A DNA stretch of 64,000 bases from NCBI RefSeq assembly GCF_001038505.1, contig NZ_LDPY01000004.1, forward strand, positions 124,001 to 188,000, given 5' to 3'. The number at the start of each line of letters is the position of its first letter. Positions within the stretch are counted from its first letter, which is position 1. Origin of the DNA: Puniceibacterium sp. IMCC21224 (lineage in GTDB: Bacteria > Pseudomonadota > Alphaproteobacteria > Rhodobacterales > Rhodobacteraceae). The notes under the pieces are model-generated. The model saw only the letters and a program-made list of their open reading frames with translations, was not told where the DNA came from and did no database searches. Shown here piece by piece: positions 1 to 64,000 of the stretch. The position numbers and the translations under genes were made by a program.

Positions 1-367
1 CCGCACCGGCCCCAAGATCCGTTGCACCGGTCGGACCGACGACATGCTGATTGTGCGCGGGGCCAATGTGTTTCCTTCGGCGATCAACAGCGTGATCACA
101 GAAATGGTGCCCGAAACCAATGGTGTCATGCGGATCGTGGCAGATTTCGAAGGCCACACTACTCAGGGCGCGCTGAAAGTGATCGTCGAACGCGGTCCCG
201 GTCGCGATCCATCTGATGACAACGCCCTCAAGAATAAGATTGAGCAGCGCTTGCGCGATGCCCTCGTTTTCAGGGCCGACATTCGCCTGGTCGCGCCGGA
301 TACGTTTGAAAAACCCGGCGCAGCTAAGGTCGCCTTTGTCCTCAGAAAGTACCCGGACCTGCCATGA
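1..367 (+). CDS. Phenylacetate-CoA ligase family protein, C-terminal part (5' end outside window)
   Basis: The reading frame is open from base 2 and ends with TGA at 365-367, so only the last ~121 residues are present. They carry the C-terminal subdomain of PaaK-type AMP-forming ligases: a Gly-Arg-Thr-Asp-Asp-Met hinge, then a LIVRGANVFP-like stretch at about residues 10-25, and a final Lys region (KPGAAKVAF). Such enzymes make an acyl- or aryl-CoA from a free acid and ATP in the cytoplasm. The stop overlaps the carboxylase start (ATGA), so it is the upstream member of the same operon and plausibly supplies the acyl-CoA. The substrate cannot be inferred from this part. An internal ATG at 44 is not the start, because homology continues upstream of it. 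Confidence 0.8.
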   Translation, partial: RTGPKIRCTGRTDDMLIVRGANVFPSAINSVITEMVPETNGVMRIVADFEGHTTQGALKVIVERGPGRDPSDDNALKNKIEQRLRDALVFRADIRLVAPDTFEKPGAAKVAFVLRKYPDLP

Positions 368-1971
368 CGAAAATGAAATCCCTTCTCGACACCGGGTCCG
401 ACGACTTCCGGAAAAACGATGCGCTTTACCGGGAAAAGGTCGGCGAACTGCATGCGCTTCGGCTGCTACAACGCGTCGGCGGCCCGGAAAATGCGCGGGA
501 ACGGCATGTCAGCAAAGGCAAGATCCTGCCGCGCGAACGGGTCGAGCGGCTGATCGATCCGGGAACGCCCTTTCTCGAAATCGGAGAACTCGCCGGGCTG
601 AACAAATATGAAGGCGTGCCACCCGGTGCAGGGATCATCACCGGCATCGGCGTGATCGAGGGACGTCAGTGCATGATAATCGCCAATGACGCTACCGTGA
701 AGGGCGGCACCTATTTCGGCATGACCTGCCGCAAACACGTCCGGGCGCAGAAAATCGCCTGGAAAAACCGTCTTCCGGTGATCACCCTGGTCGATTCCGG
801 CGGGGCGTTTCTGCCGGAGCAGGCGAGTATCTTTCCCGATGAGGGGCAGTTCGGCTCAATCTTCCATCAACAGATCGGCATGTCGGGCGATGGCGTACCG
901 CAGATCGCCGTGGTCATGGGGCCCTGCACCGCGGGCGGCGCCTATATCCCGGCGCTTTGCGACGAGGTGGTGATCGTGCGCGGTCAGGGCTTCATGTATC
1001 TGGGCGGGCCAGAATTGACCTTTGCTGCGACCGGCGAAAAGGTCGATGCCGAAACGCTGGGCGGCGGCAAGATGCATTCGTCCGTTTCCGGCGTGACAGA
1101 CCATCTTGCCGAGGATGACGCGCACGCGCTGGCCATCACCCGCGAAATCGTCAGCCACCTGGGCGAAAAACCGCAGCCGCGCAAGACGCCGACGTCGCCG
1201 CGCCCCCCCGCCTATCCGGTCGAGGAGATCTATGGCGTCGTCAGCCGAGACCCAAGGGTGCCGACCGACAACCGCGAGATTGTTGCGCGCCTTGTCGATG
1301 ACAGCGATTTTCACGAGTTCAAGCCACTTTTCGGCGACACCCTCATGACCGGCTGGGGCCGAATCCATGGCCACGAGGTCGGCATCCTGGCCAACACCGG
1401 CGTGCTCTTTGTCGAGGCCGCGCTGAAGGCTACGCATTTCATCAATCTCTGCGTCCAGCGCGATATCCCGCTGCTGTTCCTCGCGGATGTGAACGGCTTC
1501 ATGGTCGGCCGCGACGTCGAGCAGATGGGCATTGCCAAGGCGGGCGCCAAGATGATCACCGCCATGTCTTCGGCGCGGGTGCCGAAGTTCACCATCATCA
1601 CCGGCGGCTCTTACGGGGCGGGTTACCTGGCCATGCTTGGCCGCCCGTTCCAGCCGGACGCGATGTTCGCCTGGCCCACGGGCCGGTCCGCGATCATGGG
1701 GCCGGAACAGGCCGCCAGCGTGCTAGCGCAGGTGCGCGCCCAGATCAACGAACGCCAAGGCAAGAAATGGACACCCGAGGAGGAGGAAACCTTCAAGGCA
1801 CCAATCCGCAAGGAATACGAAGATTTCCAGGGGGCCTACAATTTCGCCTCCAACCTCTGGATCGACAGCGTGATCGAGCCTGCCGAGACCCGGGACGTCA
1901 TGGCGCTGATGCTGGACATCGCTTCGCGCAGGCCCAAGGTCGAAACGCATTTCGGCGTGTTCAGGATGTGA
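364..1971 (+). CDS. Acyl-CoA carboxylase, carboxyltransferase (beta) subunit
   Basis: At 535 aa this has the usual length of methylcrotonyl-/geranyl-CoA carboxylase beta subunits. Two crotonase-fold carboxyltransferase halves are visible: GGAYIPALCDE with FMYLGGPELTFAATGE in the N-half, and GGSYGAGYLAM followed by WPTGRSAIMGPEQAA in the C-half, where oxyanion-hole glycines sit. It moves CO2 from carboxybiotin to an acyl-CoA. The start overlaps the ligase stop by 4 bases. The partner biotin carboxylase/BCCP subunit begins 10 bases after the stop, giving an MCC-type alpha/beta pair. The neighbours (hotdog hydratase, two lyase-like proteins) suggest carboxylation of a 3-methyl-2-enoyl-CoA. The actual acyl chain is unknown; propionyl-CoA is less likely by motif. 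Confidence 0.9.
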   Translation: MTKMKSLLDTGSDDFRKNDALYREKVGELHALRLLQRVGGPENARERHVSKGKILPRERVERLIDPGTPFLEIGELAGLNKYEGVPPGAGIITGIGVIEGRQCMIIANDATVKGGTYFGMTCRKHVRAQKIAWKNRLPVITLVDSGGAFLPEQASIFPDEGQFGSIFHQQIGMSGDGVPQIAVVMGPCTAGGAYIPALCDEVVIVRGQGFMYLGGPELTFAATGEKVDAETLGGGKMHSSVSGVTDHLAEDDAHALAITREIVSHLGEKPQPRKTPTSPRPPAYPVEEIYGVVSRDPRVPTDNREIVARLVDDSDFHEFKPLFGDTLMTGWGRIHGHEVGILANTGVLFVEAALKATHFINLCVQRDIPLLFLADVNGFMVGRDVEQMGIAKAGAKMITAMSSARVPKFTIITGGSYGAGYLAMLGRPFQPDAMFAWPTGRSAIMGPEQAASVLAQVRAQINERQGKKWTPEEEETFKAPIRKEYEDFQGAYNFASNLWIDSVIEPAETRDVMALMLDIASRRPKVETHFGVFRM

Positions 1972-1981
1972 GGCGCAAACC

Positions 1982-3991
1982 ATGAAAATCAAAACGCTTC
2001 TTATCGCCAATCGCGGCGAAATCGCCTGCCGAATCGCACGCACCGCGCGGGCCAGCGGCATCACCCCTGTTGGCGTGCATTCGCAGGCCGACGCCAACGC
2101 CCTTCACGTCCGTGAGATCGGCAAATCTGTCTGCATCGGTGCCGGTCCCGCATCCGAGAGCTATCTGAAGATCGACGCAGTCATCGCCGCCGCCAGATCC
2201 GTCGGCGCCGATGCGATCCATCCCGGTTACGGCTTTCTGGCAGAGAACGCAGATTTCGCCCGCGCGGTCGAAGCCGCAGGCATGATCTTCATGGGGCCGA
2301 CACCGGAAACGCTGGAACGCTTCGGCGACAAGGCCAGCGCCAAGGACGCGGCGGTTGCTGCCGGCATTCCGGTTGTCTCGGGCGCCCAGGGCGCGCGCTC
2401 CAACCCGCAGGAAATCGCACAGGAAGTGCGCAAGATGGGCCTACCGGTGCTGCTCAAGGCGGTCGGCGGCGGCGGCGGGCGCGGGCAGCGGCTCGTGACG
2501 GTTGAAGCCACGCTTGTGGAGGACATCGAGGGCGCGCTGCGCGAAGCAAAGTCCACCTTTGGCTCCGAGGGCCTTCTGCTGGAACGCTTCCTGCCCGAGG
2601 CACGCCATGTCGAGGTGCAGATCGCGGGCGACGGCAAGGGCCATGTGCTGCACCTGTTCGAGCGCGACTGCACGCTTCAGCGCCGCCACCAGAAGGTCAT
2701 CGAAGAGGCCCCGGCTTGGGGCTTGCCTCGCGCGCTTCTTGACGAGATCGCGCATGACGCGGTGCGCCTGGGCGAAACGCTCAATTATCGCGGCCTGGGC
2801 ACGGTCGAATTTCTGGTCGCGGGGGACGAGTATTTCTTTCTGGAGGTGAACCCGCGCATCCAGGTGGAACACCCCGTCACAGAGGCGATCACCGGGCTGG
2901 ACCTGGTCGCGTTGCACCTGCGCATTGCGGAGGGCGCGGGCTTGGGGCTTGTTCAGGAGGATCTGCGGATCAACGGCCACGCCGTCGAGGCGCGGCTTTA
3001 TGCCGAAGACCCGGCCATGCAATTCGCCCCCTCGACGGGCACGCTGACCACGCTCAGCCTGCCCGGCGGCCTGCGGATCGACAGCGGTGTCGAAGAAGGC
3101 GACGCGGTGACGCCCTATTACGACCCGATGATCGCTAAGCTGATCGTTCACGCGCCCGACCGGGAAACCGCCTTGGCGCGGCTGGCGACGGCGCTGGACC
3201 ATATCGCGGTGGAGGGTGTGGAAACTAACCGTGCCTTTCTGACGGCGCTAGCGCGAAACCCCGAATTCGGGCAGATGCAGGTTCATACGCGCTGGATCGA
3301 CGGCCAGCTTGACGCGCTGACACAGCCGCCCCCCCTTACCCGCCCCGAGCGGTGGAAGGCGGCAGCCGCGATTCTGTTCGTGGCAACGTCGCGCCGCGAT
3401 GCGGACGTGGATCCCTGGAGCAACCGCGATACCTTCACCGGCTGGCGGCTTGGCCTGGGTGGAGATGCGGTTGAGGCGGGACAGCGCGTGACGCTCACCG
3501 ATTCCGCCGGTGCATCGGAGGAATTGCGCGTCGGCCCTGTCAAACCGGGTGACAAATACACCGTTATTTCGGAAAACGGCGATGCTACCATGTTGACCGC
3601 GCGTGAAATCACGCCGGGTCGATGGCGCCTGAGCGAGGGCGATACCGTCCTTTTGATCGACGCGCGGCTCCACGCCGGGGTGATTGAGATGGACACGCCC
3701 GAAGGTCGGCTGATCTTTCGCCCGGCCACGCCGCTGACCTTTGCCGGCGGCGATGCGGCAGCGGATCGCGCCGTGGTCTCGCCGCTAACCGGCATGATCG
3801 TCGAGATCAAGGTGACCGACGGTCAACCCGTCGCCGCAGGCGACGTGATCGCGGTCATGGAATCAATGAAACTTGAAATCTCGATCCGCGCTGCCGCAGC
3901 CGGTACCGCCAGCAAGATATCCGTCTCGAATGGTGACATGGTCAATCGCGGCCAGGTCATCGCCGAGATACTGCCATCCGAGGAGCTATGA
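1982..3991 (+). CDS. Acyl-CoA carboxylase, biotin carboxylase plus biotin carrier (alpha) subunit
   Basis: This 669-aa protein has the biotin carboxylase N-domain (LIANRGEIACRI at residues 6-17), the ATP-grasp glycine loop (KAVGGGGGRGQ, about 160-170), the C-domain with EVNPRIQVEHPVTE, and a C-terminal biotinyl domain. The acceptor lysine is Lys630 in MESMKLE, a variant of the usual EAMKME. It carboxylates biotin with ATP and bicarbonate and hands it to the preceding beta subunit. The fused BC-BCCP layout and ~670-aa length match methylcrotonyl-/geranyl-/propionyl-CoA carboxylase alpha chains and exclude multi-subunit acetyl-CoA carboxylase. The TGA stop lies one base before the next ATG, so the genes are translationally coupled. 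Confidence 0.92.
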   Translation: MKIKTLLIANRGEIACRIARTARASGITPVGVHSQADANALHVREIGKSVCIGAGPASESYLKIDAVIAAARSVGADAIHPGYGFLAENADFARAVEAAGMIFMGPTPETLERFGDKASAKDAAVAAGIPVVSGAQGARSNPQEIAQEVRKMGLPVLLKAVGGGGGRGQRLVTVEATLVEDIEGALREAKSTFGSEGLLLERFLPEARHVEVQIAGDGKGHVLHLFERDCTLQRRHQKVIEEAPAWGLPRALLDEIAHDAVRLGETLNYRGLGTVEFLVAGDEYFFLEVNPRIQVEHPVTEAITGLDLVALHLRIAEGAGLGLVQEDLRINGHAVEARLYAEDPAMQFAPSTGTLTTLSLPGGLRIDSGVEEGDAVTPYYDPMIAKLIVHAPDRETALARLATALDHIAVEGVETNRAFLTALARNPEFGQMQVHTRWIDGQLDALTQPPPLTRPERWKAAAAILFVATSRRDADVDPWSNRDTFTGWRLGLGGDAVEAGQRVTLTDSAGASEELRVGPVKPGDKYTVISENGDATMLTAREITPGRWRLSEGDTVLLIDARLHAGVIEMDTPEGRLIFRPATPLTFAGGDAAADRAVVSPLTGMIVEIKVTDGQPVAAGDVIAVMESMKLEISIRAAAAGTASKISVSNGDMVNRGQVIAEILPSEEL

Positions 3992-3992
3992 G

Positions 3993-4952
3993 ATGAGCGA
4001 CTTTCCCAAATTCGTCGAATTTCGTGAGGAAGGCCCGCGCGAGGGCTTTCAGATCGAAAAGAAGATCTATCCGATCGAACAGCGGATCGAACTGATCGAT
4101 ATGCTCAGCGACACCGGTCTGAAGCGCATTCAGGTCGGCAGCTTTGTCAGCCCGAAATACGTGCCGCAGATGGCGGACACCGGGGAGTTGTTCCAGCGTA
4201 TCAAGCGCAAGCCGGGCGTGAATTACACGTCACTATGGCTGAACGACAAAGGGTTTCGCAAGGCCCTGACGGCGCATGAGGTCGATATCGACCCGCGCCT
4301 GCTGTTATATCCTTCCGAGGCGTTTGCCCAATCGAACAACAATTGTTCCTCCGCGGAAATGCGGGAAAAACAACGCGACTGGGTTCGCCTTTACAAGGAA
4401 GAGGGATATACGATCGACGCGGCCTATGTGATGACGGCCTTCGGCTGCAACCTCGAAGGCCCCATCCCGCAAGAGCGCATCTTGGACGATTTCCGCTTCG
4501 TTCTTCAGCTGTGCGAAGAAGAGGACATCCCCGTACCGATCCTTGTGATCGCCGATACAATGGGCTGGGGCAACCCCGAGGCTGTCAAACGAATGATCGG
4601 CGCGCTGCGGGAACTGGCACCCAGTGCCCGCATCGGGATGCATATTCATGACACGCGCGGGCTTGGCATCGCCAATCTCCATGCCGCCCTGTCGATGGGC
4701 GTGGACATGTTCGAAAGTTCGGTCGCCGGTCTTGGCGGCTGTCCTTTCGCGGGCCACGGCCACGCCCGCGCCGCAGGAAATGTCTGCACTGAGGATGCGG
4801 TGTTCCTGTGCCACGAGCTTGGCATCGAAACCGGCATTGATCTGGACAAGCTGATCGCAGCGGCGGTCAAGGCGGAAGAGATCATCGGCGTGCCTCTCAT
4901 GGGCCGGGTCATGCATACCGGCGGGCTCGACAAGTACCGCAAGGCAAACTGA
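3993..4952 (+). CDS. HMG-CoA lyase-like DRE-TIM metallolyase
   Basis: The start at 3993 follows the carboxylase stop by one base; an upstream in-frame ATG at 3873 lies inside the carboxylase gene and is rejected. The 319-aa TIM-barrel protein has the HMG-CoA-lyase layout: GPREG near residues 14-18, the metal-binding MHIHDTRG segment, and the Cys loop GLGGCP with Cys250. Canonical lyases read GPRDG, so the catalytic Asp position is Glu17 here. The Cys loop carries extra residues (AGHGHARAA) before GNVCTED. Genuine HMG-CoA lyase cleaves HMG-CoA to acetoacetate and acetyl-CoA. Here it probably cleaves a related 3-hydroxy-3-methyl-dicarboxyl-CoA made by the carboxylase and a hydratase. That substrate is inferred from context only. 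Confidence 0.8.
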   Translation: MSDFPKFVEFREEGPREGFQIEKKIYPIEQRIELIDMLSDTGLKRIQVGSFVSPKYVPQMADTGELFQRIKRKPGVNYTSLWLNDKGFRKALTAHEVDIDPRLLLYPSEAFAQSNNNCSSAEMREKQRDWVRLYKEEGYTIDAAYVMTAFGCNLEGPIPQERILDDFRFVLQLCEEEDIPVPILVIADTMGWGNPEAVKRMIGALRELAPSARIGMHIHDTRGLGIANLHAALSMGVDMFESSVAGLGGCPFAGHGHARAAGNVCTEDAVFLCHELGIETGIDLDKLIAAAVKAEEIIGVPLMGRVMHTGGLDKYRKAN

Positions 4953-4958
4953 GGAGGG

Positions 4959-5879
4959 ATGAAGATGGCGAAGGCGCTTGACGGAAAAGTGGTTCTGGTC
5001 ACCGGCGCGGGTGGCGGTATCGGCCGCGATATCGCGCTGATGGCGGCGTCCGAAGGGGCGGCGGTGGTAGTCAATGATCTGGGGGCGTCCCTGAAAGGCA
5101 CCGGCCAGACCGAAAGCGCCGCTCAGGCCGTCGTCGCAGAGATCAAAGCCGCCGGAGGTGATGCGATCGCCGATGGCGGTTCGGTCACCGACCCCGAGGC
5201 CGCGCGTGCGATGATCGAGGCCGGTGTCAAGGAATTCGGTCGCATTGACGCGGTGGTCAACAACGCAGGCATCCTGCGCGACGGGTTTTTCCACAAGATG
5301 ACATACGAGGATTTCGATGCGGTGGTGAAGGTCCATCTTTATGGTGCCTTCAATACCAGCCGCGCTGCCGCCGATTATTTCCGCGAACAGGAAGGCGGCG
5401 CTCTGGTTCACATGACCTCGACCTCGGGTCTGATCGGCAATCTGGCGCAGGCCAATTATGCGTCTGCCAAATTGGGCATCGCCGCCTTGTCGAAATCGAT
5501 TGCGCTCGACCTGAAGCGGTGGAACGTGCGGTCGAACTGCATCGCGCCCTTCGCCTGGAGCCGGATGATCTCGTCTATCAAGACAGACACCCCGGAACAG
5601 GTGGCGCGGGTCGAGAAGATCAAGCAGATGACCCCTGCAAAAGTTGCGCCGATGGCCTGTTTCCTGATGAGCGACCGCGCGGCTGACGTGTCCGGACAAG
5701 TCTTTGCGGTTCGCAAGAACGAGATCTTCCTGTTCAACCAGCCCCGCCCGGTGCGGTCGGTTCATTCCGGCGAGGGCTGGACAGCGGATGAAATCGCCGA
5801 GCGCGCCATGCCCACGCTCAGATCGCAGTTCACACCGCTCGAAGTGTCGGCGGACGTCTTTTCGTGGGATCCGGTCTGA
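4959..5879 (+). CDS. SDR dehydrogenase, MFE-2 (3-hydroxyacyl-CoA dehydrogenase)-like
   Basis: This 306-aa classical SDR has the NAD-binding TGAGGGIG at residues 15-22, NNAG, a catalytic Ser in TSTSG and the YxxxK motif in NYASAK. The sequence resembles the dehydrogenase domain of peroxisomal multifunctional enzyme 2, including the VNDLGAS segment. It also has a longer C-terminal tail than minimal SDRs (about 250 aa). The likely reaction is NAD-dependent oxidation of a (3R)-hydroxyacyl-CoA in beta-oxidation. It begins 6 bases after the lyase stop with GAGGAGGGATGAAGATG; the ATG at 4965 is an equally good alternative. Its stop shares a base with the next start (TGATG), which places it firmly in the operon. 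Confidence 0.85.
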   Translation: MKMAKALDGKVVLVTGAGGGIGRDIALMAASEGAAVVVNDLGASLKGTGQTESAAQAVVAEIKAAGGDAIADGGSVTDPEAARAMIEAGVKEFGRIDAVVNNAGILRDGFFHKMTYEDFDAVVKVHLYGAFNTSRAAADYFREQEGGALVHMTSTSGLIGNLAQANYASAKLGIAALSKSIALDLKRWNVRSNCIAPFAWSRMISSIKTDTPEQVARVEKIKQMTPAKVAPMACFLMSDRAADVSGQVFAVRKNEIFLFNQPRPVRSVHSGEGWTADEIAERAMPTLRSQFTPLEVSADVFSWDPV

Positions 5880-6673
5880 TGGGAAAACGCAAGGAAAAGA
5901 TTAGCTCGAACATCGCCTGGAGCACGCCGGACAAGATCTGCGTGCGGGGCCTTGATCTGCCGAACGAGATTCTGGGCCACATGAACCTAGGCGATCTCGC
6001 CTTTCTGCAACTGACGGGCCGCAAGGCCACGCCAGAGGAAAGCCGGGTCTTCAACGCCATCATCATCACCCTGGTGGAGCATGGCATCACGCCCTCGGCG
6101 CTGGCCGCGCGCATGACTTATATGGGCGCACCGGAATCGCTTCAGGCGGCGGTGGCGGCGGGACTGTGCGGGCTGGGCACGGTTTTTGTCGGCTCGATGG
6201 AGGGCGCCTCAAAAATGCTCTACGAGGCGCTGCCGCAGGACAGGCGCGGCACCGGCGCCGATCTGGATGCCATAGCGCTGGAAACGGTTGAGAAGTTCCA
6301 CGCCCGCAAGGCCATCGTGCCGGGGCTGGGCCACCCGGTTCACAAGCCGGTCGATCCGCGCACACCGCGCCTGTTCCAGATCGCAGCCGAGAACGGCAAA
6401 TCCGGTCAATACATCGAGTTGATCCAGAAAATTCAGGGCGTGGCCGAGGCGAGATCGGGCAAGATGCTGCCGATCAACGCTACCGGTGCCATCGGCGCGA
6501 TCTGCTGCGAATTCGGCTTTCCGTGGAAGATCGTGCGCGGCTTTGGGGTGATGGCGCGGGCCATCGGGCTGGTCGGCCATATCCTTGAGGAAAGCGAAAA
6601 CCCAATTTCCTATGAGCTGTGGCAGCGTGCCGAGCAGGAAATCCTTGAAACCTCGGGACCGGGAGCGAAATAA
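5879..6673 (+). CDS. Citryl-CoA lyase-like (citrate synthase fold) protein
   Basis: The 264-aa protein starts at the ATG overlapping the SDR stop; an in-frame start at 5864 lies within the SDR and is not preferred. It resembles the short citrate-synthase-fold proteins annotated as citryl-CoA lyase: EHGITPSALAARMTYMGAP, AVAAGLCGLG, GLGHPVHKPVDPRTPRLF and a C-terminal ATGAIGAICCE region. It is shorter than real citrate synthase (~430 aa). The family cleaves, or condenses, CoA esters of 3-hydroxy-tricarboxylic type. In this operon it may perform the carbon-carbon cleavage after carboxylation and hydration, but the substrate is not shown. A decayed second copy lies at 21720-22217. Confidence 0.8.
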   Translation: MGKRKEKISSNIAWSTPDKICVRGLDLPNEILGHMNLGDLAFLQLTGRKATPEESRVFNAIIITLVEHGITPSALAARMTYMGAPESLQAAVAAGLCGLGTVFVGSMEGASKMLYEALPQDRRGTGADLDAIALETVEKFHARKAIVPGLGHPVHKPVDPRTPRLFQIAAENGKSGQYIELIQKIQGVAEARSGKMLPINATGAIGAICCEFGFPWKIVRGFGVMARAIGLVGHILEESENPISYELWQRAEQEILETSGPGAK

Positions 6674-6676
6674 ACG

Positions 6677-7840
6677 ATGCAGACATCAGCCCCCGACACC
6701 CATGGCGACCTGCGCGATGCCCTGCGCGCGCTTTGTGCACAGTTCCCGCCGCAATATCATCGAAAGTTCGGCGAGAACGAAACCTACCCCGAGGAATTTG
6801 TCGATGCGCTGACCCGCGAGGGCTGGCTCGCCGCGATGATCCCCGAGGAATACGGCGGATCGGGCCTGGGTCTGACCGAAGCCTCGATCATCATGGAAGA
6901 GGTGAACCGCTGCGGTGGCAACGCGGGCCACTGCCATGGGCAGATGTATAACATGGGCACGCTTCTGCGGCACGGCTCGGACGAGCAGAAGCAGAAATAC
7001 CTACCCGCCATCGCCAGCGGCGCGCTGCGCCTGCAGTCCATGGCCGTGACCGAGCCGACGACCGGGACCGACACCACCAAGCTCAAGACTACAGCGGTCA
7101 GGAAGGGCGACCGCTATGTGATCAACGGCCAGAAGGTCTGGATCAGCCGCATTCAACATTCGGACCTGATGATCCTGCTGGCCCGCACCACACCGTTGAA
7201 AGATGTCAAGAAGAAGTCCCAGGGCCTGTCGATCTTAATGGTTGATCTGAAAGAGGCCATCGGCAATGGCATGGAGGTGCGCCCCATCGCCAACATGCCG
7301 GGCCACGAAACCAATGAAGTGTTCTTCGACAACCTGGAGATTCCCGCCGAGAACCTGATCGGAACCGAAGGCCGCGGATTTTACCACATTCTTGACGGGC
7401 TCAACGCCGAGCGCACGCTGATCGCCGGGGAATGTATCGGGGACGGATACTGGTTTGTGGACAAGGCCCGCGCCTATGCCGGCGAGCGTATTGTCTTCGA
7501 TCGCCCGATCGGTCAGAATCAGGGCGTGCAGTTTCCTATCGCCAAGGCCTATGTGAACGTCGAGGCCGCCAACCTGATGCGCTTCGAGGCCGCAAGACGC
7601 TTTGACGCCGGGCAGGATTGCGGGGCACAGGCGAACATGGCAAAACTACTGGCCGCCGATGCCAGCTGGGAAGCGGCCAATGCCTGCATCCAGACTCATG
7701 GCGGCTTCGGCTTTGCGCGCGAATACGATGTCGAGCGCAAGTTCCGCGAGGCCCGACTGTATCAGGTGGCCCCGATCTCGACCAACCTCATCCTGTCCTA
7801 TGTCGGCGAGCATATCCTGGGTATGCCGCGGTCGTTCTGA
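6677..7840 (+). CDS. Acyl-CoA dehydrogenase
   Basis: This 387-aa flavoprotein has typical ACAD landmarks: EEYGGSGLG near residue 57, AVTEPTTGTDTTKLKT for FAD and substrate binding, INGQKVWIS, and near the C-terminus a THGGFGFAREYDVERKFRE segment. It introduces an alpha,beta double bond into an acyl-CoA and passes electrons to ETF, encoded at 35797-37484. It starts 3 bases after the citryl-CoA-lyase-like gene. A close paralogue is the ACAD at 48276-49442, and a C-terminal remnant of a third lies at 22271-22425. Chain-length preference cannot be told from sequence. Confidence 0.92.
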   Translation: MQTSAPDTHGDLRDALRALCAQFPPQYHRKFGENETYPEEFVDALTREGWLAAMIPEEYGGSGLGLTEASIIMEEVNRCGGNAGHCHGQMYNMGTLLRHGSDEQKQKYLPAIASGALRLQSMAVTEPTTGTDTTKLKTTAVRKGDRYVINGQKVWISRIQHSDLMILLARTTPLKDVKKKSQGLSILMVDLKEAIGNGMEVRPIANMPGHETNEVFFDNLEIPAENLIGTEGRGFYHILDGLNAERTLIAGECIGDGYWFVDKARAYAGERIVFDRPIGQNQGVQFPIAKAYVNVEAANLMRFEAARRFDAGQDCGAQANMAKLLAADASWEAANACIQTHGGFGFAREYDVERKFREARLYQVAPISTNLILSYVGEHILGMPRSF

Positions 7841-7851
7841 GGCCAGGGACC

Positions 7852-8691
7852 ATGAATGAGATCGACCTTGACGCGCTGGCACCCTGGCTAGGACGCACTG
7901 AAACCAAAGAAGACGTCCTGACGCACGGTCTGATCGACAAATTCCGTGCCGCGTTCGGTCCGCAACTTTGGGGCGGAGCAGGTGATGTCCCGCTGGGGGT
8001 TCATTGGTGTATTGCCCTTGATACCGTGCCAGCTGCCGCCCTGTCAGACGATGGCCATGCCGCAAGGGGTGGATTTCTGCCCCCTGTCCCGCTGCCCGCC
8101 CGCATGTGGGCCGGCGGCGATGTTACACATTTCACGCCGCTGACGATCGGCGAAGCCGTCACCCGCCGCTCGGTGATCGGGGATATAACAGCCAAGCAGG
8201 GCCGCAGCGGAACGTTGGTCTTTGTGACCGTAGAACACGAGTATTCGAGCGGCGGCCGGCTTTGTATTCGGGAGAAGCAATCGATTGTCTATCGTGAGAT
8301 TTCTGTGCCCCGCCCGGTCAAGAACGCACCTGCCGCGGTTGACCCCACCACGCTCAGATCGAGCCTTGCACCGGATCCGGTGCTGCTGTTTCGCTATTCG
8401 GCGCTGACGTTCAATGCCCATCGCATCCACTATGACCACGTCTACGCCACCGAAACCGAAGCCTATGCCGGGCTTGTTGTGCATGGCCCATTGCAGGCGA
8501 CGCTTCTTCTGAATCTGGCGGCGGAAGCCTTGAAGTCGTCGCCCCACCGGTTTTCTTTCCGGGGACTGGCACCGCTGACCCTGCCCTGCGAATTGCAGTT
8601 GCATAGTGAAGGGGCCGAAAACTCCGGAACCGTCTGGTGCCAGGATCAAACCGGTCTTCGAAGCTTTACCGCAGAATACGCGACTGTCTGA
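7852..8691 (+). CDS. MaoC/HTD2-type double-hotdog acyl-CoA hydratase
   Basis: The ATG at 7852 is preceded by AGG and lies 11 bases after the ACAD stop; longer frames run back into the ACAD gene. The 279-aa product has an N-terminal FAS1-like dehydratase hotdog and a C-terminal hydratase-2 motif (RYSALTFNAHRIHYDHVYA then GLVVHGPLQATLL). This is typical of mesaconyl-C4-CoA, 3-methylfumaryl-CoA and itaconyl-CoA hydratases. It probably hydrates an unsaturated dicarboxylyl-CoA. Coming after a carboxylase and two lyase-like genes, it fits the hydration step between carboxylation and aldol cleavage. It is the last gene of the first operon; the next operator begins 42 bases downstream. Confidence 0.85.
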   Translation: MNEIDLDALAPWLGRTETKEDVLTHGLIDKFRAAFGPQLWGGAGDVPLGVHWCIALDTVPAAALSDDGHAARGGFLPPVPLPARMWAGGDVTHFTPLTIGEAVTRRSVIGDITAKQGRSGTLVFVTVEHEYSSGGRLCIREKQSIVYREISVPRPVKNAPAAVDPTTLRSSLAPDPVLLFRYSALTFNAHRIHYDHVYATETEAYAGLVVHGPLQATLLLNLAAEALKSSPHRFSFRGLAPLTLPCELQLHSEGAENSGTVWCQDQTGLRSFTAEYATV

Positions 8692-8733
8692 GCGGTTCTG
8701 CTTGGCGGCGGATTCAATTGTTGATTTAACTTT

Positions 8734-8747
8734 CTAACATATGTTAG
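8734..8747. promoter_or_regulatory. Operator copy 1, perfect 14-bp palindrome CTAACATATGTTAG
   Basis: CTAAC-ATAT-GTTAG is preceded by T. It lies upstream of the first HAAT transporter operon. A plausible sigma-70 promoter surrounds it: TTGATT at 8721-8726 and TAGGTA starting in the right half-site (8745), spaced 18 bases. The same motif appears at 28391, 32050, 48214 and 50671, always before an island operon, which suggests a single TetR-type repressor. The site is seen directly; the binding protein is inferred. Confidence 0.7.
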
Positions 8748-8812
8748 GTATCAGAAAGCGGCTTGGCACCTCCGGCAAGCAGCCCTCTGAAATAAGAGGT
8801 GGGAGGAGAAAA

Positions 8813-8905
8813 ATGCGAGGAAACCTCGTCACTTGCGGATCACCGTTCGGTCAGGTTATGTGCCGTTCCATGGGCTGTCGGCAAAAGGCACGGGCTGAGT
8901 CATGA
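8813..8905 (+). CDS. Possible 30-aa leader peptide ORF coupled to the ABC gene
   Basis: A strong Shine-Dalgarno (GGGAGGAG, 4 bases before the ATG) precedes this 30-codon ORF. Its TGA overlaps the following ABC ATPase start as ATGA. The peptide begins MRGNLVTCGSPFG and has three cysteines and several arginines. The ATPase itself has no good ribosome site of its own (upstream AAAAGGCACGGGCTGAGTC), so this ORF may drive its translation by coupling. No family is recognised. It could be only a translational leader rather than a functional peptide. Confidence 0.4.
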   Translation: MRGNLVTCGSPFGQVMCRSMGCRQKARAES

Positions 8906-9681
8906 CCACGAATGGGGGGATCGTCACATCGCCGCTTGCTGTGCGCAGTGCAACTTTGAAATTTGGCGGTGTGACGGCGCTCGACGATGTGAGCATTACC
9001 GTGAACGACGATGAATTGCTTGCGATCATCGGTCCGAACGGTGCCGGAAAAACATCACTTCTGAACGTTACTGCGGGTTTCTATCGTCCGCAGAAGGGCC
9101 GTGTCGAGTTGTCCGGGCAGGACGTTACCGGCCTGCGTGTAGACCAGATCGCCCGGCGCGGACTGGCGCGTACGTTTCAGGGCACCCATCTCTTTGCCGG
9201 GCAGACCGTGGTGGAAAACATCATGATCGGTCGTCACATGCTGATGAAATCGAATGTGATCCAGGCCTTTTTCCAGTTTGGGCTCGTGATGCGGGAGGAA
9301 TCAGAGCATCGCGAAGCCGCCGAAGAGATTATTGACTTTCTGGAGATCGAAGCAATCCGCAACCGGCCAGTGGGCACATTGGGCTACGGGCTGCGCAAAC
9401 GTGTCGATCTGGGCCGCGCATTGGCGCAGGAACCATCCATCCTGCTGATGGATGAACCGATGGCTGGCATGAACTCGGAAGAGAAAGAAGACCTCGCGCG
9501 CTTCATTCTCGATGTGCGCGAGGCGCGCAAGATTCCAGTGGTTCTGGTCGAGCACGACATGGGCGTTGTTATGGACCTTGCTGACCGGATCGTGGTGCTG
9601 GACTTCGGGCGGGTCATCGCCGAAGGCACGCCCGAAGAAATCCAGAAGAACCCGGCTGTGATCAAGGCATATCTGGGTTAG
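8902..9681 (+). CDS. HAAT-type ABC importer ATP-binding protein (LivG-like)
   Basis: The 259-aa ATPase has Walker A GPNGAGKTS (44-52), a degenerate signature GYGLRKR (161-167) in place of LSGGQ, Walker B ILLMDE (180-185) and the LivG-like C-terminus with EGTPEEIQ. It energises import through the permeases at 11699-13639. It is the first member of a six-gene importer set (ATPase, CoA ligase, two permeases, binding protein, second ATPase). The embedded CoA ligase suggests that the cargo is an organic acid rather than an amino acid. Translation is probably coupled to the 30-codon ORF upstream. Confidence 0.9.
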   Translation: MTTNGGIVTSPLAVRSATLKFGGVTALDDVSITVNDDELLAIIGPNGAGKTSLLNVTAGFYRPQKGRVELSGQDVTGLRVDQIARRGLARTFQGTHLFAGQTVVENIMIGRHMLMKSNVIQAFFQFGLVMREESEHREAAEEIIDFLEIEAIRNRPVGTLGYGLRKRVDLGRALAQEPSILLMDEPMAGMNSEEKEDLARFILDVREARKIPVVLVEHDMGVVMDLADRIVVLDFGRVIAEGTPEEIQKNPAVIKAYLG

Positions 9682-9685
9682 CGGG

Positions 9686-11683
9686 ATGACAAAACAACGA
9701 ACAGCAATGGTCTTTTCAGACCCGGCAGTGACACACAGCGAAACCCTGCCGCAGGTTTTGCTCGCGCGTGCAACGTCCATGCCGAACAACCTCGCCGAAC
9801 GCCACAAGCGCCTGGGCATCTGGCGGGAATTCACCTGGGCCGATGTGATTGACAGAGTTCGTGCCCTGGCTCTCGGGTTGGAGAACCTGGGCCTGTCGGC
9901 GGGCGAATCCGTCATGTTGATCGGGGAAAACGAACCCGAACATTTCTGGGCTGAATACGCCGTTCAGTCATTGGGCGGCAAAGTCCTGTCCGTCTATCCG
10001 GATCAGAACGCCGAAGAGATCCTGTATCTGGCCGAAGACTCGCAAACGCGGATTTTTCTGGCGCAGGATCAGGAGCAGGTCGATAAATGCATCGAGATCG
10101 CGGGCAAGTACTCGGGTGCCTTGGCGATCGTTTACTGGGATGATTCTGGTCTTTGGAGCTATGATCATCCCCTTTTGCATTCATTTGAAAGCCTTAGCGC
10201 GGCAGGACGTCAGATTCACGCCAAGGAGCCTGCCAGATTTGAAGAACACGTCAAACGCGGACGGGCGGACGATACCGCCTTGCTGTCCTATACCTCCGGG
10301 ACCACGGGAAAACCGAAGGGCGTTGTCATCAGCTATCGTTACCTGTTCGACAACTGCTCACGTGTGATGGGGGCAATCGAAATCGCGCCAGGCACCGAAT
10401 ACTTGACGTACATTTCGCCTGCCTGGGTCACGGAACAGATTTTCGGCCTGTCGATCGGTTTGATCGCGCCCATGGTCGTCAATTTTCCCGAAGGCCCCGA
10501 AGATGTGCTGACCAACATCCGCGAACTGGCGGTTGACGCGCTGGTGTTCAGTCCGCGCCAGTGGGAAAACCTTGCGTCGATCGTGCAGGCCCGGATGTTG
10601 GGCGCGGGCAAGTTCCGCAACTTGATGTACAATTGGGGTATGAAAGTCGGCCGTGACGTTTATGTCGAACGCTTGGAAGGGCGCAGTCCCAGCCTCGCCT
10701 CGCGCCTGCGACTTCCCTTTGCCGAGGCGCTGGTGCTGCATCACCTGCGCGACAATTTGGGCCTTGGCAAGGCAAAAAATGCGATGAGCGGCGGTGCTCT
10801 GATGGCCCCCGAAGTCTTTCGCATGTTCCACGCCATGGGGGTCAAGCTGCGCAACGTCTATGGCGCGACCGAAATCGGCCTTCTGACCGCGCATGTCAGC
10901 GAAAGTTATCAGCTGGAAACAAGCGGCAGCTGGATGCAAAGCAATACCGCTTATGGCGATCCGTTGGAATACCGCATAACGCCGCAAAGTGAGTTGCAGG
11001 TCCGCGGCGGCTCGGGCTTTGGCGGATATTATGGCAAACCGGACGAGACCGCCGAGGTGCTGACCGAAGACGGTTGGTATGCCACCGGCGATGCGGTTTC
11101 GATGACCGATGACGGAGAGCTGGTATTCTACGACCGCGTCAAGGACATGCGCCGCCTAGCGAACGGCCACAGTTATCCGCCGCAGTTTATCGAAACACGG
11201 CTGCGCTACAGCCCCTACATCAAGGATCTTATGACGCTGGGCGACGAAACCCGGGATTTTGTCGGAGCGCTGATCAATATCGACATGGAGGTCCTCAGCC
11301 GCTGGGCCGAAGAGAACAATATCAGCTTCTCGACCTATACCGACCTGTCGCAAAAAGCCGAGGTTCTGGACCTTATCAAAGGCGAGGTTTCGCGCATCAA
11401 CGCCTTGCTGCCCGAAGGTTCTCGGGTCGTGCGGTTCGCGAATTTCCCCAAGGAACTGGACCCGGACGAAGGCGAGCTGACCCGCAGCCGGAAACTCCGG
11501 CGCGCATTCCTGGAAGATCGGTATGCCACGCTCGTCGAGGCTATTTACAGCGGTGCCGACAAGATCGACCTTGAGATTGCCGTTACTTATCAGGATGGCC
11601 GCCAGGGCGTGCTCAGGGCCGAGGTGCGTGTATCGGATGTCGAGAGCGGATCGAAGGCTGCCGGGCGGCGGTCGCAAATTTAA
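9686..11683 (+). CDS. AMP-forming acyl-CoA ligase embedded in transporter operon
   Basis: This 665-aa ANL-superfamily enzyme has the P-loop-like motif SYTSGTTGKPKG (201-212), the YGATE adenylate motif (~395), the GDAV...YDRVKD hinge around 470-485 and a long-chain ligase-type C-terminus. The length matches FACL-type ligases. It activates an acid with ATP and CoA, likely as it is imported (vectorial acylation). Its start lies 4 bases after the ATPase stop. A paralogue with the same placement is encoded at 44585-46504. Chain type is unknown; the protein lacks obvious membrane segments. Confidence 0.88.
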   Translation: MTKQRTAMVFSDPAVTHSETLPQVLLARATSMPNNLAERHKRLGIWREFTWADVIDRVRALALGLENLGLSAGESVMLIGENEPEHFWAEYAVQSLGGKVLSVYPDQNAEEILYLAEDSQTRIFLAQDQEQVDKCIEIAGKYSGALAIVYWDDSGLWSYDHPLLHSFESLSAAGRQIHAKEPARFEEHVKRGRADDTALLSYTSGTTGKPKGVVISYRYLFDNCSRVMGAIEIAPGTEYLTYISPAWVTEQIFGLSIGLIAPMVVNFPEGPEDVLTNIRELAVDALVFSPRQWENLASIVQARMLGAGKFRNLMYNWGMKVGRDVYVERLEGRSPSLASRLRLPFAEALVLHHLRDNLGLGKAKNAMSGGALMAPEVFRMFHAMGVKLRNVYGATEIGLLTAHVSESYQLETSGSWMQSNTAYGDPLEYRITPQSELQVRGGSGFGGYYGKPDETAEVLTEDGWYATGDAVSMTDDGELVFYDRVKDMRRLANGHSYPPQFIETRLRYSPYIKDLMTLGDETRDFVGALINIDMEVLSRWAEENNISFSTYTDLSQKAEVLDLIKGEVSRINALLPEGSRVVRFANFPKELDPDEGELTRSRKLRRAFLEDRYATLVEAIYSGADKIDLEIAVTYQDGRQGVLRAEVRVSDVESGSKAAGRRSQI

Positions 11684-11698
11684 GGGAGGTCGGCAAAA

Positions 11699-12583
11699 AT
11701 GGTCTATTTCATCAATGACATCATCACCGGGGCCTTGATCGGCCTGCTTTACGCGCTGGTGGCCATGGGGTTCGTCGTGATCTACCGCGCTAGCAAGGTG
11801 TTCAATTTCGCGCAGGGCGAACTGGTGATCATCGGCGGTTTCATCGTCTGGTTCACAACCATGCAGCTCGGCCTGAGCCTGTGGCTGTCGATCCCGCTAT
11901 CCTTGGTTCTTGCGGGTCTTGTCGGCTATCTGATCGAACGGATTTTCCTCACCAAGCTGATCGGTGAATCGGTGTTCTCGATGGTGATGGTGACTGTCGG
12001 CCTGCTGATCCTGCTGCGTGGCGTCGTCCTGCTGCTGTTTGGGGCTTCCGTCCGGCCATTCCCGATCATCTTTCCGCTGAAGCCGCTCTTACTCGGCGAT
12101 ATGCTGATTCCGATGAACTTGCTTATCGGGGGGATCATCACCATCGTTGCCGCCGTTGGCCTGTCCTGGTTCTTCAACTGGACCCGTTCAGGCCTGCGGA
12201 TGACGGCAGTGGCCGAAGATCACGTCGTCGCTGCTTCGATGGGGATTTCGGTGAAAGGCTCTATTGCCTTTGCCTGGATTCTCGGCGCAATCCTGTCCAC
12301 GATAGGAGCGATGATCTTCCTCAGCGGCAAGTCGCTGACCTTTCTGGCCTCGGATATCGGTTTTGCGGCACTGCCGGTTGCATTGTTCGCCGGGTTGGAG
12401 TCGATCGGCGGACTTGTCCTGGCGGGAATCATCATCGGTGTAATCCAGAGCCTGACCACCAACTACCTCGATCCGATCATCGGCGGCTCGCTCGGCAGTG
12501 TCGTGCCCTATATCATCATGCTTGCCATTCTGCTGATCCGGCCCACGGGTCTGTTCGGCTGGCGCACAATCGAGCGGGTTTAA
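11699..12583 (+). CDS. HAAT ABC importer permease (LivH-like)
   Basis: This is a 294-aa hydrophobic integral membrane protein with the LivH hallmarks: GLLYALVAMGFVVIYRASKVFNFAQGE near the N-terminus, many transmembrane segments, and a C-terminus ending in IRPTGLFGWRTIERV. It forms the inner-membrane channel with the LivM-like protein that follows 3 bases downstream. A good ribosome site (GGGAGG) precedes the ATG. The closest counterpart in this window is 43697-44584. Confidence 0.92.
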   Translation: MVYFINDIITGALIGLLYALVAMGFVVIYRASKVFNFAQGELVIIGGFIVWFTTMQLGLSLWLSIPLSLVLAGLVGYLIERIFLTKLIGESVFSMVMVTVGLLILLRGVVLLLFGASVRPFPIIFPLKPLLLGDMLIPMNLLIGGIITIVAAVGLSWFFNWTRSGLRMTAVAEDHVVAASMGISVKGSIAFAWILGAILSTIGAMIFLSGKSLTFLASDIGFAALPVALFAGLESIGGLVLAGIIIGVIQSLTTNYLDPIIGGSLGSVVPYIIMLAILLIRPTGLFGWRTIERV

Positions 12584-12586
12584 TTC

Positions 12587-13639
12587 ATGGATCCTTCCGG
12601 CATTTTTCCCACAAGCTATCGCGCCGACAGACGTCTCGTGCGCACGCGCTGGCAGGCGGTTTGCCTGGCGCTGTTCCTCGTGGTTATGCTGGCGATGCCC
12701 TATCTTGTGAGCGGGCGTATCATCGCCGTGCTGAACATGATGCTGATCAGCGCCGTGATCGCCGTCGGACTCCAGATTTGCACCGGCTATGCGGGCCAGA
12801 TCAATCTGGGCCAGGCCGCATTCATGGGGGTGGGCGCCTATACCGCTTCGATACTGGCCTCCAAGACCGGTCTCACGTTCCTGTTGACCATACCGTTGGC
12901 CGGGTTCGCGGCTGCGCTGTTCGGCTTTCTCTTCGGTTTGACGGCGACTCGGATCAAGGGGTTCTATCTGGCGCTGACGACTCTCGCGGCACAGTTCATC
13001 TTTCATTTTGCAGTCCTGAACCTGCCATCCTCCTGGCTAGGTGGCTCAAATGGAGTCACCGTGCCGGCAGCAGAGATATTCGGGCTGCGCTTCGTCACCG
13101 AGACCCAGCAATTCTACATGAACCTTGCGGTTGCCGCGATCATGATCGCAGGCGCGTTCGGGATCATCCGGTCGCGCTTCGGTCGCGCCTTCATCGCGGT
13201 CAGGGACGATGACGTGGCCGCAGGCATCATGGGGATCAATGTAGCGGCTACCAAGGCGAATGCCTTTCTGATCGGCGCCTTCTATGCTGGCGTCGGCGGG
13301 GCACTCTGGGCCTACATGATCCGCTTTGTCGGGGTCGATCAATTCACCCTGTTCCATTCCATCTTTTTCGTGGCGATGATCATCGTCGGTGGAATGGGGT
13401 CGATCGTCGGGGCGCTGGTCGGTGTCTTCGTCATTCGCACCATCCAGGAAGTTATTGCCACAGTCGGCCCGAATATCGCCGATTCCGTCTCGTTTCTGGG
13501 AGGCGATATCGTGTTCGCGGGCATGAACGTCATTCTTGGTGGCGTGATTGCCTTGTTCATGATCCTTGAACCCAAGGGGGTGATGCACCGCTGGAATATC
13601 CTGAAATCGTCTTATCGTATCTGGCCGTTCCCCTATTGA
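12587..13639 (+). CDS. HAAT ABC importer permease (LivM-like)
   Basis: A 350-aa polytopic membrane protein with the LivM signature (CTGYAGQINLGQAAFMGVGAY, then RIKGFYLALTTLAAQFI). It has about ten hydrophobic segments and an N-terminal hydrophilic extension of ~25 residues. It pairs with the preceding LivH-like permease. It ends 30 bases before the periplasmic binding protein, in the usual HMK order for this transporter type. Confidence 0.92.
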   Translation: MDPSGIFPTSYRADRRLVRTRWQAVCLALFLVVMLAMPYLVSGRIIAVLNMMLISAVIAVGLQICTGYAGQINLGQAAFMGVGAYTASILASKTGLTFLLTIPLAGFAAALFGFLFGLTATRIKGFYLALTTLAAQFIFHFAVLNLPSSWLGGSNGVTVPAAEIFGLRFVTETQQFYMNLAVAAIMIAGAFGIIRSRFGRAFIAVRDDDVAAGIMGINVAATKANAFLIGAFYAGVGGALWAYMIRFVGVDQFTLFHSIFFVAMIIVGGMGSIVGALVGVFVIRTIQEVIATVGPNIADSVSFLGGDIVFAGMNVILGGVIALFMILEPKGVMHRWNILKSSYRIWPFPY

Positions 13640-13669
13640 TTTCGGGGCGGTCTATAACCTGGGAGGAGA

Positions 13670-14914
13670 ATGAAAATGACATACCTCAGCAAATCGGGCC
13701 TTGGGGGGCTGCTGGCCGCCGGAACGCTGGCGCTCGCCACGGCGCTACCAATGAAGGCACAGGCGGAGACCACATATAACCTTGCGCTTCTGTCGGACTT
13801 TTCTGGCCCCTATGCCGACATCATGCCGATCTTGGCCTCAAGCCGGGAGGTCGTTTTCGACTGGTGGAACGCGACCAGCGGCAAGGAACTCGGCGTCAAG
13901 CTGAACTACAAGAACTACGAGACCCGATATGATGCCGCACAGGTCGCCAGCCTGTGGCCCGGAATCAAGTCGGAGCTGGCGCCGATCGCCGTGGTCGGCC
14001 TTGGCGGGCCGGACGTGGCGGCCCTGTCCGAACGCTTACCCGAAGACAAGATCCCGATGTTCATGGCCACGGCCGCCTATGGCTTTGCCTGGCAGCCCGA
14101 TTCCTGGATATTTAATCCGCGCCCGACCTATTCGCATGAAGCCGCAGGCTTTCTGGCTTGGATGCGCGAACAGCGTGGCGGCGACGAACCCATAAAATTC
14201 GCGGTCCTGTCCTCCGAGGCATCCCCTGCCTATGTCGATATGGGAAAGGGGCTCGAAGTCTATGCCGAAGAGCATCCCGAGGCCGCCGATTTGGTTGAGG
14301 TCATCTATACCGACGTGCAGCCGACCGACCTGACCGCGCAAATGCGTCGCGTCGCGCGGTCGGGGGCCGAAGCGGTGATCATCCAGACCAACACCTCGAT
14401 CGTGGTCGCCGCGAAACGCGGGTTGCAGGCCAACGGGGCCGACATCCCGATCATGATGAGCTCGCATAACGGGCTGCCTGCCTCGGGCAAAGCGCTTGGC
14501 GGGCTGGCGCAGCTTGAAGGCGACTTTGAGGCCTACGGCATGGTGATCGCGGCCGATGAGGACACAGAAGCGCGGCAGTTTTACCAGACCCTAGTTTCGG
14601 ATTACGGGCTCAAGGCGCCCTGGAATGTCGTGACGGCCATGGGGATTTCCCAGGCCATCTATACCGTGGCCGTGATCGAGCACGCGATCGAGGAGAACGG
14701 TGCCGAAGGTCTGACGGGCGAGCTGGTGCGCGAGGCGCTCTTTGCCAAGCCGATCACCTCGGAGGAAACCCATGGCTTCCTTCCGAGTCTCACTTTCACC
14801 CCAGAAGCCCCCTTTCCTCTGAAAGGACTCAAGGTGAACGTGGGCACGGTTAAGGACGGGAAGATCACCATCGCGGCGACCGGCGTCGATGTTCCCGATT
14901 TGAGCAAGTGGTGA
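13670..14914 (+). CDS. HAAT periplasmic substrate-binding protein (LivK-like)
   Basis: This 414-aa secreted binding protein has a Sec signal peptide (residues 1-32, hydrophobic core LLAAGTLALATAL, predicted cleavage after KAQA). A type I periplasmic fold follows, starting YNLALLSDFSGPYAD and containing TDVQPTDLTAQMRRVARSG. It captures the imported ligand. GGGAGGAG precedes the ATG; a second in-frame ATG at 13676 is possible. It is only distantly like the two tandem binding proteins at 39188-41763, so the two importers probably recognise different ligands. Confidence 0.9.
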   Translation: MKMTYLSKSGLGGLLAAGTLALATALPMKAQAETTYNLALLSDFSGPYADIMPILASSREVVFDWWNATSGKELGVKLNYKNYETRYDAAQVASLWPGIKSELAPIAVVGLGGPDVAALSERLPEDKIPMFMATAAYGFAWQPDSWIFNPRPTYSHEAAGFLAWMREQRGGDEPIKFAVLSSEASPAYVDMGKGLEVYAEEHPEAADLVEVIYTDVQPTDLTAQMRRVARSGAEAVIIQTNTSIVVAAKRGLQANGADIPIMMSSHNGLPASGKALGGLAQLEGDFEAYGMVIAADEDTEARQFYQTLVSDYGLKAPWNVVTAMGISQAIYTVAVIEHAIEENGAEGLTGELVREALFAKPITSEETHGFLPSLTFTPEAPFPLKGLKVNVGTVKDGKITIAATGVDVPDLSKW

Positions 14915-14922
14915 ACAAAACC

Positions 14923-14946
14923 CGGGCACCGCGATCGTGGTGCCCG
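14923..14946 (+). promoter_or_regulatory. Hairpin between binding-protein and LivF-like genes
   Basis: An 8-bp perfect inverted repeat (CGGGCACC / GGTGCCCG, 8-base loop) lies 8 bases after the binding-protein stop, with no following T-run. Stem-loops at this place often protect the 3' end of the abundantly needed binding-protein mRNA; that role is inferred. Confidence 0.5.
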
Positions 14947-14975
14947 ACCCTTTCTCTGGATCCGGACCCGAAGTT

Positions 14976-15767
14976 ATGCTCGAACTCAATAACGTGGAAG
15001 TGACCTATTCCGACGTCATTCTGGCGCTCAAAGGGATCTCAATGACCGTGCGCGAGGGTCAGTGTGTTGCGCTTCTCGGTGGAAACGGGGCAGGGAAAAG
15101 CACGACGCTCAAGGCGATTTCCGGAACTCTGAAATCCGAAGACGGAACCGTGTCCGCCGGTTCGATCGTCCTGAACGGCACGCCGATTCAGAACATGGAA
15201 GCGTCGAATGTGGTAAAGAATGGCCTTATCCATGTGATGGAGGGCCGACGCGTGCTGCGTCACCTGACATCGGAACAGAACCTGATTGTCGGCGGGCATA
15301 TGGTGACCAATTCCACCGAACTGAAAAACCGTCTGGCTCATGTCTACAGTCTGATGCCGCGTCTTGCGGACCTGCGCAACCGCACCTCGGGGTTCATGTC
15401 CGGCGGTGAGCAGCAACTGCTTTTGATCGGCCGGGCCATGATGGCGAGGCCCAAGATCATCGCCATCGACGAGCCGTCGCTGGGTCTGGCGCCGATGATG
15501 GTCCGTGACGTCTACGAAGTTCTCAAACAGCTCAAGCGCGAAGGCACGACCTTCTTTCTTGTTGAACAAAACAGCGCCGCCGCCCTGTCGATCGCCGATT
15601 ACGCCTATGTGATGGAAAACGGGCGCATCGTCTTGGATGGCCCCGCCCACAAGCTCGCCGGCAACGAAGACATCAGAGAATTCTATCTTGGTGTCACCGC
15701 CTCCGGTGAACGCAAGAGCTATCGCGAAATCAAGCATTATCGGCGCCGCAAGAGATGGCTCGGATAG
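14976..15767 (+). CDS. HAAT-type ABC importer ATP-binding protein (LivF-like)
   Basis: The 263-aa protein from the ATG at 14976 has Walker A GGNGAGKST, the signature SGGEQQLL and Walker B KIIAIDEP. It keeps the LivF-type ending around FYLGV. A longer version from a GTG at 14937 would begin inside the hairpin and adds residues without homology, so it is not preferred. It is the second ATPase of the importer. It ends in an Arg/Lys-rich tail (HYRRRKRWLG) nearly identical to that of the second LivF-like protein at 41797. Confidence 0.9.
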   Translation: MLELNNVEVTYSDVILALKGISMTVREGQCVALLGGNGAGKSTTLKAISGTLKSEDGTVSAGSIVLNGTPIQNMEASNVVKNGLIHVMEGRRVLRHLTSEQNLIVGGHMVTNSTELKNRLAHVYSLMPRLADLRNRTSGFMSGGEQQLLLIGRAMMARPKIIAIDEPSLGLAPMMVRDVYEVLKQLKREGTTFFLVEQNSAAALSIADYAYVMENGRIVLDGPAHKLAGNEDIREFYLGVTASGERKSYREIKHYRRRKRWLG

Positions 15768-15780
15768 GAGGGGAAATACA

Positions 15781-16569
15781 ATGACTGAATTGCTGGACAT
15801 CAAGGGTCATACCGCACTTGTAACCGGGGCCGGACAAGGCGTGGGTCGTCAGGTCGCGCTTTATCTCGCCGAACATGGCGCGGGTGCCGTTGTGGTCAAC
15901 GATTTCCACGCCGCGCGGGCCGAAAGCGTCGCGGCGGAAGTGGAAGCGGCTGGTGCAAAGGCGCTACCGATGGCCTTTGACGTGTCGGATTTCGATGCTG
16001 TGGGCGCGGCCTTTTCCGAGGCGCAGCGCGTCTTTGGTAGCGTGGAAATTCTGGTCAATAATGCTGGTAATGCCGGGCCGACGTCACGGCTCGACGATCT
16101 TGTACCGTTCTGGGAATCAAACCCCGCCGAATGGCGGCGCTGGATGGCCACCAATTTCGATGGCGTGCTGAACTGCACCCGCCACGCCATGCCGATGATG
16201 GTCAAGGGTGGCTACGGACGCATCGTGACGGTCATTTCCGACGCAGGCCGGGTGGGCGAGCCGCACCTGGCGGTCTATTCCGGTGCCAAGGCCGGGGCGG
16301 CGGGCTTCATGCGCGCCATTGCAAAGGCCGGTGGCCGGTTCGGAGTTACCGCAAACTGCGTCGCCCTAGGCGGCACCAGAACCCCGGCGGTCGCCGATCT
16401 GATCCCGGATGCGGAGACCGAAAAGCGGGCGCTTTCGCAATATGTAGTCCGGCGGCTGGGTGAGCCGGAAGACGCGGCAGGCATGATCCTGTTTCTTTGC
16501 TCGGATGCAGCAAGCTGGATCACCGGCCAGACCTATCCGGTGAATGGCGGTTATTCATTTGCTTGCTAG
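15781..16569 (+). CDS. SDR family oxidoreductase
   Basis: A 262-aa classical SDR with TGAGQGVG for NAD(P), NNAG, a Ser in VISDAG, a YSGAKAG active site (YxxxK) and a C-terminal ITGQTYPVNGGYSF. It likely oxidises a hydroxyacyl-CoA or an alcohol intermediate. The ATG at 15781 has GGAGGGGAAATACA upstream and lies 13 bases after the LivF-like stop, so it is the last gene of the first transporter operon. Longer frames from 15637 run inside the ATPase gene and are rejected. It converges with the CaiB-type gene at 16592. Confidence 0.88.
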   Translation: MTELLDIKGHTALVTGAGQGVGRQVALYLAEHGAGAVVVNDFHAARAESVAAEVEAAGAKALPMAFDVSDFDAVGAAFSEAQRVFGSVEILVNNAGNAGPTSRLDDLVPFWESNPAEWRRWMATNFDGVLNCTRHAMPMMVKGGYGRIVTVISDAGRVGEPHLAVYSGAKAGAAGFMRAIAKAGGRFGVTANCVALGGTRTPAVADLIPDAETEKRALSQYVVRRLGEPEDAAGMILFLCSDAASWITGQTYPVNGGYSFAC

Positions 16570-16591
16570 AGCCGAATATGGGCAGTCGCAA

Positions 16592-17695
16592 TCAATTGGG
16601 GCCGCCCTCGAACAAGCGTTTATTATCGGCGCCGATCTCCGGCGGCAGCCCCGAAATCTCGGTTTCGAAACCGTCGAATTTCAGGGGTTGGACCAGAAAA
16701 GTCTCTGTCTTGCCGCCATCGTGCGCGATGGTGCGCAGCAACCGGCGGGCGCGCACATGCGGATCGTTCATGGCCTCGGCCAGCGAATTGACAGGGCCCC
16801 AGGGTACGCCGGCCTTGTCAAAGAGACCGCCCCAGTCCGCGCGCGTCTTGCCGACAAGAACCGCCGCAATCTCCTCCCGCAACTCGTCCTTGCGCGTGAC
16901 ACGGTCGCGGCTTTTCATCCCGGCGAGGTCCGGTTTGTCGATCGCCTCGCAGAACGGATGCCAGAACCAGTCCTCATGCGCGATGGACAGCGTCAGCAGT
17001 TTGCCGTCCTTGCAGGTGAACACGCCATAGCCCGGCTCAGAGATGAACTCGCCCAGCGGCGTGCCATTGGCCGCGGGCACAAGGAAGGCCGTGAGCATCG
17101 AGACCACCGCATCCGACATCGAGACATCGACGTAACGGCCCTGCCCCGTCCGCTGGCTGGATACCACAGCCGAGAGGATCGCGATCGCCGCAAACAGCGC
17201 GGCGCCGATATCCGCAAGCGGCAGGGTCGGCACCGGCCCCGGTTGCCCGGCCTCGGCCTGATCGGCCAGAAGACCACCGACGCCTTCATAGCTGAGGTCA
17301 TGCCCCGCCCTGTCGCGATAGGGGCCGTCTTGCCCGTATCCCGAGATCGACACATAGACCAGCCGCGGATTGATCTTGCGCATGTCCTCGAACCCGGCGC
17401 CAAGTGCTGCCAGCTTGCCGGGGCGAAAGCCTTCGACGATGACATCGGATTTGCTGACCATCTCACGAAACCGCGCGATCCCCTCCGCGGATTTCAGATC
17501 GAGCGCCACGCTGCGCTTGCCCCGGTTGAGCGCCCGAAAAAGCGGCGGAAACTGCCGCGCGGGATCGCCGACGCCGGGCCGTTCGACCATGATCACCTCG
17601 GCACCCATATCCGACAGAAGCATCGTCGCGTAGGGTCCGGGGAATTGTTCCGCGAGGCTGAGGATTTTCAATCCGGCCAGTGGTGCAGTGCTCAT
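16592..17695 (-). CDS. CaiB/BaiF family protein, alpha-methylacyl-CoA racemase-like
   Basis: The start is taken at 17695 because family homology begins at MSTAPLAGLKILSL; the open frame extends further upstream without homology. The 367-aa protein has AGHDLSYEG with His132 and PLADIG with Asp162. The 30-residue spacing matches the catalytic His126/Asp156 pair of mycobacterial AMACR. That favours racemisation of 2-methylacyl-CoA over CoA transfer, where an Asp in a (Y/F)D-VQ motif is expected. It is divergent from the enoyl-CoA hydratase at 17808, with a 112-base shared promoter region lacking the CTAAC operator. Confidence 0.82.
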   Translation of the reverse strand: MSTAPLAGLKILSLAEQFPGPYATMLLSDMGAEVIMVERPGVGDPARQFPPLFRALNRGKRSVALDLKSAEGIARFREMVSKSDVIVEGFRPGKLAALGAGFEDMRKINPRLVYVSISGYGQDGPYRDRAGHDLSYEGVGGLLADQAEAGQPGPVPTLPLADIGAALFAAIAILSAVVSSQRTGQGRYVDVSMSDAVVSMLTAFLVPAANGTPLGEFISEPGYGVFTCKDGKLLTLSIAHEDWFWHPFCEAIDKPDLAGMKSRDRVTRKDELREEIAAVLVGKTRADWGGLFDKAGVPWGPVNSLAEAMNDPHVRARRLLRTIAHDGGKTETFLVQPLKFDGFETEISGLPPEIGADNKRLFEGGPN

Positions 17696-17807
17696 ATCAG
17701 GCTCCAGGTCTTGTTTCTTCCGCGCGCGTATCCAGCTCAGTGCAACGCAATCCGCGCTAAAAGGCAAGCCCAACTCAGCAAATGTTGTTTTTATTCCGAG
17801 GGTTACA

Positions 17808-18596
17808 ATGACTGAAACACCCAGCACCCTTACCGTCGAACGTGTGGCCAGAACCGAATGGATTGCCTTCCAGCGCACCGAGCAGTTGAACGCCATGTCG
17901 ATGCAGATGCTGCGCGATATGACAAATGCGCTTGAAGCCGCGATTGCCGACGACGCCGTTCGCGCCATTGTCCTGACCGGCTCGGGCCGCGCGTTCTGCG
18001 CGGGGGCCGATCTCAAGGAAGTGGCCAGCGCAAGTCACGAACCCGGAGAGCCCGACCTGCTCGACCTGGTCGAGCACACGTTCGGGCTGATACGCCATGG
18101 CCCCAAGCCTGTGATCGCCGCCGTCAACGGGCTGGCCATGGCGGGCGGGCTGGAAATGGTGATGTCCTGCGATCTGGTCTTTGCCGCCGAAAGCGCGCAG
18201 ATGGGCGATGCCCATTCCAATTTCGGTGTCTTTCCCGGTGCGGGCGGCGCGGCGATCCTGCCGCGCCGGGTCGGACTGAACCGCGCGAAGTACCTGCTCT
18301 TCTCGGGCGAAAATGTCTCGGCGCGGGAGATGATGGAGTGGGGATTGGTCAACAAGGTGGTTGCGGACGCCCAGCTTCGCGAGACGGTGCAGGCCTTTGC
18401 CGACAAGCTGTCCGACAAGAGCCCGGCCGTGCTGCGCCGCATGAAGTCGGTCGCCAACCGGTCGCTGAACGTAGACGAGCCTGCCGCGCTCGCCGAAGAG
18501 ATGCTAAATCTGCGCGCTCATATGCGATCCTGGGACATGCACGAAGGGCTGGCGGCGTTCAATGAGAAGCGCAAGCCTCGGTTTCGCGGATACTGA
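17808..18596 (+). CDS. Enoyl-CoA hydratase/isomerase family protein
   Basis: A 262-aa crotonase-fold protein with the oxyanion-hole segment FCAGADLKE and a second loop AMAGGLEMVMSCDLVFAAE. It would hydrate or isomerise an enoyl-CoA. The ATG at 17808 follows GAGGGTTACA; longer frames overlap the promoter region and the divergent gene. It is first in a three-gene plus-strand operon with the thiolase and ACAD, a compact beta-oxidation set. Confidence 0.88.
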   Translation: MTETPSTLTVERVARTEWIAFQRTEQLNAMSMQMLRDMTNALEAAIADDAVRAIVLTGSGRAFCAGADLKEVASASHEPGEPDLLDLVEHTFGLIRHGPKPVIAAVNGLAMAGGLEMVMSCDLVFAAESAQMGDAHSNFGVFPGAGGAAILPRRVGLNRAKYLLFSGENVSAREMMEWGLVNKVVADAQLRETVQAFADKLSDKSPAVLRRMKSVANRSLNVDEPAALAEEMLNLRAHMRSWDMHEGLAAFNEKRKPRFRGY

Positions 18597-18609
18597 TACA
18601 GGAGGACGA

Positions 18610-19851
18610 ATGATGCAGGACATATATGTCATCGGCGTCGGCATGACGCCGTTCGGAAAGTTTCGGGACAAGTCCATCAAGGACATGACCCGCGAGGCCG
18701 TCACCGGCGCTCTTGCCGATGCCGGACTCTCGGCAAAGCGCATCGAAGGCGCGTTTTTCTCGAACGCCGTGCAGGGCCACATGGAGGGCCAACACATGAT
18801 CCGCGGAGAGATAGCGCTGCGCGAGATCGGCATTCAGGGCGTTCCAGTGGTGAATGTCGAGAACGCCTGCGCCAGCGGCGCGACTGGTTTCAAGCTGGCG
18901 GTCGATTTTCTCAAGGCCGGCAACGGCGATTGCTGCCTCGCCGTGGGTGCGGAAAAGATGTATTCCGATGATCGCGCGCTGATGTTCTCGGCCTTCGACA
19001 GCGGCTGGGACGTGAGCAATGGCGAAGCGGTCGCGCAGCGCCTGGCCGATCTGGGTGCCGGGGTGGAGGAACCCGAAGGCTCGAAATCGTCCAAGCCATA
19101 TAGCGTGTTCATGGATGTCTATGCCGGCTTCGCGCGGCTGCACATGAAAACCTTTGGCACGACACAGGAACACTTCGCGGCCGTGTCCGCCAAGAACCAC
19201 GGGCACTCGGTACATAATCCGCTGGCGCAATATCGCGACAGCATGAGCATTGATCAGGTGCTCGCCGCGCCGCCCATCACCTACCCGCTGACCCTTCCCA
19301 TGTGCGCCCCGATTTCCGACGGAGCGGCGGCGGCGGTGCTTTGTACGGGCGAGGGCCTCAAACGGCTGGGCATCGACCGGACCCGCGCGATCAGGGTCAA
19401 GGCAGCGGTCCTGCGCTCGGGCACCGACCGCGCGCCCGAGGATCACGAAAACCACCTGACCCGCCTTACCGCCCTGCAAGCCTATGAACAAGCCGGGCTT
19501 GGCCCCGATGACATGTCCCTCGCCGAAGTGCACGACGCAACCGCCGTGGGCGAGGTCATCCAGATAGAGAACCTGGGCTTTGTCCCGTTCGGCGAAGGTG
19601 GCCCGGCCAGCCTCCGCGGCGAGACAACGATCGGCGGGCGCATCCCGGTGAACACCTCGGGCGGGCTGGAATCCAAGGGCCACCCGGTGGGTGCCACCGG
19701 GATTGGCCAGATATTCGAACTGGTCACGCAACTACGCGGCGAGGCTGGCGCACGCCAGGTTGACGGCGCACAGAACGCCATCGCCGAAAATGGCGGCGGC
19801 TTGCACGGCGTCGAGGAAGCCGCCGCCTGCGTCACCATTCTGGGCCGCTGA
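18610..19851 (+). CDS. SCP2-type thiolase (acetyl-CoA acyltransferase)
   Basis: A 413-aa thiolase of the lipid-transfer/SCP-x type. The acylated nucleophile is Cys87 in NACASGATG, the HPVGATG motif is near residue 360, and the C-terminus carries GGGLHGVEEAAACVTILG. It cleaves 3-ketoacyl-CoA with CoA. The GGAGG ribosome site is directly upstream of the double ATG at 18610/18613. Unlike the second SCP2-like protein at 30466, it keeps the nucleophilic cysteine, so genuine thiolase activity is expected. Confidence 0.9.
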   Translation: MMQDIYVIGVGMTPFGKFRDKSIKDMTREAVTGALADAGLSAKRIEGAFFSNAVQGHMEGQHMIRGEIALREIGIQGVPVVNVENACASGATGFKLAVDFLKAGNGDCCLAVGAEKMYSDDRALMFSAFDSGWDVSNGEAVAQRLADLGAGVEEPEGSKSSKPYSVFMDVYAGFARLHMKTFGTTQEHFAAVSAKNHGHSVHNPLAQYRDSMSIDQVLAAPPITYPLTLPMCAPISDGAAAAVLCTGEGLKRLGIDRTRAIRVKAAVLRSGTDRAPEDHENHLTRLTALQAYEQAGLGPDDMSLAEVHDATAVGEVIQIENLGFVPFGEGGPASLRGETTIGGRIPVNTSGGLESKGHPVGATGIGQIFELVTQLRGEAGARQVDGAQNAIAENGGGLHGVEEAAACVTILGR

Positions 19852-19866
19852 AACAAGGAAAAGAAA

Positions 19867-21033
19867 ATGGAAAATGTGATTGCTGCCGCACAGGCGATTT
19901 ATACCGACGACCAGCGCATGTTGCTGGAAAACTTCCGCAAGATGGCCAATGCGGAATTCGCTCCGCTAGTGGAAAAATACGAAGATCTGGGCCATCCTCC
20001 GGATGCGGAAACCCTCAAGGGCTTGTTCACCAAGGTCGAGGAATTCGGGCTCATCAGCGGCTTGCTTCCCGAAGAGGACGGTGGCGCGGGGATCGACCGC
20101 TTGACCTATGGTATCCTCTACGAGGAACTGGCGCGGGTTTGGGCCGATCTGGCGATCGCCGTTCTGATTCAGGGTCATGCCGCATTCGCGCTCAACCTGA
20201 TGGGCGACGCGGCGCAGAAAGAGGCTTATCTCAAACCGCTCCTGCGCAGTGAGCGCATTTGCGCCACTTGCATTTCCGAACCCTCCGTCGGCTCGAACGT
20301 GCGTGAGGTCAAGACCCGCGCGGAGCGCCACGGCGACAGGATTTTTGTCAGCGGACAGAAGCTGTGGATTTCCAACGGTGCGCAATCGGATTTCGCCATC
20401 GTTGTCTGCAATTTGGACGGTGGCATTTCGATGGTTATCGTGGATCGCGACAAGGGCGGTTATGAAAGCCGCGAGCTGCGCAAGATGGGGCTTGTCGGCG
20501 CCTCGACCTGCGAATTGTTCTTTGACCGTGCGGAAACCAGCGCCGAACATGTTCTGGGAAATGCAGGCGGGGGCCTGTTCCAGACATTGAAGCTTTTTGA
20601 GAGCGCGCGGGTCTTTGTGGGGCTGACAAGCGTCGGTATTGCACAAGCGGCGCTGGAGTGCGCAGTCTCTTATTCGAAAGAGCGCGAGCAGCACGGCAAG
20701 CCGATCGGCGGGCACCAGTTGATCCAGGGCTACCTAGCCGACATGGCCACGCATCTGGATGCTGCGCGCCTGTTGTGCCAGCGTGGGCTGCAACTTCTGG
20801 AACTGGGCGTGCGCTGCGACACGCAGACCTCGATGGCGAAATGGTATGCGACTGAAATGGCAGTCGAAATCGCCGGCAAGGCCGTGCAGATTCACGGCGG
20901 CAATGGTATCACCAAAGAGTTTCCCGTCGAACGGCACTTCCGCAATGCCAAGGTCATGCCGATCCCGGACGGCACCACCGAAATCCAGAAGCTGGTCATC
21001 GGGCGCAACCTGACCGGGTTGAACGCGTTCTGA
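19867..21033 (+). CDS. Acyl-CoA dehydrogenase
   Basis: A 388-aa ACAD with CISEPSVGSNVREVKT, SGQKLWISNGAQSD, and C-terminal QIHGGNGITKEFPVERHFRNAKVMPIPDGTTEIQKLVIGRNL, the normal homotetrameric-ACAD ending. It oxidises an acyl-CoA at C2-C3 and feeds ETF. It follows the thiolase by 15 bases (AAGGAAAAGAAA ribosome site) and closes this plus-strand operon. Downstream begins the decayed region. Confidence 0.92.
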   Translation: MENVIAAAQAIYTDDQRMLLENFRKMANAEFAPLVEKYEDLGHPPDAETLKGLFTKVEEFGLISGLLPEEDGGAGIDRLTYGILYEELARVWADLAIAVLIQGHAAFALNLMGDAAQKEAYLKPLLRSERICATCISEPSVGSNVREVKTRAERHGDRIFVSGQKLWISNGAQSDFAIVVCNLDGGISMVIVDRDKGGYESRELRKMGLVGASTCELFFDRAETSAEHVLGNAGGGLFQTLKLFESARVFVGLTSVGIAQAALECAVSYSKEREQHGKPIGGHQLIQGYLADMATHLDAARLLCQRGLQLLELGVRCDTQTSMAKWYATEMAVEIAGKAVQIHGGNGITKEFPVERHFRNAKVMPIPDGTTEIQKLVIGRNLTGLNAF

Positions 21034-21429
21034 AATGCGCCCGGGCCGGTACGGCACACGCGGTGCAGCCACGGCGTGATCGTTCCGGCCCAATGGCGTT
21101 AAGCAGGTCGATCCAAACCTTGCCTCGACCCGAGCGGAGGGGCCAAGAGGAAGCGAATTTGTCGAATAAGCTACGGCCAGCATCGCGGACCAACTCTGCA
21201 AGCACCGTCAGGGCATCCTGATCATCGATACCGCGACAGTCGGCAGATGCTACCCGGTCAAACATCCAGACTGGACTTCCAGAGACCGGTCCGCCCGGCC
21301 GCCAGTGAGATTGCATCGAAACATCGCCACACCAGGTTTGTCGATCACTTTATGGAGATAAACCGACCGGCCAGACCATGGACGTCATCGATAGAAGAAC
21401 CTCGCGCCAATCGATAACGTGGGTGTTCT
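21034..21429. other. No recognisable gene
   Basis: About 400 bases after the ACAD hold no ORF with family resemblance on either strand. Frames are short and broken, consistent with decayed sequence. No operator or RNA gene was seen. Confidence 0.5.
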
Positions 21430-21640
21430 AGTGTTCAGTTGTACAACGAGGAAGCCGCATTCGGGCCTCGGCTACCAGACGCCCAAGGCGTTCGCCGAGG
21501 ACTTGGGCATCGCAACCGAAAGCTGCGCTGCACCATTCTAAAGTTCCGCGCATCTGTCAGTAGCTCCAGCAGCGCCAGTCGGCGTATCACTAACCGGGCT
21601 CAAATCGCGGCTGGATGAAAGTTCTGTGGCAGGTCACCTA
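21430..21640 (+). mobile_element. 3' remnant of an IS3-family insertion sequence
   Basis: Two overlapping frames give the conserved end of an IS3-type transposase: LYNEE, then after a two-base deletion KPHSGLGYQTPKAFAEDLGIATE and a stop at 21539-21541. Intact elements read YNE-RPHSALGY in one frame. The bases near 21611-21636 (CTGGATGAAAGTTCTGTGGC) look like a right-end inverted repeat of this family. The rest of the element is missing, so it cannot be active. Confidence 0.6.
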
Positions 21641-21719
21641 CTGCCGTGGAGCTTAAAGCCATCAAGCTGAACGGCCAGTGCTCTTCTGTGAACGCTTATC
21701 AACAAAGGAGATGAGCTAT

Positions 21720-22217
21720 GGAACATGGAAAAACGGGCGAACTCCGTACGCGTGGCGGACTCGACGACCGTCATGAACCGCCAGTGTCGGCCGACGAACC
21801 CGTTCTCGCCGGAGATCCCGCGGAGGACGGGCATGTCCGGTACGGTGCGTCCTGCGGCGCGATATGCACTCACCACCTCATGCGCGGGCGTCAGTGGCCG
21901 CGTCGTCTGTCGGGCCGCCTATTTCGTCGCAGATGAAGGAGGCGGCATTCGGCATGGTGCCCAAGCAGTGCCCCCCCGCACCCATAAGACCTGCCGCCAC
22001 TGCACCCCGAAGTTATTCGGCACACCGAGAATGGTCATCCGCGAGGCGATGGCAAAGGGGGTGAGGCCGTACGGATGATCGCGTTGGTTATCGCGCGGGT
22101 GCTTGAATTGGGTTTTTTCCCGTAGCGGTGAACTAGATCATGTCGATGAAACCCATTTCGCCGATGTCCGTCTCTACCGTCATCGACTTGCTCGGCCGAG
22201 GCCGCCAGATCGCACAT
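21720..22217 (-). pseudogene. Decayed citryl-CoA lyase-like gene
   Basis: Reading the minus strand through several frames recovers segments in the order of the intact protein at 5879-6673: DIGEMGFIDMI, a TAG stop, FTATGKNP, AITNAIIRT, GLTPFAIASRMTILGVPN, LRGAVAAGLMGAGGHCLG, then EVVSAYRAAGRTVPDMP and GENGFVGRH. The intact copy has [26 protein letters not shown]-like and AVAAGLCGLG at equivalent places. At least three frame changes and one stop are visible. The GHPVHKPVDPRTPRLF block and the C-terminal third are gone. The gene is clearly nonfunctional. Confidence 0.6.
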
Positions 22218-22270
22218 ACATGCGATTGCGCCGACCGAGGCCGCGGCGGCGTTGGTGCGGCGATTGCCGG

Positions 22271-22425
22271 TCAGTAGGACTTGGGCATCCCCAGCGCTTT
22301 CTCGGCCACGTGAGAGAGGATCAGTTCCTCGCTGACTGGGGCGATGAAGTTCAGCACGCTTTCGCGGAAATACCGCTCGACGTGGTACTCCTGTGCGAAA
22401 CCGAAGCCGCCATGGGCGCGGATTT
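22271..22425 (-). pseudogene. C-terminal fragment of an acyl-CoA dehydrogenase
   Basis: On the minus strand, about 50 codons read AHGGFGFAQEYHVERYFRE...ALGMPKSY with a TGA stop at 22271-22273. This matches the last residues of the ACADs at 6677 and 48276 (GGFGFAREYDVER, ALGLPKSY). Upstream of AHGGFG the homology ends abruptly and the sequence belongs to the nitronate monooxygenase fragment on the other strand. It is a truncated remnant upstream, on the same strand, of the citryl-CoA-lyase remnant. Confidence 0.7.
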
Positions 22426-22771
22426 TGGCTATATCGGTTCGCTCTTCATCGCCACGACCGAAGCTGTCGCCGCCGAAAGCTACAAGCAGATGATCGTGGA
22501 CAGCGCGGCCGAGGACATTCTCTACACCAGCCATTTCACCGGGGTGAATGCCAATTACCTCAAACCTTCGATCCGGTCAGTAGGCCTGGATCCGGAAAAC
22601 CTGACCGGCGAAGGCAACAAGCTAAACCTCTCCACCGGCGACGTCCGCCCGAAGGCATGGCGCGACATTTGGGGCTGCGGTCAGGGCATCGGAGCGGTTC
22701 ACGCGGTGACGACAACGGCGGACTACATCGACCGGGAATCCCGTGCCGCGAAGGACGCGCTCTGCAGCTGA
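22406..22771 (+). pseudogene. C-terminal fragment of a nitronate monooxygenase (2-nitropropane dioxygenase family)
   Basis: The last ~120 codons of the frame ending at 22771 read MGADFGYIGSLFIATTE, SYKQMIVDSAAEDILYT, FTGVNANYLKPSIRSVGLDP and KAWRDIWGCGQGIG. These are the FMN-binding C-terminal half of NMO-type TIM barrels. Nothing upstream of ~22406 is homologous, so about two thirds of the protein is missing. The fragment meets the ACAD fragment tail-on within ~20 bases. Any full ORF called from 22103 is chimeric. Confidence 0.72.
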
Positions 22772-22881
22772 GCGCCGGCAACTTTGCGCAAACCCGTTTC
22801 GGTCAAGACAGTCATATCAGCCGGATTTGGTCGGCCGCCTTGCGATCTGCCCGGAAAATCAGCGCGGTCCGGGTCCGCGCC

Positions 22882-24078
22882 TCATCCGTCCTTGTCGTTG
22901 ACGATCAGATCGGCATTCTCCGGCAACTCCGGCACCACGCTCACCGCGTCGGCGCGGATCCTGGAATGCGACTTGAAGGCCTCGGCAGCGGCGATGATTG
23001 CGGCCGAGGCATCGGCACCGTCTTCCAGCACAAGCGAGATGCGGATCATGTCGCGATCGTTCTCGCGCGTTACCACGGCCTGCGCGGCCTTTGCGCCCGG
23101 CGTACCGATGACAACTTCTTCGATCACGCGCGGATAAACGAAAATCTCGCGCACTTTGACCGCTGCGCCGACTCGGCCCTGCAGTGCAGAAATTCGGCTG
23201 ACGGTGCCATCCGCGTTGCTCCCCAGCGCAAAGGCGCTGTCTCCGGTGCCAAACCGAATCATCGGCCAGGTGGCATCGCGCGCGGTCACAACAACCTCAC
23301 CCGGTTCCCCGTGAGCGACCTGTTCTCCACTGATCGGATCGCAGATTTGCACCACGCGGTCGGGATGAACCACATAGCCGTCGCCGCCATCCTCATAGCC
23401 GACAAGGCCCAAATCCGCAGTGGCATAGGCAGCCCAGGTCGACACGCCATAGTCTGCCTCGATCCGGCGGCGCTTGGCCATCCAGTCGCCCATCTCACCA
23501 CCGAGGAAGGCCGTTTTCACCTTCCAAGCGTCGCGGCCATAGGTTTCGATCACCTTGTCCGCCAGCGTCAGGAAAAACGCGGTGGATGCGCAGATCGAAG
23601 TGACGCCGGTTTCGACGATGATCTGCGCCTGAAGCTCGGTATTGCCGACGCCGCTGGGAATTACGGTGGCCCCGGCGGCCTGTGCCGCTTCGTCGAACAA
23701 AAGCCCCGCCGGCACGAGGTGATACATCCAGGTGTTCAGAATGATGTCGCCCGCACCCACGCTGGCCGATCTGAATAGAAGGTCCAAGCCGTGGCCACCG
23801 CCGCCCGAAAGCGACGGCTCGAAGATCGGGCCGGGCGACACGTAGATCCGGCCGACATCCTTTAGATCGGCAGCGAGAAACCCGCCGAAGGGCGGATTGG
23901 CGCGCTGGAGCTTGAGAAGCTCTTCCTTCTTCATCACCGGCAGCCGTGACAGATCTGCCAAGGACCTGACGGCCGCCGGATCGAATCCGGCAGCCGCAAA
24001 TCGTGATTTCAGCCCAGATGCCCTTTCGGCTGCGGCGGCATAGGCTTGAGCTATGTCCTTATAGATGTCTTCAGACAT
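22882..24078 (-). CDS. Phenylacetate-CoA ligase-like AMP-binding enzyme
   Basis: The start at 24078 is favoured: GGGAGG lies 7 bases before it, whereas it abuts the alternative ATG at 24084. The 398-aa protein has the PaaK-family order: LPVMKKEEL near residue 50, YVSPGPIFEPSLSGGG (the region of the usual SSGTTG loop), ATADLGLVGYE (the usual E-x-G acceptor region), and the hinge-like RFGTGDSAF followed by LQGRVGAAVKVREIFVYP. The SSGTTGxP loop is noticeably altered (SLSGGGGHG), so catalysis as a ligase is uncertain. It is the last gene of the operon controlled from 28391 and would activate an acid or recycle a CoA ester. Confidence 0.75.
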   Translation of the reverse strand: MSEDIYKDIAQAYAAAAERASGLKSRFAAAGFDPAAVRSLADLSRLPVMKKEELLKLQRANPPFGGFLAADLKDVGRIYVSPGPIFEPSLSGGGGHGLDLLFRSASVGAGDIILNTWMYHLVPAGLLFDEAAQAAGATVIPSGVGNTELQAQIIVETGVTSICASTAFFLTLADKVIETYGRDAWKVKTAFLGGEMGDWMAKRRRIEADYGVSTWAAYATADLGLVGYEDGGDGYVVHPDRVVQICDPISGEQVAHGEPGEVVVTARDATWPMIRFGTGDSAFALGSNADGTVSRISALQGRVGAAVKVREIFVYPRVIEEVVIGTPGAKAAQAVVTRENDRDMIRISLVLEDGADASAAIIAAAEAFKSHSRIRADAVSVVPELPENADLIVNDKDG

Positions 24079-24105
24079 GATCATGCCTCCCTGTTCAGTC
24101 GTGGC

Positions 24106-24915
24106 TTAAAGCGGGCAGTCCTTGCGGAAGTTCGGCGCGCGCTTCTCGCGATGCGACAGTACCCCTTCCTTGACGTCTTCGCCCATGAACCCGAGCATTT
24201 CAAGCGCAGTCGAGGCATCGAAGATCGGGCCAGCCTGGCGCAGCCAGTTGTTCAGCGAATATTTGGTCCAGCGGATCGCGCTTTGCGAGCCGTTGGCGAG
24301 CTCGACGGCCGTATCCAAAGCGATTTGCTGCAACTCGTCATCTTCGACGCACATTGACACTAGGCCGATGCGCTCGGCCTCTTCGCCCGAAACCGGCTTA
24401 CAAGTCATCAAATAGTATTTCGCCTTGGCCATCGAGGTCAGCAATGGCCAGATGATTGCCGCGACATCGCCAGCGGCAACGCCCAGACGCGGGTGACCAT
24501 CGACGATCTTGGCCTTCTTACCGGCGATCGAGATGTCGGCTAGGATGGCCACCACAAGGCCGGCACCGGCGGCAGGGCCGTTGATGGCGGAAATAATCGG
24601 CTTGTTACAGTTGATGATGTTGTAGACGAGGTCTTTGGCCTCTTTCCACGTCTTCATGATCTCGTACGAATTGCCGATCATGTTTTCGATCAGGCTGAAA
24701 TCGCCGCCGGCCGAGAATGCCTTGCCCGCGCCGGTGACTATGACCGCATTGATGTCGGGGTCACGATCGATATCGATCCACATATCTGTCATCTGAGTGT
24801 GGGTTTCCGCATCTACGGAATTGAAGGTCTCAGGGCGGTCGAACGTGATGCGCAGGACGCGATCAGCCGGGTAGTCGAATTTCATCTTGTGATATTTTGC
24901 GTAACGATCGGACAT
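24106..24915 (-). CDS. Enoyl-CoA hydratase/isomerase family protein
   Basis: The ATG at 24915 has AGGAGG 10 bases upstream; the longer frame overlaps the ACAD and is rejected. The 269-aa crotonase-fold protein has [14 protein letters not shown] (oxyanion loop) and [24 protein letters not shown]. The second loop lacks the usual paired catalytic Glu at the standard spacing, so hydratase versus isomerase or lyase activity is open. It sits between the PaaK-like gene and the paired ACADs in one minus-strand operon. Confidence 0.87.
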
Positions 24916-24943
24916 GGTTCTTTTCCTCCTCAGGGTATTAGGT

Positions 24944-26095
24944 TCAGTCAGGCAATCCGAGAACGGCCTTGGACAGGATGTTTCGCTGGATCTCGTTCGA
25001 CCCTCCATAGATCGTCGTCGGTCTGGCCTTGTAGAAACTCGCAAGGACATCGACGCTTACATTGCCGACCTGAAGCGGGCCGACGGTGCCGCCATCGGGT
25101 CCGGCTGCCTCGATCATCAGCTCGGTGATGCGCTGAAAGCACTCGGTCACCCAGATCTTGAGCATCGAGACATCGGCGCCCAGCGTTTCGCCGCGCTTCA
25201 GTTGGTCGGCGAAACGGGAGTAAAGCGCCGCGTGATCCTCGACATCAAGCGCGGCTTGCGCAAAGCGGTCGCGGAACACTGGATCGTCAAAAGCGCCACG
25301 GCCCCGTGCGAAGCTCTCAAGCTGCCCCAACGCGTTCTGGGCCAGGCTGGGCGAGCCGATGAAGATGCGCTCGAAGCTCAGGAGCGCCTTGGCCATGGTC
25401 CAGCCCTTGTTCAACTCGCCCACGAGGTTTTCGCGGGGTGTACGGGCATTGTCGAAGAAAACCTCGCAAAATTCCGTTTCCCCCGAAAGCGTGGTGATCG
25501 TGCGCACCTCGACACCGGGTTGATCCATCGGCGCAAGGACAAAGCTGATTCCCTGTTGTTTTTTGGGCGCGTCCGGATCGGTGCGGACCAGCATGAAGAT
25601 GTGCGTGGCGTCATGCGCCATCGTGGTCCAGATCTTCTGTCCGTTTATGACAAAGTCGTCGCCGTCAATCTCTGCGCGTGTGCGCAGGTTGGCCAGATCG
25701 GACCCGGCACCGGGTTCCGAATACCCCTGGCACCAGATGTCTTCGCAACTGAGGATTCGCGGCAGCCAATAGTTTTTTTGTTTCTGAGTGCCGAACTTGA
25801 TGATCAGGGGGCCGACCATCTGCACACCCATGTCTCGACCACGATTGACACCCCAGCGCTGCTGCTCTTCGTAGAAGATCAGCAGCTTGGCGGCATTCAG
25901 CCCCATACCGCCGTATTCCGCGGGCCAGGCCGGCGCAACCCATCCCTTGGTGTGCAGCTTGCGATGCCAATGTTCAATCTCGGCGAACTTGGGGCGGTGC
26001 GGCAGATGGCGCAGCTCTTCGGGGTACTCGGCCTCGAGGAACCCGCGCACCTCTTTGCGGAATTCCGCATCGCTCATTGCGTTCCAGTCGGTCAT
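24944..26095 (-). CDS. Acyl-CoA dehydrogenase, large-type subunit of a probable heteromeric pair
   Basis: A 383-aa ACAD with [27 protein letters not shown] and an ending [20 protein letters not shown]. Its start overlaps the stop of the next upstream ACAD gene by 4 bases (ATGA). This adjacent pairing with a shorter, divergent ACAD is the pattern of alpha2beta2 ACADs in steroid and bile-acid side-chain oxidation (such as mycobacterial ChsE1-E2). Heteromer formation is inferred from the pairing and sequence type. Electrons go to ETF. Confidence 0.88.
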
Positions 26096-27219
26096 TGTGC
26101 GGCCCCCTCTTCTTCGCGCGCGTCAAACCAGATCCGACGGTGATAGGCGTCGTCGCCCAGCCAGGCCGACAGCACCAGCGCCCGGTTCAGATAAAGCCCG
26201 ATATCGAATTCATCGGTGTAGCCGACCGCGCCGTGCAGCTGGATGGCGTCGCGGGTGACTTTCCTGGCGGCCGTGACCGCCCGTGCCTTGGCCCGGCTGG
26301 CCAGACGTGCGCGGATACTTGCGTCCGTTTCGCCATCCATCCGCATCAGAACTTCGCGCACTGCGGCCTGCGCGACCTCGCACATCACGTTCAGGTCGAC
26401 GGCGCGGTGCTGGATGACCTGGAAGGATCCGATCGGCTTGTCGAACTGCTCGCGCGTCTTGATGTAGTCGAGCGTAATCTCGAAGGCGCGCTGGCTCAGG
26501 CCGACAAGCTCGGCTGCGGCAAGCGCCGTTGCGTCGGCCACAGCCTCGGACAGCGCTCCCTGAACCGCGGCACCGCAGGCCAGCTCCGCAGCCGGCGTTC
26601 CTGAAAAGGAAAGCTCGCCCAAGGAACTGCCATCGGCCTGCGCCCGCCTGGTCGTAACAAGCCCATCCGCGCTGGCCTCGGCCAGAACTAGAACCGGGCC
26701 ACCATCTGCTTCGGCTACAACAAGGAAATCCTGCGTTCCTCCCGCGCCAACCACCCAGGCCTTGCCGCCGGTCAGCTTTCCGTCCGCATACCGGCAAGTC
26801 GCATCAGCGGAAGCGCCGCCCGGACCACGTTCCTGCCAGGCAACCGCCAGCGATGCCTCGCCGCCGATAAGCTGTTCCAGCTTCGGATGCTCCGGGCAAA
26901 GGCGGCGCAGAAGGCCTAGGCCAAGACCAATCGTCGCCACGACCGGTTCCGGGGCGATCACGCGGCCGACCTCTTCGGCGATAACGCCACCGGCAGCCAG
27001 GCCCATGCCAAGCCCCCCCTGTTCTTCGGGCACGGCCACGCCAAAAACACCGGCTTCGCCCAATTCCCGGACCATATCCGGGTCAAATTCGCCCCCGGCA
27101 TCGCGGAGCTTTCGCGACCGTCCACTTCCGCCCGCGCGGTCAAACAGCGTGCGCGCGCTTTCGCGCAGCAGGCGAAGGTCTTCTTCTTGTTCGCTGGATT
27201 GCATATCAACCTGTGTCAT
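26092..27219 (-). CDS. Acyl-CoA dehydrogenase, second subunit of the probable heteromeric pair
   Basis: A 375-aa ACAD-fold protein. It keeps VPEEQGGLGMGL near the N-terminus and QLHGAVGYTDEFDIGLYLNRAL near the C-terminus, but its middle region lacks the usual TEP-GSD segment (there is AVAWQERGPGGAS instead). This divergence is typical of the partner subunit in heteromeric ACADs. It overlaps the MaoC gene stop by 14 bases and its ACAD partner by 4. It probably shares an FAD site with the partner and is unlikely to work alone. Confidence 0.85.
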   Translation of the reverse strand: MTQVDMQSSEQEEDLRLLRESARTLFDRAGGSGRSRKLRDAGGEFDPDMVRELGEAGVFGVAVPEEQGGLGMGLAAGGVIAEEVGRVIAPEPVVATIGLGLGLLRRLCPEHPKLEQLIGGEASLAVAWQERGPGGASADATCRYADGKLTGGKAWVVGAGGTQDFLVVAEADGGPVLVLAEASADGLVTTRRAQADGSSLGELSFSGTPAAELACGAAVQGALSEAVADATALAAAELVGLSQRAFEITLDYIKTREQFDKPIGSFQVIQHRAVDLNVMCEVAQAAVREVLMRMDGETDASIRARLASRAKARAVTAARKVTRDAIQLHGAVGYTDEFDIGLYLNRALVLSAWLGDDAYHRRIWFDAREEEGAAQ

Positions 27220-27655
27220 TTCGTTTTCGCTTCATCATCAATGGGACGTCAGCTGAAAGAACCACCTCGCCCTTGGGGTTCCTGACGCTGAGCGTATAGT
27301 GCAAAACACCTCGATCGGGCTTGCTTTTGGACGGCGTGACCGAGTTGATAGTCATTTCGATATCGAGGGGTTCATCCGGGCGGACAGGCAGCAGCCAGCG
27401 CAGATTCTCGAAGCCCATGCCGCCGATATTGGCCACCTCGACCATCAATTCCGTCACGACAGGTTTGAACACCTCAAGCACGGTCTGAAATCCCGAGGCG
27501 ATCAGGCTGCCATGTATCGCGGTCGCATAGTCTTCGTCGGTGTGCAGCCGTTGCGGGTCCCACTCCTGGGCAAAGGCCTTTATGGACTGTGCGCTCATCG
27601 GGGCGCTGCGAAAGTGAAAGACTTGGCCCGACTCGAAATCGTCAAGATATTTCAA
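27206..27655 (-). CDS. MaoC-like single-hotdog enoyl-CoA hydratase
   Basis: A 149-aa single-hotdog protein with the hydratase-2 motif AFAQEWDPQRLHTDEDYA (catalytic Asp and His) followed by HGSLIASGFQT. It hydrates 2-enoyl-CoA to (3R)-hydroxyacyl-CoA, probably as a dimer. Its start overlaps the upstream transglutaminase-like gene by 4 bases and its stop overlaps the ACAD start by 14, so the set is tightly coupled. ACAD pairs plus a short MaoC protein echo steroid side-chain operons. Confidence 0.87.
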   Translation of the reverse strand: MKYLDDFESGQVFHFRSAPMSAQSIKAFAQEWDPQRLHTDEDYATAIHGSLIASGFQTVLEVFKPVVTELMVEVANIGGMGFENLRWLLPVRPDEPLDIEMTINSVTPSKSKPDRGVLHYTLSVRNPKGEVVLSADVPLMMKRKRNDTG

Positions 27656-28371
27656 GCGGCCCCCTCCTTTGCGAAACCGGAATCATACCCGCTCGAATCT
27701 TTGGAGATTCTCACCCGGTTGAACTCTTCCAGTTTCGGGTAGGTTTCCTTGAAGGCCGTCAGGAATTCCGCCATCGGCGCATCGACATAAAGACCCCGGT
27801 CGTTCACATATTCCATGTGGCGCTGGTCCTGCTCGTCGAATTCGTGGAAAAGAGCATCATGATAGCCGTCAAAGACCAGAGGCTTGACCCCGAATCTTTC
27901 ACACAGCTCTATGTTGAAAGCGGGTGTGACCTTATAGGATTCACCACCCAGCCAAAGTTGAACATAACCGTGATAGATAAAGAGATCGGTCCCCATCAGC
28001 TCCTGCAGCTTGGGAGTATTCAGGTGGTTGCGCACGTCCGCGAATCCCAAAGCGGCGGGGATACCGACGGCGCGCAGACAGGCGGCAAGTAGGATTGCCT
28101 TGGGGACGCAGAAGGCTGCCTCCGCCCCGGCGATCCGGCTGGCACGATAAGAATCTTCATCCAGCGCAAAACAATACGGGTCGTAACGGATATCGTCGCG
28201 AACCGCTTCGAACAGGCGGATCGCCTTATCTCGATTGGTCGCGTCCACAGGAAGATCGCGCAAAGCCGATGTGATGAAACCCTGCACTTCGAGGCTGTCG
28301 CTCTCGACAAAGTGCGCGGGCAAGACAAAGCGCGCAGCTTCTGTCGGCAGGTCGTCATGGGGTTGGGCCAT
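27652..28371 (-). CDS. Transglutaminase-like protein of unknown role in an acyl-CoA operon
   Basis: The ATG at 28371 begins 20 bases from the operator at 28391; the open frame upstream crosses the operator. The 239-aa protein has a transglutaminase-like core: Cys88 in EAAFCVPKAILLAACLRAVGIPA and His134 in YHGYVQLWL. The usual third residue (Asp in a DPT-type motif) is replaced, since the segment reads KVTPAFN. Such domains act as proteases, amidases or transferases using a thiol; no acyl-CoA role is established that I know of. As first gene of this beta-oxidation operon it could be an acyl- or CoA-thioester-handling enzyme, but that is inference. Confidence 0.75.
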   Translation of the reverse strand: MAQPHDDLPTEAARFVLPAHFVESDSLEVQGFITSALRDLPVDATNRDKAIRLFEAVRDDIRYDPYCFALDEDSYRASRIAGAEAAFCVPKAILLAACLRAVGIPAALGFADVRNHLNTPKLQELMGTDLFIYHGYVQLWLGGESYKVTPAFNIELCERFGVKPLVFDGYHDALFHEFDEQDQRHMEYVNDRGLYVDAPMAEFLTAFKETYPKLEEFNRVRISKDSSGYDSGFAKEGAA

Positions 28372-28390
28372 TGGATCTGTCCATTTTTTT

Positions 28391-28404
28391 CTAACAAATG
28401 TTAG
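28391..28404. promoter_or_regulatory. Operator copy 2, CTAACAAATGTTAG
   Basis: The 5-bp arms CTAAC/GTTAG flank AAAT. The site lies 20 bases upstream of the transglutaminase-like start and governs the minus operon 28371-22882. On the minus strand, TTCAGA then 18 bases then TAGAAA gives a weak promoter with the -10 in the right half-site. The leader would be very short. Confidence 0.65.
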
Positions 28405-28437
28405 AATACAATCTGAAAACCTGCGGGTCAACGAGAT

Positions 28438-29574
28438 TTATTCTGTTTTTCGCAAGTCCTGGCCAAAGCGGGTATTGTCTTCCCCCAAAGCCGCAGCACG
28501 GCCGGCCGAAGTTGCCGCACAACGGAATTCCGGAGCAATTGGCAGCGGCAGCGCCGGTACCTCCCGACCAGAAATGTTCAGCTTCCGCGCGAATACGCCG
28601 CGTGCGATAAAATGCGGATCGGCCGCAGCTTCGGCTGGCGTTTTCACGACGGAACAGCAACAGTCCGCCGCGGCCAACAAAGACTCCCAATGGGTCGAGG
28701 GCTGGTCGCCCAGACGGCGCGCCACTTCCGCAACACTGGCATTGGGGTCGGACCAGTCATCACGAAGCTCCTGCGGCAGGCCGATGACATCGCAGAACCT
28801 CTGCCAGAACTTTTCCTCGATCGCCCCGACGGCGATCTGACGGCCGTCCGCCGCGGTATAGAGACGATAGCGCGCTAGGCCGCCGGTCAGACGGCTGCTG
28901 CCGCTTGCGATGTCATTGCCGGCGATCACGCCATCTGCATGGGCCCAGTAGGCAAAGGCAAACGCCCCCTCAGACATGGCGACATCAAGATGCGTCCCCT
29001 GACCGCTTGCCTGCCGCGCAATCAGGGCCAGCAGGATATTCACCACCGCCGGATAGGTTCCGCCCCCGATATCAGCGACCAACCCGAAGGGCATGGTTGG
29101 CTGCTGATCCGGTCCCCGGCTCAGCGACAGGATCCCCGAATCGCCCACATAATTGAGATCGTGCCCGGCAGTCGAAGCCTTCGGGCCGGTCTGTCCATAG
29201 CCGGTGATCGAACAATAGATGAGACCGGGATTGATCTCGCGCACGGCCTCGTATCCCAGACCGAGCCGGTCCATCACTCCGGGGCGAAATTGCTCTACCA
29301 GAACATCGGCCTTTTCAAGCAAAGGGCGCAGAACATTCATTGCGCCCTTTGACTTGAGGTCGATAGCCACTGACCGCTTGCCGTGATTCAAAACAGCGAA
29401 GCCAATGCTCTCCCCGTCTATTTTTGGCGCGGTCAGGCGTGCGTCTTCACCCGTGCCCGGGCGCTCGAACTTGATAACCTCGGCCCCGGCTTCGGATAAC
29501 ATGAGCGTGGCCATCGGGCCGGGAAGAAGGGTGCTGAAATCCAGCACCAAGATATCCTTGAGCGGCTGTGTCAT
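28438..29574 (-). CDS. CaiB/BaiF family protein, alpha-methylacyl-CoA racemase-like
   Basis: The start at 29574 has a GGAGGGAGG ribosome site. The 378-aa protein carries AGHDLNYVG with His138 and GLVADIGGG with Asp168, again 30 residues apart as in AMACR, and it has the glycine run after the Asp. Racemisation of a 2-methylacyl-CoA between R and S forms, needed before stereospecific ACAD oxidation, is the best call. It is last in the operon with DUF35, the Cys-less thiolase and the double-hotdog hydratase. Confidence 0.85.
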   Translation of the reverse strand: MTQPLKDILVLDFSTLLPGPMATLMLSEAGAEVIKFERPGTGEDARLTAPKIDGESIGFAVLNHGKRSVAIDLKSKGAMNVLRPLLEKADVLVEQFRPGVMDRLGLGYEAVREINPGLIYCSITGYGQTGPKASTAGHDLNYVGDSGILSLSRGPDQQPTMPFGLVADIGGGTYPAVVNILLALIARQASGQGTHLDVAMSEGAFAFAYWAHADGVIAGNDIASGSSRLTGGLARYRLYTAADGRQIAVGAIEEKFWQRFCDVIGLPQELRDDWSDPNASVAEVARRLGDQPSTHWESLLAAADCCCSVVKTPAEAAADPHFIARGVFARKLNISGREVPALPLPIAPEFRCAATSAGRAAALGEDNTRFGQDLRKTE

Positions 29575-29584
29575 CCTCCCTCCC

Positions 29585-30442
29585 TCACGCGAAACGCGCA
29601 GCCCCATTGTTTAGAACCACCACGTCGCGGGCCGGGATCGAAGCGCGGAACCGGGCCTCGCCACCCTCTTCCCAGATCTCAAACCGCACGGTCTCGCCGG
29701 GATAGACCGGGGCGGAAAACCGCACGTCCAGCCCGACAAGCCGGGCGGCGTCATAATCGAGCAGCGATTTGAGGATCGCCCGCGCCGCCAGACCATAGGT
29801 CGCAAGGCCGTGCAGGATCGGGCGGTCGAACCCGACCGAACGCGCCACATCCGGGTCGGCATGAAGCGGGTTCATGTCACCGCTAAGGCGGTAAACCAGC
29901 GCCTGGCGCGGCAGTGTTTCGATATCGCAGACATGATCGGGCGCGCGGTCGGGCAAGGCCGCCGGGGCCGGGCCGGGCCTGTTTTCGCCACCGAACCCAC
30001 CATCGCCACGGCAGAAGGCCGACATCGCCACGCGAGCCAGCTTTTCGCCGCTATCGGCATTGATGATGTCGCGGCTCTGGTAGATGACGGCACCTTTGCC
30101 CTCGCCCTTGTCGGAAATAAAGTCGATCCGGCTGCGGCCGATGATGTTGCCGTTCACCGGCAGCGGCTTGTAGATGTCTAGCCATTGTTCACCATGCAGC
30201 ACCTTCTGCCAGTTCACGCCGGTCTTGGGGTCGCGCAGCCAGAAGCCCGGGTACCCCATCGTGACCGCCATTGAGGGAACCGCCCTCAGCCCAGCTTCAT
30301 AGACAAAGGCCAACTCTTTCCTGTCGGTCGGATCCTCGCCAAACCCGAGGCCGAGCGCATAAAGGATCGTATCCCGCTCGGTCAGTGTCTGCTCGATCTC
30401 TTCGAAGTCCCAGTTCGATAGCGCGTCGAAATCCAATGGCAT
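29585..30442 (-). CDS. Double-hotdog (R)-specific 2-enoyl-CoA hydratase, MFE-2 type
   Basis: The ATG at 30442 follows GGGAGGAAAGATC. The 285-aa product resembles the hydratase-2 domain of peroxisomal MFE-2: N-terminal hotdog with YALGLGFGEDP and MGYPGFWLRDP, C-terminal hotdog with SGDMNPLHADPDVARSVGF and PILHGLATYG (catalytic Asp/His). It forms (3R)-hydroxyacyl-CoA. The SDR at 4959 or 47316 could be the matching dehydrogenase. It lies between the AMACR-like and thiolase-like genes of one operon. Confidence 0.9.
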   Translation of the reverse strand: MPLDFDALSNWDFEEIEQTLTERDTILYALGLGFGEDPTDRKELAFVYEAGLRAVPSMAVTMGYPGFWLRDPKTGVNWQKVLHGEQWLDIYKPLPVNGNIIGRSRIDFISDKGEGKGAVIYQSRDIINADSGEKLARVAMSAFCRGDGGFGGENRPGPAPAALPDRAPDHVCDIETLPRQALVYRLSGDMNPLHADPDVARSVGFDRPILHGLATYGLAARAILKSLLDYDAARLVGLDVRFSAPVYPGETVRFEIWEEGGEARFRASIPARDVVVLNNGAARFA

Positions 30443-30465
30443 GATCTTTCCTCCCTGGTTTGTTC

Positions 30466-31617
30466 TTAGAGGGTGTTTTGCGAACCCAAGATTGCCGTGA
30501 CCTGACTGGACAGCACACCGCCGTTCCCATGGGCCAGCGCCAGGTCGACATCCCTCAACTGAATGCCGGGCGCATCGCCACGGATCTGCCGCGCCGCCTC
30601 GATCACGGTGAAAATGCCATACATGCCGGGATGCACACAGGACAAACCCCCGCCATTGGTATTCACCGGCAAGACCCCGCCCGGCGCGATGCGCCCGCCC
30701 TCGACAAAGGCACCGCCCTCGCCCTTGGCACAAAAGCCGAGATCTTCCAGAAATAGGATCGTATTGATGGTGAACGCATCGTAAAGCTCGACCGCCTGAA
30801 TGTCCGAAGGCGACACGCCCGCCGCGGCAAAGGCGCGTGCGCCCGACTCGCGGGCGGCGGTCACGGTGAAATCCTTCATCTGCGATATTTGCCGGTGCGA
30901 GCTTTCCGCCGCGCTGCCCAAAACGTAAACCGGGGCCTTAGGGAAGTCCCTGGCACGGTCGGCGCGAACCATCACGATCGCCCCGCCGCCATCGGTGACA
31001 AGACAACAATCGCGCACAGTCAACGGATCGCCCACCATACGCGCGCCCAAAACATCCGCGCGGCTGAGCGGGCCGCGCTCGAATGCCTCGGGGTTGTGCT
31101 GCGCCCAGGCCCGCGCGGCCACGGCCACATCGGCCAGCTGTTCGCGGGTGGTGCCAAATTCATGCATGTGCCGTGCCGCCGCCATCGCATAGGCGGAAAT
31201 CGGATATCGCGGATTATAGGGCGCCTCATAGGCGGGCGGGCGCGAGGCCGTCACCAGCCTGCCCGACGCGGTGCGCTGGTTGGAGCCATAAACAATCAGC
31301 GCCACATCACACAGGCCAGCCTCCAGCGCCATTGTGGCGGAGGTCAGGTAATTCACGAAGGACGACCCGCCCGTCATGGTGCCGTCGATGAACCTGGGCT
31401 GAATGCCCAGATATTCGGCCGCCATAAGGGCAGGCATGCTGTCTTCCATCATGGTGCAGAACAGACCGTCCACATCGGACAGCTTCAGCCCCGCATCGCC
31501 AAGTGCCGCAAGCGCGGATTGCGCCATGACATCATAGGCCGTCAGCCCATGCGCCTCGCCGAAACCCGCGTGCCCGGTTCCCACAATGGCGGATTTTCCC
31601 CGAAGTTTGGTGGTCAT
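30466..31617 (-). CDS. SCP2-thiolase-fold protein lacking the catalytic cysteine; Ltp2-like retro-aldolase candidate
   Basis: The 383-aa protein aligns with SCP2-type thiolases, but the nucleophile site NACASG reads DGTMTGGSSF (residues 79-87) and has no Cys. Retained features are ELYDAFTINTILFLEDLGF, with a Tyr that is a candidate catalytic residue, and NTNGGGLSCVHPGMYG. Cys-less thiolase-fold enzymes such as Ltp2 cleave 3-hydroxy (17-hydroxy) branched acyl-CoAs by retro-aldol reaction together with a DUF35 protein. Here the DUF35 gene lies 3 bases upstream. This family assignment rests on the missing Cys plus the partner. Confidence 0.8.
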   Translation of the reverse strand: MTTKLRGKSAIVGTGHAGFGEAHGLTAYDVMAQSALAALGDAGLKLSDVDGLFCTMMEDSMPALMAAEYLGIQPRFIDGTMTGGSSFVNYLTSATMALEAGLCDVALIVYGSNQRTASGRLVTASRPPAYEAPYNPRYPISAYAMAAARHMHEFGTTREQLADVAVAARAWAQHNPEAFERGPLSRADVLGARMVGDPLTVRDCCLVTDGGGAIVMVRADRARDFPKAPVYVLGSAAESSHRQISQMKDFTVTAARESGARAFAAAGVSPSDIQAVELYDAFTINTILFLEDLGFCAKGEGGAFVEGGRIAPGGVLPVNTNGGGLSCVHPGMYGIFTVIEAARQIRGDAPGIQLRDVDLALAHGNGGVLSSQVTAILGSQNTL

Positions 31618-31620
31618 GGC

Positions 31621-32022
31621 CTATACCTCCGCCGGTTTGAACAACACGGCCGGTTGGCCCTCGGCCCCGCCCACGAAGGCGGTCACGGCCATGTCGATGA
31701 CAATGTCACCGGGGGCAATGCCCTCGACCCGGCTCATCATCCGAACGCCTTCCTCCAGTTCCACCACGCACACGTTATAGTCGCCGCCGCGCTCGGGCTT
31801 CTGACGCACGACAGTGGTGGTGTGGACCCGGCCCTTGCCGCTGGCGGGATGCCAAGAGATCGCGGTCCCATGGCAGTGCGGACACAGGACCCTTGGAAAG
31901 AAATGATAGGCTCCGCAATCATCGCACCTGGGCAGCATGATCTCCCCGTTTGTCAGCGCGCGTTGGAATATCTGGTCTGGTCCTGTGGCGTCCGGCACCG
32001 GCATTCTCCTCAAATGGCCCAT
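31621..32022 (-). CDS. DUF35 OB-fold/zinc-ribbon protein, partner of the thiolase-fold aldolase
   Basis: A 133-aa protein with a rubredoxin-like zinc ribbon (Cys33, Cys36, Cys47, Cys50) and an OB-fold ending in MSRVEGIAPGDIVIDMAVTAFV. DUF35 proteins bind SCP2-type thiolases or aldolases and are required for their activity or stability. Its stop is 3 bases before the aldolase start. The start is uncertain: MPVPDAT at 32004 is an alternative with GAGGAG close upstream. It begins the minus operon from the divergent operator region at 32050. Confidence 0.88.
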   Translation of the reverse strand: MGHLRRMPVPDATGPDQIFQRALTNGEIMLPRCDDCGAYHFFPRVLCPHCHGTAISWHPASGKGRVHTTTVVRQKPERGGDYNVCVVELEEGVRMMSRVEGIAPGDIVIDMAVTAFVGGAEGQPAVLFKPAEV

Positions 32023-32049
32023 TCCTGGTTAATCGTATTGATAATGTTT

Positions 32050-32063
32050 CTAACACCTGTTAG
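32050..32063. promoter_or_regulatory. Operator copy 3 in divergent promoter, CTAACACCTGTTAG
   Basis: Palindromic arms CTAAC/GTTAG lie between the DUF35 gene (minus) and the first CoA-transferase (plus). On the plus strand TTGATA, a 17-base spacer and TAGATT form a good sigma-70 promoter, and the operator fills the spacer and overlaps the -10. One repressor could control both directions. Confidence 0.7.
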
Positions 32064-32100
32064 ATTCTGTCAAGCTCCTAGGATCACGTGAGAGAACGCC

Positions 32101-33267
32101 ATGTCAGATTCAAGTTCAGCCCCCCTTTCCGGCAAGCTCGTCATCGCGCTCGAACAGGCGGTGGCGGCGCCCTTTTGCTCTTCGCGGCTTGCCGATGCCG
32201 GTGCGCGGGTGATCAAGGTCGAACGCAAGGGCGTGGGCGATTTCGCGCGCGCCTATGATACTGCCGCCAACGGCGAAGGCGCCTATTTTACATGGCTAAA
32301 CCGGGGCAAGGAATCGGTCGCACTGGATATCAAAGCAGCAGAAGATCGCGATATCCTGCTGAAAATGCTGGAAAACGCGGATGTGTTCATTCAAAATCTT
32401 TTGCCGGGCGCCCTGGCAAAGCTGGGTCTGGATTCCGCGAGTCTGCGAGAGAGGTTCCCGCGTCTCGTGACTTGCGACATCACCGGATACGGCGAAGACG
32501 GCCCGATGCGCAACGCCAAGGCCTATGACCTTCTGGTGCAATGCGAAAGCGGCCTGGCATCGGTGACCGGCACGCCGGACGGGCCGGGGCGGGTTGGCGT
32601 GTCGATCTGCGACATCGCCACGGGCATGACAGCCCATGCCGGGATCTGCGAAGCGCTGATCGGGCGTGAGCGCACCGGCAAAGGTAGCGGCGTTTCGGTG
32701 GCCATGTTCGACGTGATGGCCGACTGGATGTCGGTTCCGCTGCTCTATCACGACTATCTTGGCAAACCGACGCCCCGCGTCGGTCTGAACCACACGGTGA
32801 TCTGCCCCTACGGCGCCTATGAGTGCAAGGACGGTCAGCTTGTCGTCATTACCGTGCAGCACAGCGGCGAATGGCAACGGTTCTGTGAACACATACTGGG
32901 CGATGCAACTCTGGCAGCCGACCCCCGGTTTCATGACAACACGGCGCGAATTGACAACAAGCCCGCGCTCGAAGCGCTCATCAAGACCGTGTTCGCCTCG
33001 CATGACCGCGTCGAGATGCTGAAGAGGCTCGATGCTGCGGGCATTGCATTCGCGGCAGTCAACGACGTGGCCTCCCTGTCCGACCACCCCCAGCTCGACC
33101 GGTCCGTCATCAGCACGCCCTCTGGCGAAATCAACGTCCCTGCGCCCCCGATCCGGCGCAGCGCCGGAGAGACGACACTTGGCCCTTGCCCTGCTTTTGA
33201 CGCGGACGGCAAAGCCATCCGCGCCGAGTTCGACCCTCGTCATAGAACAGGATACACGCATAAATGA
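32101..33267 (+). CDS. CaiB/BaiF family type III CoA-transferase
   Basis: A 388-aa protein with the transferase hallmark KAYDLLVQCESG. Asp143 sits at the position of the catalytic Asp that forms the acyl-enzyme anhydride in formyl-CoA transferase. It exchanges CoA between an acyl-CoA and a free acid. It is immediately followed, with ATGA overlap, by a second CaiB-type transferase; the two could form a heterodimer or act on different acids. It is driven from the operator/promoter at 32050. Substrates are unknown. Confidence 0.87.
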   Translation: MSDSSSAPLSGKLVIALEQAVAAPFCSSRLADAGARVIKVERKGVGDFARAYDTAANGEGAYFTWLNRGKESVALDIKAAEDRDILLKMLENADVFIQNLLPGALAKLGLDSASLRERFPRLVTCDITGYGEDGPMRNAKAYDLLVQCESGLASVTGTPDGPGRVGVSICDIATGMTAHAGICEALIGRERTGKGSGVSVAMFDVMADWMSVPLLYHDYLGKPTPRVGLNHTVICPYGAYECKDGQLVVITVQHSGEWQRFCEHILGDATLAADPRFHDNTARIDNKPALEALIKTVFASHDRVEMLKRLDAAGIAFAAVNDVASLSDHPQLDRSVISTPSGEINVPAPPIRRSAGETTLGPCPAFDADGKAIRAEFDPRHRTGYTHK

Positions 33268-34430
33268 CCGCTGCGCAGAAACCCGCGATCCTTGATGGCG
33301 TGAAGATTGTCGATCTTACTTCTGTGGTTTTCGGGCCTTTGGCCACGCAAATGCTGGGCGATCTGGGGGCCGATGTGATCAAGGTGGAAAGCCCCGAGGG
33401 AGATCTTTTGCGCCAGGTCCAGCCGTCCCGCAACAAGCTGATGGGCGCCGCCTTTCTGGGTGCAAACCGCAACAAACGCAGCGTCATTCTAGACCTCAAG
33501 ACGCCAAATGATCGCGATCGGCTGCGCAAGCTGCTGGCCGATGCCGATGTGATGATCTCCAGCATCCGGCCCGCGGCGCTTGCCAGATTGTCCCTTGACC
33601 CCGAAACGTTGCGCCGCGAGAATCCGAGACTGATTACGGTATCCGCCACCGGCTTTGGGCAGGACGGGCCCTATGCGGCCAAACCTGCCTTCGACGACAT
33701 CGTCCAATCGGTCTCGGGGTTGGCCAGCTTGGCATCATTGCGCGATCCCGAAGCTGCGCCGGCCTATGCCCCGACGATCCTTGCCGACAAGCTTGGCGGC
33801 GTCACTGCGGCCTATGCTGTCATGGCCGCCTTGTTCCATCGTGAGCGCACGGGCGTGCCCCAGCATGTCGAAGTGCCGATGTTTGAGACGCTGACGTCGT
33901 TCCTGCTGACCGAACATATGGATGGTGCCACATTCGAGGACAACCCGCAAGATTTCGGCTATGCCCGCATGCTTGTCCCTCATCGCCGCCCGGTTCAGAC
34001 TTCGGACGGGTTTATCACTATTCTGCCCTACACCAACGTTCAATGGGCACGCTTTTTCAAGGCAGTCGGGCGGGAAGACATGCTCGGCCACTTGTGGGTG
34101 ACCGACATGGACACCCGCAGCCGCAACATAGGCGCGGTTTACGATATGGTGGCGCAGCTCGCGCTGACACGGACCACAAAAGAATGGCTTGCCCTGATGG
34201 AGCAGGCCGATATTCCCGCCATGCCAGTCCGAAACCTGTCAGATCTGCCCAGCGACCCCCATCTTGCCGCCACCGGTTTCTTTCAGCAGATTGCTCATCC
34301 AACGGAAGGTGCCATCTGGACAACACGCCCGCCGGTTCGATTTTCGGCAACCCCGGCGCGACACGACCACCGACCAGCCCCTCGGTTGGGCGAGCACAGC
34401 GAAGAGATCTTGGGCCCGGCCGAAGAGTAA
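33264..34430 (+). CDS. CaiB/BaiF family type III CoA-transferase
   Basis: A 388-aa protein whose start overlaps the preceding transferase by 4 bases. It keeps the catalytic Asp144 in PAFDDIVQSVSG and the FGQDGPY strand. Its similarity to the preceding gene is moderate, so this is an old duplication rather than a recent one. Same-length tandem CaiB pairs may assemble as heteromers. It converges with the ACAD at 34446, leaving 15 bases between the two stops and no visible terminator. Confidence 0.87.
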   Translation: MTAAQKPAILDGVKIVDLTSVVFGPLATQMLGDLGADVIKVESPEGDLLRQVQPSRNKLMGAAFLGANRNKRSVILDLKTPNDRDRLRKLLADADVMISSIRPAALARLSLDPETLRRENPRLITVSATGFGQDGPYAAKPAFDDIVQSVSGLASLASLRDPEAAPAYAPTILADKLGGVTAAYAVMAALFHRERTGVPQHVEVPMFETLTSFLLTEHMDGATFEDNPQDFGYARMLVPHRRPVQTSDGFITILPYTNVQWARFFKAVGREDMLGHLWVTDMDTRSRNIGAVYDMVAQLALTRTTKEWLALMEQADIPAMPVRNLSDLPSDPHLAATGFFQQIAHPTEGAIWTTRPPVRFSATPARHDHRPAPRLGEHSEEILGPAEE

Positions 34431-34445
34431 CCCCACCCGGACCGA

Positions 34446-35603
34446 TCAGACATCCAGCGAACGAGCGATCAGTTCCTTCATGATTTCGTTGGTGCCGCCA
34501 TAGATCATCTGCACCCGGCTGTCGGCGTAAAGACGCGCGATCGGGAATTCCATCATGTAACCGTATCCGCCATGCAGTTGCAGACATTCATGCATGACTT
34601 CGTTCTGCGTCTGACTGCCCCACCATTTCGCCATTGACGCGGTGGCGGCATCAAGCTCGCCAGCCTCTATTCGGGCAATGCCGTCATTGACGAAGCTACG
34701 CAGCAGTTCGGCTTTGGTCTTGCATTCCGCCAGTTTGAACCGGGTGTTCTGGAAATCCATGATCCGCTTGCCGAACGCCTTGCGATCCTGAACGTATTTT
34801 ACGGTCTCATCGATCGCGAAGTCGATGAAACCAAGCGCGGTGATTCCGATCATCAATCGCTCCCAGGGCAATTGCTTCATCAGCTGATAGAACCCCTGCC
34901 CTTCCTCAGTACCTAGCAGGTTGGCTGTGGGGACGCGCACATCCTCAAAAAACAGCTCGGCCGTGTCAGAGCCCTTCATGCCAAGCTTCTTTAGGTTCCG
35001 CCCACGCCGGAATCCTTCTGCGTCCTTGGCCTCCAGAACGATCAGCGACACACCCTTGGCCCCTGCGCTTCTGTCCGTCTTGGCCACCACTACGACTATG
35101 TCGGCGGTATGACCGTTGGTTATGAAAATCTTCGACCCGTTGATCTTGTAGTGATTGCCGTCTCGTTCTGCATAGGTCTGAACGCTCTGAAGGTCCGAGC
35201 CGGTGCCCGGTTCTGTCATGGCGATAGCGGCGACGCTTTCGCCGCTAATCAACCGCGGCAGCCACTTTTTCTTTTGCTCTTCACTGCCGTAGGTGTTCAG
35301 ATAGTGAATTACGATGCTCTGGATGCCGTAACCCCAGCCGGTATCTCCGGTGCGCCCTTGTTCATAGACAGTGATCGCGTCAAACCCAATACCGCCCCCG
35401 AATCCACCATACTCCTCCGCAATGGATCCGCCCATGACGCCCTGCTCGCCGACGACCTTCCAGAACTCTCGGTCGACGATGCCTTGTGACGCCAATTTGT
35501 CGACATTTGGCGCCATCTCGGCATCAAAAAGTTTGCGGGTACTCTCCGCGAACATCTTGTGTTCATCGGAAACCCAGTTTGGGGAGTTCTTGATCAGAGA
35601 CAT
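34446..35603 (-). CDS. Acyl-CoA dehydrogenase
   Basis: A 385-aa ACAD with AMTEPGTGSDLQSVQT, INGSKIFITNGHTAD, and the C-terminal LHGGYGYMMEFPIARLYADSRVQMIYGGTNEIMKELIARSL typical of long-chain/isovaleryl-type ACADs. TAGGA 7 bases upstream supports the ATG at 35603. It lies downstream of etfA, 193 bases away, on the same strand, and probably hands its electrons to that ETF. No operator copy was seen in the intervening gap. Confidence 0.92.
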   Translation of the reverse strand: MSLIKNSPNWVSDEHKMFAESTRKLFDAEMAPNVDKLASQGIVDREFWKVVGEQGVMGGSIAEEYGGFGGGIGFDAITVYEQGRTGDTGWGYGIQSIVIHYLNTYGSEEQKKKWLPRLISGESVAAIAMTEPGTGSDLQSVQTYAERDGNHYKINGSKIFITNGHTADIVVVVAKTDRSAGAKGVSLIVLEAKDAEGFRRGRNLKKLGMKGSDTAELFFEDVRVPTANLLGTEEGQGFYQLMKQLPWERLMIGITALGFIDFAIDETVKYVQDRKAFGKRIMDFQNTRFKLAECKTKAELLRSFVNDGIARIEAGELDAATASMAKWWGSQTQNEVMHECLQLHGGYGYMMEFPIARLYADSRVQMIYGGTNEIMKELIARSLDV

Positions 35604-35796
35604 GTTTTTTTCCTACAAAGGCGACTTGATCTGTTGAAATCTATCAGGTGTCTTGTCTTGAAAATGAGGAGGAACAGGTTCAAGCGATGCGTCAGATTAA
35701 GCAAATATCCTCCCAAGAGCCGGTTCCCCTACTGGTTGCTCCCGTTCATGATAAGCTCCGCGCAAGGCGGACCTTTCAAACGCTGTGCGCCCCGAA

Positions 35797-36726
35797 TCAA
35801 CTGAGTTTCTCGATCAATTCCGGCACCGCGGTGAAAAGATCCGCGACAAGGCCGTAGTCGGCAACCTGGAAGATCGGGGCTTCTTCGTCCTTGTTGATGG
35901 CGACGATGATCTTGCTGTCTTTCATACCGGCCAGATGCTGGATCGCGCCAGAGATGCCCACCGCGACATAAAGATCGGGGGCTACAACCTTGCCGGTTTG
36001 CCCGACCTGCCAGTCGTTGGGGGCGTAGCCCGAGTCAACGGCGGCACGGGATGCGCCGACGGCGGCACCCAGCTTGTCGGCCAGTTTCTCGATCAGGGCG
36101 AAGTCAGCTTCCGAGCCGACACCGCGCCCGCCCGACACGACCACGCCTGCGCTGGTCAGTTCGGGGCGGTCCGAGGCGGCTACCTTGTCCTCGACCCATT
36201 CGGACAGGCCGGGGTTTTCGCCCGTGGCAATCGCCTCGACCGAGGCAGAGCCGCCCATCGGGGCCAGATCGAAGGTCGAGGTGCGGATCGTTATCACCTT
36301 GACGCCATCGGTGGATTTCACCGTCTGGATCGCGTTGCCGGCATAGATCGGACGTTCGAACGTGTCCGCATCGACTACGCCCACCACGTCGGACAGGATC
36401 ATCACGTCCAGCAGGGCGGCGACGCGCGGCATAATGTTCTTCGCATCCGTGGTAGAGGGGGCCACGATGTGCGAATAATTGCCCGCAAGGCTGACGATCA
36501 GGGCGGCCACGGGTTCGGCCAGGCGGTGCCCGTAGAGCGCGTCTTCGGCGACCAGCACCTTGGAGACGCCTTCGATCTTGGCGGCCTCATCCGCTGCGGC
36601 CTTGGCCGAGGCGCCGGTGCAGAGCACGGTCATATCGCCCAGTTGCTTGGCCGCGGTCACGGCCTTGGCGGTGGCATCCACTGCCAGCGTGCCATCGGTT
36701 ACTTCACCAATCAGAAGAACAGCCAT
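35797..36726 (-). CDS. etfA: Electron transfer flavoprotein subunit alpha
   Basis: A 309-aa ETF alpha with the C-terminal FAD-binding domain: [31 protein letters not shown] (split motif), and [32 protein letters not shown]. It takes electrons from the ACADs of the island and passes them to ETF-ubiquinone oxidoreductase, which is not in the window. The ATG at 36726 overlaps the etfB stop; an ATG one codon earlier exists. Whether this is the housekeeping ETF or a dedicated copy cannot be told here. Confidence 0.95.
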
Positions 36727-37484
36727 CACACAGCCCCCGCTTCCTTGAGTTTCGCCACAAGCTCGTCAACCGAGCCCACCTTGATGCCCGCCGCGCGCGC
36801 CGCCGGTTCCGAGGTCTTGACCACGGTCAGGCGCGGGGTGACATCGACGCCGTAATCGGCGGCGGTCTTTTCATCGAGCGGCTTTTTCTTGGCCTTCATG
36901 ATGTTCGGCAGCGACGCGTAGCGCGGCTCGTTCAGGCGCAGGTCGGCGGTCACGATCGTGGGCAGTTTGACCTTGATCGTCTGCAGACCGCCATCCACTT
37001 CGCGGGTGACCAGCGCGTGATCGCCCTGAATGTCCAGATGCGAGGCGAAGGCGGCTTGGCTCCAGCCCAGCAGGGCAGATAGCATCTGGCCGGTGGCGTT
37101 CATGTCGTTGTCGATGGCCTGTTTACCCGCGATCACCAGACCGGGGTTTTCCTCGGCGATGACGGCTTTCAGGATCTTGGCCACGGCCAGCGGTTCGATG
37201 TCGTTGTGAACATCGTCCGTAGCCACGACCAGAATGGCGCGGTCGGCGCCCATGGCCAGCGCGGTCCGCAGGGTTTCCTGCGCTTGCTTGACGCCGATGG
37301 AAACCACCACGACCTCATCAGCCTTTCCCGCTTCCTTCAACCGGATCGCCTCTTCCACCGCGATCTCGTCGAAAGGGTTCATGGACATTTTGACATTGGC
37401 GAGATCGACACCGCTTCCGTCCGCCTTGACGCGGACCTTCACGTTGTAGTCGATCACACGTTTGACAGGCACGAGTACCTTCAT
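36726..37484 (-). CDS. etfB: Electron transfer flavoprotein subunit beta
   Basis: A 252-aa ETF beta: [23 protein letters not shown] at the N-terminus, [19 protein letters not shown], and the AMP-site region [21 protein letters not shown] precedes the ATG, and the gap to the upstream enoyl-CoA hydratase is 43 bases. It therefore could be read from the long operon that begins at the 48214 operator. It partners EtfA. Confidence 0.95.
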
Positions 37485-37527
37485 TGGCGTGGTCTCCCTT
37501 GAGTTCTTCGATATGGTTTCGACCGAC

Positions 37528-38310
37528 TTATCGGTCTGTGAATTGGGGTTTGCGCTTCTCCGAAAACGCTTTCATAGCTTCGGGAAAGTCATGCGCGCAC
37601 AGCAGAACACTTTGGCAGTCACGCTCGATGTCCAGAGCCTCAAGATAACTACATTCCGCCGACGCGCGCATCACACGCTTGGCGGTTTGAACGCCGAACA
37701 TCGGATGCTGTGCAATCTCGCGCGCGATCTCAAGCGCGCGGGCCTCGACCTGTCCGGCCGGCACACATTCCTCGACGACGCGCAGGTCGCGGGCGGTGCG
37801 CCCGTCGATCTCGCGCCCCGTGAGAACAAGCATCCGCGCCACGCCCGCGCCGGCGCGTTGCTGAAGAAGCCAGCTCGACCCGGTGTCAGGGCAGCCGCCG
37901 ACACGGGCAAAAACCTCGCACAGCCGGGCATCTTCGGCCGCTACGACGATATCCGCCGACAGGGCCAGGCTCAGGCCGGCACCGAAGGCGACACCGCAGA
38001 CGGCGGAGATCAGGGGTTTCCGAAAGAGATACGCGGCGCGCCCGCCATCATGAACCTTGTCCACCATTTCCGATGTGGCTCTCGCGCCTTTGGCAATCTC
38101 AGACTGAAAGCCGACCAGATCCCCACCGCTGCTGAAATGATCGCCACCGGTCATGACAACTGCGCGTAGCGTGTCGTCCCGCTCCGCCTGCCGCAGGCAT
38201 GTTACGAGATCCTCGACAAACCCGATGCTGTAGGGGTTACGTTTCCCGGGCTGGGTAAAGCGTAGGATGCCGATGGGGCCGTCCCGGTCTAGGCGCATCA
38301 ACTCGGTCAT
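37528..38310 (-). CDS. Enoyl-CoA hydratase/isomerase family protein
   Basis: A 260-aa crotonase-fold protein from the ATG at 38310 (GAGGGAGA upstream). It shows [31 protein letters not shown], and a standard tail with [13 protein letters not shown]. It lies just upstream of the ETF genes and 11 bases downstream of another crotonase gene. Hydratase is the default call; isomerase is possible. Confidence 0.87.
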
Positions 38311-38321
38311 GCCAATCTCCC

Positions 38322-39098
38322 TCAGGTTCCGGTCCACACCGGGGCGCGCTTTTCGGCGAATGCTCTGGGGCCCTCGATTGCGTCATTGCTGGCGTAAACG
38401 ACCTCGTGCAGGCGCTTACCTTCTTCCAGACCGCCTGCGCAGCCCAGATCCATGGTGGCGCGAACGCCGCCTTTGGCGGCGATCACGGAAAGCGGCGCGC
38501 CCCCGGCAATCCGCTTGGCGAGATCCAACGCCCGCGCGCGCACCGCGTCCGGCGTATCCTCGAGATAATTGGTGAACCCGTAATCATGCAGACGCTCAAT
38601 CGGCATCAGATCGCCGGTCAGAAGGATTTCCATGAGAATGGGTTGCGGCAGCATCGACAGCGCCGGCGCCGCCCAAGGCGACCCCCGGCCAATCTTCACC
38701 TCTGTAATACCAACCTTTGTTCCCTTGAGGCCGACGCGCAGGTCGCAATTGAGGGTCAGCATCATGCCCCCCGCCATCAGCGATCCAGTCATCGCGGCGA
38801 TGATCGGCTTCTTGCAGGCGCGCATGGTTTCATGAAACGGGTCACGCATTTTCGTCAGAATATCGACTCCTTCATCACGCGCTATCTGCGAAGCTTCCTT
38901 CAAATCCAGCCCGGCACTGAAGACACCGCAATCGGTCGAGGTAAGTATCGCCACGCGGACGGTGTCATCCGCTCCGATTTTCTTCCAAGCATCTGTCAGC
39001 CCGTTCGTTGCGTCCACAGACAACGCGTTCTTGCGCTCGGGCCGATTGATACAGACGGTCGCGATTCCGTCTTCAATTGTAAGCTTGATCGGGCTCAT
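38322..39098 (-). CDS. Enoyl-CoA hydratase/isomerase family protein
   Basis: A 258-aa crotonase-fold protein beginning MSPIKLTIEDGIATV at 39098; upstream in-frame sequence has no homology. Features are VFSAGLDLKEASQ, GSLMAGGMMLTLNCDLRVG and a C-terminal AFAEKRAPVWTGT. The ribosome site is weak (GAAACGAAGTGGAAACC). The second-loop position of the usual catalytic Glu is not clearly conserved. It is the gene following the binding proteins in the second transporter operon. Confidence 0.86.
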   Translation of the reverse strand: MSPIKLTIEDGIATVCINRPERKNALSVDATNGLTDAWKKIGADDTVRVAILTSTDCGVFSAGLDLKEASQIARDEGVDILTKMRDPFHETMRACKKPIIAAMTGSLMAGGMMLTLNCDLRVGLKGTKVGITEVKIGRGSPWAAPALSMLPQPILMEILLTGDLMPIERLHDYGFTNYLEDTPDAVRARALDLAKRIAGGAPLSVIAAKGGVRATMDLGCAGGLEEGKRLHEVVYASNDAIEGPRAFAEKRAPVWTGT

Positions 39099-39187
39099 GG
39101 TTTCCACTTCGTTTCTCCAGCATCGTTTTAACTTGAACACGCGGTTGTTGCTCCCCCGCGACATGATCGCCACGGGGGAGCTGCCAT

Positions 39188-40438
39188 CTATTCGACAGTG
39201 AACTTCGCCGAGCTTTCCTTGATCACTTCCCACACCACATCGATGTAGTCCGCGCTCCAGTCGGTCAAAGGAACCCAGTTTGCCCCGTCCCATTGTTCAA
39301 TGCGTGTCTTGCCACCGCCACCGTGATCCTGGGGCGTTACGGTCACAGGGGCCATCAAGCCATTGGCGTCGAAGTTTTCTATCGCCTCGTAGCCCGATTT
39401 CATGCTCTCGGGCGTCAACGGCCAACCGTTCTCCTGGATCGCAAGCCGAGCAGCTTCGAAACCCGTCGTATAGACTGCAAGGCCGAGATTGTAGTATACG
39501 TCACGAACCAGGCTTTCCGGCCCACTGCCCTTTCCGTTTGCATAGTAGGTGTCGAGCATCGTCTTGACGATTGGCACGTCTTGCCCGCCGGCCACGTTAG
39601 TCCCGCGCAAGACACCTTTTGCCTCTTCCGCGCCGATGTTATTTATATCGACCTCGTTCATCCAGTTCACCGACAAGTAGCGGTCGATTGGGAAACCGTT
39701 ACGACGCATTTCCTTGGACGCAACAACATGCCCACCGGCCAATAGCCAGCTGATCACATAGTCAGGCTTGTCTCGGCGAATCTTGCTCCATGCGCCGGAC
39801 TGATCCGACCCCGGCAGCGGAACCGGATAGAGCTCCAGTTGGAAGCCTTCCTTCTCGGCAAGCGTCTTAAGAATCTCGATCGGCTCCTGCCCGAAAGGAT
39901 AGTCCAGATAGATGAAGCCGATCTTGGCATCGCTCAGATCGCCCCCCATTTGGCCCTTGATGAAGGCAACATCGTTCGCCGCCTGCTGCCAATAGGTCGG
40001 ACCGACAGGGAAGACCCATCCGAAAACCTCGCCGTCGACTGCGTCACCACGGCCGACGAAAGATTGCATCAAAATGTTTCCATCCTTCATGGCACGCGGC
40101 AAAGCCGCGTTCGTGACCGGCGTAGACAGGAAGTTGTAGATAAAAACGCCCTCACGCTTCAGCTGCTCATAGCATTCCACGCCCCGCTGCGGCTCATTGC
40201 CGTGGTCGCGCACGATGATTTCAACCGGGTGCCCCTCGATGCCACCGTTTTCATTGGTGTACATCGCAAGATCTTGGGCCGCCTGTGCGACCTGTGGCGA
40301 AATGAATGTGTATGACTTGCTGAGGTCAAAGCAGAGGCCGAACTTGATCGGCTCATTTTCCTGAGCTGATGCGATCGCCCCGCTGGTTGCCAACGCAGCG
40401 GCGATGGCAATAGTCCATACTTTCCGTTTGGTTTTCAT
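39188..40438 (-). CDS. HAAT periplasmic substrate-binding protein
   Basis: A 416-aa secreted protein with a Sec signal (core TIAIAAALATSGAIA, predicted cleavage after residue 25) and a type I binding-protein fold: KFGLCFDLSKSYTFISPQ, IVRDHGNEPQRGVECYEQLK, and MAPVTVTPQDHGGGGKTRIEQWDG. It is a close paralogue of the protein encoded directly upstream (40525-41763), with shared motifs along the whole length. It probably delivers a related ligand to the same permeases at 42622-44584. Confidence 0.92.
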   Translation of the reverse strand: MKTKRKVWTIAIAAALATSGAIASAQENEPIKFGLCFDLSKSYTFISPQVAQAAQDLAMYTNENGGIEGHPVEIIVRDHGNEPQRGVECYEQLKREGVFIYNFLSTPVTNAALPRAMKDGNILMQSFVGRGDAVDGEVFGWVFPVGPTYWQQAANDVAFIKGQMGGDLSDAKIGFIYLDYPFGQEPIEILKTLAEKEGFQLELYPVPLPGSDQSGAWSKIRRDKPDYVISWLLAGGHVVASKEMRRNGFPIDRYLSVNWMNEVDINNIGAEEAKGVLRGTNVAGGQDVPIVKTMLDTYYANGKGSGPESLVRDVYYNLGLAVYTTGFEAARLAIQENGWPLTPESMKSGYEAIENFDANGLMAPVTVTPQDHGGGGKTRIEQWDGANWVPLTDWSADYIDVVWEVIKESSAKFTVE

Positions 40439-40524
40439 GTTTCTCTCTCCCGTTGTTGAACGCAGGGCTCATAGTTCCAATACTGATTCTCAGCCCCACG
40501 CATTTTGCGTTCAGTTGCCATTCT

Positions 40525-41763
40525 TCATTCCCCGTACTTCGAAGAACTTTCCCTAACGACGTCCCAAACAACTTCTCCGTACGCCGCGATCCAGTCAGTC
40601 TGCGGAACCCAGGTTTCGCCATCCCACATCTCGATACGCGTCTTGCCGCCGCCGCCGTGATCCTCGGCTGTGACCGTGATTGGTGCCATCAGACCGTTGG
40701 CGTCGTAGTTTTCCAGCGACTCTAGGCCCTTTTTATAGGATTCCGCGGTGATCGGCATCCCCTCCAGGTCTGCGGCCCTGCGGGCAGCCTCGAAGATGAT
40801 CGAATACATCGCCAGACCTGTGTTGTAATAGACGTCCTGCGTGTTCACGAGCGGACCGGAGCCCTCTCCCTCGTCATAGAGTTTATTGATGATCTCCAGA
40901 CGCAGGGGCACGTCCTGACCACCCACGACATTTGTGCCGCGCTTGAGCCCGGTGGCGGCCTCGGCGCCAATATTGGCGATGTCGACTTCATTCAGCCAGT
41001 TTACGGAAATATACTTGTCCATCGGAATGCGATTGCGTTGCATTTCCTTCGAAGCGACGACATGCGCACCACCAAGCATCCATGAGATCACATGGTCGGG
41101 ATTGTCACGACGCATCTTCGACCATGCACCGGATTGATCGCTGCCCGGCAGCGGCACGGGGTAAAGCAGTAGTTCGAAACCCTCTTTCTGCGACAGCGTT
41201 TTGAGAATCTCGATCGGCTCCTGCCCGAACGGGTAGTCGAAATAAATGTAGCCGATCTTGACGTCCGAGAGATCGTCGTCATGTAGCTGCTTGATATATC
41301 CGATATCGTTTGCCACCTGCCCCCAATATGTCGGGCCGACGGGATAGACCCATTCGAAAACGGTTCCATCCACCGCATCGCCCCGACCCACCAGTGACTG
41401 CATGAGAATCCGCCCGTCTTCCATCGCGCGTGGCAGGATCGCCAAAGATACAGGCGTCGACAGCGTGTCGAAGACGAAAACCCCTTCCCGGCTCAGCCTG
41501 GAATAACACTCGATGCCGCGCTGTGGCTCGTTTCCGTGATCACGAACGATAACCTCTACCGGCTCTCCACCGATACCACCCTGCATGTTGATCAGCTTCG
41601 CCACATCCATCGCTGCCTGCGACACCTGCGGCGTGGCGAAAGTATAGGCCTTGCTAAGATCATAGCAAACCCCGACCTTGAATGGCTCCGCCAGAGCCTG
41701 TGTTCCGGCCATCCAGCTCCCCATCATAGAAAAAACAGCTAATGCCTTGGTAAGTTTCTTCAT
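40525..41763 (-). CDS. HAAT periplasmic substrate-binding protein, tandem paralogue
   Basis: The ATG at 41763 has GGAGGAAAAG directly upstream; an earlier in-frame ATG would cover that site. The 412-aa product has a Sec signal (cleavage after QALA, residue 25) and the same core as its neighbour: GVCYDLSKAYTFATPQ, VRDHGNEPQRGIECYSRL, MAPITVTAEDHGGGGKTRIE. Two receptors sharing one importer implies a broadened or switched ligand range. It is the binding-protein gene closest to the LivF-like ATPase. Confidence 0.92.
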   Translation of the reverse strand: MKKLTKALAVFSMMGSWMAGTQALAEPFKVGVCYDLSKAYTFATPQVSQAAMDVAKLINMQGGIGGEPVEVIVRDHGNEPQRGIECYSRLSREGVFVFDTLSTPVSLAILPRAMEDGRILMQSLVGRGDAVDGTVFEWVYPVGPTYWGQVANDIGYIKQLHDDDLSDVKIGYIYFDYPFGQEPIEILKTLSQKEGFELLLYPVPLPGSDQSGAWSKMRRDNPDHVISWMLGGAHVVASKEMQRNRIPMDKYISVNWLNEVDIANIGAEAATGLKRGTNVVGGQDVPLRLEIINKLYDEGEGSGPLVNTQDVYYNTGLAMYSIIFEAARRAADLEGMPITAESYKKGLESLENYDANGLMAPITVTAEDHGGGGKTRIEMWDGETWVPQTDWIAAYGEVVWDVVRESSSKYGE

Positions 41764-41796
41764 CTTTTCCTCCCTGAACAATCTCTGTCTAGTGAC

Positions 41797-42609
41797 TTAA
41801 CTCAGCCAACGCTTGCGTCGGCTGTAATGTTTGACATTGTGAAAGTTGGCACCTTCTCCGCCGCCAAGGTAGAATTCCTGGATGTCGGAGTTGGATTTGA
41901 GCGCCTCGGCTGTACCATGCATGACCACGCGGCCGTTTTCGATCAGATAACCTTCCGAAACGATTTCCAGCGCGGCCAAGGCATTCTGTTCAACCAAAAG
42001 CACCGACAAACCCTCCTCGCGGTTGATTTTTTGAAGGATGCCGAAAATTTCAGCCACCAAGAATGGCGCTAGCCCAAGACTCGGCTCATCGAGCATCAGA
42101 AGACTCGGTTGGGTCACAAGAGCTCGGCCAATGGCAAGCATTTGCTGTTCGCCGCCCGACAGATAACCCGCCTGCGAATTACGGCGCTCGGCAAGCCTGG
42201 GAAAATAGTCGTATATTTTATCCTTTTCCACACTCAATTCAGATCTGGACATTCCCATCGGTGCGGCCGCAGTCAGGTTCTCGTCTGGAGTCAGATGCTC
42301 GAAAACGCGCCGTCCTTCGATGACGTGACAGATGCCCATTTCGACACGTTTCTGCGCCAGCATCTCTGTGATGTCGGTCCCGTCAAACTTTATCTCACCC
42401 CGGCTGATATGGCCGCGTTCTGCCTTCAGAAGACCACTGATCGCCTTCAATGTTGTGCTTTTTCCGGCTCCGTTGGAGCCCAGAAGCGCGACCATTCCGC
42501 CCTTCGGCACCTGAACAGAAACGCCTTTGATCGCCAGCATTACGTTGTCGTACAGCACCTCGATGCTATTCATCGACAGAATGGACTGGCCTTGGGCTTT
42601 CTCTTGCAT
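41797..42609 (-). CDS. HAAT-type ABC importer ATP-binding protein (LivF-like)
   Basis: A 270-aa ATPase from the ATG at 42609, which has AGAGGA six bases upstream; the ATG at 42615 abuts that site. It shows Walker A GSNGAGKST, the signature LSGGEQQML, Walker B LLMLDEP, and an HYSRRKRWLS tail like that of the first LivF-like protein. It lies just before the LivM-like permease stop, in a mirror of the first importer except that two binding proteins follow. Confidence 0.92.
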   Translation of the reverse strand: MQEKAQGQSILSMNSIEVLYDNVMLAIKGVSVQVPKGGMVALLGSNGAGKSTTLKAISGLLKAERGHISRGEIKFDGTDITEMLAQKRVEMGICHVIEGRRVFEHLTPDENLTAAAPMGMSRSELSVEKDKIYDYFPRLAERRNSQAGYLSGGEQQMLAIGRALVTQPSLLMLDEPSLGLAPFLVAEIFGILQKINREEGLSVLLVEQNALAALEIVSEGYLIENGRVVMHGTAEALKSNSDIQEFYLGGGEGANFHNVKHYSRRKRWLS

Positions 42610-42621
42610 CGGCATTCCTCT

Positions 42622-43695
42622 TTACTTTCTGAGCTGATCGAAGGGCCAGGTCATAAGATAGTCTCTGATATTGCCGTAGAGTTTTCCGAGACCTAGCGGT
42701 TCGATCATGAGAATGATGACGATCAACGCGCCGTAGACCGCATTGGGGATATGAGCGAGCGTTTCCACATTGACCTGCATGCCGAGCTCTTCGCTCGCTG
42801 TCACGACGAGCCCGTTCACCAGCCCCGGCACGAGCAGGATCAACGCAACTCCGAAATAGGACCCGATGATGCTGCCAAGTCCGCCTACGATCACCATCGC
42901 CAATACCTGGATTGATACGTTTACCGAAAACTGTTCGGGTGCGGCCAGAAAGTAGAAGGTCGCGACCAGCAGGGCCCCGCTGACACCGGCAATGAAAGAC
43001 GATGCCGCGAAGGCTAGGATCTTGTAGTAGAAGCTGTTTACGCCGAGGATCGCCGCAGCAAAATCCTTCTCACGCACTGCGACAAGTGCACGTCCCAGCC
43101 CAGTGCGCTTGAGGTTTAGCATGAAGATTGTGACCAAGACGCACCAGCCAAGTGCGACATAATAATAGCCGGCATCAGAGGTGATCTGCTGTCCTAACAG
43201 CGCCAAAGTTGGAGCCTGAAGTGATGCGTGTGACCCGCCGGAAATCGTTGGGGAGTGGGTCAATACCCAGTCCATCACGAATTGCATCGCGAGGGTCGTG
43301 AGCGCGAGATAAAGACCTTTGACCCGCAATGCGGCAAAGGCGAACAGACTGCCGATCACTGATGCCGCCAACCCGCCAATGATCAAGGCGATTTCCCAAG
43401 GCACCCCGAGCCGCACGGCATGTATGGCCGAATAGGCACCAACGGCCATTACTGCGGCATATCCGAGATGGAGCTGTCCGGCCCAGCCTGTCACCAAGTT
43501 CAGTCCTAAAGCGGCGGCTGTCCAGATCAGCCAAGGCAAAATGTAACTGTTAAGGTAAAGTGACGGTAGGATAAACGGTGCCGCAAGTCCGATCAACAGA
43601 AGGAACACCGCCAAGTTCCGGTCTGCCGGAACTTTGAACATGCGGCTATCCGAGATCAAACTGGAGTGGTAGACACCCGAGAGTCGATAGAACAT
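42622..43695 (-). CDS. HAAT ABC importer permease (LivM-like)
   Basis: A 357-aa polytopic membrane protein with NLVTGWAGQLHLGYAAVMAVGAYSA and ALRVKGLYLALTTLAMQFV, the LivM signature, plus a ~25-residue hydrophilic N-terminus. GAAAGGGTGTAAA precedes the ATG. Its start lies one base from the LivH-like stop (43697). It forms the channel with that protein. Confidence 0.93.
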   Translation of the reverse strand: MFYRLSGVYHSSLISDSRMFKVPADRNLAVFLLLIGLAAPFILPSLYLNSYILPWLIWTAAALGLNLVTGWAGQLHLGYAAVMAVGAYSAIHAVRLGVPWEIALIIGGLAASVIGSLFAFAALRVKGLYLALTTLAMQFVMDWVLTHSPTISGGSHASLQAPTLALLGQQITSDAGYYYVALGWCVLVTIFMLNLKRTGLGRALVAVREKDFAAAILGVNSFYYKILAFAASSFIAGVSGALLVATFYFLAAPEQFSVNVSIQVLAMVIVGGLGSIIGSYFGVALILLVPGLVNGLVVTASEELGMQVNVETLAHIPNAVYGALIVIILMIEPLGLGKLYGNIRDYLMTWPFDQLRK

Positions 43696-43696
43696 T

Positions 43697-44584
43697 TTAC
43701 ACCCTTTCGATGTCGTGACGGCCGAACAGTCCGTGCGGACGGATCATGACCGTAAGAATCAGGACCGCGGCGACGATGAGTTCGCGGCTGCCGCCTCCGA
43801 CAAGCGGATCAAGAAATTCCGCACCGACATTTTCGATTACGCCCAGAATGATACCAGCAACGATCGCGCCTAATATGCTGTCGAGACCACCCAGAACAGC
43901 GACAGTCAGACCCTTGAGAAGCAGAAGCGACAGTGCCTGATCGACACCCTGGATTTCGCCCCAAATGACACCTGCCGCCACAGCCACCACAGAAGCGAGG
44001 GCCCAGGACAGCCCGACACCGCGCTCGACCGAAATTCCGACAGACCATGATGCCATGTAATCATCCGCGATCGCCCGCAATTTGATCCCGGTCCGGGTTC
44101 GAAAGAACACCATGAAAGCGACGAACAGGGCAAGCGCAACGCCGGCGCCGACCAGATGGATGCGGCTGATGAAGATGTCGCCCAGAAACAATGGTTCATA
44201 GCTGACACCGAGTTCCATCGAACGCGACGTCCCACCCCAGATTGCAAGCGTTGTGCCCCGCAGGAAGATGTCGAGGCCAAGTGTCAGCATCAGGATCATG
44301 ACGACCGGACGGCCCGCGAGACGCCGAAGCGCCACCCTTTCAATGCCAAACCCCAGACCGAACATGACGACCGCAGCAAGCGGAATAGCTAGCCATAACG
44401 GCATTCCCAGATCGCGCGCTAGGGCAAGAACCACATAAGCCCCGACCATTGTCAGCCCGCCCTGCGCCAGATTAGGCACCGAGGATGCCTTGTAGACCAG
44501 GACCAGGCCGATGGCAAAAAGTGAATACAACAGACCCGTCAGGGCACCGTTGATCGCAAGCTCTGATAAAAAAACCCAATCCAT
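43697..44584 (-). CDS. HAAT ABC importer permease (LivH-like)
   Basis: A 295-aa polytopic membrane protein: INGALTGLLYSLFAIGLVLVYKASSVPNLAQGG, several further hydrophobic spans, and an end of IRPHGLFGRHDIERV matching the other LivH-like protein. GGGAGG lies upstream of the ATG, which directly adjoins the stop of the CoA ligase gene. Confidence 0.93.
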   Translation of the reverse strand: MDWVFLSELAINGALTGLLYSLFAIGLVLVYKASSVPNLAQGGLTMVGAYVVLALARDLGMPLWLAIPLAAVVMFGLGFGIERVALRRLAGRPVVMILMLTLGLDIFLRGTTLAIWGGTSRSMELGVSYEPLFLGDIFISRIHLVGAGVALALFVAFMVFFRTRTGIKLRAIADDYMASWSVGISVERGVGLSWALASVVAVAAGVIWGEIQGVDQALSLLLLKGLTVAVLGGLDSILGAIVAGIILGVIENVGAEFLDPLVGGGSRELIVAAVLILTVMIRPHGLFGRHDIERV

Positions 44585-46504
44585 TTAAACCTCCCTTATG
44601 GGAAGGGTTCTTTCGACCTTCCCCATTTCTCCGGTCTCGTAAGCCACCTGGGCGCTCACATGGACCTTGGTTGAACCGTCATAGAGTGCCGCGATAACAT
44701 CGGCGTAGCGTTCCTCTACGACCTTGCGACGCAGTTTTCGGGTTCGAGTGATCTCGCCATCGTCCGGGTCAAATTCCTTTGGAAGGCAGACAAAGCGCTT
44801 CAGGTGCAGTGGCTCGGTGACGGCCTTGTTTACCCGTTCGAAAGCCGGGCGTATTAGCGCCGCGACTTCGTCGCGCTGAGACAAATCTGAATAGGACACA
44901 TATGGCACACCGTTCACCTCGGCCCAATGACCGACAGCTTCAAAATCCACGCAGATCATCGCAGTCAGCTCATCCCGCCCCGCTCCGACAACGGCCGCAT
45001 CCTTGATATACGGACTGAATTTCAGCCGGTTCTCTATATAGTTTGGCACGTAGCGTTCACCGCCCGCCGTATGCATGACCTCGGAGACGCGCCCCAGAAC
45101 CACAAGCTGGCCATTCTCCTCAAGATAGCCGGCATCGCCAGTACGCAGCCACCCGTCCGTCAGGGCTTCGGCGGTCGCTTCGGGTTTGTTGAAATAGCCA
45201 TTGAACACACCTTCCGAGCGCAAGAGGATTTCACCGTTCTCGTCAATCTTCGCCTCGACACCCGGCACGGGCTTGCCGACGGTATGCAGGCGCACCTCGT
45301 TGGGGGCCTGCATCGCGGTGATCGCGCTGTGCTCGGTCTGGCCGTAGAACTGGCGCAGCTTGATCCCGAGGGCGCGGTAGAACACGAAGGTATCTTCGCC
45401 AATCGCCTCGCCACCGGTAAACGCATTCCTCAGGCGGCTCATGCCGAATTGATCCTTGATCGGACCGAAAATGAGAGCCTCCCCCAGAAAACGGCCCAGT
45501 GGTTCCAACGCACCACCACTTTGGCCGTTCAGTTTGCGCGTCTCGGCGGCAATCGCCCGGTCCATGAAGAAGTGGTAGAGCCACTTCTTCAACGGGGTTG
45601 AGTTCTCCATGCCGACCTGGATTGTTGTCAACATCTGGTCCCAACTCCTGGGTGCTGCCAGGTAGAAGGTCGGTGCGATTTCCCGCATGTCTCGAACGAC
45701 CGTTTCCTGCCTCTCCGGTACGTTCACCGTGAACCGGAACATCAGCGCCGCCGCCACCGTTATGGCATAATCGCCGACCCAGGCCATCGGGAGATAGGCA
45801 AGGATTTCCTCTCCCTCTCCAAACACTCCCGCTGCATGGCCATTGCGGACAGCGGCAAGAACATTCTTCTGGCTCAGTACGATACCCTTCGGCTTGCCCG
45901 TGGTGCCCGACGAATGCAGGAAGATTGCCGGGTCCTCGGGCTTCGCTCTGTTCAGAAGTTCATCGCGGCGGCGCGGATCCTCGTTGAGACTGTGCAGGCC
46001 GATTTCGATCAGGTGATCCCATGACATCAGGCCGTCGTCTTCATAGAAGCTGAGCCCGCGCGTTTCGTCGTATATGATATGCGCTATGCCGCTCGCGCTC
46101 GCGCTCCGCAGCTCGAGGACCTTGTCCACTTGCTCTTGATCTTCTGCTATGGCCGCGACGATTTCGACCTCGCTCAGGAAATGCTGAAGCTCTTCGATCG
46201 TTGCGCCAGGATAAGCCGGCATTGCATAGGCACCGAGCAGCGAAATCGCAAGCATGCCTGCATAGAGCCGCGCACGGTTGTCGCCCAGAATGAGCACAGC
46301 CTTGCCGGGCTTTACGCCGATCTTCTCAAGCCCGGCCGCGCAGGCCAGTACTTCTTCGGCGTACTCTGCCCAGGTGGTTTCCTTCCAGATTCCACGCTCT
46401 TTTTCGCGAATAGCAATATTCGACCCGTAGCTTGACGCGTTCCGTGCCAGCAATGCCCCGATCGTTTCGCTGGCGGAAAACTGCGATTTTGCTGCTTCAA
46501 CCAT
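44585..46504 (-). CDS. AMP-forming acyl-CoA ligase embedded in second transporter operon
   Basis: A 639-aa FACL-type ligase from the ATG at 46504 (GGAGGATCGC upstream). It has ILHSSGTTGKPKGIVLS, FYGQTEHSA in the adenylate motif, LRTGDAGYLEENGQLVVLGRVSEV in the hinge and a long C-terminal domain with FDPDDGEITRTRKLRRK. It is a paralogue of the ligase at 9686 with equal position in its operon, so each importer carries its own acid-activating enzyme. Substrate identity is unknown. Confidence 0.9.
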   Translation of the reverse strand: MVEAAKSQFSASETIGALLARNASSYGSNIAIREKERGIWKETTWAEYAEEVLACAAGLEKIGVKPGKAVLILGDNRARLYAGMLAISLLGAYAMPAYPGATIEELQHFLSEVEIVAAIAEDQEQVDKVLELRSASASGIAHIIYDETRGLSFYEDDGLMSWDHLIEIGLHSLNEDPRRRDELLNRAKPEDPAIFLHSSGTTGKPKGIVLSQKNVLAAVRNGHAAGVFGEGEEILAYLPMAWVGDYAITVAAALMFRFTVNVPERQETVVRDMREIAPTFYLAAPRSWDQMLTTIQVGMENSTPLKKWLYHFFMDRAIAAETRKLNGQSGGALEPLGRFLGEALIFGPIKDQFGMSRLRNAFTGGEAIGEDTFVFYRALGIKLRQFYGQTEHSAITAMQAPNEVRLHTVGKPVPGVEAKIDENGEILLRSEGVFNGYFNKPEATAEALTDGWLRTGDAGYLEENGQLVVLGRVSEVMHTAGGERYVPNYIENRLKFSPYIKDAAVVGAGRDELTAMICVDFEAVGHWAEVNGVPYVSYSDLSQRDEVAALIRPAFERVNKAVTEPLHLKRFVCLPKEFDPDDGEITRTRKLRRKVVEERYADVIAALYDGSTKVHVSAQVAYETGEMGKVERTLPIREV

Positions 46505-47282
46505 GCGATCCTCCAATATATGCCTCGATAACCCTCGGATCTTTTACAACATCCTTCGGGATACCGCTGGCGATCATTTCGCCGTAGTTGAGTGCCAGCA
46601 CCCGATCACAAATACCGATGATGACGTCCATATGATGTTCGATAAGCAGGACACTAACGCCGCGTTCATCCCGCGCGTCCAGAATGAAGCGGGACATATA
46701 CCCCTTCTCCTCCTGGTTCATACCCGCCATCGGCTCGTCAAGGATCAACATCTGCGGCTCTGCCACCAGGGCCCGCGCAAGTTCGACCCGCTTTTTCAGC
46801 CCGATCGGAAGGCCGTCGACCAGTTCGTACCGGATGCTCTCGAGCTGCAGGAACTCGATCACCTCCTCGACGATTTTGCGGTTCTCGACTTCTTCAGGAC
46901 GGGCCGCCCACCAATAGAACGCCGTGCGGAAAACTCCCGGGTGCATATGAATGTGCCGGCCGAGCAGGATATTATCGAGAACGCTCATCCCATTGAAGAG
47001 CGCGAGGTTCTGAAACGTCCGGGCCACACCGAGCTTTGCAACCTTGTGGGGTGCCGTGCCGGTAATGTTCTTTCCGGCCAACCGGACAGTCCCCTCGTTT
47101 GGCGGGTAGAACCCGGTGATTGCATTGGTAAGCGTCGTCTTGCCACTGCCATTCGGCCCAACAAGGCCGAAGATTTCCCCTCGCTGGATGACAAGATCGA
47201 CACCGGTGACAGCAACGATACCGCCAAAACGGCGTTCGATCCCTGTGCATTCCAGTATCGGCTTATTACTTAGTGTCGTCAT
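46497..47282 (-). CDS. HAAT-type ABC importer ATP-binding protein (LivG-like)
   Basis: A 261-aa ATPase (MTTLSNKPILECTG start) with Walker A GPNGSGKTT, the degenerate signature LPIGLKKRVELARAL, Walker B MLILDEP and a LivG-type tail. Its stop overlaps the ligase start by 8 bases. It is the first transporter gene after the SDR at 47316. As in the first importer, the order is LivG, ligase, LivH, LivM; here LivF comes before the binding proteins instead of after. Confidence 0.92.
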   Translation of the reverse strand: MTTLSNKPILECTGIERRFGGIVAVTGVDLVIQRGEIFGLVGPNGSGKTTLTNAITGFYPPNEGTVRLAGKNITGTAPHKVAKLGVARTFQNLALFNGMSVLDNILLGRHIHMHPGVFRTAFYWWAARPEEVENRKIVEEVIEFLQLESIRYELVDGLPIGLKKRVELARALVAEPQMLILDEPMAGMNQEEKGYMSRFILDARDERGVSVLLIEHHMDVIIGICDRVLALNYGEMIASGIPKDVVKDPRVIEAYIGGSHG

Positions 47283-47315
47283 ATGGCCCCCGTTTTCCCC
47301 CAGGCAATGCACGTA

Positions 47316-48170
47316 TCAAGATATCCGGAAGTAATCCGGTCGACCTGTGGGCCAGGGATCTCCCCACAACTGCTGCCCACCGTCGATATTCAGAACTTCA
47401 CCGGTTACGAATTTCCCCGAATTTGCCGCCATATAAACAACGCCTTCGGCGACATCCCATTCGTCGCCGGCGTGGCGCATCGGATTTGAGTCCTCGAAGG
47501 TGGCCGCGCCGTCTTCGGGATAGTTGTGAAAGCCGTTGCTTTCACAACATCCGGGCGCCACGCAGTTCACGCGAATCCCATGCGGCGCCCACTCTACCGC
47601 GACCGATTTTGACAAGTATATCACCCCTGCTCGCGCCGCACAGGTATGCGCGATGCCCGGCATGCCGCGCCAGATGTCGGCCACGATATTCACGATAGAA
47701 CCGGGTCGCTTTTGCTCGACCCAGTGTCGTGCGGTGGATTGCATCATCCACCAGGTCCCGTTGAGGTTGGTGTCGATGACCGCGTTCCAGCCCTTCGGAG
47801 AAAAGTCCAACGCTGCTTGGGGAAACTGACCCCCGGCATTGTTCACCAGAACGTCAATCGATCCGAATTCACGGTTGACCTCGCCAACGAAGTCCTCGAC
47901 CTGTCCGGGATCCCGGATCGTCATAGGCTTGGCAAACACCATGCCACCAAAAGTTTCGAGAAATTCCTTGGCCGAGGCCAGCTTTACCGCGTCGCGTCCA
48001 TTGATCGCAAGATTGGCACCCAACCTAGCGAACAGCACCGCAATGGAAAGACCCAAGCCACCGCCGGCGCCCGTCACAGCAACGGTTTTACCCGCAAACA
48101 AGTCGCTTGCATACACGGTTGCGCGTGACGCCAAGTCTCCTCGCGAAGACCCGTACTGCGTCTTAGTCAT
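47316..48170 (-). CDS. SDR family oxidoreductase
   Basis: A 284-aa SDR from the ATG at 48170 (GGGAGGAGGCGTC upstream); the longer frame crosses the operator and is rejected. It has VTGAGGGLGLSIA for NAD(P), NNAGGQFP, GSIVNIVADI and a CAARAGVIYLSKS region. The usual Tyr of YxxxK is replaced by Ala or Cys in that region (THTCAARAGVIYLSK), so 2,4-dienoyl-CoA-reductase-like chemistry, which does not use the classical Tyr, is more likely than alcohol dehydrogenation. It is the first gene of the second transporter operon. Confidence 0.8.
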   Translation of the reverse strand: MTKTQYGSSRGDLASRATVYASDLFAGKTVAVTGAGGGLGLSIAVLFARLGANLAINGRDAVKLASAKEFLETFGGMVFAKPMTIRDPGQVEDFVGEVNREFGSIDVLVNNAGGQFPQAALDFSPKGWNAVIDTNLNGTWWMMQSTARHWVEQKRPGSIVNIVADIWRGMPGIAHTCAARAGVIYLSKSVAVEWAPHGIRVNCVAPGCCESNGFHNYPEDGAATFEDSNPMRHAGDEWDVAEGVVYMAANSGKFVTGEVLNIDGGQQLWGDPWPTGRPDYFRIS

Positions 48171-48213
48171 GACGCCTCCTCCCTGTGTCCCGTTCGGGTT
48201 CGTTGCGGATAAT

Positions 48214-48227
48214 CTAACGCGTGTTAG
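48214..48227. promoter_or_regulatory. Operator copy 4, CTAACGCGTGTTAG
   Basis: This copy lies 43 bases upstream of the SDR start, on the minus strand. TTGCAT, 17 bases, then TAGATT form a promoter whose -10 lies in the operator's outer edge. This spacing is the same as at the 32050 copy. It would control the SDR-LivG-ligase-LivHM-LivF-binding-protein operon. Confidence 0.7.
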
Positions 48228-48275
48228 AAAACTATGCAAGACAAGAATGCGCTTTGCTATAGTGATCACCTCTGG

Positions 48276-49442
48276 TCAGTAAGACTTTGGAAGCCCTAAC
48301 GCTTTTTCGGCGATGAACGACAAAAGCATCTGTGGTGTCACGGGGACGATGCGGAAAAGTAGTGCCTCTCTTACCAGACGCTCCACATGATATTCCTTGG
48401 CGTATCCAAACCCGCCAAAGGTAATCTGCGCTGCTTCAGTCGCCTCGACCGCGGCATCTGCGGCCAGTAGCTTGGCAGCGTTGGCTTCCACTCCGCACGC
48501 CTCTCCCGAATCATAGAGGGCGGCGGCATGCATCACCATGAGATTGGCAGCTTCCACCCGTGCCCATGCCATTGCCAGCGGATGCTGGATGCCCTGATTC
48601 TGGCCGATCGGCCGCCCAAAGACCACACGCTCGTTGGCGTATTGCGCGGCGCGCACCAATGCATTGCGTGCGATGCCGATGCATTCGCCGGCAACGAGGA
48701 TGCGTTCCGGGTTCAGCCCATGCAGAATCTGTCGGAAACCCTTGCCCTCTTCCCCAATCAAGTCTTCGGCCGGGATTGGCAGTCTGTCGATGAACATCTC
48801 GTTCGAGTCAACGGCTTTCCGGCCCATTTTTTCGATTTCGCGAACATCCACGAAATTGCGGTCCAGATCCGTATAGAACAGGCTCAAACCCTCGGTCGGG
48901 TTAGTCACGTCTTCAAGCCGTGTCGTTCTGGCCAGAAGCAGCATCTTGTGGGCCACCTGCGCGGTCGAAATCCAGACCTTTTGACCATGAACGACGTACC
49001 TGTCCCCCTGTCGCACAGCTATGGTTTTAAGCTTGGTGGTATCCAGCCCGGTCGTCGGCTCGGTTACAGCGAAACAAGCTTTTTGATCGCCGGCGATCAG
49101 AGGGGGCAGCATGCGAGCGCGCTGTTCATCGGTTCCGAACTTGACCACCGGGTTGAGCCCGAAAATGTTCATGTGGATGGCCGAGGCCCCGCTGGCGCCA
49201 GCCCCCGATTCGGCAATCGCCTGCATCATGACGGTCGCTTCGGTGATCCCCAGACCAGCACCGCCTACGTCTTCCGGCATGGCAATGCCAAGCCAGCCAC
49301 CATCTGCCATCGCCCTGTGCAAATCATGCGGGAAACCCCCGTTCCGATCCCGGTCCAGCCAGTAGTCGTCATCAAACTGCGCACATATACGCAGGATCTG
49401 ATCTCGAATTTCCTTTTGTTCACCCGTCATTCGAAATGTCAT
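48276..49442 (-). CDS. Acyl-CoA dehydrogenase
   Basis: A 388-aa ACAD with AMPEDVGGAGLG, AVTEPTTGLDTTKLKT, VHGQKVWIST and the C-terminal TFGGFGYAKEYHVERLVREALLFRIVPVT...ALGLPKSY. It is the closest relative in the window of the ACAD at 6677, sharing the TTGLDTTKLKT and HVER blocks. Its start overlaps the CaiB-type gene stop by 4 bases; the pair is driven from the operator at 50671. Confidence 0.92.
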   Translation of the reverse strand: MTFRMTGEQKEIRDQILRICAQFDDDYWLDRDRNGGFPHDLHRAMADGGWLGIAMPEDVGGAGLGITEATVMMQAIAESGAGASGASAIHMNIFGLNPVVKFGTDEQRARMLPPLIAGDQKACFAVTEPTTGLDTTKLKTIAVRQGDRYVVHGQKVWISTAQVAHKMLLLARTTRLEDVTNPTEGLSLFYTDLDRNFVDVREIEKMGRKAVDSNEMFIDRLPIPAEDLIGEEGKGFRQILHGLNPERILVAGECIGIARNALVRAAQYANERVVFGRPIGQNQGIQHPLAMAWARVEAANLMVMHAAALYDSGEACGVEANAAKLLAADAAVEATEAAQITFGGFGYAKEYHVERLVREALLFRIVPVTPQMLLSFIAEKALGLPKSY

Positions 49443-50650
49443 TGTGTCTCGCTCCCATCCACACCTACAAACCCTGCCTCACACAGGGCAGTGATCCGGT
49501 CATCTTCATATCCAAGATTGCGCAGAATGCTTCGGCTGTCCGCGCCCGGCGGCCGCCCTAGCCAGCGCAACTCACCGGGGGTGGCGCTGAGATGCGGGAT
49601 AGGTCCAATCACCTGCGTTTGCTCGCCCTCAACCGATACGATGTCGCCGCGATGACGTATCTGCTCATTCGTCATGATCTCCTCGACGCTCAGCACACGA
49701 GAGGCAACCGCATCATAGCGGGCAAACTCCGCCTCGACTTCCGCAAGCGTGTGTTGCGTGACGAAATCATTTATGGCGTCGAAGACCACGGCCATATGCT
49801 GCGACATCTCGTCGAGTGTAGCGAACCGCGGATCATCGGCCAGCGCATCTCCGCCGACCGCCCGCAACAGGCGTTGCGCTGTTTCTGCGCTACCAGCCGA
49901 AACGGTCACCCACACCCCATCAGAGGTTCGGAACATGCCCCCCGGCGCAAAATCCATCGGCTGGCGCAGCCCGTTGCGCCGCGGCGAGAGGTTCGCGCCC
50001 GTCAATGCGGGCACGGGATAGTCCATCAGTCGAAGCAGCGCCTCGAACACCGCAAGATCGACGACCTGACCACGCGCAATCCCTTTTTCCCGGGCAAACA
50101 GCGCGATCATGATCCCCAAAGCACCCATCAACCCTGTCGTGCTGTCGGCCGCTGGAAATCCGGGGTGCATCGGTGGCCCGTCCGCAAAACCAGTCAGATG
50201 GGCTAGACCACTCAACGCCTCTGCCGCGCGCCCGAAAGCGGGCACGTCCCGCATCGGGCCGTCCTGACCGTAACCCGAAACGCGCAGAATAACTAAATCC
50301 GGGTTCCACTTATGCAGGGTTTCAGTCCCGACACCCGCACGTTCAAGCACGCCTGGCCGGAAATTTTCAACAAGTACGTCGGCGCTTTCAACCAGTCTGC
50401 GCAGGATGTCCCGTCCTTCGCCCGACTTCCAGTCGAGGCTCAGAATTTTTTTGTTGCGGCCCAGAGTTTTCCACCAAACGCCAACTCCGTCCCCGGCCTT
50501 TGGTCCGAGATCGCGCATCATATCCGTCCGGTTGGGTGCCTCAATCTTGATGACGTCTGCCCCAAAATCAGAAAGCAGCGAGGTCGAGAGTGGTCCAGCA
50601 ATAACATGACCGAGTTCGATGATTTTCAGCTGATGAAGTGGGGAGGTCAT
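49439..50650 (-). CDS. CaiB/BaiF family protein with altered nucleophile position
   Basis: A 403-aa CaiB-fold protein with the SGYGQDGPMR strand. The catalytic (Y/F)D-VQ motif reads PAFGRAAEALSG, so Gly140 stands where the nucleophilic Asp is expected. A second Asp is present in FPAADSTTG (Asp169). Many family members annotated as CoA-transferases carry this FGR variant, so activity as a transferase is unproven. It is the first gene of a two-gene operon with the ACAD at 48276. The start at 50650 lies six bases from the operator palindrome. Confidence 0.8.
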   Translation of the reverse strand: MTSPLHQLKIIELGHVIAGPLSTSLLSDFGADVIKIEAPNRTDMMRDLGPKAGDGVGVWWKTLGRNKKILSLDWKSGEGRDILRRLVESADVLVENFRPGVLERAGVGTETLHKWNPDLVILRVSGYGQDGPMRDVPAFGRAAEALSGLAHLTGFADGPPMHPGFPAADSTTGLMGALGIMIALFAREKGIARGQVVDLAVFEALLRLMDYPVPALTGANLSPRRNGLRQPMDFAPGGMFRTSDGVWVTVSAGSAETAQRLLRAVGGDALADDPRFATLDEMSQHMAVVFDAINDFVTQHTLAEVEAEFARYDAVASRVLSVEEIMTNEQIRHRGDIVSVEGEQTQVIGPIPHLSATPGELRWLGRPPGADSRSILRNLGYEDDRITALCEAGFVGVDGSETQ

Positions 50651-50655
50651 ATGAT

Positions 50656-50699
50656 CTCTTCGCTAATAATCTAACATCCGTTAGATTATTAGCGAAGAG
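50656..50699. promoter_or_regulatory. Operator copy 5 within a 44-bp near-perfect palindrome
   Basis: The core CTAACATCCGTTAG (50671-50684) is extended on both sides to 20-bp perfect arms (CTCTTCGCTAATAATCTAAC and its complement) around a 4-base centre. On the minus strand TTCGCT, 17 bases, then TAGATT is the equivalent promoter, overlapping the right arm. It is the longest such palindrome in the window and precedes the CaiB-ACAD operon. Confidence 0.75.
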
Positions 50700-50847
50700 G
50701 CGGACCAAATTCAAGCCGCAATTGCGATTCCAATGGCTCGGGAAAGGGTTAATGATTGCTGTCTTTTAGAAATTTGCGGTCAGACAGAGAGAATGTTTAC
50801 CCACAAAGTCGTCACCTTATTCACGTGATATCGACCAGTTCGCAAAG

Positions 50848-53800
50848 TCAGGAAGAGATCAACTTCGAATGCAACGTGGTCGGATTCATCTCCCGCCTCG
50901 GAGGACGGATCCGAAAGAGGAGCGCGTAAAGCACCGGCACGGCCACCAGCGTCAAGACCGAAGCAAAGGCAAGGCCGCCCATGATTGTGACCGCCATAGA
51001 CGCGAAAAACGCATCCGGCAGCAGTGGGATCATGCCGAAAATCGTCGTGCCGGCCGCGAGCACCACCGGGCGCAGACGGCTGACCGATCCATTCATCACG
51101 GCCTCGTAATCCGCAACACCATCTGCACGTTGCAAGTCGATCTCTTCGACCAGAACAATCGCGTTCTTCATCAGCATCCCGGATAGCGAGAGGAAGCCGA
51201 GCAAGGCCGTAAAGGTGAAAGGCAATCCGGTGAGCAACAGCCCCAGGACCATGCCCGTCACGGACATGGGGACGACAAGCCAAAGGATCAGCGGTTGGCG
51301 GATCTTGTTGAACATCAGGATCGAAATCGTCAGCATGACCAGGAAGCCTAGGGGAAGCTGTTTGCCAAGGCTTTGCTGCGCCTCCCCTGCGCTTTCGAAT
51401 TCGCCACCCCATTCCATCGAGTAACCTTCCGGAAGCGGAATGGCCTCGATCTCGGCGCGGACACTGCGGAAAGCTTCATCAGCGGTGAGGTCGCTGCGCG
51501 CGCCACCAAGGGCGGTGATCGTCCGTTCGCGGTCGCGCCGGTGAATGAGCGCCTCGGCGAGGCGTGTTTCGAAGCGTTCCACCAGGTTGGCCATGGGAAC
51601 ATAGGATCCCGCCCCCGCGGACCAAACCGACAGGTCGCGGACGTGGCCAATGCCGTCACGTTCGCTCTCTGGAAGTCGGAGAAGAATCGGGATCACCACA
51701 TCTCCCTCTCTCAGCTCGCCAACGCGCAAGCCAGAGGTTCCGAAGCGAATAGTGTCCGCGATCGCGCTGCGCGTGGCGCCGGCCAGCCGCATCCGCGACT
51801 CGTCGACGACAGGTTCAATGAGAATCTCGCGTTGGCGCCAGTTGGTGCGCGGATTAGTGATCGTACCTGCCTCCTCGAAAATGCTTGTCGCCTCATCCGC
51901 GAGCTGGCGCAGGATGACAGGATCGGGTCCCGAAAAACGAACTGCAACATCGGCACCGGCTGGCGGTCCGAACACGATCTCTTCGACGCGGATCAGAGCG
52001 TGGGGGAATTCAGCGGGCAAGTCTTCGTTGAGTCTGCTGGCGATCGCCGGGATCATCGCGGCGTCCGCAACCCGGACGATGAGCTGGCCATAGCTGGCAT
52101 CCGCCTGCTCTGGGTTGTATGTCAGCATGAAGCGGCTTGCACCACGCCCCACCAGGGTCGTCACATCTGTTACACCCTCTTCGGCCAGAAACATTTGTTC
52201 CAGACGTCGCATTTCGCGTTCGGTGACATTGATGTCGGTCCCTTGCGGCATCTGGAATTGGACATAGAAAATCGGGGTGTTCGACGCCGGGAAAAAGGCC
52301 TGCTTAACCTGACCGAAGGCCATCACCGACCAGACGGTGATCCCCAAGATTGTCAGCACGACCGGGATACGGGCGCGCAGCGCCAGCCACAGAAACCCGC
52401 GATAAACCCCATAGAAAGCGCCCTTGTAGGGATCATCCGAAATGTTCTTGGGGGCCTTGAGCAGCAGCTTGCCAAGATACGGCGTGACCGTTACGGCAAG
52501 AACCCAGCTCATGAGCAGCGATATGGCGATCACCGCGAACAACGAAAACAGGAACTCGCCCGTCGCATCGGGCGACAGACCAATCCCGGAAAAGGCCATG
52601 ATCCCGATCACGGTCGCGCCGAGCAAGGGGATGGATGTGGAACCTTCTGTTTCGACCGCCGCGTCTTCCGCGCTCTTTCCCCGCGCCATGCCGATTACCA
52701 TTCCCTCGGTGATGACGATGGCGTTATCAACCAGCATTCCCATTGCGATGATCAGGGCGCCCAGGCTGATCCGTTCCATCTGGATCCCGAACACCGACAT
52801 GAAGAACAGCGTGGAGAAAACGGTGAGCCCGAGCGTTGTCCCCACCACAAGGCCCGCCCGCCAGCCCATGGTCAGCATCAGCGCCCCGACGACGATGGCG
52901 ATGGACTGCCCTAGGCTGACAAGAAAACTCGAAACCGCCTCGTCGACCACAACATGCTGTTCATAGATAGGGGTGATCTCTACCCCCTCGGGCAACGCGG
53001 CCCTCAGCTGTTCGATCCGGTCCGAGACCGCAGCGCCGACCTCGACGACGTTCCGGTTTGTCAACGCCGACACGCCGAGAGTGAAGGCTGCTGCTCCGTT
53101 CTGGCGGATGATCTGGCTTGGCTGTTCGGCCTCATCGCGAGTGACACGGGCGATGTCGTTGACCGCCACTTGTCCGACCTCTCCAGCCACGCCAAGCCGC
53201 AGTTCTTCAAGCCCTTCGGGTGTTACATAACCCGGCGGAACCGACAGGCCGATACGTGCAGGGCCCTCGGTTATCTCGCCATTGGTGAACACCTGGTTCT
53301 CGTCCGTGAGAAGACCAAGTATCTGGTTGGGCGGAATCCCAAGTCCAGTGAGGCGGGCGGATGGGATCGAAATGGTGACCAATTCTTCGGCGAGGCCCTG
53401 AACCTCGACATTTGCGACCCCGTCGACAGTGACGAGTCCGACTCGCAACGACCTCGCCAGATCACGCTGCTGCTGTGGGGTCAGACCTTCGGTCGTCACA
53501 GCGTAGAACATGCCGAAGACGTCGCCAAAGTCGTCGTTTATGATGGGTGCGCGCGCGCCCGCCGGAAGCTCCCCCTCCACATCTCGGATTCGGCGTCGCA
53601 TTTCGTCCCAGACCTGCGGGATTTCGTCACGACCATAGGTGTCCACGATGTCAACAGTAATCTGCGCCATGCCCGGCATCGACTTGGATTCGACCCTGTC
53701 CAGCTGCTTCATCTGCTGCAAAGCATTCTCAATGACGTCAGCGACTTCCTCCTCGACCTCGACGGCCGTGGCGCCGGGATAGGGCACGAAGACGAGCGCG

Positions 53801-53937
53801 GTCTTGAGGGTAAAGCTCGGATCTTCCAGACGGCCGACCGTGTTCAGCCCCCAGTAGCCACCGAACAGGCAGAAGATGATCGCAAGCCATACCGCGACGG
53901 GACGCTTGATGCTGGCGCGTGAAATGCTGAGTGCCAT
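50848..53937 (-). CDS. RND family efflux transporter, AcrB/HAE1-like inner-membrane pump
   Basis: A 1029-aa pump with the RND plan: an N-terminal membrane helix (PVAVWLAIIFCLFGGYWGL), two large periplasmic loops, GALIIAMGMLVDNAIVITEGMV in the TM4 region with Asp residues of the proton relay, and a second helix bundle with GFLSLSGMLMKNAIVLVEEID. It exports hydrophobic compounds or drugs using the proton gradient. It is downstream of its membrane fusion protein and follows the TetR regulator in one operon. The outer-membrane channel is not in the window. Confidence 0.93.
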   Translation of the reverse strand: MALSISRASIKRPVAVWLAIIFCLFGGYWGLNTVGRLEDPSFTLKTALVFVPYPGATAVEVEEEVADVIENALQQMKQLDRVESKSMPGMAQITVDIVDTYGRDEIPQVWDEMRRRIRDVEGELPAGARAPIINDDFGDVFGMFYAVTTEGLTPQQQRDLARSLRVGLVTVDGVANVEVQGLAEELVTISIPSARLTGLGIPPNQILGLLTDENQVFTNGEITEGPARIGLSVPPGYVTPEGLEELRLGVAGEVGQVAVNDIARVTRDEAEQPSQIIRQNGAAAFTLGVSALTNRNVVEVGAAVSDRIEQLRAALPEGVEITPIYEQHVVVDEAVSSFLVSLGQSIAIVVGALMLTMGWRAGLVVGTTLGLTVFSTLFFMSVFGIQMERISLGALIIAMGMLVDNAIVITEGMVIGMARGKSAEDAAVETEGSTSIPLLGATVIGIMAFSGIGLSPDATGEFLFSLFAVIAISLLMSWVLAVTVTPYLGKLLLKAPKNISDDPYKGAFYGVYRGFLWLALRARIPVVLTILGITVWSVMAFGQVKQAFFPASNTPIFYVQFQMPQGTDINVTEREMRRLEQMFLAEEGVTDVTTLVGRGASRFMLTYNPEQADASYGQLIVRVADAAMIPAIASRLNEDLPAEFPHALIRVEEIVFGPPAGADVAVRFSGPDPVILRQLADEATSIFEEAGTITNPRTNWRQREILIEPVVDESRMRLAGATRSAIADTIRFGTSGLRVGELREGDVVIPILLRLPESERDGIGHVRDLSVWSAGAGSYVPMANLVERFETRLAEALIHRRDRERTITALGGARSDLTADEAFRSVRAEIEAIPLPEGYSMEWGGEFESAGEAQQSLGKQLPLGFLVMLTISILMFNKIRQPLILWLVVPMSVTGMVLGLLLTGLPFTFTALLGFLSLSGMLMKNAIVLVEEIDLQRADGVADYEAVMNGSVSRLRPVVLAAGTTIFGMIPLLPDAFFASMAVTIMGGLAFASVLTLVAVPVLYALLFRIRPPRREMNPTTLHSKLISS

Positions 53938-53968
53938 GAACTAATTTCGTCCTGTTAAAAGGGTAGGA

Positions 53969-55117
53969 TCACAAACCCGAAACGACGACTGCCTGATCGT
54001 CGCTGAGCCGCCACCAGCCGCCAGACACGACCAGTTCGTTGCCCTCCAGACCGCCCAGAATGACAACCTCGTCATCAACGGGAAGCCCAAGCTGGACCGA
54101 CCTGCGCGAGACCTGGCCGGATGATTCATTGTAGACCCAAATAGAAGGATTGGGTCGGCTCGTCGTGTCCACCGCTGAAACCGGAACGATGATGGCTTGT
54201 GGGCGACTTTCTTCTGCCGCAATGGCAATGCGCACATCCGCAATCATTCCTGGCAGCAGGCGCGGGTCGATATCGCCGGTGATGGCGAATTCCAGATCAT
54301 AGGTCTGCGCCGTCTGGTCGGCATCGGTCGCAAAGGACCGGAATACGAGAGGTGCCGTGTAGCCCGGCACGGCTGGGAAACTCGCCACGATGTGGAAGGC
54401 GCCGGGTGTCGCTCGCGCAATGGCCGCAAGATCCTCCGGCAGCGATATCACGACTAGCATCTCGTTGAGGTCCTGCAAGCGTGCGACTGGGGCGGCCGAA
54501 GTAATGTTGACGTATTCCTCGACGAAGGTGCGCGCCACGATCGCGTCGAACGGCGCGACGATCTGGGTCTGTGAGAGACGCCGCCGTGCCTCTCGCAGCG
54601 CGACATCTGCCTGCGCGAATTGGGCGCGCGCAGTCTCGAGCCGGGCGTCGGCCGCGACACCCCGCGCGGCGAGACCGGCCGCGCGATTAAGCTCGGACTT
54701 CGAGAGATCGAAGGACGCTTGCGCCCGGTGGACCGTAAGCTCGAAATCGACCGGATCGAGCTCGGCAATAACGTCGCCCGCGCGGACCGTGTCGCCGGGC
54801 TCCACCGCGAGCCGAACGATCTGCCCCGATATCTGAAACGCAAAATCCACTGTCCGGGCAGGTTCGACGCGACCTGCGACGGTGCGGGATTGATTGACGG
54901 AGCGACTGATCACACGGGTGACTTCGACTGTGACCGGTCGTTCCGCGTTCCCCCCAGGCCGTGTGTCAACATCTGCCTCCGTGGTGCCCGTCGCGGTCTG
55001 AGCAAGCACGTCGGTCAGGAACGACGGAGCGAACGGAATTGCAACGGCAGCCACGCCTGCGACCAAGACAACAGACATTAATTGCTTCAAACGTCGTGTC
55101 TTTCTATTCGAGTTCAT
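53969..55117 (-). CDS. RND efflux membrane fusion protein (periplasmic adaptor)
   Basis: A 382-aa adaptor with an N-terminal membrane or signal segment (LMSVVLVAGVAAVAIPFAPSFL), a split lipoyl-like motif (FQISGQIVRLAVEPGDTVRAGDVIAELD and RLSQTQIVAPFDAIVARTF) around a short coiled-coil hairpin, and a beta-barrel domain. No lipobox Cys was seen, so it is probably anchored by its N-terminal helix. It links the pump at 50848 to an outer-membrane channel. It overlaps the TetR gene by 14 bases. Confidence 0.9.
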   Translation of the reverse strand: MNSNRKTRRLKQLMSVVLVAGVAAVAIPFAPSFLTDVLAQTATGTTEADVDTRPGGNAERPVTVEVTRVISRSVNQSRTVAGRVEPARTVDFAFQISGQIVRLAVEPGDTVRAGDVIAELDPVDFELTVHRAQASFDLSKSELNRAAGLAARGVAADARLETARAQFAQADVALREARRRLSQTQIVAPFDAIVARTFVEEYVNITSAAPVARLQDLNEMLVVISLPEDLAAIARATPGAFHIVASFPAVPGYTAPLVFRSFATDADQTAQTYDLEFAITGDIDPRLLPGMIADVRIAIAAEESRPQAIIVPVSAVDTTSRPNPSIWVYNESSGQVSRRSVQLGLPVDDEVVILGGLEGNELVVSGGWWRLSDDQAVVVSGL

Positions 55118-55658
55118 TGATCATGGTCCTCAATCGTTCGATGACGCGTTCCCCGATGTCCGCGCCGCCATCCGGAAGCTTCAAAAGCTTCTGGAACCTC
55201 AGCCCTTGGATCGCAAGGACGGCAATCATGGCACCCGGAGCGTCCTTCGTGTCGGACAGGATGCGCTCAAGATCGCCGGTCAGCTCAACGCGGAGTGGAT
55301 CTAGCAGCTGTGGATCCGAGGCCGCGGCGGCGAGTATCGCCATGGACAGGTCATCGTCGACATCCTTGGATCGGGTGATGGTTTCAAGATGTCCTCGCAA
55401 TGTGCGCGAGGACAGCCGCTCGGGCAGATCGTTAAGGAGCACGCGATGCGCCGAGAGCATTTGGTTCAAAAGTCCGGATAGCAGGGCTTTCTTCGTCGGA
55501 TAGTTGTATAGCACCCCGCCCTTGCTCAGGCCGGACTCCTTTGCGACGGCGTCAATCGTTATTTTTCCAGCACCTTCACGCGCGGCAATCGCACGCGCCG
55601 CCTCGAGGATCTTCCGCGAGGTCTTTCCTTCTCCCGCAGCGAGTAGGCGCCCTTTCAT
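55104..55658 (-). CDS. TetR family regulator of the efflux operon
   Basis: A 184-aa protein with an N-terminal TetR HTH (residues ~14-58: ILEAARAIAAREG, DAVAKESGLSKGGVLYNYPTKKALL). The C-terminal domain resembles those of TetR_C_37-type regulators. It is the first gene of the TetR-MFP-RND operon and likely represses it. A pseudo-palindrome lies 7 bases upstream of the ATG (55665-55678). The inducer is unknown. It does not obviously explain the CTAAC operators of the catabolic island. Confidence 0.88.
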   Translation of the reverse strand: MKGRLLAAGEGKTSRKILEAARAIAAREGAGKITIDAVAKESGLSKGGVLYNYPTKKALLSGLLNQMLSAHRVLLNDLPERLSSRTLRGHLETITRSKDVDDDLSMAILAAAASDPQLLDPLRVELTGDLERILSDTKDAPGAMIAVLAIQGLRFQKLLKLPDGGADIGERVIERLRTMINELE

Positions 55659-55664
55659 TTCTGT

Positions 55665-55678
55665 ACCATCCGGACGGT
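55665..55678. promoter_or_regulatory. Probable operator of the TetR-MFP-RND operon
   Basis: ACCATCC-GGACGGT is a 14-bp pseudo-palindrome (one mismatch) placed 7 bases before the TetR start. It fits autorepression. It is unlike the TCTAAC-type operator. Confidence 0.5.
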
Positions 55679-55800
55679 TAGGTTCGACAGGCAGCTATGT
55701 CTCGTTACCACCTAAGTCAAGCGTCCGGTGCACATCGCGTCAAAAAGGCGTGGCGCCTGCTGTCAAGAGTACATGAAGCCACCTGGATGTCCTCCTCCCG

Positions 55801-56400
55801 CTAAATCGAGCTATTGCCCGCGGAATAGACGTCTAGAAAGGTGTCGGTAGCTTTCGTGGAATGTTCTGATGCATCGATCCGAGGCTCGAGCGCCAACAGT
55901 CTCGGCATGATGACGCCGGACAGGGAGAGATGAATGAACTGACCGGCAGCAGTATGGCAATCCTGCACGTGCAGAGATCCCGCGTCGCGCATGCCTTGAA
56001 GGATCCGCGCGACAATTCCGGTAGCCCGCTTCGGACCCGCTTCCATGTATATGTCGCCTGCCTCGGGCAGAACCGAAACCGCACCAATGCAGGAACGCAA
56101 TAGACGAATGTAGTCATCATCCATCACAAGGTCGATCATGCGCCGTGAGAGCTCTTCCAGGACGCTTCGCGGATCTTCTCTGCTTGATAGCGGTCGAGAT
56201 ATTTCGGCCGAGAGCCTGTCGCACTCCGCTTGCACAACGATCAGAAAGAGCTGTTCCTTGCTTGAACAATGAGCATAAAGGGTTGCCTTGGATACTTTCG
56301 CTTCCTCGGCAATCGCATCGACGCTGGCACCTTCGAAGCCAAATTTCAGGAAAACGGTCCTGGCCCCTCTGAGCACATCGTCAACTTTACTGACCCTCAT
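55801..56400 (-). CDS. TetR/AcrR family transcriptional regulator
   Basis: A 199-aa protein from the ATG at 56400. The start overlaps the HxlR-type stop by 14 bases and has GAGGTGG upstream. The HTH is clear (GARTVFLKFGFEGASVDAIAEEAKVSKATLYAHCSSKEQLFLIVV). The C-terminal domain resembles AefR-type TetR proteins. It is co-transcribed with the HxlR gene. It is a candidate for the CTAAC regulon only by proximity; no CTAAC site lies near its own promoter. Confidence 0.85.
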   Translation of the reverse strand: MRVSKVDDVLRGARTVFLKFGFEGASVDAIAEEAKVSKATLYAHCSSKEQLFLIVVQAECDRLSAEISRPLSSREDPRSVLEELSRRMIDLVMDDDYIRLLRSCIGAVSVLPEAGDIYMEAGPKRATGIVARILQGMRDAGSLHVQDCHTAAGQFIHLSLSGVIMPRLLALEPRIDASEHSTKATDTFLDVYSAGNSSI

Positions 56401-56746
56401 GCCGACCACCTCCCTCGCCTGCGAAGACGCCCTCGTGTTCCCAATTATGTGCAATCTCTCCCAGTGCGTCGAGAACGCTTCGCAAGTCGTTGCCGCGCGA
56501 CGTCAGGCCATAGGACACCGCAGGCGGAATGGTCTCAGCCTGTTCGCGCCAGATGACACCAGCGCCTTGCAGCATCCGCAGACGCTCGGTCAACATTCGG
56601 GTTGATATCCCCGGCACAGCTCGCTTCAGCGCCCCGAACCTTTGCGGCCCCTGATCGCTCAGGACCCAGATGATGTAGGTGGTCCAGGGTCCCATGAGCA
56701 GACGCAAAATCGAGTCCATCGGGCACTGTGGCGGGACCTTGGGCAT
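56387..56746 (-). CDS. HxlR family winged-helix regulator
   Basis: A 119-aa protein with the HxlR winged helix: CPMDSILRLLMGPWTTYIIWVLSDQGPQRFGALKRAVPGISTRMLTERLRML and the tyr-ser-Leu wing. HxlR proteins act as dimers and often respond to quinones or redox-active compounds. It is transcribed divergently from the dioxygenase at 56873 and probably regulates that gene and its NmrA-like neighbour. The initial MPKVPPQCP is short compared with longer HxlR proteins. Confidence 0.88.
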   Translation of the reverse strand: MPKVPPQCPMDSILRLLMGPWTTYIIWVLSDQGPQRFGALKRAVPGISTRMLTERLRMLQGAGVIWREQAETIPPAVSYGLTSRGNDLRSVLDALGEIAHNWEHEGVFAGEGGGRHEGQ

Positions 56747-56872
56747 CGCTGTTCACCCTCGGGCTATGCAGTTACTTTTCCGTTCCTACTTTATTTTTCG
56801 CCATGCATCAACTATTCAGTGTCTTCACGAGACACGCGAGGTCTCCCTGCAAACCGGGAAGGACAAACGGAC
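56747..56872. promoter_or_regulatory. Divergent promoter region, HxlR gene / dioxygenase
   Basis: The 126-base intergenic region carries repeated TACTTT-type half-sites (GTTACTTTTC at 56770-56779, CCTACTTTAT shortly after). These could be HxlR binding sites. No CTAAC operator is present. Confidence 0.4.
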
Positions 56873-57685
56873 ATGGCCCGCCAACCCACGTTCTTCATTC
56901 CCCACGGGGGCGGCCCCTGCTTCTTCATGGACTGGAACCCGCCCGATGAGTGGGACCGGCACCGGCAGTTCCTGAAGGATCTGCCGGGCACGCTGCCTGA
57001 GCGCCCCAGGGCGCTCTTGGTGATCTCGGGTCATTGGAAAGAGCCTGCCTTTACCATGCAGACCAACCCTGCCCCACCGCTTCTGTTCGACTACGGCGGT
57101 TTCCCGCCCCATACCTACGAGTTGACCTGGCCTGCCCCCGGCGATCCGGCGCTGGCGGAGCGCGTGCATGACCTGATCCGCGCCGCGGGTCTCCCCGCCG
57201 CAAAGGATGCCGTGCGGGGGTTTGACCACGGCGTCTTCGTGCCGCTCAAGGTCGCCTTTCCGGAGGCCGACATTCCCTGCGTCCAGCTGTCGGTTGCCAG
57301 CGATCTCGACCCCGGGCGCCATATCGCGCTTGGCCAGGCCCTGGCCCCCCTTCGCGACGAGGGCGTGCTGATCCTCGGCAGCGGCAACACCTATCACAAC
57401 ATGGGCGTGATGATGCGGAGCCTGCGCTGCGGGCCGCGGGGCGACATCGTTGGCGGCGCGTTCGACACCTGGCTGACCGAGGCGACGACCTGCCCCGATT
57501 CCGAGGACCGCAACCGCAGGCTGACGCACTGGTCGGACGCACCCGGCGGCCGGGATGCCCATCCGCGCGAAGAGCATCTCATCCCGCTGCATGTCGTGGC
57601 GGGTGCGGCGGGCGACGATATCGGTCGCAAGACGCTGGAGGATCACGTTCTTGGCGCTATCGAAAGCGCCTTTCGCTTCGGTTGA
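56873..57685 (+). CDS. LigB-type extradiol dioxygenase (DOPA dioxygenase family)
   Basis: The 270-aa product starts at the ATG at 56873 (GGGAAGGACAAACGGAC upstream); longer frames run into the HxlR region. Class III LigB features are seen: FIPHGGGPCFF, ISGHWKEPAFTMQTN, HTYELTWPAPGDP, FDHGVFVPLKVAFP and GSGNTYHNMG, with His residues for Fe(II). Family members open catechol-type rings with oxygen; this subgroup is also called DODA-type. It is followed by an NmrA-like SDR, and the pair is probably under HxlR control. The natural substrate is unknown. Confidence 0.9.
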   Translation: MARQPTFFIPHGGGPCFFMDWNPPDEWDRHRQFLKDLPGTLPERPRALLVISGHWKEPAFTMQTNPAPPLLFDYGGFPPHTYELTWPAPGDPALAERVHDLIRAAGLPAAKDAVRGFDHGVFVPLKVAFPEADIPCVQLSVASDLDPGRHIALGQALAPLRDEGVLILGSGNTYHNMGVMMRSLRCGPRGDIVGGAFDTWLTEATTCPDSEDRNRRLTHWSDAPGGRDAHPREEHLIPLHVVAGAAGDDIGRKTLEDHVLGAIESAFRFG

Positions 57686-57714
57686 ACAGAAACTTGGAAC
57701 AGGAACACAAAGTC

Positions 57715-58608
57715 ATGTCAATTGACATCAAAGGCCCCTTCATCGTGACCGGTGCCTCCGGCCAACTCGGCAGTCAAGTCATCGAGAACCTGCTGGCGCA
57801 GGGGGCCGAGCCCCTTGTTGCAATCACCCGCACGCCGGAAAAGCTCGCGGCCCTTCTGGGGCGTGGGGTCGACGTCAGGGCAGGCGATTTCAATGACCCG
57901 GCCGCTCTTGGTGCGGCCTTTGCCGGCGGCGGGCGGCTGCTGATCATCTCGACGGACGACCTTGAGCCGGGCAAACGGCTTGCCGCGCACCGTAACGCGA
58001 TCGCCGCCGCGCAGGACGCCGGTGTTTCGCATATCGTATATACGTCGCTCACCAACCCGGATGAAAGCAGCCCGATAACCTTTGCCGCCGATCACCGTGA
58101 GACCGAGGCGCTGATCAAGCAGACCGGCATCCCGCACACGATCCTGCGCAACTGCCTTTATGCCGATCTCTTGTTGCAGAGCGGACAGCAGGCAATCAAT
58201 GCGGGGGCGCTATACGCGGCAGCAGGCGAAGGCAAAGCAGGCTATGTCACGCGCGAAGATTGCGCCCGCGCTGCCGCCGCGGCCCTGTTGTCCGAGACCG
58301 GATCGACCCTGCGCGACATCACCGGACCCGAGGCCGTCGGCCATGCCGAGATCGCCGCGATCCTGTCCAAAGTTTCCGGAAAGAAGATCCCCTATGTCTC
58401 GATCACGCGCGATGCGCTTGTCGAGGCTATGGTCAAGAACGGCCTGCCGGAGTTCGTCGCGGATGTCTTCTCATCCTTCGACGTCGCCATTGCTACGGAA
58501 AGTCTTGATGTTGCCTCGCATGAGGTTGAAAAACTGATCGGGCAGAAGGCGGAGTCGGTCCGGGATTTCCTGCTGGCAAACAAAACCGCTTTGACAGGAC
58601 AGGCGTAA
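57715..58608 (+). CDS. NmrA-like SDR, NAD(P)H:quinone oxidoreductase type
   Basis: A 297-aa protein with the N-terminal VTGASGQLGSQVIENLLAQG binding site (NAD(P)H), SHIVYTSLTNPDES and a C-terminal substrate lobe. This is the quinone-reductase-2-like group that reduces quinones or redox dyes. The ATG at 57715 has AGGA upstream; the TTG start at 57682 is not preferred. It is 29 bases after the dioxygenase stop, in the same operon. The pairing of a dioxygenase with a quinone reductase fits a phenolic or quinone detoxification role. Confidence 0.85.
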   Translation: MSIDIKGPFIVTGASGQLGSQVIENLLAQGAEPLVAITRTPEKLAALLGRGVDVRAGDFNDPAALGAAFAGGGRLLIISTDDLEPGKRLAAHRNAIAAAQDAGVSHIVYTSLTNPDESSPITFAADHRETEALIKQTGIPHTILRNCLYADLLLQSGQQAINAGALYAAAGEGKAGYVTREDCARAAAAALLSETGSTLRDITGPEAVGHAEIAAILSKVSGKKIPYVSITRDALVEAMVKNGLPEFVADVFSSFDVAIATESLDVASHEVEKLIGQKAESVRDFLLANKTALTGQA

Positions 58609-58623
58609 ACGACACGCCCAAAG

Positions 58624-59432
58624 GGCATTGCTAAGTTGTTGGCCGCGTGTCGTAGGGTGTTGCAGGTCTGTAAATTACGCCACCATCTAGATGGTGTATT
58701 CTGCCCAGAGGCTGAACGCGTCAGCTCGGGCGTGGCGATATGAGTTTGCGGTGAGTTGAAATCGGCGGGGACGGAAAATCAGGTTGATCTGATCGTGAGC
58801 GGATAGAAACCTCTGAGCCTGCCGATGTGACTTGAACCGGCCGAATATCTTCTCTCGCTTCCGGGTCGGCCTGTGTGATCCTTCGATGGCGTTGTTCAAT
58901 CCCTTGTGGGCGCGGTGGTCAGCGTCCGGTGCCAATGTTTTGATCGGCTTGACATAGCTGCGCAGCTTGTCGGTGATCACGACCCTCGGCTCGCCGAACT
59001 GATTGATCAGCCTTTGGAGAAACCGCTTGGCTGCTTTAGCGTTTCGTCGCGTTTTCACGAGAATGTCGAGGACGTCCCCTTCCGCGTCGATGGCACGCCA
59101 CAGCCAATGTTTCTTCCCTCGAATCGAGATAACGACCTCATCCAGATGCCATTTGTCATTGGGGCGAGGACGATCGCGCCGGACGCAATTTGCGAAATGT
59201 GGACCAAAGCGATTGACCCACAACCGGATCGCTTCCCGGCTTACAATCACACCGCGCTCGGCCAGCAGGTCTTCGACGTCGGCCGTGCTCATTGCGAAGC
59301 GATGGCAAGCCCAAACAGCGTATGCGATGATTTCGCGAGGGAACCGGAAGCCCTTTAGGCGCAGGATACTGGTTGGGATTTTCATGACGTTGAAATAGCC
59401 TGATCATGCAAGCTGAACAACTTGGCAATGCC
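58624..59432. mobile_element. IS6-family insertion sequence
   Basis: An 809-bp element bounded by 17-bp terminal inverted repeats with one mismatch (GGCATTGCTAAGTTGTT on the left; on the right the complement of GGCATTGCCAAGTTGTT). It contains one transposase gene. The adjacent 8 bases (GCCCAAAG left, GGGCGTGC right) do not match, so no target duplication is visible. This could mean IS-mediated rearrangement. Confidence 0.8.
58687..59385 (-). CDS. IS6-family transposase
   Basis: A 232-aa DDE transposase: an N-terminal HTH region (FRFPREIIAYAVWACHRFAMSTADVEDLLAERG), WHLDEVVISIRGKKHWLWRAID with Asp82, VVITDKLRSY with Asp139, and NNAIEGSHRPTRKREK with Glu168. It is full length for IS6-type proteins and appears intact. 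A related copy begins at 63751. Confidence 0.9.
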   Translation of the reverse strand: MKIPTSILRLKGFRFPREIIAYAVWACHRFAMSTADVEDLLAERGVIVSREAIRLWVNRFGPHFANCVRRDRPRPNDKWHLDEVVISIRGKKHWLWRAIDAEGDVLDILVKTRRNAKAAKRFLQRLINQFGEPRVVITDKLRSYVKPIKTLAPDADHRAHKGLNNAIEGSHRPTRKREKIFGRFKSHRQAQRFLSAHDQINLIFRPRRFQLTANSYRHARADAFSLWAEYTI

Positions 59433-59536
59433 GGGCGTGCCGGGTGAATGTCATGCTTCAAGCTTACGTCATCACGGCGCTTTCTTCCAGAAAATAGCAC
59501 TATAAGCGCCTCGCCTTGTCGGCCGCAGCTATGCCA

Positions 59537-59550
59537 ATAAGTTTGCTTAT
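59537..59550. repeat. Inverted repeat upstream of the tyrosine recombinase
   Basis: ATAAG-TTTG-CTTAT, 16 bases before the recombinase start. It may be an operator, a recombination core site or part of the promoter; the sequence alone does not decide. Confidence 0.35.
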
Positions 59551-59565
59551 CGGACATGATTATAT

Positions 59566-60675
59566 ATGCTCAGCAGCATGGCAAAAAATAGCGGGAAATC
59601 GAGTGCAAACGCACCAATCGGGTCCTCCGGCAGTGAGGGCAACAAGAGCAATACGCCGCCCAGCGAGGCCCTGAGCCTTCCCTCCTTTGTAGCGGGCTCC
59701 GGCAGCCTTGACAGGCTGGTCGAGACGGCACGCGATTACGCCCGTGCCGCCGCCTCCGAGAACACGCTCAAAGCCTATGCGAAAGACTGGGCGCATTTTA
59801 CACGCTGGTGCCGGATGAAGGGCGCGGAGGCCCTGCCGCCGTCGCCCGAATTGATCGGGCTCTATCTTGCCGATCTGGCATCGGCTACTGGTGCCTCCCC
59901 TGCCCTCTCCGTCTCATCCATCGAGCGACGTCTGTCTGGCATGGCGTGGAACTTTGCACAGCGCGGCTCTACGCTTGATCGCAAGAACCGTCACATCGCT
60001 ACGGTACTGGCAGGCATCAAGCGCAAACATGCGCGCCCGCCGGTCCAGAAAGAGGCGATCCTGGCCGAGGACATTCTCGCCATGGTCGCCACCCTGTCCT
60101 TCGACCTGCGCGGGTTACGTGACCGGGCGATCCTGCTGATAGGTTTTGCCGGAGGCTTGCGCCGCTCTGAAATCGTCAGTCTCGATCACGGCAAGGATGA
60201 TACGCCCGATAGCGGCGGCTGGGTCAATATCCTTGAGGCCGGCGCCATCCTGACGCTGCGCGGCAAGACCGGTTGGCGCGAGGTCGAGATTGCTCGCGGC
60301 TCCAAAGATCGGACCTGCCCGGTGCACGCATTGGAGCAGTGGCTGCACTTTGCAAGGATCGACTTTGGCCCAGTCTTTGTGGGCACCTCGCGGGATGGCA
60401 AACGGGCGCTGGAAGCACGGCTAAACGACAAACACGTCGCCCGGCTGATCAAGCGTACCATCCGCGACGCTGGCATTCGATCAGAGCTGCCCGAAAAGGA
60501 CCGACTGGCGCTGTTTTCGGGTCACAGTCTGCGAGCCGGTCTGGCCAGTTCTGCCGAGGTCGACGAACGTTACGTTCAGAAGCAGCTTGGCCATGCCTCA
60601 GCCGAAATGACCCGCCGCTATCAGCGCCGCAGGGACCGGTTCCGGGTGAACCTGACCAAGGCTGCGGGATTGTGA
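59566..60675 (+). CDS. Tyrosine recombinase/phage-type integrase
   Basis: A 369-aa site-specific recombinase with a core-binding domain (residues ~50-150, SENTLKAYAKDWAHFTRWC) and a catalytic domain: Arg in GGLRRSEIV, SGHSLRAG (H-x-x-R), LGHASAEMTRRY with His and Tyr, the R-H-R-H-Y set. It cuts and rejoins DNA at specific sites. The start may be 59566 or 59578. It lies immediately inside the IS6 element; with the recombinase and TA genes it forms a small mobile segment. Confidence 0.9.
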   Translation: MLSSMAKNSGKSSANAPIGSSGSEGNKSNTPPSEALSLPSFVAGSGSLDRLVETARDYARAAASENTLKAYAKDWAHFTRWCRMKGAEALPPSPELIGLYLADLASATGASPALSVSSIERRLSGMAWNFAQRGSTLDRKNRHIATVLAGIKRKHARPPVQKEAILAEDILAMVATLSFDLRGLRDRAILLIGFAGGLRRSEIVSLDHGKDDTPDSGGWVNILEAGAILTLRGKTGWREVEIARGSKDRTCPVHALEQWLHFARIDFGPVFVGTSRDGKRALEARLNDKHVARLIKRTIRDAGIRSELPEKDRLALFSGHSLRAGLASSAEVDERYVQKQLGHASAEMTRRYQRRRDRFRVNLTKAAGL

Positions 60676-60678
60676 CGG

Positions 60679-60987
60679 TCAACCGTCGAGCAGATAGGCC
60701 GTGAGGTTCCGATGGACATGCAATATGCGGATGATCGCAACCCCCTGCCCTTCCACACGATAGATTACCAGATGCGCTCCACTAGGATGGATACGTACCG
60801 GGGGTGTGAACTCGCTGCGCTCACGCGCCATCTCTGGAAAGTCAGCAAGCAGGTCGAAGAGTGCAAATAGACTATCCGAATAGTGATCTGCTTGCTCAAT
60901 GCCCCAGTTGTCTGCGCCGTAGTGCCAGATGTCGGACAGGTCCTTTTCAGCCGCGGGTCTAATGACCCAACGACTATTCTCCGGCAT
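60679..60987 (-). CDS. parE: ParE/RelE-type toxin
   Basis: A 102-aa toxin-like protein from the ATG at 60987 (overlaps the antitoxin stop by 14 bases; the long ORF upstream has no homology). It shows WVIRPAAEKDLSDIWHYGADNWG near the N-terminus and IHPSGAHLVIYRVEGQGVAIIRILHVHRNL near the C-terminus, the ParE/RelE pattern. ParE-type toxins poison gyrase, RelE-type cut mRNA; the former is likelier given the ParD partner. It is directed against the cell when the antitoxin is lost, stabilising the replicon or segment. Confidence 0.85.
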   Translation of the reverse strand: MPENSRWVIRPAAEKDLSDIWHYGADNWGIEQADHYSDSLFALFDLLADFPEMARERSEFTPPVRIHPSGAHLVIYRVEGQGVAIIRILHVHRNLTAYLLDG

Positions 60988-61219
60988 ATTTGGCGCGCAT
61001 CCGGGACTTGAACGTACTGCGATCAAGCGGGACCGCCGGCCCGCTTGCGAGGCCCACGTCGACAGCGGATTGAATTTCAGCAATGGCTTCACGACGGTCC
61101 CGATCACGCCGGATCAGGTCGCGAACGTAGTCGCTGGAATTGGCATACCGACCTGATTTTGCCTGTTCTTCGACCCAGCTCTTCATCGGGTCCGGCAAAG
61201 AAATATTCATGGTGCCCAT
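60974..61219 (-). CDS. parD: ParD-type antitoxin
   Basis: An 81-aa protein with an N-terminal ribbon-helix-helix (MGTMNISLPDPMKSWVEEQ, YANSSDYVRDLIRRD) and a C-terminal acidic region that would bind the toxin. AAAGGAGATCAGC before the ATG at 61219 supports the start. It would neutralise ParE and repress the operon at the palindrome at 61246. Confidence 0.87.
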   Translation of the reverse strand: MGTMNISLPDPMKSWVEEQAKSGRYANSSDYVRDLIRRDRDRREAIAEIQSAVDVGLASGPAVPLDRSTFKSRMRAKYAGE

Positions 61220-61245
61220 GCTGATCTCCTTTCAAACCAAACTTA

Positions 61246-61260
61246 TGGCAAAGTTTGCCA
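61246..61260. promoter_or_regulatory. Palindrome in the parDE promoter, TGGCAAA-G-TTTGCCA
   Basis: A perfect 7-bp inverted repeat with one central base, 26 bases upstream of parD. It is in the position expected for a ParD operator. Confidence 0.5.
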
Positions 61261-61339
61261 AGAGGCAAGAGCGGCTCCTTCACTTAGTACTAATCGGTCG
61301 TTTAATCGCGATACCTTAAATTGCAAACGGCCCGATTTC

Positions 61340-62224
61340 ATGCGCTTGATAGGCTACGCGCAAGTTTCCACGGAGGATCAGACCCCCCTGCCCCAGTCTG
61401 AGGCCCTTCAATCTGCTGGCTGCGCCGAAATCTTCGAAGAACACGCCTCCGGCGGCAATCGCGCGCGTCCAGTGCTTGCGCGCGTGCTCGAACGTGTCCA
61501 GAACGGCGACACGCTGGTCGTCGTGCGGATAGACCGGCTTGCGCGGTCTTTGTCGCACTTGCTGGAGGTGATCGAACGTCTGGAGGCCAAGGGGGCTTTC
61601 TTCCGTTCTCTCCAAGACCCGATCGACACGGCTTCTCCACAAGGCAAGTTCACATTGCAGGTGTTGGGCGCAGCGGCCGAGTTCGAACGCGCTCTGATCC
61701 GCGAACGCACCAAGGCCGGGCTGGCGAGCGCCCGTAGTAAGGGCCGGATCGGCGGGAACCCGGGCCTGCGCGCCGGCGATCCAGCGGCGCTCCGCAAGGT
61801 GCGGCTCGCGCGGCAAGACGGCTATATGGAGCGCTTGAACGAAACCGCGCAGGACTGGGTGCCCCATGTGCGCCGCCTGCGCCCCGATATGGCTTGGGAA
61901 GACGTGCTGCGGATCATCAATGGCCCCCTGCCCCACGACCGCCACTGGACCCAGAGTCGCTTGCTGCGTGCCGTGAAAGCCTATGTGCGTGACGGGTTCC
62001 TGCCCGCAAAGGTGCTGGACCGTGCCGGACGCCGTGAAGCAGACGACCGCCTGCCTGCGATTGTCGCCGCGATCAAAGGCGCAGATCCCGGCATGACGCT
62101 GCAGGCGATCTGTGACCGGCTGGAATCCATGCGTGAGCGCACGCCGCGTGGACGCATGAGCTGGCAGCCGTCGTCCGTGAGGATGCTGCTGGAACGGGCG
62201 GAGCGAATTGGGTTGTTGGAGTGA
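61340..62224 (+). CDS. Serine recombinase (resolvase/invertase family) with altered active site
   Basis: A 294-aa protein with an N-terminal resolvase domain: MRLIGYAQVSTEDQ with nucleophile Ser10, VVVRIDRLARSLSHLL, FRSLQDPIDTASPQGKFTLQVLGAAAEFERALIRERT, and an extended C-terminal domain. The common motif is YARVST; here Arg8 is Gln, a single-base change (CGA to CAA). Arg8 is needed for catalysis in characterised resolvases, so activity may be reduced. It is divergent from parD and may have been a transposon- or plasmid-borne resolvase. Confidence 0.88.
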   Translation: MRLIGYAQVSTEDQTPLPQSEALQSAGCAEIFEEHASGGNRARPVLARVLERVQNGDTLVVVRIDRLARSLSHLLEVIERLEAKGAFFRSLQDPIDTASPQGKFTLQVLGAAAEFERALIRERTKAGLASARSKGRIGGNPGLRAGDPAALRKVRLARQDGYMERLNETAQDWVPHVRRLRPDMAWEDVLRIINGPLPHDRHWTQSRLLRAVKAYVRDGFLPAKVLDRAGRREADDRLPAIVAAIKGADPGMTLQAICDRLESMRERTPRGRMSWQPSSVRMLLERAERIGLLE

Positions 62225-62300
62225 GTTTTGGCGCAAAGCCTGTTCGTCACTTCAGGCTAATTCACAAATTGGGCCGGAACGTTAGCCGCACAATAATTTA

Positions 62301-62339
62301 ACCTTGCAAATCTTCCACATGATGGAGTAATTGCAAGGT
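62301..62339. promoter_or_regulatory. Inverted repeat overlapping the ATPase start region
   Basis: ACCTTGCAA and TTGCAAGGT, 9-bp perfect arms 21 bases apart, end one base before the ATPase ATG at 62340. It could be an operator or an RNA hairpin covering the ribosome site (AAGG). Confidence 0.5.
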
Positions 62340-63503
62340 ATGTATATGCGCCAAACTCATCAACTTGTGCAATCCGCGCTTGCGAACCAAGCCGCTGTTG
62401 TGCTCCTCGGTCCCCGGCAGGTTGGGAAGACCACGCTTGCTCTCGACATCGCTCCGGAGCAACCATCGGTATACCTAGATCTTGAACGTGACGCGGACCG
62501 GCAGATCCTGACCGAACCAGATCTCTATCTGGATGAACAAACGGGAAAACTCGTCATCCTCGACGAAGTGCAGCAGATGCCCGGCCTCTTCAAGAGCCTG
62601 CGTGGTCAGATCGACCAGCGCAGGCGGGCCGGGTTTCGTACGGGGCAGTTTCTGCTTTTAGGGTCAGCCTCCAATGTTCTTCTGCAACAATCGGCAGAGT
62701 CCCTCGCTGGAAGGGTCCGGTATATCGAAATGCCCCCTCTGCAACTTACCGAGGTTGGGGCTGATCAGTTGAATGCGCTCTGGTTGCGTGGTGGCTTTCC
62801 TGACAGTTTCTTGGCTGCCAGCGATCAGGCCAGCATGGACTGGCGTCTAGATTTCCTGCGCACATATCTGGAACGAGACATCCCTGCCCTCGGGCCGCGT
62901 ATTCCGGCCGCAACCTTGCGGCGCTTCTGGACCATGTTGGCGCATGTGCAAGGCGGCCTGCTGAATGCTGCTGCCCTTGCTGAAGGGCTCGGAGTATCGG
63001 GGCAAACGATTGGACGCTACCTCGACTTGCTCGTCGATCTCATGCTGGTGCGGCGGCTGCAGCCCTGGCATGAGAATGTCGGCAAACGCCTGGTGAAATC
63101 GCCAAAAGTCTATGTGCGGGACAGCGGGATCGTGCATGCGCTGTTGAGTATTGGTACGACCGAGGGCTTGCTCGGGCATCCTGTCGTCGGCGGCAGTTGG
63201 GAGGGGTTCTGCATCGAGACCCTTCTTGCCGCGGCGCCCGCCGGCACCGAACCATTCTTCTATCGCACCTCTGCCGGAGCCGAACTTGATTTGGTTCTGC
63301 GTTTGCCGGGTGGCGACATCTGGGCCGTCGAGATCAAGCGCACGACCGCGCCGAAGGTTTCTCGTGGTTTCCACACCGGCGCAGAAGACGTCAAAGCGAA
63401 CCGGAAGCTGCTGATCTACGCCGGAGAGCGTGACGTCCCCGTGGCAGAAGATATCCGGGCAATATCTCTCGAACAGGGAATTGGGCTGTTGAGAGCGCTT
63501 TAG
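62340..63503 (+). CDS. AAA+ ATPase with DUF4143 and PD-(D/E)xK-like C-terminus
   Basis: A 387-aa protein from the ATG at 62340 (TTG 62331 and ATG 62346 are alternatives). It has Walker A GPRQVGKTT, Walker B KLVILDEVQQ, a sensor-like LLLGSAS, then the DUF4143 region and a final GAELDLVLRLPGGDIWAVEIKRT resembling a PD-(D/E)xK core (D...E-x-K). The family is widespread, of unknown function and often mobile. It lies next to the recombinases and ParDE. Its expression may be controlled by the inverted repeat upstream. Confidence 0.82.
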   Translation: MYMRQTHQLVQSALANQAAVVLLGPRQVGKTTLALDIAPEQPSVYLDLERDADRQILTEPDLYLDEQTGKLVILDEVQQMPGLFKSLRGQIDQRRRAGFRTGQFLLLGSASNVLLQQSAESLAGRVRYIEMPPLQLTEVGADQLNALWLRGGFPDSFLAASDQASMDWRLDFLRTYLERDIPALGPRIPAATLRRFWTMLAHVQGGLLNAAALAEGLGVSGQTIGRYLDLLVDLMLVRRLQPWHENVGKRLVKSPKVYVRDSGIVHALLSIGTTEGLLGHPVVGGSWEGFCIETLLAAAPAGTEPFFYRTSAGAELDLVLRLPGGDIWAVEIKRTTAPKVSRGFHTGAEDVKANRKLLIYAGERDVPVAEDIRAISLEQGIGLLRAL

Positions 63504-63529
63504 CGCAGCGCTGGCTTTTCCCGCTGCGC
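63503..63529 (+). terminator. Hairpin at the ATPase 3' end
   Basis: GCGCAGCG...CGCTGCGC, an 8-bp perfect stem with an 11-base loop, overlaps the TAG stop. There is no T-run afterwards, so it may be a factor-assisted terminator or a 3' stabiliser. Confidence 0.4.
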
Positions 63530-63700
63530 GCCTGCGCGAGTTCCAAGGTATTTCTTGTTTGGGTCAGTTTCAACAGAGTTTCCAATTTTCCTTGGTATCT
63601 TTCTCGACCGCCGGACGTCTCCCGATGCCGCCCTGTTGCATGGAATGCACATCGCAGCGGCCGCCCCGTCCACAACGGCCGTGGCACATCTTCCTCCCCG

Positions 63701-64000
63701 GGATTGCCAACTTATTCTGCAGTGATCACAGAAGCCCCGTCCGGCTTTTATCACGCGGTCATTTCGAGGGCATAGCTCCGCCACAGATCGAAAGCATCTG
63801 ATCTGACATGGCGGTATGAAGCGGCGGAAAGGCGATATCGGCGGGGGCGGAAGATTGTGTTGATCTGGTCGTGGGCGGAAAGGAAGCGTTGCGCCTGCCC
63901 TGGCGACTTGAACCGGCCCATGAGCTTCTCTCGCTTTCGGGTCGGTCGATACGAACCTTCGATCCGATTATTGAGGCCCTTGTGGGCGCGATGATCGGCG
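63701..64000. mobile_element. Second IS6-family element, left part (continues beyond window)
   Basis: The left end near 63701 reads GGATTGCCAACTTATTCTG, related to the inverted repeat of the first IS6 element (GGCATTGCTAAGTTGTT). A transposase C-terminus on the minus strand follows. The element is distinct in sequence from the copy at 58624, so they are related rather than identical. Confidence 0.6.
63751..64000 (-). CDS. IS6-family transposase, C-terminal part (cut by window end)
   Basis: The minus-strand frame ends with TGA at 63751-63753 and reads, from the window edge, AHKGLNNRIEGSYRPTRKREKLMGRF, then FLSAHDQINTIFRPRRYRLSAASYRHVRSDAFDLWRSYALEMTA. The same blocks occur in the first IS6 transposase (NNAIEGSHRPTRKREKIFGRF, FLSAHDQINLIFRPRRFQL). 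No stop is seen to the window end, so the gene may be intact outside. Confidence 0.82.
   Translation of the reverse strand, partial: ADHRAHKGLNNRIEGSYRPTRKREKLMGRFKSPGQAQRFLSAHDQINTIFRPRRYRLSAASYRHVRSDAFDLWRSYALEMTA

Follow-up and report, generated by a model that had tools for sequence, protein, structure and literature searches.

The inverted repeat CTAAC-N4-GTTAG most probably serves as the operator for a small TetR subfamily, in which the tandem protein T2 would be the main reader of the sites and the single-unit protein T1 would act mainly locally; on the strength of sequence comparisons we give this reading a probability of roughly three in four. That the island is held together as one local regulon by a TetR-type operator is well supported, because the sites occur only there, overlap promoter-like sequences and lie at the own starts of two TetR genes. 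The plasmid-borne island, which is present on many roseobacter plasmids and has Phaeobacter sp. G2 among its carriers, resembles gene sets for acyclic-terpene/isoprenoid catabolism.

Within the window, the whole stretch of 64,000 nucleotides that was analysed, a search for TCTAAC-N4-GTTAGR returned five sites (Table 1), and the sole further match at up to two mismatches lies at 20293 (2 mismatches). The five sites of the preliminary description are thus all real; since the motif scan places them at 8733, 28390, 32049, 48213 and 50670, the starts given there were one base late. Strand-matches of the operator motif number 11 in the window against 1.73 expected, and none of 100 shuffles got to 11. 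Genome-wide, the exact core CTAAC-N4-GTTAG occurs eight times, always on the contig that carries the window (C4) and always between 95,329 and 174,684 (~80 kb). Three of the eight copies lie left of the window, as do two asymmetric variants with one mismatch (C4 97577 and 104807), which bring the total to ten operators. The claim that no copy occurs elsewhere is therefore true for the window and false for the island, and the regulon proposed earlier is well supported as one local island regulon, with sites only there, but with ten sites instead of five. The genome total of the exact core is unremarkable (8 versus 12 for a reversed control pattern); the chance that all eight would cluster within 80 kb of 5.56 Mb is ~1e-13. 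Moreover, all ten operators are located between called genes, in an island that is 6.5% intergenic (chance ~1e-12), and all face island operons. In the genome-wide scan that had been suggested, exact matches are confined to the island, the starts of the TetR genes outside the window included, and a motif scattered over the genome is ruled out, with eight of eight exact cores in the island. Nine sites in the genome have at most one mismatch to TCTAAC-N4-GTTAGA, all nine in the island; those with two mismatches number 30 (T1's own and 29 elsewhere), and the reversed control gave 246 matches at the equal limit. Between paired sites (14 pairs, two plasmids) the core arms are 100% identical, a product of selection, because the pairing took matching sites only.

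The promoter hexamers read in the preliminary description are correct: TTGATA, TTGCAT and TTCGCT each stand 17 bp from TAGATT, and match TTGACA at five, three and three of six positions, respectively. A -35-like hexamer (at least 4/6 matches on the better of two strands, at 16-18 bp) is found near 64% of 50 operator sites, the ten described here and 40 from relatives, versus 20% of 3,000 control positions in intergenic DNA. With its right half the operator would also supply the -10 region, and T2 bound to the operator would for this reason shut out RNA polymerase. The perfect inverted repeat that encloses the 50670 operator has a counterpart in P. pseudonitzschiae (L092), with 17-bp arms and a different centre.

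Table 1. Operators, operons and candidate regulator genes of the island (window coordinates, unless C4 is given).
Feature	Position	Strand	Basis or location
Operator TCTAACATATGTTAGG, before first ABC-importer operon	8733..8748	+	between gene end 8691 and gene start 8902
Operon behind 8733 operator: ABC ATPases, AMP-ligase, two permeases, substrate-binding protein, SDR	8902..16569	+	gene calls; product names from NZ_CP085157.1
Operon pointing away from 28390 operator: transglutaminase-like, MaoC, two acyl-CoA dehydrogenases, enoyl-CoA hydratase, phenylacetate-CoA ligase-like	22882..28371	-	gene calls; names from NZ_CP085157.1
Operator TCTAACAAATGTTAGA	28390..28405	-	motif search
Operon leftward from 32049 operator: OB-fold protein, thiolase, MaoC, CaiB CoA-transferase	28438..31998	-	gene calls; names from NZ_CP085157.1
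Operator TCTAACACCTGTTAGA, between divergent operons; right half is TAGATT, 17 bp from TTGATA	32049..32064	+	motif search
Two CaiB/BaiF-type CoA-transferases, rightward from 32049 operator	32101..34430	+	gene calls; names from NZ_CP085157.1
Second ABC-importer operon, behind 48213 operator: SDR, two ATPases, AMP-ligase, two permeases, two substrate-binding proteins	39188..48170	-	gene calls; names from NZ_CP085157.1
Operator TCTAACGCGTGTTAGA; TTGCAT-17-TAGATT on minus strand	48213..48228	-	motif search
Acyl-CoA dehydrogenase and CoA-transferase, behind 50670 operator	48276..50650	-	gene calls; names from NZ_CP085157.1
Perfect inverted repeat, 20-bp arms, 4-bp centre, enclosing 50670 operator; TTCGCT-17-TAGATT on both strands	50656..50699	.	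sequence
Operator TCTAACATCCGTTAGA	50670..50685	-	motif search
Operators left of window	C4 95329 (T1), 97577, 104807, 111237 (T2), 119768		motif search
Regulator gene T1	C4:94672-95301	-	left of window
Regulator gene T2	C4:109871-111226	-	left of window

The regulator, described earlier as not obvious, can now be given candidates, mainly the tandem TetR protein T2 and in addition T1. T1 is an ordinary TetR protein of 209 aa, encoded by the first gene of a carboxylase operon, and T2 (451 aa) is a head-to-tail fusion of two TetR units in one open frame; both genes have an operator directly upstream. The TetR_N domain (PF00440; cut-off 24) is found in one stretch in T1 (66.8 bits) and in two in T2 (117.1 bits together). 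Of the TetR_C_24 ligand domain, T1 has one copy and T2 two. The recognition helices of the two T2 units are near-identical (EAGSIYYHF and KAGSVYYHF). T1, the N- and C-terminal halves of T2 and single-unit relatives group together in one clade (local support 0.906), which shares the helix AGS(I/V/L)YYHF, except that AR replaces AG in one half (L071-C), and this helix was found in none of 19 other TetR proteins compared from the same genome. The T2 alignment took in 57 sequences, and in one search underlying the identification of T1 and T2, 150 of 165 first-look candidates were scored. The two TetR genes inside the window (55104 and 55801), correctly reported before as lacking the motif (none near them at up to two mismatches), are rejected as the cognate regulators; they also have other C-terminal families and other recognition helices. 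An acyl-CoA or acid is plausible as the ligand of T1 and T2, because their sequence relatives of solved structure include KstR2 (chains 4w97 and 4w1u) and a fatty-acid metabolism regulator. KstR2, a single unit unlike the tandem T2, has a CoA thioester as its ligand.

Across genomes, the operator co-occurs with T2. At least three copies of the motif are present in exactly four of the 149 genomes of the family sample, the four with a full-length T2 (P ~5e-8), and in one of these (G061) the T1 search matched only the two halves of its own T2. All 43 genomes of a set picked for having T2, which covers 44 of 80 T2 loci, hold 4-10 copies, against 0-4 of the control pattern. At the 80 loci of T2 homologues the site adjoining the T2 start is exact in 57 and has one mismatch in 22, the remaining locus having no upstream sequence; islands share ancestry, so the loci are not independent. 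Motif totals are complete for these 43 genomes and for 16 plasmid records selected because they match T1, T2 or both (in Polaromonas, a 43% relative), with positions taken from among the matches listed, and the protein searches scored best first-look candidates only (at most four per genome in the class-sample check). One or two copies (two in G077) are also held by 12 of the 149 family genomes with neither a T1 nor a T2 match, so that isolated copies can arise without either protein. In the class sample, three copies on three contigs occur in a genome with no T2 match (G471), seven in a genome whose T2 match is interrupted by two stops (G455), and one strict copy in a genome with two tandem TetRs (47% and 40%; G531). 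A lone TetR, 56% to the C-terminal half of T2, is flanked by the operator on both sides (G248). The motif was searched for and not found in two genomes with T1-like TetRs (39% and 42%; G005 and G137), nor within 5 kb on either side of the Polaromonas relative (43%).

T2's own sites and most other target sites read TCTAAC-N4-GTTAGA, and T1's own sites have the same core with different outer bases: the outer pair is T/T at 55 of 57 T2-own sites, at 31 of 37 other targets and at 0 of 40 T1-own sites. This distribution bears on the possibility, which we consider improbable, that T1, which would presumably form a homodimer, acts as master repressor everywhere and that T2 is a minor or derived paralogue. 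A homodimer fits a symmetric operator, T1 is found in 37 of the 43 T2 genomes, and the same core half-site precedes the T1 gene in the 30 loci counted among 38 T1 matches (exact in 29, with one mismatch in one; in 18 of the 30 the distance to the start is 27 bp); moreover, a T1-bearing Frigidibacter plasmid, of which the plasmid only was searched, has no separate T2 match yet retains two T/T sites. However, besides T1's own operator differing in its outer bases from most other targets, the six of 43 T2 genomes in which T1 was not found (E≤1e-45) keep 5-7 copies, although in drafts and metagenome bins this absence may reflect incomplete assembly, and a genome with a T1 relative (57%) and without a full-length T2 (G031) has a single copy, before the gene of that relative. 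The consistent difference in outer bases also suggests insulation, and so argues against T1 and T2 being interchangeable on all sites and integrating two ligands on one operator set, a reading that we likewise hold to be unlikely even though the recognition helices are almost identical, the CTAAC core is common to both, the operator precedes both genes and both occur in 37 of 43 genomes. It is very improbable that the repeats are due to a different regulator, for example the product of the AraC-type gene whose operon diverges from T2, or to a regulator-free DNA feature: the island does hold a helix-turn-helix gene, named AraC family in a relative, but three observations speak against both, namely the perfect dyad, the position of the sites between genes and over promoter-like sequences, and the link of the motif with the T1/T2 subfamily even where the gene sets differ.

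The co-occurrence of the motif with T2, the copies kept where T1 was not detected and the T/T outer bases make T2 the likely master repressor. Its two almost identical recognition helices suggest a single-chain mode, in which one T2 polypeptide would behave like a ready-made dimer and each head would contact one CTAAC half of TCTAAC-N4-GTTAGA. The predicted inducer is an intermediate of isoprenoid breakdown, either a CoA thioester or an acid; by freeing T2 it would turn on the T2 gene and the island operons at the same time. T1 shares the core half-site and would mainly govern its own operon, with possible cross-talk. More tentatively, and at slightly less than even odds, T2 may be a single-chain symmetric pseudo-dimer that runs the island regulon on palindromes beside a homodimeric T1 with the same core half-site, separated from it by the outer base pair alone, and that also reads the conserved asymmetric TCTAAC-N4-GTTYGA, poorly readable by a homodimer; the fusion would thus have let the regulon combine palindromic with asymmetric sites and, possibly, sense two ligands. 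Asymmetric operators are found in a divergent group of T2 loci and at two island sites.

A regulator and an operator can now be proposed for a widespread plasmid island of isoprenoid-type catabolism in marine bacteria, and the whole pathway becomes testable by a single knockout. Genomes with T1 and T2, with T2 and no detected T1, with T1 relatives and no T2, and with single-unit relatives form a natural series, useful for studying how a TetR dimer turns single-chain and how paralogous repressors may separate by one base pair.

Among known repressors, KstR is a single TetR unit. Its operator in mycobacteria is TnnAACnnGTTnnA, and it is reported to control a many-site lipid-catabolism regulon through a palindrome partly over the -10 (PMC1995591); the island system would likewise consist of a TetR repressor with a many-site regulon of this kind and a palindrome partly overlapping the -10, but its AAC-to-GTT spacing is N4 versus N2 in KstR. 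AtuR of Pseudomonas, a TetR repressor of acyclic terpene utilization, has the sites AGCAAGCGCTTGG and CCAAGCGCTTGCT as quoted in PMC9973270. The island regulator would resemble it in being a TetR repressor over a gene set for the same type of pathway, and would differ in its operator, TCTAACN4GTTAGA, and in the tandem main regulator. An AtuR-type operator (AGCAAGCGCTTGG-like) is ruled out for the island sites, which are CTAAC-N4-GTTAG, by comparison with the AtuR site as quoted in that paper (PMC9973270). The letters TCTAAC and GTTAGA appear together in a LysR paper, both passages found being in an oligonucleotide table (PMC6422896), and we recognised no account of this operator and tandem-TetR island system among the papers listed from an open-licence library. 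A close comparison is with Mce3R of Mycobacterium tuberculosis, a double TetR repressor that is reportedly single-chain with two heads on DNA, and whose halves, according to the same paper, come from distinct TetR subgroups and whose operator is non-palindromic (PMC11667970); the reported spacing of its two recognition helices is 32 Å. Among solved sequences Mce3R matches T1 best (E 1e-20, in two stretches), and it also matches T2 (E 4e-15). A profile of 57 T2 sequences found single-unit chains such as KstR2 and did not find Mce3R at E≤1e-15, so it is possible that the T2 fusion arose separately. Like Mce3R as described in that paper, T2 has two TetR units in one polypeptide and a lipid-catabolism context; unlike it, T2 has halves of one subfamily with matching helices and mostly palindromic sites, the exact palindromic core standing before T2 in 57 of 80 loci. 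T2 would thus be an unusual double-headed TetR, comparable to the Mce3R kind so far as that source describes it, with a differing relation between its halves and a differing operator symmetry.

The genome-wide scan called for in the preliminary description finds the core palindrome CTAAC-N4-GTTAG eight times in the genome (5.56 Mb, nine contigs), and all eight copies lie on the island stretch of contig NZ_LDPY01000004.1 (C4), between 95,329 and 174,684, some of them beside TetR genes outside the window, which spans C4:124,001-188,000. The five operators reported within the window are present, each one base to the left of the start first assigned to it. Three sites differ from TCTAACN4GTTAGA by one mismatch (C4 97,577, 104,807 and 132,733); the first two end in GTTTGA, and the third, GTTAGG, belongs to the window's five. 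A reversed control pattern has 12 matches in the same genome, and the operator count by itself is therefore little proof. The case against chance rests instead on the clustering of exact operators on C4 (about 1e-13) and on the intergenic placement of exact and asymmetric sites together, in 10 of 10 cases where the intergenic share of the island is 6.5% (about 1e-12). At window 50656-50699 the operator forms the middle of a perfect inverted repeat whose arms are 20 bp long, giving a promoter-like sequence identical in either direction; in P. pseudonitzschiae a counterpart is kept, with 17-bp arms and a different centre.

The consensus from 48 aligned sites is WWTCTAACRNNYGTTAGAWW. The proposed overlap of operator and promoter is supported: the right half of the operator supplies TAGAWT, and a -35-like hexamer (at least 4/6 matches) lies 16-18 bp upstream, on either strand, at 32 of 50 sites, as against 20% of random intergenic positions. 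With the operator overlapping promoter-like elements, a repressor bound to it would block RNA polymerase. In 14 orthologous site pairs, identity is 52-53% in the flanks, 59% in the 4-bp centre and 100% in the arms, the last by selection of the pairs.

The preliminary description had no candidate regulator because both genes now proposed lie to the left of the window. Of the TetR_N matches in the genome 22 were found, three of which fall within the two proteins listed below: T1, an ordinary TetR, and T2, a fusion of two (halves T2-N and T2-C).

Candidate regulator genes of the island
Gene	Position	Length	Features
T1	C4:94672-95301	209 aa	TetR_N match; operator immediately upstream
T2	C4:109871-111226	451 aa	two TetR_N and two TetR_C_24 domains; operator immediately upstream

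T1, single-unit relatives and both halves of T2 fall into one clade (local support 0.906); within it the N-halves group apart from the C-halves, a pattern expected from a single old fusion. All subfamily members compared carry the recognition helix AGS(I/V/L)YYHF, except one C-half (L071) with AR for AG, and it is absent from the 19 further TetRs of this genome that were included in the comparison. At the 80 T2 loci kept from a search of genome contigs, the operator adjoining the T2 start is exact in 57 and has one mismatch in 22, the remaining locus being without upstream sequence. The site ends 10 bp ahead of the projected start in 57 of the 62 loci with at least 64% identity; below 60% identity, sites are asymmetric in 17/18, mostly with GTTCGA or GTTTGA in one half. 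T1 loci carry an exact site in 29 of 30 cases and one mismatch in the other. All 16 plasmid records picked for a T1 and/or T2 match hold the motif (1-9 copies; control 0-2). Beside the island, at window 50848-56454, stands an RND efflux operon with two more TetR genes; it has no operator of its own, as had been said of the TetR genes at 55104 and 55801, and therefore seems to lie outside the regulon.

Four of the 149 family genomes carry at least three copies of the strict motif CTAACRNNYGTTAG (8, 6, 7 and 7), and they are also the only ones with full-length T2; one of them, G061, has no T1 match except its own T2 halves. Six family genomes have a T1-like single TetR (37-57%) as their sole match; the motif is present once in four of them, between about 45 bp and 3 kb upstream, and absent from two. 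Another 12, without a T1/T2-type match, have one copy each, or two in G077. In a class sample of 385 genomes, at least three copies occur in G000, G455, G248 and G471. G455 has a T2 match (76%) with two stops within it, and G248 a single TetR, matching T2's C-half at 56%, with an operator on either side. G471 is the counter-case, its copies spread over three contigs without a T2 match, and G531 has two tandem TetRs yet one strict copy. All 43 T2 genomes examined carry 4-10 copies (control 0-4). T1 at E<=1e-45 was not found in six of these (G157, G159, G177, G185, G189 and G190), which hold 7, 7, 5, 5, 6 and 7 copies, respectively. P. pseudonitzschiae H46 lacks T1 between the gene's usual neighbours; no motif is found at that place, and its plasmid keeps seven exact sites.

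The T2 match of G455 (L234) contains TGA and TAA, and a T1 match in G044 (L056) an in-frame TAG; these are possibly decaying copies or assembly errors. In G248 (L239, C4:220000-238000 of that genome), a single-unit TetR gene sits in a compact cluster of SDR, acyl-CoA dehydrogenase and ABC-importer genes with three operators, an arrangement perhaps close to the pre-fusion state. Frigidibacter mobilis plasmid pcai42C (L028, L070) carries a reduced island set without a separate T2 match; it retains T1 with its carboxylase operon and a CoA-transferase/thiolase pair with two operators, and some 12 kb separate T1 from a set of type I-E CRISPR-Cas genes.

The base before CTAAC is T in both operator halves at 55/57 of T2's own sites and 31/37 other targets, and at 0/40 of T1's own sites, where it is A/C in 34/40. 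Judged by these outer-base classes, T2 is the best candidate regulator of the regulon, and T1 of the carboxylase operon to which it belongs. All 43 T2 genomes also have asymmetric sites TCTAACRNNYGTTYGA, 83 in all versus 20 control matches, so that up to a quarter of them may be chance; the one ahead of an acyl-CoA dehydrogenase operon has the same orientation in P. pseudonitzschiae. A two-headed chain would presumably suit such sites better than a homodimer would. A CoA thioester is a plausible ligand, since the regulators are related to KstR2 and to a fatty-acid metabolism regulator.

Over 25 kb of tested island, identity to Pseudosulfitobacter sp. DSM 107133 plasmid pDSM107133_c is 100%. 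The annotation of that plasmid includes an AtuA-family protein, three biotin-carboxylase/carboxyltransferase sets, hydroxymethylglutaryl-CoA lyase, citryl-CoA lyase, an electron-transfer flavoprotein subunit, many acyl-CoA dehydrogenases and hydratases, CaiB/BaiF CoA-transferases and two branched-chain-type ABC importers, a set that resembles those for acyclic-terpene or isoprenoid degradation via methyl-branch carboxylation. A right-hand island piece matches 45 plasmid records, with the best-matching place at 80-90% identity in 34 of them, and a left-hand piece 52 (41 in that identity range), mainly from roseobacters but also from Roseibium, Nitratireductor and others. A 7.35-kb segment around T2 recurs in Chachezhania antarctica (100% identity), a Hyphomonas metagenome bin (99.9%) and Paracoccus solventivorans (about 97%). 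Such near-identity suggests that the island (C4 about 85-175 kb; window 1-50700) was recently transferred between genera.

AtuR controls a terpene pathway, and its reported sites differ from the island operator (PMC9973270). Mce3R is a double TetR of solved structure whose halves are reported to be of distinct subgroups and whose operator is reported as non-palindromic (PMC11667970). It is the best solved sequence match of T1, and is not among the solved matches listed for the T2 profile at E<=1e-15. Like Mce3R, T2 has two TetR units per chain, but its halves are similar and its sites mostly palindromic.
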